From a virus, in the IMG/VR virus record IMGVR_UViG_3300030012_000623, positions 1 through 30,206 of that record: DNA of 30,206 nucleotides, one strand, 5' to 3'. The notes under the pieces were generated by a model. That model did not search any database, had not been told where the DNA came from, and saw nothing but the letters and a program-made list of their open reading frames with translations. The translations under genes and the position numbers were made by a program. Shown piece after piece: positions 1 to 30,206 of the stretch (positions within the stretch are counted from its first letter, which is position 1; every line of letters starts with the position of its first letter).

Positions 1-102
1 AATGAGATCACACATTAAAGAACAACTTTTTCTAAAACCTAAATTCAAACAATTATGTGGACCTTGTTATGATGGCGAAAATTCAGTTCGCTATGAAACT
101 TG
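1..102. repeat. Terminal redundancy, left copy
   Basis: Matches 30105-30206 base for base except position 4 (G here, T at 30108). A gene reads continuously across the join, so this is best read as the overlap of a circular assembly. The true unit would be 30104 bp. A biological direct terminal repeat is possible but would split a gene. Confidence 0.93.
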
Positions 103-130
103 GGACGTTTACGAAATTTTATCAAGATAA
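2..130 (+). CDS. 3' part of the small gene spanning the join
   Basis: This is the carboxyl end of the gene that starts at 30010. Joined, it gives a 74-residue protein of unknown function with a CGPC motif near residues 51-54 and many charged residues. In this left copy the G at position 4 turns an Ile codon (ATT in the right copy) into ATG, which makes a false start at position 2. The TAA ends at 130, just before the GGAGATCAAG block of the next gene. The CGPC resembles a thioredoxin active site, but the protein is far too short for that fold. Confidence 0.7.
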   Translation: MRSHIKEQLFLKPKFKQLCGPCYDGENSVRYETWDVYEILSR

Positions 131-137
131 TTAAAAT

Positions 138-147
138 GGAGATCAAG
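138..147 (+). promoter_or_regulatory. GGAGATCAAG ribosome-binding block
   Basis: GGAG lies 6 bases before the ATG at 148. The same GGAGATCAA block precedes starts at 1124, 1739, 4543, 29873 and 30010. It argues that the in-frame ATG at 136, inside the block, is not the start. Confidence 0.65.
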
Positions 148-411
148 ATGTATTACAATGAATATACGAAGAAACCTTATACTGGAAAGAATGTTGAGAT
201 ATTAGCATCAACTGGTTTAAAAGGTGGTTTTATGACATTCAAGCAAGCATTATCGCTTGGATATTCTATACCGAAGGGTACTAAGACAGTTGCTAAATTA
301 ATACGACCAATGATGGAAACTGTTGAAGACAAAAGCGGTAAAGAAGAAGTTATGAGGTCTGGAAGAACTTTCCATGTATTTCATACTTCACAACTAGAGC
401 AGAGTGCTTAA
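148..411 (+). CDS. ArdC-N-like (DUF1738-type) ssDNA-binding/antirestriction domain protein
   Basis: An 87-residue protein. From about residue 24 it reads GGFMTFKQALSLGYSIPKGT, then a variable stretch, then FHVFHTSQLE near the end. This is the pattern of the ArdC N-terminal domain: a TFKQA-LG...KG strand-helix unit followed by a Y/F-x-VF strand and an acidic end. In plasmid ArdC that domain binds single-stranded DNA and is fused to a metallopeptidase domain; here it stands alone. Countering host restriction or protecting ssDNA during entry or replication is an inference. The start is placed at 148, not upstream, because GGAGATCAAG would otherwise be coding. The stop codon sits in the loop of a terminator hairpin. 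Confidence 0.6.
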   Translation: MYYNEYTKKPYTGKNVEILASTGLKGGFMTFKQALSLGYSIPKGTKTVAKLIRPMMETVEDKSGKEEVMRSGRTFHVFHTSQLEQSA

Positions 412-427
412 CGGCACTCTTTTTTTT
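401..427 (+). terminator. Rho-independent terminator after the ArdC-N-like gene
   Basis: Arms AGAGTGC (401-407) and GCACTCT (414-420) form a perfect 7-bp stem with a 6-base loop, followed by an uninterrupted T tract to 427. The stop codon of the upstream gene (409-411) lies in the loop. Confidence 0.88.
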
Positions 428-454
428 AATAATAATAATAATAAGGAAAATAAA

Positions 455-610
455 ATGAATATAAACTCAATCAATCAAATAATATCAAATGAAAAATCCA
501 GGGAGTTATTTATTGAAATAATTGCAGATGGAAAAACATTTACTATTAAAACAATTCAAAGTGATTTTGATGCAGAGATATTAAAAATCTTTGTTGAAGA
601 AAAAAAGTAA
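455..610 (+). CDS. Small early protein, unknown
   Basis: A 51-residue acidic protein starting MNINSINQII, with alternating hydrophobic positions in the second half that suggest a small alpha/beta fold. No family is recognised. The start at 455 is chosen because AAGGA lies just upstream, after a run of AAT repeats. A longer reading from 404 would have to translate the terminator stem and the AAT repeats as Asn residues, which is not credible. The gene lies between the terminator at 401-427 and the hairpin at 628-655, so it may be a single-gene transcription unit or depend on read-through. Confidence 0.6.
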   Translation: MNINSINQIISNEKSRELFIEIIADGKTFTIKTIQSDFDAEILKIFVEEKK

Positions 611-627
611 TAAATAACTTTACCTTT

Positions 628-655
628 ATAAACCTAGCCTTTAAGCTGGGTTTAT
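628..655 (+). other. AACCTAGC hairpin, copy 1
   Basis: Arms 628-638 and 645-655 pair over 11 bp (one G-U) around a 6-base loop. No T tract follows; instead an AAT-repeat leader and AAGGAG lead to the ATG at 695. Close copies lie at 1057-1084 and 29960-29983. It may be a weak terminator, an RNA-processing site or a protein-binding palindrome. Confidence 0.8.
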
Positions 656-694
656 AGAGTAAATAATAATAATAATCATAATAAGGAGACGACA

Positions 695-1042
695 ATGAGA
701 TATTTAGAAATAGAAAGCATCTGGGATAAAAATGGTAATAGTATTTTAGATAGAAGAAGCGAACACCAAGAGCTTACTTTCAATGTAAATCATAACAAAG
801 GCAAATCTAAGTGTTATCTTTTTGAATGTCAGAAACAAGACAGAATATTTATTTTATCAGTTGGTGCTTGTATCAAAGCTCAATATACAGATCAAGATTA
901 TGCTGAAGGGGAAAGACTTTCTAAGGTTGCACCACTAAATCATGGTGATATTGTTGGTATCGCAAATAGATTTGGTAAACAATACAAAGTTCATGTAAAT
1001 GGTAATTATTCAGATTTAGGAGAATTAATACCTATCAAATAA
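695..1042 (+). CDS. Early protein, unknown (115 aa)
   Basis: A 115-residue soluble protein of mixed charge, starting MRYLEIESIW. The central part alternates hydrophobic and polar residues (KCYLFECQ, RIFILSVGA), and a GD-IVGIANRFGKQYKV stretch near residue 85 hints at a beta-barrel or OB-like fold, but no family can be named. AAGGAG stands 8 bases before the ATG. The gene is bracketed by two copies of the AACCTAGC hairpin, so its mRNA may be processed or controlled as a separate unit. Confidence 0.7.
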   Translation: MRYLEIESIWDKNGNSILDRRSEHQELTFNVNHNKGKSKCYLFECQKQDRIFILSVGACIKAQYTDQDYAEGERLSKVAPLNHGDIVGIANRFGKQYKVHVNGNYSDLGELIPIK

Positions 1043-1056
1043 AAAGCTTTATCTTT

Positions 1057-1084
1057 ATGAACCTAGCATATAAGCTAGGTTTAT
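1057..1084 (+). other. AACCTAGC hairpin, copy 2
   Basis: Arms 1057-1067 and 1074-1084 pair over 11 bp with one G-U and a 6-base loop. It is followed by an AAT-repeat leader (about 1091-1112) and GGAGATCAAA before the ATG at 1124. The 3' flank TTTATAGAGT is shared with copy 1. Confidence 0.82.
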
Positions 1085-1113
1085 AGAGTTGATAATAATA
1101 GTAATAATAATAC

Positions 1114-1123
1114 GGAGATCAAA
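1114..1123 (+). promoter_or_regulatory. GGAGATCAAA ribosome-binding block
   Basis: Directly abuts the ATG at 1124, giving GGAG with 6-base spacing. One of six copies of this block in the window. Confidence 0.65.
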
Positions 1124-1363
1124 ATGCAAAATTTACAAAGTTCACAAGATTACGACAATTACCTAAAAAATTATATTAATAGATATATCGTAACTTCCTT
1201 CAAAGGCAGAGGAAGATATGACAAAGAATATTTTGATAATATGTCATCTGCTAAAAAATATAAAGATCACTTAATCAGAATGGGCGAAAGAGCAGTTGTC
1301 TATGGTATTTCAAAGCCCCCTCATACTATCCTAGAAGTAAATGTTTTAATGGAGAATCTATAA
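1124..1363 (+). CDS. Early protein, unknown (79 aa)
   Basis: A 79-residue basic protein, rich in Tyr and Asn in its first third (LKNYINRYIVTSF), with a short helical middle (SAAKKY-like) and a hydrophobic end. No family recognised. It begins a tight run of early genes: its stop overlaps the ATG at 1363 as TAATG, implying coupled translation. The start has the GGAGATCAAA block and lies downstream of hairpin copy 2. Confidence 0.68.
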   Translation: MQNLQSSQDYDNYLKNYINRYIVTSFKGRGRYDKEYFDNMSSAKKYKDHLIRMGERAVVYGISKPPHTILEVNVLMENL

Positions 1364-1602
1364 TGATTGATGAACCTACAAAAATTGGAAATACAGAACT
1401 CTATACAGTTAGGGTTCTGAATATTTCAGTAGCACAATATTATGGAGTTTTAAAAGAATATACAGAAATCCTGGTGAAAGCTAGAGAAGTTCAAAAAGAA
1501 CAATTAGCAAAAGAAGGATACCAAGCAGAATTAAAACTCTATTATGGAATTAAAAAAAATTTAAATGATTTAGTTAGAGAAAAATTAAAGGTGAAAAAAT
1601 GA
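1363..1602 (+). CDS. Early protein, unknown (79 aa)
   Basis: A 79-residue protein with a beta-like start (NTELYTVRVLNISVAQYYG) and a long charged helix rich in Lys and Glu that may form a coiled coil. No family recognised. It overlaps both neighbours (TAATG at its start, ATGA at its end), so it probably relies on re-initiating ribosomes from 1124-1363. Confidence 0.65.
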   Translation: MIDEPTKIGNTELYTVRVLNISVAQYYGVLKEYTEILVKAREVQKEQLAKEGYQAELKLYYGIKKNLNDLVREKLKVKK

Positions 1603-1691
1603 TAAAGTTTTTAAAAAATTATGGTGTTTATGTTTTAGAGTTTTTGGTTTTTGGAACAATTGGTTTTTGTCTTTTTATGTTCTTTTTTTAG
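1599..1691 (+). CDS. Single-span membrane micropeptide
   Basis: A 30-residue peptide starting MIKFLKNYGV. Residues 10-30 are almost wholly hydrophobic (Val, Leu, Phe, Ile, Gly), so it is likely one inner-membrane segment with a basic cytoplasmic start. Its ATG overlaps the previous stop as ATGA. Such phage micropeptides can act as membrane accessory or anti-host factors, but nothing here fixes a role. A chance ORF is possible; the coupled start and clean hydrophobic span favour a gene. Confidence 0.5.
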   Translation: MIKFLKNYGVYVLEFLVFGTIGFCLFMFFF

Positions 1692-1728
1692 ACAAATAAA
1701 TAATAATAATATAAATTGAAGAAGATTT

Positions 1729-1738
1729 GGAGATCAAG
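1729..1738 (+). promoter_or_regulatory. GGAGATCAAG ribosome-binding block
   Basis: Abuts the ATG at 1739 and fixes it as the start of the lipoprotein; an in-frame TTG at 1727 would place this block inside the gene. Confidence 0.65.
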
Positions 1739-2056
1739 ATGAAACAATCAATTAAAAAAAGTTTCTTTATGTTATCAATCCTGGGTGTATTGAGTTCATG
1801 CTCAAGTATGCCAATAGTTGATAGCAGAGGAAAATCATCGGCAAATATTAAAGGTGATATGAACCGATTCCATGATGATTATTATACTTGCAAAAGCCTT
1901 GTTGAAGATCAGACAAATACTGGTGTTGATATAGGAAAAACCATTTATAATAATCTAAGGTGGAAAGTGTTATGGCTTAGCCCAAGAATGAACACCAGGA
2001 AAGATTTTATAAATAGGTGTTTAGAAGGTCGTGGCTACAATGTAATTAACAAATAA
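1739..2056 (+). CDS. Predicted phage lipoprotein
   Basis: A 105-residue protein with a classic lipoprotein signal: basic MKQSIKK, a hydrophobic stretch, and the lipobox LSSC with the lipidated Cys at residue 21. The mature part has Ser-rich and Asn-rich segments and two further Cys that may pair outside the cytoplasm, ending in a conserved-looking RCLEGRGYNVIN. An outer-membrane or periplasmic location is expected. Early-expressed phage lipoproteins are known to block receptors against superinfection (for example T5 Llp); that role is an inference here. The start is fixed by the GGAGATCAAG block and by the position of the signal peptide. Confidence 0.75.
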   Translation: MKQSIKKSFFMLSILGVLSSCSSMPIVDSRGKSSANIKGDMNRFHDDYYTCKSLVEDQTNTGVDIGKTIYNNLRWKVLWLSPRMNTRKDFINRCLEGRGYNVINK

Positions 2057-2072
2057 TAATAAGGATAAAATA

Positions 2073-2531
2073 ATGAATATAATAGATAAAATTTACGATA
2101 ATTCAAAAGATGGAGTGCCTAATTATTCTTTTGATTTAATAGATGGCACTAGATTGTATTATAGAGGTGTTCATATGAACCCAATGCCAGTTTCTGGTGA
2201 TGCACTCAATTATACAATTATCAACACTAAGACATCAGCAAATGGCAATCAATACACAAATATAAAAGATGTTGAGGTTGTAAAAAATCCAGGTGAGCAA
2301 AATAATGATGCACCACAACAACTTGGCAATGTTGTCAATAATGTGGCACCACAACAATCAAATAATTTTGTTAGTAATGGAATGAGTAAAGGAGATACTC
2401 AAAGGCTAGATATATTCGTAACTGGTGTTGTTGGCAGATCAATGGGTTCTGGACATTTTTCAGTTAATGATATTGAAGCACTTACAAAAAATGCAGTAAA
2501 GGCTTTTAATGAAAACCTTAAAAAATTATAA
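2073..2531 (+). CDS. Unknown protein, possible ssDNA-binding role
   Basis: A 152-residue protein in three parts. Residues 1-70 are beta-rich, with GTRLYYRGVHMNPMPVSG and TSANGNQYTNIKDVEVV, which could be a small OB-like barrel. Residues 75-105 are a Gln/Asn-rich flexible linker. Residues 108-152 are a helical end with an ALTKNAVKAFNE-like close. Barrel, disordered linker and end module is an arrangement seen in phage single-strand binding proteins, and the neighbours are nucleases, so that is a plausible but unproven guess. Good start: AAGGA upstream of ATG 2073. Confidence 0.55.
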   Translation: MNIIDKIYDNSKDGVPNYSFDLIDGTRLYYRGVHMNPMPVSGDALNYTIINTKTSANGNQYTNIKDVEVVKNPGEQNNDAPQQLGNVVNNVAPQQSNNFVSNGMSKGDTQRLDIFVTGVVGRSMGSGHFSVNDIEALTKNAVKAFNENLKKL

Positions 2532-2889
2532 AAAGCTTTTTGCCGACTTTTGGGGATACCATGAAAATGATATTCCCATTTGTTGGAATTGTAATAAGGC
2601 TCAAGCAGTTGATATACACCATATAATACCGAAGGGCATGGGTGGAGTGAAAAACAATAGACTTAATAGGATTGATAATTTATTTCCACTTTGCAGATTA
2701 TGCCATAACAAAGCTCATTCAGATAAATCATTAAATGAAGATTTTAAAAAAATACTCATGGCAAAATTTAAGAATGATAGACAAGAAAAAATTGATTTTT
2801 GGATTAATTCTAAAATTGGTGTGAATCAAGTAAAAAAGCTAATAGCAAGATTAGATGAAAAATACAAGGAGCATGGCATTAATGTCTGA
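2509..2889 (+). CDS. HNH endonuclease
   Basis: A 126-residue HNH family nuclease. A zinc site is formed by C25xxC28 (CWNC) and C62xxC65 (CRLC). The catalytic part is IHHIIPKGMGG (His37-His38) with Asn57 in NLFPLC and His70 in NKAH. These are the expected HNH residues, so the enzyme should be active as a metal-dependent DNA nickase or cutter. It overlaps the previous gene by 23 bases and sits among replication/recombination genes, not beside the terminase where packaging HNH enzymes usually lie. A recombination, processing or host-DNA role is therefore as likely as packaging. Confidence 0.88.
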   Translation: MKTLKNYKKLFADFWGYHENDIPICWNCNKAQAVDIHHIIPKGMGGVKNNRLNRIDNLFPLCRLCHNKAHSDKSLNEDFKKILMAKFKNDRQEKIDFWINSKIGVNQVKKLIARLDEKYKEHGINV

Positions 2890-3235
2890 TATTTACACAA
2901 TTGAATTTGACCCAAGCAAATTATCTTATCAACAAGAATCCCTGGGATTGAAATTTGCTGATTACGATACAGCTGTTGAATTAATGAAAAAAGAAGAAAA
3001 AATGATAATTGCTGAATTGACGATTTACTTTAGTAAAGATGGCAAATATAAAAACATGACAGAGTTAAATGGTTTAATTTACTCTGATAATAGATTTAAG
3101 GAGTTTTTTGATAGATACCAAAAGACCCTTAAAGAAAGGAATCAAGCCAAGATTAGGTTTGAAACCTTTAAGGCTTTCAGAGATGACTTAAGAACAAAAG
3201 TGGTCAATGAAAGAGAACTGGCTAAAAATTTATAG
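2882..3235 (+). CDS. Helical phage protein, unknown
   Basis: A 117-residue protein dominated by long charged helices, probably coiled coil (residues about 25-45 and 70-115). The TIYFSKDGKYKNMTELN segment resembles small helical proteins that lie beside recombination genes in many phages, but no function is known to me. The start at 2882 is preferred: AAGGAG (2866-2871) lies 10 bases before it, while the in-frame ATG at 2873 would leave only one base. It overlaps the HNH gene's stop. Confidence 0.62.
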   Translation: MSDIYTIEFDPSKLSYQQESLGLKFADYDTAVELMKKEEKMIIAELTIYFSKDGKYKNMTELNGLIYSDNRFKEFFDRYQKTLKERNQAKIRFETFKAFRDDLRTKVVNERELAKNL

Positions 3236-3248
3236 AAAGGATTTAAAA

Positions 3249-3464
3249 ATGTCAGAATCACAAGAAAGTATAATCTTAAATCATCTCAAAAAATATAAGC
3301 ATATAACTTCCTGGGAAGCTATAACAAAATATAGGATTACTAGGTTAAGTGCTAGAATTTTTGAATTAAGAGAAAGTGGACATCAAATAATTTCAAAAAA
3401 TATTTCTGAAAATGGCAAAAGATTTGCTGAATATTCTTTAATTAAATTGAAGGAGCAAAGCTAA
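3249..3464 (+). CDS. Helix-turn-helix (winged-helix) protein
   Basis: A 71-residue protein that fits the small phage HTH family typified by PF14090. It starts with IILNHLKKYKHITSWEA, followed by the recognition-helix segment RLSARIFELRESGH and a short wing with IISKN...GKRFAEY. AAGGA precedes ATG 3249; an upstream in-frame start at 3207 would overlap the previous gene for no reason. Such proteins are DNA-binding and may regulate early genes or assist initiation. It lacks the features of a CI- or Cro-type repressor, and no matching operator was identified. Confidence 0.75.
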   Translation: MSESQESIILNHLKKYKHITSWEAITKYRITRLSARIFELRESGHQIISKNISENGKRFAEYSLIKLKEQS

Positions 3465-3694
3465 TGTCAGATAGATTAATTGAAGAAAATGATGTTTCAG
3501 TTGATGAAGTAAAAGAACAAGCCATAGCAAAGCATATGAGTGATATAAAAGTTATGAATAATCTTATTATGGCTATCAATGAAAACATAATTAGGTTTGG
3601 CAGAACAAGTAATGTTCACGATCAATTATTGGATTTAAAAAATCAAGTGCAGAAAAATAAAGATCATTTGCAAGATTGGATAAATAAAATATGA
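3464..3694 (+). CDS. Small helical protein, unknown
   Basis: A 76-residue acidic, mainly helical protein (MSDRLIEEND start, then long amphipathic helices to the end). It overlaps both neighbours by a few bases, TAATG at its start and ATGA at its end, so it is locked into the operon between the HTH gene and the PD-(D/E)XK nuclease. A small accessory partner to one of those is the natural guess; no family recognised. Confidence 0.6.
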   Translation: MSDRLIEENDVSVDEVKEQAIAKHMSDIKVMNNLIMAINENIIRFGRTSNVHDQLLDLKNQVQKNKDHLQDWINKI

Positions 3695-4482
3695 TTGAGC
3701 ATTTTAAAAAGTTTGATGGTGAGGGCAAGAGTTTACTGCCCTTATCATTTAGTCATTTAAATGAATTTGCTTTTTACAGAGAAAGATGGGCTTTAAGAAG
3801 AATATTTGGATATGAGTTTCCAACAAGTGCATCAGCAGTAAGAGGTCAAGCAGTTGAATCTGGTTTGAATATGTTTCTAAATGGAATGTCAGTTGAAGAT
3901 GCTTCTGGAAAAATGATTGAGGAATATAATGAAAATTGTTCCAGGATTACCGACCCAAAAGTAGATGATGAAAGAGAAAATTTAAAACCATTGTTAGAGA
4001 TAGGTGCTAAGACTTTTCAACATTATGCTTTTAGGTGGGATTTGCTAAATTATCAAAAAAAGATAGATTTAGAAATTGAAGGTATTCCATTAATAGGATT
4101 TACTGATTTTCATTTCGAAGATAAGAATACAAAAGAGGATTTTTATATAGATTTAAAAACTTCTAAAATTATGCCTTCTTCAATAAGTATATCACACCAG
4201 ATGCAACAAGCTATTTATCAAAAGGCTACAAATTCCAGGCAAATATTATGGTATTTAAAAACTCCTACAAAGACAAAGAATGCTGAATATTGTGCTTTAG
4301 AAGTTGAAGATTACCAGAAGCCTTTAAAAATATGCGAACATATAATTAAGGTAATGGCTAATTATTTAAAAACTGTTGATAATCCTGGAGATGTAAAAGA
4401 CTCACTTATTCCAAACCCAGACAATTGGATTTGGAAAGAAGAAACAGTGCTCCAAGCTAGAAAAGAAGTTTGGGGATATTAA
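3691..4482 (+). CDS. PD-(D/E)XK (RecB/Cas4-type) nuclease
   Basis: A 263-residue protein with the ordered motifs of the phage RecB-like nuclease group: FSHLNEFAFYRERW (residues 20-33), RGQAVESGLN (51-60, the Glu56 helix), IGFTDF (135-140, metal-binding Asp139), YIDLKTSK (152-159, the D-x-K core Asp154/Lys156) and QMQQAIYQKA (170-179). No Cas4-style Cys cluster is evident. The family comprises metal-dependent exonucleases used in recombination and DNA processing, and beside the HNH protein it suggests a small recombination module. The start overlaps the previous stop as ATGA. A structured hairpin follows the gene. Confidence 0.85.
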   Translation: MIEHFKKFDGEGKSLLPLSFSHLNEFAFYRERWALRRIFGYEFPTSASAVRGQAVESGLNMFLNGMSVEDASGKMIEEYNENCSRITDPKVDDERENLKPLLEIGAKTFQHYAFRWDLLNYQKKIDLEIEGIPLIGFTDFHFEDKNTKEDFYIDLKTSKIMPSSISISHQMQQAIYQKATNSRQILWYLKTPTKTKNAEYCALEVEDYQKPLKICEHIIKVMANYLKTVDNPGDVKDSLIPNPDNWIWKEETVLQARKEVWGY

Positions 4483-4489
4483 ACCAAAA

Positions 4490-4519
4490 AACTCCTTTAG
4501 GTTTTTGCCTAAAGGGGTT
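4490..4519 (+). other. Intergenic hairpin before the initiator gene
   Basis: Arms 4490-4501 and 4508-4519 form a 12-bp stem (one G-U) with a T-rich loop. There is no T tract on the plus side but an A tract before it. It is followed 13 bases later by GGAGATCAAA and the start of the initiator, so it may act as a leaky terminator or mRNA stabiliser. Confidence 0.75.
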
Positions 4520-4532
4520 ATACATAGATTAT

Positions 4533-4542
4533 GGAGATCAAA
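4533..4542 (+). promoter_or_regulatory. GGAGATCAAA ribosome-binding block
   Basis: Abuts ATG 4543. The in-frame ATG at 4531 would encode MEIKM and consume this block, so 4543 is taken as the true start. Confidence 0.65.
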
Positions 4543-5445
4543 ATGAATATTGAAGAAACAGAAATAATTGATGAAAATTCAAAGCCTAAGGACAAATTAA
4601 AAGCCTGGTATCTTTTTACGGAAGATTTTGTTGCAGGCACTCAGCACCTCACAAATGAGCAACTAGGGATATATATTAGGCTACTTTGTTATAATTGGAA
4701 TAAGAGATGCAGTGGCATACCATGCGATAGTATGACATACTATAGGATAGGAAGTTGCTTAACAGAAAGTGAAAAAAATAGTTGTGATTTAATAATTGAA
4801 CAATTTTTTATCCAGGTGGGCGAACATTTTCAAAATGAAAGACAACTCCAGGAATATTTATTTATTACAAAAAGAATAGATGCTTCAAAGAAAAATGGCA
4901 AGTTAGGTGGCAGACCAAAAAAACCTAGCATAGAACCTAGACCTAAACCTAGACTAGAACCTAGACAAAACCCCCCTACCCCTACCCCTACCACTACCTA
5001 TACCATTACTAAAAATAAGATTACTTATACTCCTCAATTTTTAAAGTTTTGGGATTTAGTAGTTAATAAAGTAAGCAAGGGGACAGCAGAAAAGAATTAT
5101 ATTAGATTAGAAAAAGAATGGTTAGAAAAACCAGAACAATTAGCTGATATGTATAATAAATATTATAATAATGTTGAGGATAAACAATTTGCAAAACAAC
5201 CTGCTTTTTGGTTATCTGCAAAAAAGTATTTAGATGAAAAACCAAAAAAAGAAAATAATGAAAAAATAGATCAATTAGCAATGAGAATAAAAGTTTTTAA
5301 AGATGCTATTGAAAAGAAGGAAGCTAGTTCATGGGTTAAAAAATATGCAAAGCAAAATTCTTATGATGTTAAAAAAGCAATAGAAGAAAAACATTTTACA
5401 AAAGAAGATGCGATAAAATATTTAGACATGGATAATTGGCTTTAA
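4543..5445 (+). CDS. Replication initiator, lambda-O-like, with DUF1376-type domain
   Basis: A 300-residue protein in three parts. Residues 15-125 carry the DUF1376 pattern (AWYLFTEDFVAGTQHLTNEQ, then LGIYIRLLCYNWNK) common at the front of phage initiators. Residues about 118-150 are a Pro/Arg-rich linker encoded by the 12-bp iterons. The rest is a charged helical domain with FLKFWDLVVNKVSKGTAEK and a QPAFWLSAKKYL segment typical of phage replication proteins. By analogy with lambda O it should bind its own iterons and bring in host replication proteins. No helicase or loader gene is recognisable nearby, apart from small unknowns just downstream. Confidence 0.78.
   Translation: MNIEETEIIDENSKPKDKLKAWYLFTEDFVAGTQHLTNEQLGIYIRLLCYNWNKRCSGIPCDSMTYYRIGSCLTESEKNSCDLIIEQFFIQVGEHFQNERQLQEYLFITKRIDASKKNGKLGGRPKKPSIEPRPKPRLEPRQNPPTPTPTTTYTITKNKITYTPQFLKFWDLVVNKVSKGTAEKNYIRLEKEWLEKPEQLADMYNKYYNNVEDKQFAKQPAFWLSAKKYLDEKPKKENNEKIDQLAMRIKVFKDAIEKKEASSWVKKYAKQNSYDVKKAIEEKHFTKEDAIKYLDMDNWL
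4922..4969. repeat. Four 12-bp iterons inside the initiator gene (candidate origin)
   Basis: AACCTAG recurs at 4922, 4934, 4946 and 4958, exactly 12 bases apart, each followed by five partly conserved bases. Iterons inside an initiator gene are the hallmark of lambda-type origins. Coding for a Pro/Arg linker explains the four-codon period only in part, since several synonymous choices are also fixed. Confidence 0.65.
4971..4992. repeat. C-rich (CCCCTA) tract beside the iterons
   Basis: Six C, then TA, CCCC, TA, CCCC, TA, CC, directly after the iterons. The other strand carries three G runs of four or more, so it may fold as a G-quadruplex or mark an unwinding or primer site. It is a sharp exception in AT-rich DNA. 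Confidence 0.6.
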
Positions 5446-5660
5446 TGTTTTTAGATAATGGATTGACAGTAAAAGAACAAGAAAAAATGGACGATATTTA
5501 CGAATCTATTTTATTTGAGGTAAAAAATATAAATCCTAAGTTATATACTCAAATAAGAAAAAGTGAATTAAGTGAAAAAGATGTTTTAAAGTTAATACAT
5601 AGTAAAAATAAAAATATTGTTGAAAACCAAGAAGGGCAGTTTGATTTATTTGGAGAATAA
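5445..5660 (+). CDS. Small protein with C-terminal sliding-clamp-binding motif
   Basis: A 71-residue acidic, helical protein ending QFDLFGE. Residues 65-69 (Q-F-D-L-F) fit the bacterial beta-clamp-binding pentapeptide, consensus QL(S/D)LF, placed at a free end as in many clamp partners. The ATG overlaps the initiator's stop as TAATG, so the two are translated together. A role as a clamp-recruiting replication factor, or as an inhibitor that frees the host clamp for the phage, is inferred. No wider family recognised. The in-frame TTG at 5436 is not needed as a start. Confidence 0.65.
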   Translation: MFLDNGLTVKEQEKMDDIYESILFEVKNINPKLYTQIRKSELSEKDVLKLIHSKNKNIVENQEGQFDLFGE

Positions 5661-5661
5661 A

Positions 5662-5949
5662 ATGAAAAGAAAAAATATTAAAAATAGTTATTATGAATTG
5701 AAAAAATTATTTAGAGAAAACAAAGAGAAAGCAAAAAAAGTTAAAGTAAAATGCAAAGAAAGATTTGAAGATGTACCAGTTGAATTATCTGATAAAGACA
5801 AAGAGGGAAAGATAGAAAAAAAGGGTTATATGGATTTTTATTTAAGTATGAGAGAAAACATAAATATCAAGGATTTACTTGTTCCAAGTGGTTTGACATC
5901 AAGCGATAAAAATTATGCAAATATTAAATTTGTAAAGGATTTAGATTAA
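5662..5949 (+). CDS. Basic protein, unknown
   Basis: A 95-residue protein, strongly basic in its first half (MKRKNIKNSYYELKKLF and a Lys-rich helix to about residue 50) and more mixed after it. TGGAG lies before ATG 5662, inside the end of the previous gene; the longer reading from 5617 lies wholly within that gene and is not needed. Being next to the initiator, it could be a helicase-loading or DNA-binding partner, but nothing shows this directly. It overlaps the ParB-domain gene as TAATG. Confidence 0.6.
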   Translation: MKRKNIKNSYYELKKLFRENKEKAKKVKVKCKERFEDVPVELSDKDKEGKIEKKGYMDFYLSMRENINIKDLLVPSGLTSSDKNYANIKFVKDLD

Positions 5950-6548
5950 TGAAAGTAAAACAAATAAATATTGATAAGATAATACCTTATCATAATAATC
6001 CCAGGAAAAACCAAGCAATAGATAAGGTTGCAAGTTCAATAAATGAATACGGATTTCAACAACCTATAGTAGTTGATTCAAATATGGTTGTTATTGTAGG
6101 GCATACTAGATTATTGGCATCAAAAAAACTTGGTTTAAAAAAAGTACCAATAGCTATTGCTGATTTATCTAAAAGCCAGGCAAAAGCTTATAGGTTAGCT
6201 GATAATAGAACAAATGAAGATAGTTCTTGGAACGAAGAATTATTAAAAGGAGAATTGTTAGATTTAGAAGGTTTATTAAGTTCAACTGGTTTTGAAGAAA
6301 GCGAATTAGAAAAGTTATTAGAAGAACCAGAACCAGAAGATGATGCAGATATTGTTTTTTCGGAAGAAATAGGAGAAACAAATAACTATGTAGTTTTAGT
6401 TTTTAAAAATGATATTGATTGGCTTTCTGCACAAACTCATTTTAATTTACAGACAGTAACAAGCAAAAGACAAAATGGGAAAGCCTGGAGCAAAGGTATT
6501 GGAAGGGTTTTAGATGGTGCAAAATATTTAACAGAGTTGAATAAATGA
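5949..6548 (+). CDS. ParB-domain (ParB/Srx fold) protein
   Basis: A 199-residue protein. Residues 1-95 are a ParB N-terminal-type domain: YHNNPRKN (14-21), SINEYGFQQPIVVD (30-43), the GHTR box (51-54) and the ADNR turn (84-87). Residues 110-140 are a Glu/Asp-rich linker. The end holds YVVLVF, then DWLSAQTHFN and KGIGRVLDGAKYL, a small C-terminal module seen in related phage proteins. Phage members of this fold bind nucleotides and DNA, and some nick DNA; many sit beside terminases and DNA-modification genes. Here it overlaps a TAGT glycosyltransferase by ATGA, which suggests the two act together on phage DNA. Confidence 0.82.
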   Translation: MKVKQINIDKIIPYHNNPRKNQAIDKVASSINEYGFQQPIVVDSNMVVIVGHTRLLASKKLGLKKVPIAIADLSKSQAKAYRLADNRTNEDSSWNEELLKGELLDLEGLLSSTGFEESELEKLLEEPEPEDDADIVFSEEIGETNNYVVLVFKNDIDWLSAQTHFNLQTVTSKRQNGKAWSKGIGRVLDGAKYLTELNK

Positions 6549-7267
6549 GGATAATTTCACCAAGTTATAAAAGGGCAAAAAGTGTAAAAACTCATAAATT
6601 AATAAAATCTGTAAGTTATGCAGTACATGAGTTTGAAGCAGAAGAATATAGAAAAGAAGGGTTTGAAGTAATTGTTTTACCAGATTCAACAAGGGGAAAT
6701 ATTCCAAATGTTAGAAATTGGTTATTGGATCAAAATATTAGAAATGAAATATTATTTATAGATGATGATATTGAAAGTTTTAATTATTGGGAAAATTGCA
6801 AACAAATAAAATTAAATGGTGAAAGATTACTAGAACATATTGAAATAATGTTAGAATTAGCAAAAAGTTGGGGAGTTTCATTATTTGGAGTAAATCCTGC
6901 AAGTGATAAGGGAAGCTATAGAGAATATACACCATTTAGCACAACAAGTTATATATCGTGTTCTTTTCATGGGTTGATAAATTGCAAACATAGGTATGAC
7001 CCAAACTTACCTTTGAAAGAGGATTACGATTTTTGCATACAAATATGTAATGATGAAAGACAAATATTAAGATTCAATCAATATTCATTAACAAAGAAAG
7101 ACCATGGCAATATTGGTGGTTGTGCTGATTACAGAACATTGGAAAGAGAAAAAGAGCAGATAAAAGCATTTCAAAAAAAATGGGGAAAAGAAATAGTACA
7201 AGAAGATAAATCAAGTAAAGGGTTTGATATTAACCCAATAGTAAAAATACCAATTAGAGGGGTATAA
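6545..7267 (+). CDS. TET-associated glycosyltransferase (TAGT)-like protein
   Basis: A 240-residue GT-A-type protein with the marks of the TAGT family: ISPSYKRAKS (4-13), GNIPNVRNWLLD (51-62), the metal/nucleotide-sugar DxD site FIDDDIESF (Asp73-75), YTPFSTTSYIS (128-138), LKEDYDFCIQ (157-166), an LRFNQY strand, and the closing KKWG. Known TAGTs add sugars to hydroxymethylated cytosine in phage DNA made by a TET/JBP oxygenase. No methylase, TET enzyme or nucleotide-modifying enzyme is recognisable elsewhere in this genome, so its acceptor is open: host-modified bases, a different base, or protein. It is joined by overlaps to the ParB gene and the small terminase. Confidence 0.78.
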   Translation: MRIISPSYKRAKSVKTHKLIKSVSYAVHEFEAEEYRKEGFEVIVLPDSTRGNIPNVRNWLLDQNIRNEILFIDDDIESFNYWENCKQIKLNGERLLEHIEIMLELAKSWGVSLFGVNPASDKGSYREYTPFSTTSYISCSFHGLINCKHRYDPNLPLKEDYDFCIQICNDERQILRFNQYSLTKKDHGNIGGCADYRTLEREKEQIKAFQKKWGKEIVQEDKSSKGFDINPIVKIPIRGV

Positions 7268-7572
7268 TGGCAAGACCTAAAAAGTATAATATTGACCCAA
7301 AGCAAGTTCAAAAGTTATCTGCATTAGGTTGTACTAATAAAGAAATATCTGAATTTTTTGGTTGTTCAGCAGACCTCCTGGAAAAGAGTTATTCGGAATT
7401 TCTGACAAAAGGAAGGGCAGAACAGCGAATAAGACTAAGACAGTTACAATGGAAGTCAGCAGAAAAAGGTAATGTTACAATGCAAATATTCCTGGGAAAA
7501 AATATGCTTGGACAACAAGATAGAATTGAAACAAATGAATTAGAAGAACCATTGGTGTGGTCTGCTGATTGA
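7267..7572 (+). CDS. terS: Terminase small subunit
   Basis: A 101-residue protein with an HTH (SALGCTNKEISEFFGCSADLL, residues 17-37) followed by a helical part and the signature KGNVTMQIFLGKNMLGQQD (residues 70-88), which I know from many small terminases placed just before the large subunit. It should bind the packaging site on phage DNA and recruit the large subunit. It overlaps the glycosyltransferase gene as TAATG and the large subunit gene by one base. Confidence 0.82.
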   Translation: MARPKKYNIDPKQVQKLSALGCTNKEISEFFGCSADLLEKSYSEFLTKGRAEQRIRLRQLQWKSAEKGNVTMQIFLGKNMLGQQDRIETNELEEPLVWSAD

Positions 7573-8789
7573 TGCCTTTAACTAAACCACAAAAAAAAGT
7601 AATTGAAGATGAATCAAGATTTAGAGTTTTAATAACTGGAAGGAGATTTGGAAAAACATTCCTGGCAATAAATGAATTAGCAAAGTTCGCAAGTCAACCA
7701 AATAAAAAAGTTTGGTATGTTGCACCAAGTTATAGACAAGCAAAAGCTATTTGTTGGAGTGTGTTAAAAGAAAAGATGATTTATCATAAATGGGTGAAAA
7801 GCATTAATCATAGTGATCTTACACTTACTTTAAAAAATAATTCACAAATATCTCTTAGAGGTTCAGACAATGAAAATTCATTAAGGGGTGTTGGTTTACA
7901 CTTCCTGGTAATGGACGAGTTCGCAGATATTGACAAACAAGCATGGTACGAGGTTTTAAGACCAACTTTATCTGATACAAGAGGACATGCTTTATTTTGT
8001 GGAAGTCCAAGGGGATTTGGCAACTGGAGTTATGAATTATTTAAACAAGGTGAAACAAACAATGATTGGCAATCTTTTAAATATACAACATTGGAAGGTG
8101 GGCAAGTTTCTGATGATGAAATAGAACAGGCTAAACAGGATTTGGATTTAAGAACATTTCAACAAGAATACGAAGCGACATTTGTAAATTATTCTGGTAT
8201 GATATATTACAATTTTAGCAGAGATAAAAATATAATAGAAAAGTATAATAAAAATTTTCAGTTTTTGCATATTGGATTAGATTTCAATGTAGACCCAATG
8301 ACAGCAGTAGTTTGCAATATTGAAGGCGAGAAAGTCCTGGTTGTTGATGAAATACAAATATATTCTTCAAATACAAATGAAATGTGTGAAGAAATTAAAA
8401 ACAGATATAAAAATAAAAATATTATTGTTTATCCAGACCCAAGTGCAAGACAAAGGAAAACTTCTGCTGGTGGCACAACAGATTTAGCTATTTTAAAAAA
8501 TGCAGGATTTGACGTAAGATGTAAAAATACTGCACCACTGGTTAGAGATAGAATAAATGCAGTTAATTCAAAACTTAAAAATGTTAATGGCAAAAATAAT
8601 TTATTTATTGTATCATCTTGCAAGAATGTCATTAAAAGTTTAGAAAGACAGATATACAAAGAGGGCACACATATTCCAGATAAAGAAAGTGGTTATGATC
8701 ACATGAATGATGCACTAGGTTATTTGATAGAATATAATTTTCCATTAAGAAGGAATTTTGTGTCTAGCCCACAGAAAAGGTGGAGTTAA
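7572..8789 (+). CDS. terL: Terminase large subunit
   Basis: A 405-residue packaging ATPase-nuclease. Visible parts: Walker A TGRRFGKT (22-29), Walker B FLVMDEFAD (Asp115-Glu116), coupling motif FCGSPRGFG, then the RNase-H-like nuclease with DFNVDP (Asp237), PDPSAR (Asp289) and DHMNDALGY (Asp376, Asp380). All key residues are present, so ATPase and cleavage should both work. ATG 7572 overlaps the small-subunit stop; the TTG one codon earlier is unlikely. Length is slightly short but within range. Circular permutation of the contig would fit headful (pac) cutting, but this is not proven. Confidence 0.95.
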   Translation: MPLTKPQKKVIEDESRFRVLITGRRFGKTFLAINELAKFASQPNKKVWYVAPSYRQAKAICWSVLKEKMIYHKWVKSINHSDLTLTLKNNSQISLRGSDNENSLRGVGLHFLVMDEFADIDKQAWYEVLRPTLSDTRGHALFCGSPRGFGNWSYELFKQGETNNDWQSFKYTTLEGGQVSDDEIEQAKQDLDLRTFQQEYEATFVNYSGMIYYNFSRDKNIIEKYNKNFQFLHIGLDFNVDPMTAVVCNIEGEKVLVVDEIQIYSSNTNEMCEEIKNRYKNKNIIVYPDPSARQRKTSAGGTTDLAILKNAGFDVRCKNTAPLVRDRINAVNSKLKNVNGKNNLFIVSSCKNVIKSLERQIYKEGTHIPDKESGYDHMNDALGYLIEYNFPLRRNFVSSPQKRWS

Positions 8790-10207
8790 TGGATAGAGAA
8801 TTTCTAACAAGCAAACATAATTTATGGAACGCAAATATAGCAAACTGGGAGTTCTATATAAGAAGTTACCTTGGAGGGAATGATTATAAAAATGGATATT
8901 ACCTTCACAGATATATTTTAGAATCACCAGAGGAATATGATGCAAGAGTTATGCATACTCCCCTGGATAATCACTGTAAAAATGTTGTTCAAATATATAC
9001 AAGTTTCTTATGGAGAGTACCGCCCACAAGAGATTATGGAAGTTTAGATGGTGATGAACAACTAGCATCATTCCTTGCTGATGCTGATTTAGATGGTCGC
9101 TCATTTAATACAGTAATGCGAGAAGTGCAAATGAATGCAAGTATTTATGGTAATTGTTGGGTTATCGTAGACAAACCGCAATCAAATGCAAATACAAGAG
9201 CAGAAGAATTACAACAAGATATAAGACCTTATATTTCAATATTAACACCAGAAAATGTTGTAAATTGGAATTATAGTAGGTCAACAAGTGGCAGATTTTA
9301 TTTAGACATGTTGATGGTTGTTGAAGATATAAATGAAGATAGGGCAATCATAAAAGTATTTACAGAGGAAACTATAAGCACTTTTGAGGTCGAAGAGTAT
9401 ACAAAAGAATATGCAGAGGGTGATGCTAAGTTAATAGAAGAAATACCTAACCCCCTGGGTAAAATACCAGCAGTAAATGTTTATAATTTAAGAGGTGCTA
9501 AAAGACCTATAGGCATATCTGATTTAGCAGATGTAGCTTATTTACAGCAATCAATATATAATGATTATTCAGAAAAAGAACAGTTAATAAGATTGGCAAA
9601 CCACCCCAGTTTGGTTAAAACACCTAATGTTGAAGCAAGTGCAGGGGCAGGGGCAATTATAGAAGTTCCAGAGGATTTAGATGCAAGTTTAAAACCTTAT
9701 ATTATTCAACCAAGTGGACAAAACCTAGATGGCATAATGAAATGTATTCAAAATAAAGTTGATGCTATTGATAGAATTACTCACATGGGAAGTGTAAGGG
9801 CAACTGGTTCACAAATTGCCAGTGGTATTGCATTACAGACAGAATTTCAATTATTAAATGCAAGGTTATCAGAAAAGGCAGATTATCTTGAAAATGCAGA
9901 GGAACAAATATGGAGTTTGTTTGCAATGTGGCAAGATAAGGAATTTGATGGAAAAGTAAATTATCCAGATACATTCGATATAAGAGATTGGGCGAATGAT
10001 TTACAATATTTACAGATAGCAAAAGCAAGTGGTATCAAATCAGAAACATTTAACAAAGAATTAGATAAACAAATTGCTCAAGCAGTAATTGACGATAATG
10101 ACATGATAAAAACAATAAATGAGGAAATAGATAATACAAGAGCAGTAAGAGGTCAATTTCAGACAACAGAAATAGAAGGACAAACAGTTGGCGAGGAAGA
10201 AACGTAA
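8789..10207 (+). CDS. Portal protein
   Basis: A 472-residue protein directly after the large terminase. It begins with SKHNLWNANIANWEFYIRSY, then HTPLDNHCKNVVQIYTSFLW, an SIYGNCWVIVD strand, a DYSEKEQLIRLANHPSLVK helix typical of the portal stem/crown region, and an acidic end. Position, size and the long helix around residues 250-380 support a dodecameric portal at the capsid vertex. The ATG at 8789 overlaps the terminase stop; a GTG at 8780 is possible but not needed. Confidence 0.87.
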   Translation: MDREFLTSKHNLWNANIANWEFYIRSYLGGNDYKNGYYLHRYILESPEEYDARVMHTPLDNHCKNVVQIYTSFLWRVPPTRDYGSLDGDEQLASFLADADLDGRSFNTVMREVQMNASIYGNCWVIVDKPQSNANTRAEELQQDIRPYISILTPENVVNWNYSRSTSGRFYLDMLMVVEDINEDRAIIKVFTEETISTFEVEEYTKEYAEGDAKLIEEIPNPLGKIPAVNVYNLRGAKRPIGISDLADVAYLQQSIYNDYSEKEQLIRLANHPSLVKTPNVEASAGAGAIIEVPEDLDASLKPYIIQPSGQNLDGIMKCIQNKVDAIDRITHMGSVRATGSQIASGIALQTEFQLLNARLSEKADYLENAEEQIWSLFAMWQDKEFDGKVNYPDTFDIRDWANDLQYLQIAKASGIKSETFNKELDKQIAQAVIDDNDMIKTINEEIDNTRAVRGQFQTTEIEGQTVGEEET

Positions 10208-10379
10208 AGTTAGAAGAGTACCCAGGGATAAAGAAACTAATATACCAAAAAAATATTTATCTGGTTTGAAGGGTAGCAGAAAAAGAAGAAGGGCTAGTTT
10301 ATTAAAACAAGTTAGTTCATTATATAAATCTGGTGCAAAAATACCTTTATCATTATTAAGAAGTAGAACGAGGGCATAA
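10188..10379 (+). CDS. Tiny polybasic protein (TTG start)
   Basis: A 63-residue protein, very rich in Lys and Arg, with PKKYLSGLKGSRKRRRASLL in the middle. It resembles small DUF5872/DUF6321-type proteins of marine phages. No ATG is available; TTG 10188 has AAGGA 8 bases upstream and overlaps the portal gene's end. Role unknown: binding DNA or RNA, or serving inside the prohead, are possibilities. Confidence 0.62.
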   Translation: MARKKRKVRRVPRDKETNIPKKYLSGLKGSRKRRRASLLKQVSSLYKSGAKIPLSLLRSRTRA

Positions 10380-10651
10380 TGGCTAGTAAATTTAGAAAAC
10401 CTTTATCTGCTCAAGTTTTAAAAACTTTGAAAGCAAAAGCAAAAAAATCAAAATTATTTACTTTAACAGACCTCAAGGCTTCTTTTAGAAGGGGACAAGG
10501 GGCGTTTTTATCTGGAGGTAGTAGACCAAGGATATCAATGAATCAATGGGCTATGGCAAGAGTTAACAAGCTAATAAGTCGTGGTAGGTCTGGAACATTT
10601 GATAAAGATATTATCAAAAGAGCAAGTGCAAGGAAAAGAAAGAGAAAATAA
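10379..10651 (+). CDS. Small basic protein, DUF5824-like
   Basis: A 90-residue protein. LFTLTDLKASFRRGQGAFLS and then QWAMARVNKLIS match the pattern I know for DUF5824-like proteins in marine phages (a tyrosine/threonine-led helix, RRG-x-GA, then QWAMARV). Its ends are heavily basic. It overlaps both neighbours as TAATG. Function unknown. Encoded between portal and MuF genes, it is probably made late and may be packaged or guide head assembly. Confidence 0.68.
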   Translation: MASKFRKPLSAQVLKTLKAKAKKSKLFTLTDLKASFRRGQGAFLSGGSRPRISMNQWAMARVNKLISRGRSGTFDKDIIKRASARKRKRK

Positions 10652-10815
10652 TGTCAGCACCTAGTTTATCTTTATTAAAAGAAAAAATTAGAAAAAAAAA
10701 GAAATTAGGATTTACAGAAAGAGCCAGTGCAGTAGCTAGAGGTTTGTTACCCAGGAAGTCTGGCAAATTCAAAGGAAAAAAAGTGAAGAGCAAAAAATAT
10801 GGTGGACCAGCATGA
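10651..10815 (+). CDS. Tiny polybasic protein
   Basis: A 54-residue protein starting MSAPSLSLLKEKIRKKKK, with LGFTERASAVARGLLPRKSG and a Lys-rich tail. The GFTER...ARGL-PR pattern recurs in small marine phage proteins of unknown role. The ATG overlaps the previous stop. Its last 17 bases are shared, in another frame, with the zinc-ribbon gene that follows. Confidence 0.6.
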   Translation: MSAPSLSLLKEKIRKKKKLGFTERASAVARGLLPRKSGKFKGKKVKSKKYGGPA

Positions 10816-10930
10816 AAAAATTAAATTATGTTACAAATGTAAGGTGGCATTGAAAAAAACAGAATTAAAAGATGTTTATAAATGCCCAGCTTGTGGAATG
10901 ATTACAAATGAAAGATTAGATGATAAGTAA
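10799..10930 (+). CDS. Zinc-ribbon micro-protein
   Basis: A 43-residue protein starting MVDQHEKIK, with four Cys in two CxxC knuckles: C11-Y-K-C14 and C29-P-A-C32, spaced as a minimal zinc ribbon, and an acidic tail. It starts inside the previous gene in another frame and ends with TAATG into the next. Small phage zinc ribbons can bind nucleic acid or a polymerase, as with Mu Com or late-gene factors; the role here is unknown. GTG 10802 is an alternative start. Confidence 0.68.
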   Translation: MVDQHEKIKLCYKCKVALKKTELKDVYKCPACGMITNERLDDK

Positions 10931-11208
10931 TGGCTAAGTATAGAGGAAGAGCAGTAAAGCTAAATAAACCTTTTAGAACTCCAGGTGAATCTAAAAAGTT
11001 TGCTGTTTATGTTAGAGATAGAAAAACAGATAATGTAAAAAAAGTAAGATTTGGCGATCCTAATATGAAAATCAAAAAAAATATTCCTGCAAGGCAAAAA
11101 TCATTCCTGGCAAGAATGGGTGGTGTTCTAAAGCAAGTAAAAGGGCAAAAATCTTTATCTCCTGCTTTCTGGTCAATCAAAGCTTGGAAAAAGAACTTTC
11201 CGTTATAA
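10930..11208 (+). CDS. Conserved basic phage protein
   Basis: A 92-residue protein: GRAVKLNKPFRTPGESKKF, VYVRDRKTDNVKKVRFGD, MKIKKNIPARQKSFLAR, ending in an aromatic-basic stretch. This string of motifs is one I recognise as widespread in marine phage head regions, often as part of prohead or protease-like loci, but without an assigned activity. Most relatives end with a Cys-containing RHNCD and YWSCKMW; here those Cys are absent (FWSIKAW), so any metal site is lost. Confidence 0.7.
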   Translation: MAKYRGRAVKLNKPFRTPGESKKFAVYVRDRKTDNVKKVRFGDPNMKIKKNIPARQKSFLARMGGVLKQVKGQKSLSPAFWSIKAWKKNFPL

Positions 11209-12110
11209 TGTCAAAAATTTTAGATAAATTAGCAGATCAGCATGAACAACGTATCATCAATGTTTTATATACTCTTGAAAGAGATATAATAAAAGAAATA
11301 ACAAGGGCAACAAAGGGCGAATTAGTTTCCCAAAGGTTAGCAATTCAATTACAACCTAAGTTAAGAGCAGTTATTCAATCAACATTCCTGGAAGAAGCTG
11401 ATTTAATCATAAATGAGGAATATAATAAAATTGCAAAAGAAGTATTAGATACTTTTGGCGAAATGCCTATTCCAAAAAAATTTAAAAGTTTAACAGAAAT
11501 AGATTTACAGACTATAAATGCTTTAAAATATCAATCATTTAGCGGATTTGAAGATATTGCAGAAAGATTTTTAAAAGTAATAAATGATGAAGTTTATCAA
11601 AGCACAATCGCAGGACGACCTTTTGATGATATGGTTGCTAATATAAGAGGGCATATAAATGGAGTTTACCAAAGTAGTAATGTTGCAGAAATAAATGAAT
11701 TAGTTGATTTTATTAATGAAAATAAATTTAACCAAGCATTAAAAGGTGAAGTTGAAGAAGCAGTAAGAAAATTACATACTCAATATGCTTCTGATAGGGC
11801 GGGAAATAATTTAAGAAGATATGCAAGTCAGATAGCACACGATTCAGTTATGCAGTTTCATGGTCAATTTACTGTGGCAAAAGCAAAAGCATCTGGATTG
11901 AATCATTTTAGATATACTGGGACACTTGTAAGGGATAGTAGACCTTTTTGTAGAAATATGCTAAATAAAACATTAACGGAGAAAGAAATTAGAAATATTT
12001 GGAATAATCAAGGTTGGGGCGGTAAATCACCAGGAGACCCATTTATTGTAAGAGGTGGTTACAGATGCAGACATACTTGGATTCCAACAGACCCTAATTG
12101 GGATATTTAA
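11208..12110 (+). CDS. MuF-like head morphogenesis protein
   Basis: A 300-residue protein after the portal block. The first 200 residues are helical. The end carries the MuF signature: FRYTGTLVRDSRPFCRNM, LTEKEIRNIW, and GGYRCRHTWIPTDP with paired Cys residues. MuF proteins are minor head components made beside the portal and often delivered with the DNA. ATG 11208 overlaps the previous stop, and the TTG at 11184 lies inside the previous gene. Confidence 0.85.
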   Translation: MSKILDKLADQHEQRIINVLYTLERDIIKEITRATKGELVSQRLAIQLQPKLRAVIQSTFLEEADLIINEEYNKIAKEVLDTFGEMPIPKKFKSLTEIDLQTINALKYQSFSGFEDIAERFLKVINDEVYQSTIAGRPFDDMVANIRGHINGVYQSSNVAEINELVDFINENKFNQALKGEVEEAVRKLHTQYASDRAGNNLRRYASQIAHDSVMQFHGQFTVAKAKASGLNHFRYTGTLVRDSRPFCRNMLNKTLTEKEIRNIWNNQGWGGKSPGDPFIVRGGYRCRHTWIPTDPNWDI

Positions 12111-12120
12111 GGAGCAAAAA

Positions 12121-12831
12121 ATGGCAGAAGAAAATCAAGAGCAAGTTAAAGAGGTTGTTCAAGAAGAACCTAAAGTAGAAACACCAGAAGTTGAAAAGAC
12201 AAAACTTTTTACAGAAGAAGAAGTTGGTGAAATTATAGAAAATAGAATTGCAAGAGAAAGAAGCAATCTTAATAAAAGACTAGGGGTCAATGATATTGAT
12301 ATTGCTGTTAATGCAGTAAAAACTCAAAAAGAATTAGAAGAAAAGCAAAAAATACAAAAGGGTGAGTTTGAAGAAATTTTAAAAACAAGAACTCAACAAT
12401 TCAATAAAGAAAAAGAAGATTTAGAAAATCAATTAAGAGATATTAAAATAAATAAATCTTTATTAACATCTGCTTCAAAGCATAGAGCTATAAATGCTAC
12501 ACAAGTTGTTGATCTTTTAAAGAATGATATAAAATTAAATGAATCTGGTAATGTAGAAATTCTTGATTCAAACGGAATAGCAAGATACAATAAAATGGGG
12601 GAACTCTTAACGACTGATGAATTAGTCCAGGAGTTCTTGACACAAAACCCGCACTTTGTTTCAGCAACTCCAAGTGGTTCTGGCTCGGTGTCAAATGTGG
12701 ATAGGACAAACTCTAAGCAATCCTTTAAACTTGAGGAACTAGATATGAATAATGCAGAGGACAGAAAGAAGTATGCAGAATACAGAAAGCAACGAAATTC
12801 AAAGCCTTATGTCATTAATTCAAACCCATAA
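12121..12831 (+). CDS. Capsid scaffolding protein
   Basis: A 236-residue acidic protein: a Glu-rich disordered start, then LFTEEEVGEIIENRIARERS (residues 33-52) and a coiled coil to about residue 110, the usual form of scaffolds before the major capsid gene (DUF4355-type). The end is basic and would contact the capsid shell. GGAG stands before ATG 12121; a reading from 12055 would overlap the MuF gene. No protease domain is visible here. Confidence 0.82.
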   Translation: MAEENQEQVKEVVQEEPKVETPEVEKTKLFTEEEVGEIIENRIARERSNLNKRLGVNDIDIAVNAVKTQKELEEKQKIQKGEFEEILKTRTQQFNKEKEDLENQLRDIKINKSLLTSASKHRAINATQVVDLLKNDIKLNESGNVEILDSNGIARYNKMGELLTTDELVQEFLTQNPHFVSATPSGSGSVSNVDRTNSKQSFKLEELDMNNAEDRKKYAEYRKQRNSKPYVINSNP

Positions 12832-12856
12832 TTTGTTTTATTTATAGGAGTAAAAA

Positions 12857-13696
12857 ATGGCGAATGAAACAACCAGTTCTACCATTTCGGAACTCTACAC
12901 CGAAATCGTAGCAGAAGCTTTATTTGTTGCTAGTGAGCAATCAATAATGAGAAACCTAGTTAGAAACTATACAATTGCAGGTGGTGGAAAGTCAGTAGAA
13001 GTACCGATTTATGCTACAGTATCAGCAGGTGCAGTTTCAGAAGCATCAGACCTTTCAAATACAGCAGTAAATCCAACATCAGTAACTATTACTGCATCAG
13101 AAGTTGGAATCATGACTACACTTACTGATTTGGCAAGAAATTCTGCAGGCAGAAATGTTGCAGGGGATATTGGCAGATTATTTGGTGAAGCTATTGCTAG
13201 AAAAGTTGATGCTGACTTATCTGCATTGTTTACTGGATTCTCAACACAAAGAGGACCAGGGGCAGGCTCTGAATTAACTGTCCAGGACTTATTTGAAGCA
13301 AGTGCTGATTTAAGAACTGCAAATGCACCAGCACCTTACTATGGTGTATTTCACCCAAAACAAATCTTCAATGTTAAAAAGTCATTAACAAACACATTTG
13401 TTGGCAGAGATACAGAGCTTTCAAATGAAGCAATGAGAAGTGGCTTTGTTGGAAATATTGCAGGCATTCAAATTTTTGAAAGTTCAAACATTTCAGTTGA
13501 TGGCTCAGATGATTCAATAGGTGGTGTATTCTCACAAGATGCACTTGCTTTAGCAATGATGCAAGACCTCAAGCTAGAAACTCAAAGAGATGCGAGTTTA
13601 AGAGCAGATGAAATAGTTGCAACTGCAGTTTATGGTGTTAGTGAAATACATGATAGTTATGGTGTAAAATTAACAGCAGACTCTTTAGCTAACTAA
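12857..13696 (+). CDS. Major capsid protein
   Basis: A 279-residue protein, Ala/Ser/Val-rich, in the HK97-fold style of small marine siphoviruses. It has an N-arm with ETTSSTISELYTEIVAEALF, then VEVPIYATVSAGAVSEASDL, VTITASEVGIMTTLTDLARN, and a closing AVYGVSEIHDSYGVKL strand. Strong GGAG start, scaffold just upstream, and a strong terminator right after it all fit the most highly made virion protein. It is short for the family, so it probably lacks insertion domains. Confidence 0.88.
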   Translation: MANETTSSTISELYTEIVAEALFVASEQSIMRNLVRNYTIAGGGKSVEVPIYATVSAGAVSEASDLSNTAVNPTSVTITASEVGIMTTLTDLARNSAGRNVAGDIGRLFGEAIARKVDADLSALFTGFSTQRGPGAGSELTVQDLFEASADLRTANAPAPYYGVFHPKQIFNVKKSLTNTFVGRDTELSNEAMRSGFVGNIAGIQIFESSNISVDGSDDSIGGVFSQDALALAMMQDLKLETQRDASLRADEIVATAVYGVSEIHDSYGVKLTADSLAN

Positions 13697-13704
13697 TAAC
13701 TTAT

Positions 13705-13728
13705 GGGGAGGGAAACCTCCCCTTTTTT
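13705..13728 (+). terminator. Strong terminator after the capsid gene
   Basis: GGGGAGG (13705-13711), loop GAAA, CCTCCCC (13716-13722), then TTTTTT (13723-13728). A perfect 7-bp GC stem with a GNRA-type loop and T tract. The next gene starts only 15 bases later. Confidence 0.95.
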
Positions 13729-13742
13729 AAAGGTTTTGAATT

Positions 13743-13940
13743 ATGGAAATGGTAAAACTTGTTAAAGGCGATAGAATAATTGAAAGAAGAAAAATTGATT
13801 ATGAAAACAATAAGAATATCTGGGGCATAAGAGGTTGGCAATTATATGTTGCAAAACCAAAGGCAGAACCTAAACCAGAGCCTAAACCAGTAATAGAAGA
13901 AGCTCCAAAGGCTAAGAAAACAATAAAGAAAGCTGAATAA
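13743..13940 (+). CDS. Small head-region protein, unknown
   Basis: A 65-residue protein: a compact start (LVKGDRIIERRKIDYENN, then IRGWQLYV) and a Pro/Lys/Glu tail with AEPKPEPKP repeats. Small proteins with this compact start and charged tail often follow capsid genes and may be decoration or joining proteins; not proven. AAAGG lies 9 bases before ATG 13743. It comes immediately after the capsid terminator, so its level is probably set by read-through. Confidence 0.6.
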   Translation: MEMVKLVKGDRIIERRKIDYENNKNIWGIRGWQLYVAKPKAEPKPEPKPVIEEAPKAKKTIKKAE

Positions 13941-14416
13941 TGGCTACAAATGAATTTAATGTTGCTAATACAAGTTTACAAAAAATACAACCAGATATTT
14001 TAGGTTTTGGGATAGCAGATTTTGCAGACCAGTTACAGTTTGCTGAAAATGATGTTCTACGACGTATTCGCGAGGAATGGTGGGAAAGATACAGGCATCA
14101 AGTAAGATATAAGGATATTACAAAAATAACATCTGTTGAAATGGATAGTTCAAAGCTAACTGATTCACAATGGACACAATCAGTTGTATATTTATGTTTA
14201 TGGAAATATATTTACCCACAATTAACAAAATGGCGTGACCCAGATACTGGAGAGGGCAAAGATGCTTTCCAGGTACAAATAGATTTTTATAGAGAAAGAT
14301 ACGAAGAAGAATTTCAAGCTATTCTTAGAGATGGCGTTGAATATGACGAAGACGGTGGGGGCACTGTTTCAGATAGCGAAAAAGAGCCAATACATTTTTT
14401 AAGATTAGTTAGATAA
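13940..14416 (+). CDS. Head-tail connector (adaptor) protein
   Basis: A 158-residue protein with a helical body: ENDVLRRIREEWWERYRH, SVVYLCLWKYIYPQL and DFYRERYEEEFQAIL. Its position between capsid and gpS/gp10-like genes and its helix pattern fit the first connector that docks on the portal. It overlaps both neighbours as TAATG. Confidence 0.68.
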   Translation: MATNEFNVANTSLQKIQPDILGFGIADFADQLQFAENDVLRRIREEWWERYRHQVRYKDITKITSVEMDSSKLTDSQWTQSVVYLCLWKYIYPQLTKWRDPDTGEGKDAFQVQIDFYRERYEEEFQAILRDGVEYDEDGGGTVSDSEKEPIHFLRLVR

Positions 14417-14886
14417 TGGTTGCTGAATTAAAAATCAATGTAAATAGCATTGAGGTAACAAGGCTTTTAAAAAATATATCCAGGAAACAAAAGGCAGTAA
14501 TTCAAAAATCACTTAACAGAGTTTCTAATATGGCAGTTCTTATGATTACAAAGAGGACTCAGAGCGGAAAGCTACCAGATGGTGGTAAAATGAGGGGTTA
14601 TGCAAAAGGAACTCTTGCAAGCAGAAAAAAGAGGGGAAGGCAAACTGGTTTTGTGGATTTAACTGATACTGGAAAAATGTTTAGAAGTTTAGATTTTAAA
14701 GTAGGTGGTTTAAAAAGTACATTGTTTTTTTCAAATATGGAAAGAGCAAAAATAGCAAGTTTTCACGATACATTTGGAGTAGGTAAAAGAAAAATCAAAA
14801 GACCTTTCTTTTCAATAGGTGATAAAGAAGAAGATAAGTTAAAAGATGAATTTGCAAAATTTTATTTTAAAGAAATGAGAATATGA
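14416..14886 (+). CDS. Neck/head-completion protein (gp10- or gpS-like)
   Basis: A 156-residue basic protein: an N-terminal helix of the LNRVSNMAVLMITKRT type, then a central GTLASRKKRGRQ, LTDTGKMFRSL, and the telltale KRPFFSIGD near the end. The T-G-x-M-x-x-S-L and RPFF.IG patterns are shared by virion morphogenesis proteins that complete the head or tail end. It overlaps the tail terminator gene by ATGA. Confidence 0.75.
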   Translation: MVAELKINVNSIEVTRLLKNISRKQKAVIQKSLNRVSNMAVLMITKRTQSGKLPDGGKMRGYAKGTLASRKKRGRQTGFVDLTDTGKMFRSLDFKVGGLKSTLFFSNMERAKIASFHDTFGVGKRKIKRPFFSIGDKEEDKLKDEFAKFYFKEMRI

Positions 14887-15326
14887 GCAAAAGAGAAAAT
14901 ATAGCTAGTGATATAATTACAAAACTTGATGCAGTAACAAGCCCAATTGAGTTTAAAAAAATAACAAGAGAACCTTTTGAAGTTGAAGAACTTGCTGATG
15001 CACAATTTCCTGCTATGTTTATACAAAGTGGCGATGAAACAAGAGAAGTTGCAAGTATTGGGGTTACTGGCTCTGGCACTTATACTGGAACTATAGATTT
15101 TTTGATTGTTGCTTTTGCAAAAGGTACGGACACAAATATTGATACAAAAAGAAATCAATTAATTGAGGTTATAGAAGAAACTTTGGATAATGATATAACA
15201 AGAAACGGAAATGCTTTAGATACTCAAATTATTGAAGCATCAACAGATGAAGGTACTATTTACCCTTATGGAGGTGTTAGAGTTACTGCAAGAGTTTTAT
15301 ATGAATTTACAAGAGGGAGTGCATAA
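14883..15326 (+). CDS. Tail terminator protein
   Basis: A 147-residue alpha/beta protein: REPFEVEELADAQFPAMFIQSGDE, GTIDFLIVAFAKGTD, a helix NQLIEVIEETLDND, and the end strand GVRVTARVLYEFTRG. This sheet-helix-sheet plan and place before the tail tube gene fit the gpU/gp12-type ring that caps the tail. It overlaps both neighbours. Confidence 0.77.
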   Translation: MSKRENIASDIITKLDAVTSPIEFKKITREPFEVEELADAQFPAMFIQSGDETREVASIGVTGSGTYTGTIDFLIVAFAKGTDTNIDTKRNQLIEVIEETLDNDITRNGNALDTQIIEASTDEGTIYPYGGVRVTARVLYEFTRGSA

Positions 15327-15481
15327 TGGCAAAAGATATTAAAATGAAAAAGGGAAAAGAAACGATTACTATTTCACAAGATTATATAGACCATTACATT
15401 AAATTAGGCTATAAATTAGAAGATAAAAAGTCTGCAAGAAAAGCAGAAGAAACATCTGAACCAGAAGAAAAGGAGGTCTAA
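15326..15481 (+). CDS. Small protein before the tail tube, unknown
   Basis: A 51-residue protein: MAKDIKMKKGKETITISQDY, HYIKLGYKLED and an acidic tail. The TAATG overlap and the AGGAGG for the next gene, placed in its last codons, show it is part of the tail operon. A similar plan (short fold, charged tail) is seen at 13743-13940. Function unknown. Confidence 0.62.
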   Translation: MAKDIKMKKGKETITISQDYIDHYIKLGYKLEDKKSARKAEETSEPEEKEV

Positions 15482-15868
15482 ATGGCTACACATCATGGTA
15501 AAGAGGGAGTTGTAACTGTCGGTGGTACAGCTATTGGCAATGTTACTGGATTCACAATAGATACAACACATGACGTTGTTGAAGATACATCACTTGAAGA
15601 TTCAAGCAAAACATTTAAAGCAGGTCGTGGCACATTTACTGCTTCAATCGATATGAACTATAATGAAGAAAATGCACAACAGGCATCATTGACACAAGGT
15701 TCAAGTTTGGCATTTGTATTTTTACCAGAAGGCAATTCATCTGGAGATGAAAGTTTAAGTGGCACTGGTATTGTTACTGGAATGTCTGTAGGTGTTACTT
15801 TAGATGGTATGACAACAAGAACTGTATCATTACAAGGTAATGGAGCATTGACTATAGGCACTGTCTAA
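15482..15868 (+). CDS. Major tail (tube) protein
   Basis: A 128-residue beta-rich protein, Gly/Thr/Ser-rich: HGKEGVVTVGGTAIGNVTGF, DVVEDTSLEDSSKTFKAGRG, then GTGIVTGMSVGVTLDG and a final VSLQGNGALTIG strand. This is the pattern of short tail tube proteins of siphoviruses. An AGGAGG ribosome site with ideal spacing points to high expression, as for a tube subunit. It is followed directly by the tail chaperone genes. Confidence 0.85.
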   Translation: MATHHGKEGVVTVGGTAIGNVTGFTIDTTHDVVEDTSLEDSSKTFKAGRGTFTASIDMNYNEENAQQASLTQGSSLAFVFLPEGNSSGDESLSGTGIVTGMSVGVTLDGMTTRTVSLQGNGALTIGTV

Positions 15869-15869
15869 A

Positions 15870-16220
15870 ATGTCAGAAAATATTGATTATTTTGATGGTA
15901 TAAAAGACCATTTTAGTACCCTTGACACTCAAATAATTGAAGTACCAGAATGGGGATTAGTTGGCGATAAAGCTATTTATTGCAAACCTTTCAATATGCT
16001 TGAAAAACAAAAAATATTTAAGGGTGCAACAAATACTGATTTAATAGTTTTAATTGATGTAATTATAGAAAAAGCTTTAACAAAAGATGGTCAAAAGATG
16101 TTTAATGCTACCCATATTTTAAAATTCAAAACAAAAGCTGATACTAATATAATTGCTGATGTTGCTACAAAAATAATGGGAACTGGCAACGTAGATATTG
16201 AAGATAATAAAAAAAACTAA
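15870..16220 (+). CDS. Tail assembly chaperone, gpG-like
   Basis: A 116-residue protein between tube and tape measure: LDTQIIEVPEWGLVGDKAIY, FNMLEKQKIFKGATN and an alpha-helical end. By position it corresponds to lambda gpG, which coats the tape measure protein during tail building. The last codons AAA AAA AAC TAA carry the slippery sequence A AAA AAC, through which a -1 shift would give a longer gpGT-like form. Confidence 0.82.
   Translation: MSENIDYFDGIKDHFSTLDTQIIEVPEWGLVGDKAIYCKPFNMLEKQKIFKGATNTDLIVLIDVIIEKALTKDGQKMFNATHILKFKTKADTNIIADVATKIMGTGNVDIEDNKKN
16211..16217 (+). other. Programmed -1 frameshift site A AAA AAC
   Basis: The heptamer fits X XXY YYZ in the zero frame of the upstream gene and sits directly before its TAA. 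After a -1 slip, reading continues at CTA (16217) for 56 codons to the TAG at 16385. This is the expected place for the gpG/gpGT frameshift in siphovirus tail operons. Confidence 0.85.
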
Positions 16221-16387
16221 AAAGTGATGTTGAATTACATAATATTTTTGGTTTAGCGGAAAAACTACATAAGACAGTAGCCGAAATCTTGCAAATGTCT
16301 GTTGAAGAGTTTAATATGTGGATAGCATACTTTCAAATCCAGAATGAGGAAAGAGAAAGACAAGAAAGACTAGCAAAGGCAAGATAG
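16217..16387 (+). CDS. gpT-like extension of the tail chaperone (-1 frame)
   Basis: These 56 codons have no proper start of their own and are reached by the -1 shift at 16211-16217. The product adds ELHNIFGLAEKLHKTVAEIL, MSVEEFNMWIAYFQIQN and an Arg/Glu tail. The E-F/L-x-x-W-x-A-Y/F pattern is typical of the second chaperone segment, which recruits tube subunits. The fused protein would be about 172 residues. The TAG overlaps the GTG start of the tape measure gene. Confidence 0.85.
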   Translation, partial: LKSDVELHNIFGLAEKLHKTVAEILQMSVEEFNMWIAYFQIQNEERERQERLAKAR

Positions 16388-18408
16388 TGGCAACAAAACA
16401 AGTCAATATAGATATCATAGCAAAAGATAAAACTCGGCAAGCTATGAGATCAGCTACTGGAAGTGTCGACAGATTAAAAGATTCAGTTTTTAATTTGAGA
16501 AATGCCCTGCTTGGTTTGGGAGCAGGAGTAGTTGCAAAAAGCTTTATTGATACTGGCAGAGAAGTTGAAAGACTAAGAGTAAGATTTAAATTTTTATTTG
16601 ATGAAGCTAGTGAAGGAGAAAAGGCTTTTAAAGGTCTTATAAAGTTTGCTAGTCAAGTTCCATTTAGTTTAGAAGAAATACAAAGAGGTTCTGCAAACCT
16701 GGCAGTTGTGTCAAAAGATGCAGATGAATTAAACAAACTCCTTAAAATTACTGGTGATATTGCAAGTGCATCTGGTTTGGATTTTCAGACAACTGCTGAA
16801 CAAATTCAAAGAACATTTGCGGGTGGTATTAATTCTGCTGATTTATTTAGAGAAAGAGGTGTAAGAGCATTATTAGGATTTGAAGCAGGGGTTGCTATAA
16901 GTGCAGAGCAATCCAGGAATCATATTCTAAAAGCATTTGAAGAAGGTACATTATCAGTTGTTGGTGCTAGTGAGGTAATGGCAAAAACATTTGATGGTAC
17001 ACTTTCAATGATTGGCGATAAATTCAATCTATTCAAAATGGCAGTAATGGACGCAGGACCTTTTGATTTTCTAAAAGCATCTGCAATGGTTATCGAAAAA
17101 GAATTAGAAAAAAACTTTGGTGGCATTGAAAAGTCAGCAGAAAAAATTGGTGATGCAATTGTTGCAACAACTGTGAAGACACTTTTATTTGCAACTCAAG
17201 TTTTAGATACTTTCAAACCTGTTTTTGATTTTATTGGCTCTTCAATTGCTGGTTTAGTTAATTTTGTAAGGGCATTACCTCCTCCCCTGGATTCAATTGG
17301 AGTAATTGGTTTTTTAATGTTGGGAAGCAGAGGTAAGCTCCTAGTAGCAGTTATAGCAGGTGTTATTGATGAAATAAGAGGTTTGCTTGGCAGTGTAATT
17401 GATGGCATTGCTTTTGTTCAAGAAAAATTAAATAGTTTCACTTTATTCAGAAGTGAAGAGCAAATCCAAAAGGTAAAAGAACAAATCCAGGCTATGAGGG
17501 AATCTGCAGAGCAATTAAGAAAGCCTTTTGGTGATGTAGTTGATGAAATGAATAAAATTGGAGAAAACGGAAAAATTGTTTTTGAAGGTTTAGGAGTTAC
17601 AATTGATGCAGATAAAATTAAAGCAGGTGGTTTGACAGAAGCATTAATGAAACAGCTTGAAGTAATAAACAAAATTATGGAAGCAAACAAATTAAATAGA
17701 AACAAAGATGAAAAAGAAAATGATAAAATAAAAAAAGAAATAGAAGAAGTTGGAATGTTAGAAAAAGCTTATGCAAGTTTTTCAAAAGGTTTTACAAGTG
17801 CTATGGATACACAAAAGGATGCTTTTAAACAAGTTGAAGAAATAGGAAAAGCAAGTTTTGGAAAACTTAAAACTGCACTTACAGATTTTGTTATGACTGG
17901 AAAATTAAGTTTTGCTGATTTAGGAAAGTTTGTAATTAGGTCATTGATTGAAATGCTAATTGGTGAAGCAGTACAAATGGCATTCAAACAATCTATGGCA
18001 TTATTCAAAGCTGATGCAATAAAGAAAATGATGATAAGTTTATTTGAGGGTGCAATGAAAACTTTTGCTTCAATACCATTTCCATTTAATATTGTTGCTG
18101 TTGCTGGTGCTTTGGCATTTGGTAATTCAATAATAAATAAAGTAAAAGGTTTTGCGGAAGGTGGCAGACCACCAGTTGGACAACCAAGCATTGTTGGTGA
18201 AAAAGGAGCAGAATTATTTGTACCAGACCAGGCAGGAACAATAGTTCCAAATGACCAACTTGGAATGGGTAAACAAGTTACAGTAAATTTTAATATTACT
18301 ACTGTTGATGCAAAAGGTTTCAATACTTTATTGGTCAATAGTCGTGGGACAATAATAAATATGATAAATAGTGCAATGAATGAAAAGGGTAAAATGGCTA
18401 TAGTATGA
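16387..18408 (+). CDS. Tape measure protein
   Basis: A 673-residue protein, the longest helical one in the tail operon. It has a coiled-coil start with TRQAMRSATGSVDRLKDSVF, a domain with FKGLIKFASQVPFSLEEIQR and TTAEQIQRTFAGG typical of tape measures, hydrophobic segments about residues 300-345 and 555-585, and the usual end FAEGGRPPVGQPSIVGEKGA. It sets tail length; its size predicts a tail of roughly 100 nm by the usual 1.5 angstrom per residue rule. It starts at GTG 16387, overlapping the chaperone's stop. No lytic domain was seen in it. Confidence 0.92.
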   Translation: MATKQVNIDIIAKDKTRQAMRSATGSVDRLKDSVFNLRNALLGLGAGVVAKSFIDTGREVERLRVRFKFLFDEASEGEKAFKGLIKFASQVPFSLEEIQRGSANLAVVSKDADELNKLLKITGDIASASGLDFQTTAEQIQRTFAGGINSADLFRERGVRALLGFEAGVAISAEQSRNHILKAFEEGTLSVVGASEVMAKTFDGTLSMIGDKFNLFKMAVMDAGPFDFLKASAMVIEKELEKNFGGIEKSAEKIGDAIVATTVKTLLFATQVLDTFKPVFDFIGSSIAGLVNFVRALPPPLDSIGVIGFLMLGSRGKLLVAVIAGVIDEIRGLLGSVIDGIAFVQEKLNSFTLFRSEEQIQKVKEQIQAMRESAEQLRKPFGDVVDEMNKIGENGKIVFEGLGVTIDADKIKAGGLTEALMKQLEVINKIMEANKLNRNKDEKENDKIKKEIEEVGMLEKAYASFSKGFTSAMDTQKDAFKQVEEIGKASFGKLKTALTDFVMTGKLSFADLGKFVIRSLIEMLIGEAVQMAFKQSMALFKADAIKKMMISLFEGAMKTFASIPFPFNIVAVAGALAFGNSIINKVKGFAEGGRPPVGQPSIVGEKGAELFVPDQAGTIVPNDQLGMGKQVTVNFNITTVDAKGFNTLLVNSRGTIINMINSAMNEKGKMAIV

Positions 18409-19013
18409 GTGGAGCATTACCAAAAACAAATTTTACAGCTATAAATTTAAAAAATAATCAAAAAACTTTGGTTTCTACTACAGATAGCGGTAAGACATTT
18501 AGAAGGCAAATCCAGGGACAAAGATTTAGTTTTACTGTATCATATCCACCTATGACAAGATCAGAGTTTGCACCATTAATGGCATTTATTATGAAACAAA
18601 GATCAAGACAAGAAGCATTTACTATTACATTTCCAAGTTACTTAAATGCACAAGGAAGTGAAACAGGAACATTGTTAGTAAATGGTAGTCATGCAGTTGC
18701 AGACACAACAATAGCTATAGATGGGTTTGCAAGTGATGGTGCAGGTAGATTAAAAGCTGGTGATTTTATTAAGTTTGGACATTTAAAGGTTTATATGGTC
18801 GTAGAAGATGTAACAAGTTCAAGTAATGCTTCTACAGTCACTATAGAGCCACCACTAAGGGAAGCGTTAGCAGATAATAGTTCTGTTACTTATGATTCAG
18901 TTCCTTTTAATGTTCATCTTACAAGTGATGTTCAAGAGTTCGCAACAGGGCAAGTAGACAAAGATGGAAACTTACTTTTTAGTTATGAGTTTGATGTAAT
19001 AGAGAGTTTGTAA
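18405..19013 (+). CDS. Distal tail / minor tail protein (gpM-like position)
   Basis: A 202-residue beta-rich protein after the tape measure: TFRRQIQGQRFSFTVSYPPM, a middle insert rich in Ser, Gly and Asp that may be a small barrel, and a closing LLFSYEFDVIESL. The RQIQGQRF..V.YPPM start is a pattern I associate with distal-tail proteins of small marine phages. It overlaps the tape measure by ATGA. Confidence 0.72.
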   Translation: MSGALPKTNFTAINLKNNQKTLVSTTDSGKTFRRQIQGQRFSFTVSYPPMTRSEFAPLMAFIMKQRSRQEAFTITFPSYLNAQGSETGTLLVNGSHAVADTTIAIDGFASDGAGRLKAGDFIKFGHLKVYMVVEDVTSSSNASTVTIEPPLREALADNSSVTYDSVPFNVHLTSDVQEFATGQVDKDGNLLFSYEFDVIESL

Positions 19014-19580
19014 ATGGCTAGAGGTTTAACAAGTGCAGTAAAAACAGAACTAGCTACCGGAGTAATAGAATCTGTTTTATTGATAGATATAGATTTTTCA
19101 ACAAGAGTATATTTAACAAATGCTAGTTTCGATATTACATCAAGTGTTTCTGGAAGTTCGCAAACTTATTTATCCAATGGACATTTTAGAGGAATAACCG
19201 GTGTTCAAGAAACAAATGCACCAACAAAAAATTCACTTTCTTTAAGTTTATCGGCTGTAGACCAAACGTATGTAGCATTAGCTCTTACCGAAAATATTAT
19301 TAATAAAAATGTTTTTATTTATCAAGGTTATTTAGATTCAAACTTAGCATTGATTCCAGACCCATTTTTATTATTTTATGGAACAATAGATGAATTTAAA
19401 GTTGCAGATAATACATCAACAGCAACATTAGTTTTGATAATAAGTTCACATTGGGGAAATTTTAGCAAAAAAAGTGGAAGGACAACTTCAAATAATTCAC
19501 AACAAAGATTTTTCCCAACAGATTTAGGAATGAATTTTAGTGCATTGACAGTAAGAGATATTAAATGGGGTAGAGAATGA
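19014..19580 (+). CDS. Minor tail protein (DUF2163/gpL-like)
   Basis: A 188-residue beta-rich protein: ESVLLIDIDFSTRVYLTNAS, SGSSQTYLSNGHFRGI, NSLSLSLSAVDQTYVALAL, VFIYQGYLDSN, LLFYGTIDEFKV. This is the hub-type fold found between the distal tail and tip proteins in lambda- and GTA-like tails. It should form the ring that carries the tip protein. The end overlaps the GNAT gene by ATGA. Confidence 0.75.
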   Translation: MARGLTSAVKTELATGVIESVLLIDIDFSTRVYLTNASFDITSSVSGSSQTYLSNGHFRGITGVQETNAPTKNSLSLSLSAVDQTYVALALTENIINKNVFIYQGYLDSNLALIPDPFLLFYGTIDEFKVADNTSTATLVLIISSHWGNFSKKSGRTTSNNSQQRFFPTDLGMNFSALTVRDIKWGRE

Positions 19581-20020
19581 CTAGTACTCATTTATATTAT
19601 GCAGAAAAATCAGACGTTGAAAGCATCTATGAACTAGCTATAGAATATAAAAATGTTGATTTGTCAGATGCTGATTATCCAGATATTGACAGAAATAAAT
19701 TAATTAATTTTATCAATACAATGTTAAAAAAAGGTAAAATTATGTTAATGAAAGATTTAGACAAAGATAGATTAATTGCTTGTTGTATGTTTAATAAATC
19801 TGAATATTTTTTTAGTAAAACAGAAATTATGCAAATACAAATAGTATATGTAAAAAAAGATTATAGAAATTTTAATTTAGTAAAAACATTAATTGATAGT
19901 GTAAAAAAACAAGCTGATGGATTGCCTTTAGTTTTATCAATAACTTCTGGTTTAGGTATTGACCCAGTTTTTCAAAAACTAGGTTTTAAAAATATGGGTT
20001 CTAATTGGAGATATATATAA
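19577..20020 (+). CDS. GNAT-type acetyltransferase in the tail operon
   Basis: A 147-residue protein with the GNAT plan: N-terminal helix after HLYYAEKSDVESIYEL, strands KIMLMKDLDKDRLIACCMFN and IMQIQIVYVKKDYRN, a helix NLVKTLIDSVKKQ, then LVLSITSG and FQKLGFKNMGSNWRYI. The acetyl-CoA loop is loose (DYRNFNLV, not the classic Q/R-x-x-G-x-G/A), so catalysis is likely but not certain. It sits where lambda has tail-tip assembly gene K. It could acetylate a tail protein or a host target. Overlaps gpL-like upstream; the J-like gene begins directly after. Confidence 0.75.
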   Translation: MTSTHLYYAEKSDVESIYELAIEYKNVDLSDADYPDIDRNKLINFINTMLKKGKIMLMKDLDKDRLIACCMFNKSEYFFSKTEIMQIQIVYVKKDYRNFNLVKTLIDSVKKQADGLPLVLSITSGLGIDPVFQKLGFKNMGSNWRYI

Positions 20021-23011
20021 ATGGGTGGTTGGAATCCTATTGATGATTTAACAGATCTCATTGACGATCTTGTTGATGGTATTAGTGACTTAATTGAAGA
20101 TGTTATTTCTTGGATTGTTCCAATGCCAGATATTCCGGATTTTGGCACTCTTAGACCAGATCAAAATGCAAAAGGAATATTAGTAAATAAAATAAGTGCA
20201 AATGGTGCTATACCAATTATTTATGGAAGAAGAAAAGTTGGTGGAAATATTGTATATTTAGAAACTAGGCATCTTAGTCAAAGCACAGCAGATAATAAAT
20301 TTTTGATGATGGCACTAGTTTTAAGTGAAGGCGAAATTTCAAGTATTGATGGGATTTATGTAAATGACAAATTGGTCGTTTTTGATGGCAGTGTTAGTGA
20401 TAATGTAATAAGGAATGTAAGTAGTTCAGATCAAAACTTTTTTGACACAGAAGAAAATCAAGGTTTAATAAGAGTTGAAGCACATTTTGGTACTGATTCA
20501 CAAGGTTCATCTAATCTTTTAGGACAATCAAATACAAGTTGGACAACAGACCATAAACTTTCTGGATTAGCATATTTAGCTTTGGAATTTAGATGGAACG
20601 CTGATGCTTTTGGTTCATTGCCAACTGTTCAAGCATTGGTTAAAGGTCGTAAGGTATATGACCCAAGATTAGATAGCACTGTTACTGGAGGGAGTGGAAG
20701 CCATAGAGCAGATAACAGTTCAACTTGGGCATTTTCAGATAACCCAGTTTTACAAATGCTTGATTATTTGAGAAACGATAGGTTTGGTATGGGAATAACA
20801 AATAGTTATTTTGATAGTAATTTTGCAGATTGGCAAACAGCATCAAATGTTTGTGATACACAAATAACCCCAGTTAATGCAAATGCTCTACCTGTTATAT
20901 TTCATGGGTTTGGGTTTGGTTATGGTGGAGAAACAACTTCAAACACTATTGATTTAATGAATAGTAATACAGTTATAGATACTGCAAAAAATGCAATAGA
21001 TAATGTAAAAGAATTTGTAAGGGGTTCAAGATCATATTTAAATTTTTCTGGTGGTAAATATAATATTTTAGTTGAAAGCACTGGCACAGCTTCAATTACA
21101 CTTACAGAAGATAATATTCTTGGTGGAATAAATGTCATATCAAAAAATAAAAATTCAAGATTTAATAGAGTCATAGTAAATTTCATAAACCCAGATAAAA
21201 ATTATCAATCAGATTCAGCACAGTTTCCACCAGTAAATGAAGATTTGTTAACAGATACAGCAGATAAACATTCTTCATTATTAGCCGAAGATGGTGGAAT
21301 ATTATTGGAAGGTCGATTTGATTTTTCAATGTTGACTAATAAATTTCAAGCACAAGAAATGGCAGAAATAATTTTAAGACGTTCAAGATCAAGTTTAAAT
21401 GTTTCATTTAAAGCAGATGCTACAGCATTAGATTTATTAGTTGGAGATATTGTAAATATAACCCATGCAACACCTAGTTTTTCTGCAAAGCCTTTTAGAG
21501 TTCAAGGAATGACTTTAAATGCAGATCACACAATAAGTTTGAGTTGTTCAGAACATCAAGATTCATATTATACATTTGGCACACAAGACCCAATAGATGA
21601 ATTAATAGATACAACTTTACCTAACCCATTTAATGTTGCAACACCTAACATTTCTGTATCAGATGAATTAAGAGCTCTTAATGAGGAAGCAATAAGTGTA
21701 TTAGTTGTTGAAGCTACAACTGCTGATTTGTTTGCTACTGATTTTGAAGTTCAAGCTAAAAAAACCACTGACACAGATTTTATAAATTTAGGAAAAGCAA
21801 GTGGTAAAAAATTTGAATTAATAAATGTTGAAGATGATGCAATCTACAATGTAAGGGCAAGAACAATCACTTCATTAAGTCGTTCTGTATTTGTTTCAAC
21901 AACACATCAAATAGTTGGAAAAACAGCACCTCCAGAAACAGTAACAAATTTTTCAATAAATATAGTTAATACAGAAGCTCATTTATCCTGGACACCAGTT
22001 GGTGATTTAGATTTATCACATTATAGAATTAGACATTCAAGAGATACTACAGCAAGTGCAAACTATGCGAATTCTGTTGATTTGATAGCGAAAGTTTCAA
22101 GACCGGCTAATACCGCTGTAGTACCCGCAATGACAGGAACATATTTTATAAAAGCTGTTGATAAATTAGGTAATGAATCACTTGATGCAACATCTTCAGT
22201 TGCGATTATTCAAAATATAAAAGATTTAAATTTAGTTTCTACTTCCACACAAAACCCAACTTTTTCTGGGGCAAAGTCGAATGTTGTTGTTGTTGGAAAT
22301 ACATTAAGATTAGCAACAAGTACATTATTCGATAGTGGTGCAGGAAATTTTGATTCAACTGGTGGTTTGTTTGATGGTGGTGGTGGTAAAGTTTCTGCAA
22401 GTGGAACTTATGATTTTGATACACATATTGATGTAGGTGGTGTTTTTACTAATAGGGTTACAGCAAATGTAACAATGAATAGAGTGAGTTTTGGAATTTC
22501 ATTTGATGATGCAACTGGAAATTTTGATGCTCGTGAAGGTTTATTTGATGGTGATGCAAATGAATTTGGTGATACAAATGTTGAGTTGCAAATAGCAACA
22601 ACAGAAGACGACCCAGGAAGTGGAAGCCCAACATATACTTCATTTAGAAAATTTTTTGTTGGAGATTATAAAGCTAGAGGATTTAAGTTTAGAGCAGTGT
22701 TAACTACATTAGATTCAGAAGCAACACCAAGTGTGAGTGCTTTATCTGTAACTGTTGATATGCCAGATAGAGTTATAGCTGAAAATGATATTGCTAGTGG
22801 AGCAGGGGCAAAAGCTATTACATTTAGTCCTGCATTCAAATCTCTCCAGGGTGTAGGTATTTCTGCTCAGAACTTGGCGAGTGGTGATTTCTATGCTATA
22901 ACAAATAAAAGTGCTACTGGTTTCACAATTACGTTTTTTAATAGTAGTAGTTCTGCGATAAATAGAACATTTGATTATGTAGCAAAAGGTTTTGGCGAAT
23001 TAGTAACATAA
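20021..23011 (+). CDS. Tail tip / host attachment protein, J-like
   Basis: A 996-residue protein, the largest here. An amphipathic Asp/Ile-rich start (residues 5-35) is followed by the J-type hub: GAIPIIYGRRKVGGNIVYLE, VQALVKGRKVYDPRLD, LDYLRNDRFGMG and RFNRVIVNFINP. A fibronectin-III-like domain follows (about residues 637-725, PPETVTNFSI then AHLSWTP). Beyond it come two similar Gly/Asp stretches, GNFDSTGGLFDG near 776 and GNFDAREGLFDG near 833, in a beta-rich end likely to touch the cell surface. It should form the tail tip that contacts the receptor. Confidence 0.9.
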   Translation: MGGWNPIDDLTDLIDDLVDGISDLIEDVISWIVPMPDIPDFGTLRPDQNAKGILVNKISANGAIPIIYGRRKVGGNIVYLETRHLSQSTADNKFLMMALVLSEGEISSIDGIYVNDKLVVFDGSVSDNVIRNVSSSDQNFFDTEENQGLIRVEAHFGTDSQGSSNLLGQSNTSWTTDHKLSGLAYLALEFRWNADAFGSLPTVQALVKGRKVYDPRLDSTVTGGSGSHRADNSSTWAFSDNPVLQMLDYLRNDRFGMGITNSYFDSNFADWQTASNVCDTQITPVNANALPVIFHGFGFGYGGETTSNTIDLMNSNTVIDTAKNAIDNVKEFVRGSRSYLNFSGGKYNILVESTGTASITLTEDNILGGINVISKNKNSRFNRVIVNFINPDKNYQSDSAQFPPVNEDLLTDTADKHSSLLAEDGGILLEGRFDFSMLTNKFQAQEMAEIILRRSRSSLNVSFKADATALDLLVGDIVNITHATPSFSAKPFRVQGMTLNADHTISLSCSEHQDSYYTFGTQDPIDELIDTTLPNPFNVATPNISVSDELRALNEEAISVLVVEATTADLFATDFEVQAKKTTDTDFINLGKASGKKFELINVEDDAIYNVRARTITSLSRSVFVSTTHQIVGKTAPPETVTNFSINIVNTEAHLSWTPVGDLDLSHYRIRHSRDTTASANYANSVDLIAKVSRPANTAVVPAMTGTYFIKAVDKLGNESLDATSSVAIIQNIKDLNLVSTSTQNPTFSGAKSNVVVVGNTLRLATSTLFDSGAGNFDSTGGLFDGGGGKVSASGTYDFDTHIDVGGVFTNRVTANVTMNRVSFGISFDDATGNFDAREGLFDGDANEFGDTNVELQIATTEDDPGSGSPTYTSFRKFFVGDYKARGFKFRAVLTTLDSEATPSVSALSVTVDMPDRVIAENDIASGAGAKAITFSPAFKSLQGVGISAQNLASGDFYAITNKSATGFTITFFNSSSSAINRTFDYVAKGFGELVT

Positions 23012-23021
23012 AGAGGTAAAT

Positions 23022-23468
23022 ATGGCTCAACACGATTATGTAATAGATAACCAAACATTTCCTGCAACAAGGACAGATATTAATAATGTACTACAAGCTA
23101 TAGTTTCGGTAAATAGTGGTTCTTCTGCACCAAGCACAACATATGCTTATCAATTATGGTACGATACAAGTAATAACATTTTGAAAATAAGAAATGCTGA
23201 TAATGATGCCTTTATAAATTTGTTTACATTTGACCAAACAGCAGACACAGCCGAAGTATCAGCAGGAGGAGGTGCAGGGTTTTTCCAGGGTGATAATGGT
23301 AGTCAAGGCGATACTACAAATGGAAAAAAAGATATATTTAGAACCCACGAACAAGAACTAAATACAAATACAACAATAGCTTCTGGCGATAATACTGGTT
23401 GTTTTCATAGCCTTTCTATCGCAAGTGGTATAACATTAACAGTAGCAGGAAATTTGGTGATAGCATGA
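23022..23468 (+). CDS. Small tail tip/fibre-associated protein
   Basis: A 148-residue protein: MAQHDYVIDNQTFPATRTDI, then NNVLQAIVSVNSGSSAP, an LWYDTSNNILKIR strand, and a Gly/Thr/Ser-rich end with ASGITLTVAGNLVIA. This start is typical of small marine phage fibre or fibre-adaptor proteins linking the tip to longer fibres. AGAGG before ATG 23022; overlap by ATGA with the first long fibre. Confidence 0.72.
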   Translation: MAQHDYVIDNQTFPATRTDINNVLQAIVSVNSGSSAPSTTYAYQLWYDTSNNILKIRNADNDAFINLFTFDQTADTAEVSAGGGAGFFQGDNGSQGDTTNGKKDIFRTHEQELNTNTTIASGDNTGCFHSLSIASGITLTVAGNLVIA

Positions 23469-24547
23469 GTTCAACAATAAAAGTAAATAATATTCAAAAT
23501 TTAGCGGGTGATGATAGTGGTATAGATCTATCAACAAATGACCAAATAATTTTAAAAACTGCTAATACTACAGCAATAACAGTAGATAGTTCTCAAGATG
23601 TAAGTATGGGTGGAAAGCTAGGAATAGGTGCTTCCACCATAGATAGTGATATTCACATAGAAAAGTCATCTGATTTAGAAATTAAATTAGAAAGAACTGG
23701 TGCAGGCACATCAACTATAGGTGTGCCATCAAGTGGGCAACTGCTTATAAATAATACGTCAAATGCTGATATGATTTTTTCTACAAATAATGCGGAGAGA
23801 TATAGAGTCAAAAATAATGGCAATTTTCTTATAGGAACAACTGATCAAAGTCCTGCTGAAAGCTCTAGTGTTAATGGTACAAGGATAGGCAGTACTGGTA
23901 AAATTCAAGTTTCAGCTAATGGCGATTCTGGAATACAAGTAAACAGAACAAGTGATGATGGTAATTTAGTATTATTAAGACAAGCAGGAACTGTTGAAGG
24001 TAGTATTACTGTAAGTGGTTCAACTGTTTCATATAATGGTGGTCACTTAGCTAGATGGTCAAGATTACTTGATAACAGTAAAGACACATCAATAGTCAAA
24101 GGCACAGTAATGACTAATCTTGATGAAATGGTTGAATGGAAACATGAAAAAGAGTTATGGACTAAAGATGATGAACTGCCTGTTGGAGTATCTGTAGGTG
24201 ATATAAAAAAAGATGCTTATACAGAAGATAATGAACAGTTAAATAAAATGGCAGTATCAAGTGTTGAGGGTGATGATAATGTTGCAGGGGTTTTTGTTAA
24301 TTGGGATGATGATGATGATTCTAACGATATGAATGTTGCAATGACTGGTGATATGGTCATTAGAATTGCACAAGGAACAAAAGTCGCTAGAGGTGATTTA
24401 CTTATGAGTGCAGGAGATGGTACTGCAAAACCTCAAGATGATGATATTGTAAGAAGTAAAACAATAGCAAAAGTAACATCAACAAAAGTATCGCATACAT
24501 ATGATGATGGCACTTATCTAGTGCCATGTGTATTGATGGCTTGTTAG
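23465..24547 (+). CDS. Tail fibre 1 with autoprotease-type end
   Basis: A 360-residue protein. It opens with the adapter STIKVNNIQNLAGDDSGIDL, shared with fibre 2, then a repeated beta shaft. From about residue 198 it changes to HLARWSRLLDNSKDTSIVKG, EWKHEKELW and GDLLMSAGDGTAKPQ, which resembles the Peptidase_G2-type autoprocessing/chaperone end and not S74. An acidic DDDDDSND loop may bind metal. It is the first of three tandem fibres, each likely trimeric. Confidence 0.75.
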   Translation: MSSTIKVNNIQNLAGDDSGIDLSTNDQIILKTANTTAITVDSSQDVSMGGKLGIGASTIDSDIHIEKSSDLEIKLERTGAGTSTIGVPSSGQLLINNTSNADMIFSTNNAERYRVKNNGNFLIGTTDQSPAESSSVNGTRIGSTGKIQVSANGDSGIQVNRTSDDGNLVLLRQAGTVEGSITVSGSTVSYNGGHLARWSRLLDNSKDTSIVKGTVMTNLDEMVEWKHEKELWTKDDELPVGVSVGDIKKDAYTEDNEQLNKMAVSSVEGDDNVAGVFVNWDDDDDSNDMNVAMTGDMVIRIAQGTKVARGDLLMSAGDGTAKPQDDDIVRSKTIAKVTSTKVSHTYDDGTYLVPCVLMAC

Positions 24548-24556
24548 GAGTAGAGA

Positions 24557-25567
24557 ATGTCAGAAATTAAAGTAAATAGTGTTGTAAACTCAACTGGAGA
24601 TAATGACAGTGGATTAGATTTATCAACTAATGATAAAATAGGAATGAAAATAGCAAATAGCGAAGTTGCTACAATAGACACAACTGGAGTTGTTTTTAAT
24701 GAGGGTTCAGCAGATAGAGATTTTAGAGTTGAATCAGATGCTAAAACACATGCTTTTTTTCTTGAAGGCAGTACAAGTCGTGCGGGTTTTGGAACTAGCA
24801 GTCCATCAGCAGGGTTACATTTAGAAGGCACAGCAGACAATCTCGCTTCACAATTAAAAATAACTGCAAGTGGTGTTGTTTCACAATACATAGGTGGCAG
24901 TAGTTCAGAAGGGTTATCTATTGGACACGATAGTGGAAGTTTACCTATTGTATTCAAAACTGGTGTAAATGGTAATACTGGTGTTACTGGCTCTGGCACA
25001 GAACGTATGCGAATAGACAGCAGTGGTCATTTTATGATTGGCAGAACCAGTTTTAGCTTTGATAATACTTCTGGCTTTTCTGTTGCAGGGTCTGGTTCAA
25101 CTATAGGTCAAATACACTCTATTACAGATGGTGAAGAGTGTATAAAATTGAATAGGAAAAATAGTAATGGAAATGGTTTAGCTTTTTTTAGAGGGTCAAC
25201 AAATAATGTTGGAAGTATAAATTTTGGTACAAGTTCAGTATCTTACAACACTTCTAGTGATTACAGATTAAAAGAAAATTTAGAATATAATTTTGATGCA
25301 ACAACAAGACTAAAACAACTAAAGCCTTGTAGATTTAATTTTATAACAGATGCAGATAATACTGTTGATGGCTTTTTGGCTCATGAGGTATCAAGCATAG
25401 TTCCAGAAGCTATAAGTGGAGAGAAAGATGCAGTAGATGCAGATGGAAATATTGACCCACAAGGCATAGATCAAAGTAAACTTGTACCTCTTTTAGTTAA
25501 ATCATTACAAGAAGCATTTACAAGAATAGATACATTAGAAGCCGAAGTAAAAGCATTGAAAGGTTAA
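24557..25567 (+). CDS. Tail fibre 2 with S74 self-cleaving chaperone
   Basis: A 336-residue protein. The start SEIKVNSVVNSTGDNDSGLD matches fibre 1, followed by a Ser/Gly beta shaft. The end is an S74 intramolecular chaperone: SSDYRLKENL with Ser234 and Lys239 five apart, as in the catalytic Ser-Lys pair of the endosialidase chaperones, then GFLAHEVSSIVPEAISGEKD and a coiled-coil tail. It should cut itself before Ser234 after the trimer folds. Confidence 0.85.
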   Translation: MSEIKVNSVVNSTGDNDSGLDLSTNDKIGMKIANSEVATIDTTGVVFNEGSADRDFRVESDAKTHAFFLEGSTSRAGFGTSSPSAGLHLEGTADNLASQLKITASGVVSQYIGGSSSEGLSIGHDSGSLPIVFKTGVNGNTGVTGSGTERMRIDSSGHFMIGRTSFSFDNTSGFSVAGSGSTIGQIHSITDGEECIKLNRKNSNGNGLAFFRGSTNNVGSINFGTSSVSYNTSSDYRLKENLEYNFDATTRLKQLKPCRFNFITDADNTVDGFLAHEVSSIVPEAISGEKDAVDADGNIDPQGIDQSKLVPLLVKSLQEAFTRIDTLEAEVKALKG

Positions 25568-25570
25568 AAT

Positions 25571-26443
25571 ATGAGTACATTAACAGTAGGAACAATAGCA
25601 GAAAAAGTTACTGATGCCGGAGTAGCAGTTGATGGTGTAACTCTAAAAGATGGTGATGTAACCATTGCAGATAAAATCATACATGATGGAGATACCAACA
25701 CAGCTATAAGGTTTCCTAGTGCTGATACAATATCATTTGAAACTGGTGGTAGTGAAGCTGGGCGAATTACATCTGATAGGCATGTTTTGATTGGTACGAC
25801 CACAGATGGAACAACAGCAGTAGGTACTGTGATTAGAGATGCAGGTGAAGTTTTAATTACTAGAGATAGTAACCCACCTTTATTGCTTAATAGAAATACA
25901 AGCAGTGGTGATGCTATTGAACTTAGAAAAGATAACGTCAGAGTTGGTGGAATTGTAGTAAGGACAAATGATGTAGGCATTAGTGAGGGTGATACTGGAA
26001 TAAAATTTTTAGGTGATAATGATGATATTAGACCTTGTAATGGAAGTAATTCAGATAGAGATAATGCTATAGATTTAGGAGATGCAAGTGCAAGATTTAG
26101 TGAAGTTCATGCAACAACTGGAGCAATACAAACTTCAGACAGAAATGAGAAACAAGATATAGAAGAATTAAATGATTCAGAAAAAAATGTTGCTGTAGTA
26201 GCTAAAAGTCTTTTAAGAAAATATAGATGGAAACACGCAGTTGAAGAAAAAGGTGATAAGGCAAGAACTCACTTTGGTATTATAGCACAAGACTTACAAG
26301 ACGCTTTTACAGCAGAGGGTTTAGATGCAAGTAACTATGCAATGTTTTGTTCAGATACTTGGACAGATGAAGATGGCAAAGAACATACTAGATTAGGTAT
26401 AAGGTATCCTCAATTATTAGCATTTATTATATCGGCTATATAG
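25571..26443 (+). CDS. Tail fibre 3 with S74 chaperone
   Basis: A 290-residue protein. It has a different start (STLTVGTIAEKVTDAGVAVD), a beta shaft, and an S74-type end: TSDRNEKQDIEEL with Ser189 and Lys194 five apart, HFGIIAQDLQDAF, and a final RYPQLLAFIISAI. The last coiled coil is shorter than in fibre 2, so trimer formation may differ. It may be an alternative fibre or a second receptor binder. Confidence 0.8.
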   Translation: MSTLTVGTIAEKVTDAGVAVDGVTLKDGDVTIADKIIHDGDTNTAIRFPSADTISFETGGSEAGRITSDRHVLIGTTTDGTTAVGTVIRDAGEVLITRDSNPPLLLNRNTSSGDAIELRKDNVRVGGIVVRTNDVGISEGDTGIKFLGDNDDIRPCNGSNSDRDNAIDLGDASARFSEVHATTGAIQTSDRNEKQDIEELNDSEKNVAVVAKSLLRKYRWKHAVEEKGDKARTHFGIIAQDLQDAFTAEGLDASNYAMFCSDTWTDEDGKEHTRLGIRYPQLLAFIISAI

Positions 26444-26451
26444 GTAATTAA

Positions 26452-26619
26452 ATGTCAAAACCAAGTATTCAAAGCATAAATTTAAAATTAGAAAAACACA
26501 TTGCTGTTAGTGATGAAAGATTTATTGAATTATTAAGTAGGGTTAAAAGATTAGAGCATATAATGATAGGTACATCTGGCACAGCAATAGTAATGCTAAT
26601 AGGTTTACTCGTGAGGTAA
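26452..26619 (+). CDS. XhlA-like membrane protein
   Basis: A 55-residue protein: an amphipathic helix (residues 8-36, LKLEKHIAVSDERFIELLSR and on) followed by one membrane span (38-54, IMIGTSGTAIVMLIGLLV). This plan matches small XhlA-type lysis accessories, in which a coiled coil is joined to one C-terminal anchor. It opens the lysis region right after the fibres. The family match is by architecture only. Confidence 0.6.
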   Translation: MSKPSIQSINLKLEKHIAVSDERFIELLSRVKRLEHIMIGTSGTAIVMLIGLLVR

Positions 26620-26620
26620 T

Positions 26621-27370
26621 ATGGTAGTTGCAGAAATTCTTACTGGTATTGCTCTAGTACAAAAATCAGTAGAGTTTATTAAGAGCAACATAGCCACAGC
26701 AAAAGACATAAAAGACATAGCCAAGCAAATTGATGGGTTCTTTGAAGGCGAAGAACAAATGAATAAGAAGCAAGGCAAGGGCATGGGTATTGCTCAACAG
26801 TTTGGCATTGAATCAACAGCATCAGATTTTATAGATAGAAAATTACTTGAAGAACAACGATATGAGTTGAAGCTATTAATTGATAATAGATTTGGGCATG
26901 GCACTTGGAATCAAATTCTTTCTGAAAGAGCCGATAAAATAAAACAAGCTAAAGAAGCACAAAGACAAGCTAAATTAGAAGCTAAGAAACAAAAAGAAGA
27001 AGTTTTTGAAGCAATAAAATGGGTAGCGATTATTTTATTTGGGGTGGGTGTAACCATCTTACTTTTGGTGTTAGGTCTAAAAGCGTTTGCTACAGAATTA
27101 GTTTATGAATACAAACCCAAAGATTATTCAAGACAACAAAAAACATGGAGAAATCCAGATTTAAAAAAATACACAACTTGTAGATTGAAGAAAAGAATTA
27201 CATCAAAATATACTAACAAAAAAGCTTGTATATATGAGGGTGGTAATAAGACTTTTACAATGATGATTGAAACTTGGTGTCCTCGCAAATATCGTTGTGT
27301 TTATGACCCAAATGGAAGCGAACCAGACATTGATAAAGTGATGGATAGTTTGAGGAGCATAAAAGATTGA
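26621..27370 (+). CDS. Membrane protein with Cys-rich outer domain
   Basis: A 249-residue protein. Residues 1-130 are a helical cytoplasmic part (IALVQKSVEFIKSN, then LDN-type RFGHGTWNQIL and a Lys/Ala coiled coil). One span lies at 134-153. Beyond it is a basic domain with four Cys (187, 203, 220, 226) that may form two disulfides in the periplasm. The N-terminal half resembles uncharacterised marine phage proteins. Its place beside holin and lysozyme genes suggests lysis or envelope action; role unproven. Confidence 0.62.
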   Translation: MVVAEILTGIALVQKSVEFIKSNIATAKDIKDIAKQIDGFFEGEEQMNKKQGKGMGIAQQFGIESTASDFIDRKLLEEQRYELKLLIDNRFGHGTWNQILSERADKIKQAKEAQRQAKLEAKKQKEEVFEAIKWVAIILFGVGVTILLLVLGLKAFATELVYEYKPKDYSRQQKTWRNPDLKKYTTCRLKKRITSKYTNKKACIYEGGNKTFTMMIETWCPRKYRCVYDPNGSEPDIDKVMDSLRSIKD

Positions 27371-27573
27371 TTACAGCATTTATGTTATATTGTGCTATGC
27401 AACCAGCAAAAATGAATATTGCTAAAATTTATTTTAAATCGGTTAATGATTGTACTTATTATGCAGAAAAACTAAGTGGACAAGAGTTTATGTCTGTAAA
27501 TGGCAATCAAACTTATGAATGTGTTTGCAAATTAGTTCCAAGCATAAACCCAGACAAAGTAAAGGTTTATTGA
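27367..27573 (+). CDS. Small Cys-rich, possibly exported protein
   Basis: A 68-residue reading from TTG 27367, or 63 from ATG 27382. A short hydrophobic start (MITAFMLYCAM) precedes a domain with Cys 29, 52 and 54. The signal is too short to be sure of export. It overlaps the previous gene, which also has an outer Cys-rich domain, so the two may partner in the envelope. Spanin-like function is possible but no lipobox or clear anchor is seen. Confidence 0.5.
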   Translation: MITAFMLYCAMQPAKMNIAKIYFKSVNDCTYYAEKLSGQEFMSVNGNQTYECVCKLVPSINPDKVKVY

Positions 27574-27797
27574 TGGAAAAAAAATTAGATGTTGATAAAA
27601 TGTATAAAAAACCAGTTTCTTTGAAAGTTGACGAAAATAGTTTTGAATTAAGTTTACGAATCCTGGGAAATGAATTTATTGCAATAAAGATTGGCTCAAC
27701 AAATTTTTCTGGTAAACTAATTGCAGGTGGAATTTTGTTATTATTTTTTACATTTATGATATTAGAAGTTTTTGGTTTGAATGAGGTGATGCAGTGA
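27573..27797 (+). CDS. Small single-span membrane protein
   Basis: A 74-residue protein with a charged soluble start (MEKKLDVDKMYKKPVSL) and a C-terminal span at residues 48-67 (KLIAGGILLLFFTFMILEVF). ATG 27573 overlaps the previous stop (TGATG region); a longer reading from 27519 lies inside that gene. A lysis accessory is possible. Confidence 0.6.
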   Translation: MEKKLDVDKMYKKPVSLKVDENSFELSLRILGNEFIAIKIGSTNFSGKLIAGGILLLFFTFMILEVFGLNEVMQ

Positions 27798-28000
27798 ATG
27801 TAGAAACATTTTTAAAATGGAAAATATTACCAAGATTAATGATGCTTGTAAGCACAATTATGTCCTGGAGGTGTGCAGAATGGTTTATGGCTTTAGAAGA
27901 CCCAACAGCATCACAATCTGCATTTGTATCAGTTGTAATGGGTGTAATGACAGGAATTTTTGGAATATGGATAGGTCAAGAACATAAGGTGGAAAAATGA
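27794..28000 (+). CDS. Two-span holin-like protein (GTG start)
   Basis: A 68-residue protein with two membrane spans, about 12-32 (LPRLMMLVSTIMSWRCAEW) and 43-62 (SAFVSVVMGVMTGIFGIWIG). The LKWKILPRLMML start and the spans match a small membrane protein I know from marine phages, next to lysozyme genes. Two-span proteins of this length are commonly class II holins. It overlaps both neighbours. Confidence 0.68.
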   Translation: MNVETFLKWKILPRLMMLVSTIMSWRCAEWFMALEDPTASQSAFVSVVMGVMTGIFGIWIGQEHKVEK

Positions 28001-28440
28001 ACATAGAAGAATTAAAAGAACATATTGCTCAAGAAGAAGGTTTGAAATATGAAATTTACCGATGCAGTGAAGGTTACCCCACGGCAGGGATAGGACATTT
28101 AATCACTGAATGGGACGAGGATTATTATGGAAAACCAATAGGAACAGAAGTTTCAAAAGAACAAGTTGATTCCTGGTTTGAAAAAGATTTAAATGTTGCA
28201 ATACGTGATATGGAACAATTTACAGAAGGCATGAATGTAGACGAAAATGTTAAAGAATGTGTAACTCACATGGTGTTTCAATTAGGTTTACCAAGATTAA
28301 ATAAATTTAAAAAATTTAAACAAGCATTATTAGATAAGGATATTGAAACTGCACAAGCCGAAATGAAAGATTCACTTTGGTATAGACAAACAACAAATAG
28401 AGCAGAAAGATTAATTGAAAAATTAGGGAAAAGTGCATGA
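27997..28440 (+). CDS. T4-type lysozyme (GH24 endolysin)
   Basis: A 147-residue enzyme closely following T4 lysozyme: QEEGLKYEIYRCSEGYPTAG with catalytic Glu14 and Thr29, then IGHLITEW. The T4 Asp20 position is Cys23 here, a natural E-C-T form also seen in other phage lysozymes. Later parts fit: FEKDLNVAIRDM, VTHMVFQLG, LWYRQTTNRAERLI. It cleaves the glycan chain of peptidoglycan. No signal peptide is seen, so a holin must let it out. Confidence 0.93.
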   Translation: MNIEELKEHIAQEEGLKYEIYRCSEGYPTAGIGHLITEWDEDYYGKPIGTEVSKEQVDSWFEKDLNVAIRDMEQFTEGMNVDENVKECVTHMVFQLGLPRLNKFKKFKQALLDKDIETAQAEMKDSLWYRQTTNRAERLIEKLGKSA

Positions 28441-28814
28441 TTGCAAGTTTATTACCAGTTGCATCTAAGTTATTAGGCAAATTTATTGAGGATAAGGACA
28501 CCAAAAATAAATTAGCACATGAGATAGCCACCATGGCAGAGAAACATGCCCAGGCATTGGCTATGGAGCAAATAAAGGTAAATCAAGAAGAAGCAAAAGG
28601 CAATTGGTTTCAAAGTTCCTGGCGACCCCTTATAGGTTGGATTTGCGGTCTTTCCTTAATGATAAATTACATGGTGTCGCCTATTTTAGCAGGGTTTGGA
28701 ATAATCATACCACAAGCTGATATGTCGGTAATGATGCCCCTTTTATTTGGAATGCTTGGCATATCTGGATTAAGAAGCTTTGATAAATATAAAAAAACGG
28801 ACACAAAAAAATGA
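28437..28814 (+). CDS. Holin-like protein (3TM/GTA holin family)
   Basis: A 125-residue protein: a helical start, a central SSWRPLIGWICGLSLMINYM (residues 60-79), a second span around 80-92 and a third at 98-112 (VMMPLLFGMLGISG), and a basic tail. The SWRPLIGW motif is the mark of the 3-span holin family (PF11351). It overlaps the lysozyme gene by ATGA, as holin and endolysin pairs do. Confidence 0.85.
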   Translation: MIASLLPVASKLLGKFIEDKDTKNKLAHEIATMAEKHAQALAMEQIKVNQEEAKGNWFQSSWRPLIGWICGLSLMINYMVSPILAGFGIIIPQADMSVMMPLLFGMLGISGLRSFDKYKKTDTKK

Positions 28815-28984
28815 GCAAATTTTATATGAAGTTATACGATTTTTTTACAAGCATAGCGAATTATTTTTGGAAAAAAGCATTGCAACCAAGAAAAGAAAGG
28901 AGCTATCATGGCACTAACACCGAAACAAAAAAAGTTACCAAAAGGGCTACAAGAAGCAATTCTAAAAAGTCAAAAAAAAGGTAA
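28811..28984 (+). CDS. Small basic protein, unknown
   Basis: A 57-residue reading. The first 33 residues (MSKFYMKLYDFFTSIANYFW and on) look like a conserved amphipathic segment of marine phages. The rest shares DNA with the next gene in another frame and is simply Lys/Thr-rich, so only the first half may be under selection. ATGA overlap with the holin gene supports translation. Confidence 0.55.
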   Translation: MSKFYMKLYDFFTSIANYFWKKALQPRKERSYHGTNTETKKVTKRATRSNSKKSKKR

Positions 28985-29009
28985 AAAGAAAAAGAAGGGG
29001 AAAAAATAA
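28908..29009 (+). CDS. Tiny polylysine protein
   Basis: A 33-residue protein: MALTPKQKKLPKGLQEAILK and then a nearly pure Lys/Gly tail. This start is one I recognise from many marine phage genomes. AAGGAG before the ATG gives a near-ideal ribosome site, the best in the region. The protein is short enough to be missed by most gene finders. It likely binds nucleic acid or ribosome; role unknown. Confidence 0.72.
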   Translation: MALTPKQKKLPKGLQEAILKSQKKGKKKKKGKK

Positions 29010-29095
29010 TGCCTTATCATTATGGGAGCAGAATGACTTCAAAACCTATGAAAAAAAAGAAAAAGAAAAAAAATAAAATGAGAAAGAAAAAATAA
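29009..29095 (+). CDS. Tiny polylysine protein
   Basis: A 28-residue protein: MPYHYGSRMTSKPMKKKKKK and an Arg/Lys tail. The MPYHYG start followed by Lys runs is another recurring marine phage micro-protein. The ATG overlaps the previous stop as TAATG. Role unknown. Confidence 0.62.
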   Translation: MPYHYGSRMTSKPMKKKKKKKNKMRKKK

Positions 29096-29278
29096 ATGGT
29101 TTTAGTCAAATCTATTAAAAAATTTACAGCTAATCTAAACAAAACTCAAAAGAAAGCTATGAATAAACATGCTAAGCATCATTCAATGAAACACATGAAA
29201 CAAATGTCAAAAGATTTAGAAGATGGAAAAACATTCGCTCAAGCACATACAAGAGCAATGCGGAAAGTTGGTAAATGA
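29096..29278 (+). CDS. Small His/Lys-rich phage protein
   Basis: A 60-residue protein: KKFTANLNKTQKKAMNKHAK, HHSMKHMKQMSKDLEDGKTF and AQAHTRAMRKVGK. The KHSKHHS...HM...GKSF.QAH...M.KVGK pattern is one I know from marine phages. It is helical and positively charged. It follows the previous stop directly and overlaps the next gene as ATGA. Confidence 0.68.
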   Translation: MVLVKSIKKFTANLNKTQKKAMNKHAKHHSMKHMKQMSKDLEDGKTFAQAHTRAMRKVGK

Positions 29279-29424
29279 ACGGATTTACTACAACAGCAAC
29301 TTTAGCTGAATTAATAGATAAAAGACCTATGCGAAAAAGAAAAGGTAGGACAAGAAAGAATAGAATGCCCTTTAAGGGCAGTTTAAGGGCGGTACAGAAG
29401 CTCTTAAAGATAAAAAGGGTTTAG
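29275..29424 (+). CDS. Tiny basic protein
   Basis: A 49-residue protein starting MNGFTTTATLAELIDKRPMR, with an Arg/Lys-rich end. Last forward gene before the reverse nuclease gene. The DNA contains GCCCTTTAAGGGC, a perfect palindrome (from about 29367), that could also act as a weak hairpin near the operon's end. ATGA overlap supports expression. Role unknown. Confidence 0.55.
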   Translation: MNGFTTTATLAELIDKRPMRKRKGRTRKNRMPFKGSLRAVQKLLKIKRV

Positions 29425-29439
29425 TACTAGGGATTCCTC

Positions 29440-29811
29440 CTAACACCTCGCTGGAATGTTTTTTTCAACTATTTGTTTTATTTGATCTAAACATTCTGTT
29501 AAACACCCCTTAACCACAAAGTGGGGTGTATCTAGTGCTTTTGATTGTACCGCCCACAATTTTTGATTTGGAGTCAATCTGCCTTTTTCGTTTTTGAGTT
29601 CTATATACAATAACCTCCCTGGGAAATATTCAATTATAATATCTGGACAACCAGATTTAAGACCCATTTTTTTCATTTTAGCATGAAGATAAATTGACCT
29701 TTTGCCTTCATTTGGCACATGAAAATGTCTAAAGAAATAAAATTTGGAAAGATGATTTAAATAATCATTACAAGCTATTTGAATATCTGATTCTTTAGTC
29801 ATAGGGGGCAT
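29440..29811 (-). CDS. VRR-NUC domain nuclease
   Basis: A 123-residue protein and the only reverse gene. It has the VRR-NUC core: KKMGLKSGCPDIIIEY (Asp57), LLYIELKNEKGRLTPNQK (Glu71, Lys73, Gln83), in order D-ExK-Q. Family members are Holliday-junction or structure-selective nucleases. AGGA lies before its ATG at 29811. A resolvase on its own promoter would serve in late replication or before packaging. It converges on the late operon with only 15 bases between stops. Confidence 0.88.
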   Translation of the reverse strand: MPPMTKESDIQIACNDYLNHLSKFYFFRHFHVPNEGKRSIYLHAKMKKMGLKSGCPDIIIEYFPGRLLYIELKNEKGRLTPNQKLWAVQSKALDTPHFVVKGCLTECLDQIKQIVEKNIPARC

Positions 29812-29863
29812 AGCTTTTCCTAAGATAAATTATTACCCCCTATGTTAAGAAGCACACGATTTT

Positions 29864-29872
29864 GGAGATCAA
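29864..29872 (+). promoter_or_regulatory. GGAGATCAA block before a GTG
   Basis: Same block as at the other starts, abutting GTG 29873, which suggests the very short frame after it is translated. Confidence 0.5.
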
Positions 29873-29929
29873 GTGCAAAAAGAAGATAACAAAAAAATCT
29901 TTATTTATCAATACTATAAAAAAAAATAA
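29873..29929 (+). CDS. Possible 18-residue leader peptide
   Basis: GTG start with the GGAGATCAA block and an 18-codon frame rich in Lys, Ile and Tyr (MQKEDNKKIFIYQYYKKK). It lies before hairpin copy 3 and the gene at 30010. It could be a leader peptide, a remnant of a duplicated gene start, or chance. Confidence 0.3.
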   Translation: MQKEDNKKIFIYQYYKKK

Positions 29930-29959
29930 AAAAAATTTACAAAAATGCTTTACCTATTA

Positions 29960-29983
29960 AAACCTAGCCTTTATGCTAGGTTT
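29960..29983 (+). other. AACCTAGC hairpin, copy 3
   Basis: Perfect 9-bp arms AAACCTAGC (29960-29968) and GCTAGGTTT (29975-29983), 6-base loop. The upstream GCTTTACCT flank is close to that of copies 1 and 2. GGAGATCAAA and ATG 30010 follow. Confidence 0.82.
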
Positions 29984-29999
29984 ATGTAAACAAAGAAAT

Positions 30000-30009
30000 G
30001 GAGATCAAA
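30000..30009 (+). promoter_or_regulatory. GGAGATCAAA ribosome-binding block
   Basis: Abuts ATG 30010. The in-frame ATG at 29998 would consume the block. Confidence 0.65.
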
Positions 30010-30206
30010 ATGCAATTCAATATCAACGGTGTTATCAAATTTCAAAATGAAAAAGATTTTACAACCTATTGTGAAAGTAAGGGTTATGAATATCTTGGGA
30101 AAGAAATTAGATCACACATTAAAGAACAACTTTTTCTAAAACCTAAATTCAAACAATTATGTGGACCTTGTTATGATGGCGAAAATTCAGTTCGCTATGA
30201 AACTTG
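30010..30206 (+). CDS. 5' part of the small gene spanning the join
   Basis: Starts MQFNINGVIKFQNEKDF and runs off the window end; the rest is at 2-130, for 74 residues in all. The sequence around YCESKGYEYLGKEI suggests a small alpha/beta fold. No family recognised. It is the first gene after the control region and hairpin copy 3, so it is probably among the earliest expressed, with the ArdC-N-like gene directly after it. Confidence 0.72.
   Translation, partial: MQFNINGVIKFQNEKDFTTYCESKGYEYLGKEIRSHIKEQLFLKPKFKQLCGPCYDGENSVRYET
30105..30206. repeat. Terminal redundancy, right copy
   Basis: Same 102 bases as 1-102 with T at 30108 in place of G at 4. Indicates a closed circle or permuted ends. 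Confidence 0.93.

Follow-up and report, generated by a model that had tools for sequence, protein, structure and literature searches.

The palindrome CCWGG occurred 50 times in the window (the whole 30,206-base ocean phage record analysed here), as 26 CCAGG and 24 CCTGG by exact count, which is about five times the number predicted from codons. We think it probable, on comparative evidence, that the phage's own ParB-TAGT pair modifies DNA at CCWGG and that selection raised the density of the sites. Their first bases lay at 498, 1470, 1780, 1995, 2289, 2941, 3310, 3941, 4235, 4384, 4604, 4812, 4848, 6001, 6176, 6484, 7377, 7491, 7661, 7904, 8336, 8962, 9454, 10222, 10751, 10981, 11106, 11387, 12030, 12627, 13256, 13282, 14269, 14480, 16698, 16913, 17286, 17487, 18228, 18512, 21987, 22613, 22846, 23285, 27662, 27864, 28172, 28550, 28618 and 29618, so that the sites span 498-29622. 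A sequence-only reading had put the count at about 50, and every coordinate it gave as an example was correct. CCSGG was absent by exact count, as that reading had claimed, and GGWCC was as scarce as it had reported, the exact figure being 5 rather than about four. Base composition predicted 11.9 CCWGG sites, in agreement with the earlier expectation of about a dozen for such AT-rich DNA, and Markov models of order 1, 2 and 3 predicted 18.7, 22.1 and 26.9. When synonymous codons were shuffled genome-wide, 8.4 sites were expected against 49 observed in coding sequences (z 21.8), and the highest count in any of 400 shuffles was 14; when the dinucleotide at codon junctions was also kept, the expectation was 12.6-13.2 (z 14-15). 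Codon-preserving shuffles, yielding only 8-13 sites, never reached about 50, showing that protein sequence does not explain the excess, as had been proposed. Equal enrichment of unrelated words was not found either; CCWGG, alone, was the top over-represented word in a scan of all 4-6-mers. The sites fell in all three codon phases, as first noticed by eye (7 in phase 0, which reads Pro-Gly, 14 in phase 1 and 29 in phase 2), and 17 of the genome's 26 CTG codons lay within CCTGG. The 13-mers around the sites were all unique, with no repeats, and no extended motif or periodic spacing was seen when these were looked for.

Enrichment of CCWGG was 4.5-20 fold in all blocks outside 19.1-27.4 kb, the right end included. 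The tail and fibre module (19100-27400) showed a weak excess, with 4 sites against 2.1 expected. About two thirds of the sites had been placed in the first half of the genome; this proportion held (34/50), and it arises because this single block is poor. No homologue of the fibre genes of 19100-27400 was found in related loci, suggesting that the module was probably exchanged recently.

Within the phage family of the window, 13 TAGT-bearing loci contained 186 CCWGG against 47 expected, whereas 49 loci without TAGT contained 67 against 153 expected and none of the 49 was enriched (Mann-Whitney p 1e-6). Members of the lineage with the TAGT gene were mostly enriched 3-6 fold, and TAGT was the sole window gene present in every enriched locus covering the region and in 0 of 54 depleted loci. 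Close relatives without TAGT had a capsid protein 90-96% identical to that of the window. Near relatives from the same metagenome had no CCWGG (L157 and L169 versus L001 and L103), and no excess was observed in L183, L184 and L216, short contigs with a low expectation. Relatives of the window phage avoid CCNGG, GGWCC and GATC. Judged from these genomes, the excess is lost or replaced in near relatives with another cassette or none. The ParB-TAGT pair is not sufficient for the excess, as most carriers show none: only 14 of the 96 loci that matched TAGT strongly were CCWGG-enriched, and the remainder showed CCGG, GGATCC or nothing. The earlier suggestion of a ParB/TAGT recognition site is supported by the comparison between loci but is not universal. 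L004, in which CCWGG and CCSGG were both in excess, was considered as a mosaic and set aside, no clear partition being seen. The nearest isolates were Pelagibacter phages (terminase 58% identical), and megablast against isolated phages returned one 78-base match only.

The cassette begins with a ParB-like protein of 199 aa (5949-6548, plus strand; Pfam ParB_N, E 2.9e-10), consisting of an N-terminal ParB_N domain (residues 1 to about 125) and a C-terminal domain of about 70 residues. The C-terminal domain was seen in 93 loci, and TAGT was present in 93/93 of them. PDB ParB/Noc chains matched the alignment of this protein (E 1e-12), and its structure model had a pLDDT of 74 overall, high over the ParB_N part only. 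No ParA profile match was found among the larger window proteins scanned. The next gene encodes a glycosyltransferase of the TAGT (TET-associated glycosyltransferase) family, 240 aa long (6545-7267, plus strand; Pfam TAGT PF20691, E 5.3e-19), which scored 69.4 bits against a curated cut-off of 27.5, with residues 1-191 aligned to profile positions 1-204. Its DDD motif (residues 73-75) was invariant in the alignment of 13 homologues. The AlphaFold2 model (pLDDT 83, pTM 0.84) had nucleotide-sugar glycosyltransferases (GT-A enzymes) as its best structural matches in the PDB, and a GT-A fold is predicted for the protein; a PDB sequence search gave no meaningful match. The nearest fold was AvpGT, which glucosylates nucleoside sugar hydroxyls (PMC11959488); the similarity (TM 0.55) was too weak to infer chemistry. 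To the right lie the terminase small subunit (7267-7572, plus strand; phrog_309, E 4.7e-9), with conserved synteny, and the large subunit (7569-8789, plus strand; phrog_2, E 9.5e-45). A TET/JBP oxygenase (PF12851) was absent from the window, with L036, L066, L120 and L167 as positive controls; C5-methylase (PF00145) and dNMP hydroxymethylase (PF00303) had no match in the window or in 26 related records. About 20 other ParB-TAGT phage records were searched as well, and they too lacked all three of these enzymes, which would make a base ready for glycosylation.

In the explanation we favor, the ParB-like protein and TAGT would form a phage-encoded DNA-modification unit, in which ParB would contribute the sequence reading and the pair would attach a bulky group, probably one with a sugar, to CCWGG sites once the phage DNA has been replicated. 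Phages with more marks would have left more descendants, and sites would have accumulated wherever codons allowed. The gain may have been protection from host nucleases or, alternatively, self-recognition at packaging. GATC, GGCC and GCGC are still avoided in the window, indicating that such a mark would give no general shield against restriction. It is conceivable, although doubtful, that ParB with a lone TAGT represents a new system for sequence-specific DNA glycosylation without any oxidised base, with swappable partners and a ParB-based guide; phages would have rewritten their genomes to accumulate the target, and the modification specificity of a virus could then be read from its sequence. 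The window shares with phage TAGT (PF20691) systems the protein family, GT-A fold, DDD motif and phage genome location. It differs from the TET-TAGT pathway in having no TET/JBP oxygenase, C5-methylase or hydroxymethylase; the relatives L036, L066 and L120 carry ParB-TET-TAGT. Accumulation of target sites was not described in the literature found on TAGT systems. A ParB-fold protein is also the genomic neighbour of a DNA-modifying enzyme in the case of DpdB and DpdA (PMC12839542); in the window, by contrast, the partner is a glycosyltransferase and ParB has a C-terminal domain seen only with TAGT. A ParB_N domain is shared with ParB partition systems, but CCWGG is far shorter than parS. Avoidance of restriction sites is established in phages (PMC6286503), and the window strongly does the opposite for one palindrome, as do other phages that carry a certain type of modification cassette. 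Phages are known to lose such sites, while here a lineage has clearly gained dozens of copies of a single palindrome through selection, and its near-identical relatives without the sites serve as controls. If CCWGG is a modification target, the specificity of uncharacterised viral DNA-modification systems would be predictable from genome sequence, and modification islands of ocean phages (glycosyltransferase, TET, Mom, amino-acid transferase, 7-deazaguanine, methylase) would become directly testable.

The link between the cassette and a palindrome (CCWGG or CCGG) recurred in two other phage families. L242 and L006 (terminase 52-53% identical) had 28 CCWGG against 8.3 expected and 21 against 7.9, whereas relatives with 95-97% portal identity had 0 against 6.3 and 0 against 4.5; one of these site-free relatives, L257, carried ParB and a Mom-like gene in place of ParB-TAGT. 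CCGG was in excess in L190, L194, L333 and L336, all with ParB-TAGT, and relatives with another ParB cassette (96-98% TerL identity) had 0-1 CCGG. Javan291, a prophage of a cultured host with the same pair, had no enriched palindrome. An ocean SMRT survey independently reported CCWGG as a modified-cytosine motif that only viral genomes had, those of a clade of Caudovirales; the viruses of the survey could not be matched to the window phage, and only 14 of the 83 modified viral genomes encoded a methylase (PMC9516812).

It is quite possible, if short of probable, that ParB rather than TAGT reads CCWGG or CCGG, with the chemistry set by the partner (a glycosyltransferase, a Mom-like enzyme, or a sulphur- or methyl-transferring one). 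CCWGG was in excess in L363 (16 against 2.9 expected) and L374 (9 against 1.5), where ParB is present and TAGT is replaced by partners that were, by inspection, PAPS-reductase-like and Mom-like. L110 and L225 keep CCWGG with ParBs 86-92% identical and TAGTs only 50-53% identical, and the CCGG-rich L194 and L333 have 92% of the ParB N-domain in common against 46% for TAGT. CCWGG labels required 7 changes on the ParB tree and 9 on the TAGT tree, which would give ParB a slight edge as the carrier of specificity. However, the N-domains of CCWGG phages were only 30-45% identical and resembled those of their own phage families, so that backbone inertia can explain the ParB pattern. ParB_N is generally a nucleotide-binding fold and not a reader of 5 bp.

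We consider it rather unlikely that the role of the mark, or of unmodified CCWGG, lies in packaging or in discrimination of self from host by terminase instead of anti-restriction. The cassette lay directly upstream of TerS-TerL wherever it was mapped, unrelated families and a Streptococcus prophage included, and a link to packaging may therefore exist; many phages of the same family nevertheless package DNA without cassette or sites. The recombination or packaging signal once proposed as a cause found no support, as the sites are spread over genes without extended motif or periodicity.

Compared with relatives, each window site differed at one to four bases; the substitutions were of every kind, affected all four fixed positions and were often synonymous, indicating that they were evidently built by selection, not by repair of the Dcm/Vsr type. 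At least two of the four fixed bases differed from the nearest site-free relative in 30 of 48 sites, and all overlapping codons were synonymous in 26 of 45. It is highly unlikely that the excess is a by-product of neighboring-word avoidance or codon-pair bias: TCAGG/CCTGA was indeed found 0 times against 41 expected, and other words are avoided too, but TCAGG avoidance is common to site-free relatives, and CCWGG covers all phases and many amino-acid pairs and stands in for unrelated words such as TTTAG. In favor of this by-product reading there was also an apparent CCCGC excess in L106-type relatives; it was rejected as a parallel case and set aside as a codon-context effect because 33/36 sites in L106 were in codon phase 0 (Pro-Ala and Ala-Gly pairs) and L106 has no cassette at the locus. 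CCWGG is the classic Dcm/Vsr site of enterobacteria, but the earlier idea that a host Dcm-like methylase with Vsr-type T>C repair raised its number by mutation has almost no chance of being right, since Vsr repair would yield no changes but T>C at position 2 (or, for the other strand, A>G at position 4) and would make CTWGG and CCWAG scarce, whereas only 32/87 differences from the nearest site-free relatives were of this type and 31/87 were transversions, CTWGG (27 against 24 expected) and CCWAG (41 against 29) showed no deficit, the window has no C5-methylase gene, and the near relatives from the same metagenome were free of sites. Third-codon C/G inside the sites was kept better within the enriched clade (85% versus 72%, p 5e-5) and was rarely common to non-enriched relatives (14% versus 42%, p 1e-13).

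CCWGG was strongly over-represented in the window, as the sequence-only reading had claimed at about 50 sites: exact counting gave 50 CCWGG, no CCSGG (also as claimed) and 5 GGWCC (about four in that reading). Synonymous-codon shuffles predicted 8.4 CCWGG in coding sequence and never exceeded 14 in 400 trials, nowhere near 50; the expectation was 12.6-13.2 when codon-junction dinucleotides were also kept. CCWGG alone ranked first among all 4- to 6-mers by over-representation. The window spends rare codons on this word: 17 of its 26 CTG codons lay inside CCTGG, and CTG made up 3.5% of leucine codons vs about 1% in the compared loci L106, L122 and L058. The reported concentration in the first half was present and was traced to a single poor block, 19.1-27.4 kb, which holds the tail and fibre module and has 4 sites vs 2.1 expected; the other blocks were enriched 4.5- to 20-fold. 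No homologues of the fibre genes were found among related loci, which would fit a recent exchange.

The 30,206-base viral record encodes a tailed phage with replication genes, a ParB-like protein (5949-6548), a TAGT glycosyltransferase (6545-7267), both terminase subunits (small and large), portal, scaffold, capsid, tape measure, tail, fibre and lysis proteins. Cultured Pelagibacter phages have terminases with 57-58% identity to that of the window, which makes a marine alphaproteobacterium the probable host. A small protein at 100-411 matched the anti-restriction family phrog_7245 (E 6e-8).

In this phage family, the stretch that separates the replication gene from the terminase is a hot spot for DNA-modification cassettes. 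It carried ParB with TAGT, with TET and TAGT (L066:1598-3362), with Mom (L043:7445-8116), with TET and an amino-acid:DNA transferase, ADDT (L167:968-4686), or with apparent 7-deazaguanine genes (L069:5919-9659), or ParB fused to N6/N4 methylases; TET, TAGT, Mom, ADDT and methylases were assigned by Pfam and the 7-deazaguanine set by protein inspection. TAGT was the only window gene present in every CCWGG-enriched locus covering the region and in no depleted locus. Summed over contigs that are not fully independent, TAGT-bearing loci of the family held 186 CCWGG vs 47 expected, whereas the 49 loci without TAGT held 67 vs 153 expected. Related contigs from one metagenome were split, L001 and L103 being enriched and L157 and L169 having no site.

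A TAGT alignment search led to phages with unrelated terminases; in those that were mapped, ParB and TAGT lay side by side ahead of TerS-TerL. Further loci with CCWGG excess were L005/L006/L242, L223, L224, L205 and L008; portal relatives of L242 (95-97% identity) lacked the excess, and one carried ParB with a Mom-like gene. In a third family CCGG was enriched in loci with ParB-TAGT (L190, L194, L333, L336), and TerL relatives of these loci (96-98% identity) with a different ParB cassette had one CCGG or none; this effect shrank under the stricter shuffle (z 3.4-4.8). The ParB C-terminal domain occurred in 93 loci, all 93 with TAGT.

CCWGG excess was absent from 82 of 96 TAGT carriers. The Streptococcus prophage Javan291 (from S. 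marmotae HTS5), which among named isolate records gave the closest match found to the window's TAGT, has the same ParB-TAGT pair preceding its terminase (L412:14807-16158) and showed neither CCWGG excess nor any other enriched palindrome. L363 and L374 had CCWGG excess with ParB but partners other than TAGT, and CCSGG was enriched in L131 (ParB-methylase) and L167 (ParB-TET-ADDT); accumulation of the target of a ParB-linked modification may therefore be the general rule, TAGT supplying one chemistry among several. CCSGG, enriched about 4-6 fold in L131, L167, L107, L109 and L383 and avoided in most relatives, is a second palindrome switch unlinked to the TAGT cassette; in the four enriched loci whose codon phase was checked, its sites fell in phases 1 and 2. 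The motif was kept where close ParBs have swapped TAGTs (L110 and L225; L194 and L333), a hint that ParB might read the site; alternatively, backbone inertia would have kept it there. ParB-like genes also lay beside PAPS-reductase-like genes, recognized by inspection, at L363:1772-5116, L383:457-3567 and L400:4452-6277, the respective genomes having an excess of CCWGG, CCSGG and GATC; these loci possibly direct a sulphur-based DNA modification.

When about 150 related contigs without TAGT were aligned, almost none had CCWGG at the window's site positions. In comparison with the nearest relative free of sites, at least two of the four fixed bases differed in 30 of 48 sites (typically TTTAG vs CCTGG, Phe-Leu), and all codons were synonymous in 26 of 45. 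The differences were not polarised in direction; at positions 1 and 2 they included T>C, A>C and G>C, and at positions 4 and 5 A>G, T>G and C>G. Within the enriched clade, third-position C/G was kept in 85% of cases in sites vs 72% elsewhere (p 5e-5); four non-enriched relatives shared the third-position C/G of sites in 14% vs 42% (p 1e-13). This amounts to selection for the CCWGG word itself. The earlier suggestion of a Dcm-like methylase with Vsr repair was not supported, since it predicts a single substitution class and a CTWGG deficit, and several classes and no such deficit were observed.

The ParB-TAGT pair would most likely place a mark at CCWGG. Searches of the window for enzymes that would prepare an acceptor base detected no TET, no C5-methylase and no thymidylate-synthase-like hydroxymethylase. 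GATC, GGCC and GCGC were still avoided in the window, showing that the putative mark is no general shield. As candidate benefits, the mark could guard against systems that are sensitive to bulky DNA marks, or it could serve self-recognition around packaging, an option considered because the cassette keeps its place beside the terminase. A surface-ocean SMRT survey lists CCWGG among the modified motifs that only viral genomes showed; it was a cytosine modification in one Caudovirales clade, and only 14 of 83 modified viral genomes encoded a methylase (PMC9516812). The surveyed viruses could not be matched to the window phage; the m4C calls could represent other cytosine modifications. TAGT-linked hypermodification and ParB partners belong to kinds already described; a presumed target that accumulates across the genome and switches with the cassette among close phages did not turn up in the open-licence papers searched.

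Several words were avoided in the window and in most related loci: in the window TCAGG/CCTGA was wholly absent (0 vs 41 expected), GGATG/CATCC occurred twice (25 expected), and GGCC and GCGC were missing. Depletion of TCAGG and CATCC was common to most site-free relatives and thus probably reflects avoidance of host restriction. CCCGC/GCGGG, often as ACCCGC, was over-represented about 5-10 fold in L106, L115, L116, L136, L147, L153, L155 and L157, a codon-context preference; in L106, 33 of 36 sites were in codon phase 0 (Pro-Ala, Ala-Gly).

Follow-up and report, generated by a model that had tools for sequence, protein, structure and literature searches.

TET-less ParB–TAGT gene pairs upstream of phage terminases are probably a widespread DNA-glycosylation cassette

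In the Gordonia phage CaiB, ParB and TET genes lie before the terminase, as described in PMC9302106; thus, the pre-terminase position was already known for modules of the TET type. The TAGT glycosyltransferase of phage T6 acts on DNA, adding a second sugar to hydroxymethylcytosine (hmC) that is already glucosylated, and solitary TAGT homologs without an alpha- or beta-glucosyltransferase have been counted in 288 of 753 phage genomes as 'potential novel transferases' (both from PMC13216743). A first-pass annotation of the DNA analyzed here had assumed that TAGT enzymes decorate hmC made by a TET oxygenase. This assumption is too narrow, because the T6 enzyme uses glucosylated hmC and a PF12851 search for TET in T6 was negative. 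The open-licence literature yielded no description of a ParB–TAGT pair without TET; an earlier mention elsewhere is possible.

The window and its ParB–TAGT pair

The window, i.e., the whole stretch of DNA analyzed (30,206 nucleotides), derives from a marine virus. It probably represents a complete genome, as had been supposed, since its ends repeat with 101 of 102 bases identical. The nearest cultured phages of its large terminase subunit are the pelagiphages HTVC111P, 202P, 026P and 112P (57–58%), which suggests a SAR11-type host. The features of the module and its surroundings are as follows.

1–102 and 30105–30206, no strand: terminal repeat, 101 of 102 bases identical, one mismatch
5949–6548, plus strand: ParB_N-domain protein, 199 aa (open reading frame and Pfam match), residues 1–131 with a predicted ParB/Srx-type fold
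6348–6545, plus strand: C-terminal domain of this ParB, hereafter ct, about residues 134–199 (from alignment; no Pfam match)
6545–7267, plus strand: TAGT-family glycosyltransferase, 240 aa, predicted GT-A fold (Pfam PF20691 and structure model)
6761–6769, plus strand: DDD motif of the TAGT, residues 73–75, in 75 of 75 aligned rows
7013–7030, plus strand: LKEDYD motif of the TAGT, residues 157–162, with E159 in 70 and D160 in 74 of 75 rows
7267–7572, plus strand: terminase small subunit, TerS (PHROG phrog_309, E 4.7e-9)
7569–8789, plus strand: terminase large subunit, TerL (PHROG phrog_2, E 9.5e-45)

The overlapping ParB and TAGT genes that the first-pass annotation had recognized by their motifs are both present as open reading frames, and both exceed their Pfam cut-offs (ParB_N, E 2.9e-10 and 40.5 bits against a cut-off of 26.3; PF20691, E 5.3e-19 and 69.4 bits against a curated cut-off of 27.5). 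The ParB carries NPR at residue 17, GHTR at 51 and ADNR at 84. The two genes share the ATGA at 6545–6548, and the pair indeed lies directly before the terminase: the TAGT gene shares base 7267 with that of TerS, and the TerL gene follows with an overlap at 7569–7572. By analogy with GT-A enzymes, the DDD motif is a putative metal and nucleotide-sugar site, and we take the ED of LKEDYD to be the catalytic-base region expected in inverting GT2 enzymes. The Pfam scan of the window covered 20 ORFs in all, many of which had no family match. Elsewhere in the window, an ORF at 100–411 matches the N-terminal domain of the anti-restriction factor ArdC (PF08401, E 1.1e-7), and a GNAT acetyltransferase lies amid tail genes at 19577–20020 (PF00583, 21.6 bits).

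The structural model of the ParB (pLDDT 83.9, pTM 0.57) superimposes on CTP-bound ParB (7bnr) with a Z of 15.2 over 127 residues, all within residues 1–131, and on PadC (6ryk) with a Z of 12.9; sulfiredoxin and a serine kinase match too. Position 52, which corresponds to the catalytic Glu of the GERR motif in partition ParBs, is His in 42 and Asn in 36 of 78 rows, and never Glu. A nucleotide-dependent role would fit the modeled fold. The ParB had also been proposed as the DNA-reading part of the pair. Neither the model nor Pfam supports this proposal: the structural match ends at about residue 131, and Pfam gave no helix-turn-helix (HTH) of the kind that binds parS.

The TAGT model (pLDDT 90.9) adopts a GT-A fold and matches GT2/GT-A enzymes; at the sequence level, no PDB relative scores below E 0.2. 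The best Foldseek match is AvpGT (9jma/9jn3, E 9.4e-7), which is GT2-like as the window TAGT is, yet shares only 15–16% identity with it, at a TM of 0.54. According to PMC11959488, AvpGT is a nucleoside 3′-O-glucosyltransferase that does not tolerate 2′-deoxynucleosides. We take this match only as a lead toward a possible 3′-OH acceptor. Z values are tied across many GT2 enzymes, among them glycan, teichoic acid and protein transferases.

Conservation of the pair and of its place

Both genes are under purifying selection, with dN/dS values of 0.07–0.29 against five relatives, two of which gave identical values. In a first search of viral contigs, a ParB gene lay upstream of TAGT in all 22 relatives, including one (L013) in which it is split over two frames. 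Because this gene order recurs in distant relatives and both genes are under purifying selection, the pair is more than a chance arrangement.

The ct domain, i.e., the last 66 residues of the ParB, is well conserved (F152, D157, R186 and G190 in 78 of 78 rows), and the pairing could be followed through it. With an older ct model, 195 loci showed a ct-ParB no more than 1.6 kb upstream of 255 TAGT ORFs; 6 further TAGT ORFs were at a contig edge, and 3 lacked a ct-ParB, namely those of T6, L019 and L020, the latter two having a first TAGT copy that follows a ParB without ct. When TAGTs were clustered at 50% identity, again with the older model, 18 of 19 clusters had an upstream ct-ParB, one of the 18 probably being a Microbacterium cluster; the exception was L210, whose ParB has no ct. 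We rebuilt the model without the ParBs of KaiHaiDragon and Javan291, which left 131 distinct ct-ParBs as compared with 135 before; all 131 have a TAGT no more than 1 kb downstream, and 80 ct loci had been fetched by the ct pattern rather than via TAGT. The ParB of Javan291 matches the rebuilt model with an E of 4.5e-21. Microbacterium phages were rejected as members of the ct class, as their ParB reaches only E 0.94, and their 56 tblastn hits are counted solely as remote relatives; KaiHaiDragon, in which PF20691 is silent, is likewise a remote relative only.

Contigs carrying the TET-less module represent at least seven bacterial phyla or classes (Phycisphaerae, Verrucomicrobia, Acidobacteria, Bacteroidota, Lentisphaerae, Negativicutes and Spirochaetes), and a Streptococcus prophage carries it as well. 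On genome contigs of named bacteria, 13 of 15 loci have the upstream ct-ParB; L203 is truncated by the contig edge, and the ParB of L210 is again the one without ct. Among the 135 distinct ct loci of the older model, 78 are simple pairs, 41 contain at least two TAGTs, 6 have an S-adenosylmethionine (SAM) methyltransferase between ParB and TAGT, and 10 have another gap. The six methyltransferases (185–191 aa; L126, L138, L147, L154, L168 and L169) occupy the slot of the first TAGT in tandem loci. Neighbor clustering over 54 dereplicated loci gave no third gene family near the module in more than 8 of them, apart from terminase and late genes, and a PADLOC search with the pair matched the ParB_N part only.

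Of 207 TAGT loci, 171 have a TerL of the window type, usually 300–500 bp 3′ of TAGT. In many of the others, a different TerL family lies downstream: phrog_38 in L015, L018, L120, L137, L202 and L153, phrog_15 in L035, L117 and L147, and phrog_5653/3717 in L210; in L197, L198 and L208, where one ORF each was scanned, no TerL was found. Thus, ct modules keep this position with at least three families of TerL. By itself, this synteny shows a shared place rather than a shared function, and it may reflect a mere hot spot for accessory genes.

TET-bearing sister modules and the search for acceptor-making enzymes

A sister layout consists of a ParB without ct, followed by TAGT and TET, upstream of TerS and TerL. 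In L210, a Flavobacteriaceae contig, the ParB–TAGT pair is followed by a TET/JBP gene above the Pfam cut-off, which carries the PHROG label 'queuine tRNA-ribosyltransferase', here rejected. A set of such loci comprises 64 distinct TET genes, with a ParB upstream of 57 (the other 7 being at an edge) and a TAGT upstream of 51. The two versions exclude each other: none of the 131 ct loci has a TET, and all 64 TET genes are in loci without ct, in sets that were retrieved with the window or L210 as the reference for similarity and so represent two neighborhoods rather than all phages. In a tree, the TET-linked TAGTs form a group separate from most TAGTs linked to ct, at moderate support (90/81); a single TET-linked row is placed elsewhere, and some of the long branches are not stable. 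The ct model found no match at E < 10 among 82 TET-linked ParB ORFs (55 distinct), and no homology was detected between the ct tail and those of ParBs linked to TET or to Mom (hhalign probability 0.3 and 0.1 of 100, respectively). The ParB tail would thus be specific to the enzyme it serves.

Further sister loci vary in their enzymes. Some TET-type units contain additional sugar enzymes (Gly_transf_sug in L219 and L226). Between ParB and TET, L235 (2743–4155) encodes a TAGT with some 220 extra N-terminal residues that by eye resemble a PIG-L-type deacetylase and have no Pfam match. L249 and L247 are TET modules without TAGT, in which a gene of 301–319 aa between ParB and TET may encode another transferase. 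Genes gp17–19 of the cultured pelagiphage HTVC112P (L305:510–2732) encode a ParB, a TET/JBP-like oxygenase and an FkbM methyltransferase, about 1.8 kb upstream of TerL; HTVC111P, 202P and 026P have no annotated ParB in that place. The gp18 protein, annotated as DnaJ/SNF2, matches the TET model instead.

Partners other than TET also occur. In L209 (3919–5894), a second ParB_N gene lies directly before two Mom-family genes, after the ParB–TAGT pair, and in L097 ParB_N is fused to an N6/N4 DNA methylase. A candidate of this kind, the 'DNA modification methylase' of Javan386 (L026:3992–5092), is a ParB_N fused to DUF4417 and no methylase; it was apparently named after its ParB portion. Since ParB_N domains stand beside TET, Mom and DNA methylases, a ParB with a DNA-modifying enzyme is, on the basis of these gene neighborhoods, a general layout, and ct is the mark of its oxygenase-free sugar version. 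The TAGT of the window had been called an orphan. In one sense this is wrong, in that the pair belongs to this wider family of ParB-linked modification modules. TET-less pairs, for which a survey had been proposed, proved common and constitute a distinct version.

The first-pass annotation had recognized no methylase, oxygenase or nucleotide-pathway gene in the window. For TET, C5-methylase and thymidylate-synthase types this is borne out by dedicated searches; the general Pfam scan covered 20 ORFs. PF12851 detected no TET in any of 42 whole records with ParB–TAGT modules, the window included. This search had no positive control at first; L210 and the later TET set supplied them, with 17 of 19 records of the set positive, the misses being T6 and L301, for which the locus scan predicted no TET. 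An alignment-based TET model was negative in the same 42 records and positive in three of three controls, all of which are among the 15 sequences it was built from; H188, D190 and H239 are invariant across these. Most of the records are fragments, with genes beyond their ends out of view, and two are complete genomes of named phages, Javan291 and the remote relative KaiHaiDragon. The 131 ct loci without TET are stretches with a median of 8.7 kb, and the whole-record searches covered the 42.

No dCMP or dUMP hydroxymethylase of the thymidylate-synthase fold (PF00303) was found in the 42 records, as compared with 9 positives in 14 control genomes. The C5-methylase model PF00145 had no match in the window and two, both short, in the 42 records. 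It was also negative in all 18 members of the TET set, which hints that the TETs there oxidize thymine, as JBP does, or use host 5-methylcytosine. A C5-methylase therefore does not define ParB–TET modules either.

Proposed function and comparison with known systems

The first-pass annotation had proposed a two-gene DNA-decoration system with ParB as the reader and a possible role in marking DNA for packaging. What stands is that the unit is real, comes without TET or hydroxymethylase, is conserved alongside the terminase and probably has DNA as its target; reader and packaging mark are unproven. We somewhat favor the view that the pair is a late phage DNA-modification cassette, in which the TAGT would use a nucleotide sugar, made by the host or supplied by the phage, to glycosylate phage DNA. 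The protein with the ParB/Srx fold would serve as its dedicated partner and bind a nucleotide, and ct would link the enzyme to DNA or to the apparatus for packaging. Glycosylation would occur late, near packaging, and the sugar would shield the DNA from host nucleases. The acceptor would be either a chemical group of ordinary DNA or a base modified by the host, as opposed to 5hmC or 5hmU from a phage TET or hydroxymethylase. The DNA cassette is supported by the layout shared with TET-linked TAGT modules, by the action of the T6 enzyme on DNA, and by ParB_N proteins that precede Mom genes or are fused to a DNA methylase. Against it counts the tie of the TAGT fold with glycan, teichoic acid and protein GT2 enzymes, and the SAM methyltransferase of some loci is also compatible with sugar added to a different target.

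Several accounts compete over the acceptor. One, which we regard as unlikely, is that ParB(ct)–TAGT glycosylates DNA with no hydroxylated base at all, either at an exocyclic amine of an unmodified base or at the 3′-OH of ends and nicks left by the neighboring terminase, with ct presenting this unmodified acceptor and so removing the need for TET. Direct glycosylation of ordinary DNA would add a new type of chemistry to DNA modification, and a 3′-OH acceptor at terminase-made ends or nicks would yield sugar-capped virion DNA. There is a similarly small chance that the phage adds only the sugar, to a host-modified base such as a 5-hydroxymethyl base or a deazaguanine. The lack of a recognizable phage-encoded acceptor-maker is in line with this, and borrowing from the host may be usual, given that the TET-type modules have no C5-methylase either; however, the TET-less module spans at least seven bacterial phyla or classes and a Streptococcus prophage, and we know of no hydroxylated base common to all these hosts. 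It is also doubtful that a phage hydroxylase hides elsewhere in the genome, as part of an ordinary pathway of hydroxylation and then glycosylation. The many window ORFs without a family match leave room for one, but the 54 dereplicated loci share no widespread third gene except terminase and late genes, and the TET models were negative in 42 of 42 records, Javan291 and KaiHaiDragon among them.

The target itself could be a virion protein or a cell-surface glycan, with the ParB as a nucleotide-binding regulator. The nearest folds do include protein and teichoic-acid transferases, 6 of the 135 distinct ct loci include a generic SAM methyltransferase in the unit, and Corndog-type phages have candidates for capsid modification, glycosyltransferases included, between their portal and protease genes (PMC4351075). 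We nevertheless hold such a target to be quite improbable, because the family member of known activity, that of T6, acts on DNA, and because the other partners of ParB_N are TET, Mom and DNA methylases.

Among the known systems closest to the favored DNA-modification cassette are the ParB–TET/JBP modules of CaiB (PMC9302106), L210 and viral contigs. These have the same combination of a ParB-like gene with modification genes, small overlaps and a place before the terminase; they differ in having a TET/JBP and no ct (0 of 55 distinct ParBs), whereas the window has ct and no TET. The T6 beta-glucosyl-HMC-alpha-glucosyltransferase belongs to the same family (PF20691, 37.2 bits as compared with 69.4 for the window) and has a GT-A fold as well (PMC13216743). 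Unlike the window TAGT, it has no neighboring ParB and adjoins a gene annotated as thymidylate synthase, which we take for a dCMP hydroxymethylase. CTP-binding ParB/Noc and PadC are alike in the ParB_N domain and its fold, and the window ParB differs from ParB/Noc by His or Asn in place of the GERR Glu and by a C-terminal domain of its own. Thus, some of the solitary TAGTs gain a context: they accompany a specific ParB that has a tail of its own, lie at a set position ahead of the terminase and, in the loci examined, never occur with TET. The question of what orphan TAGTs act on is now tied to named phages, a Javan291-type prophage of Streptococcus marmotae and, for the TET-bearing version, HTVC112P.
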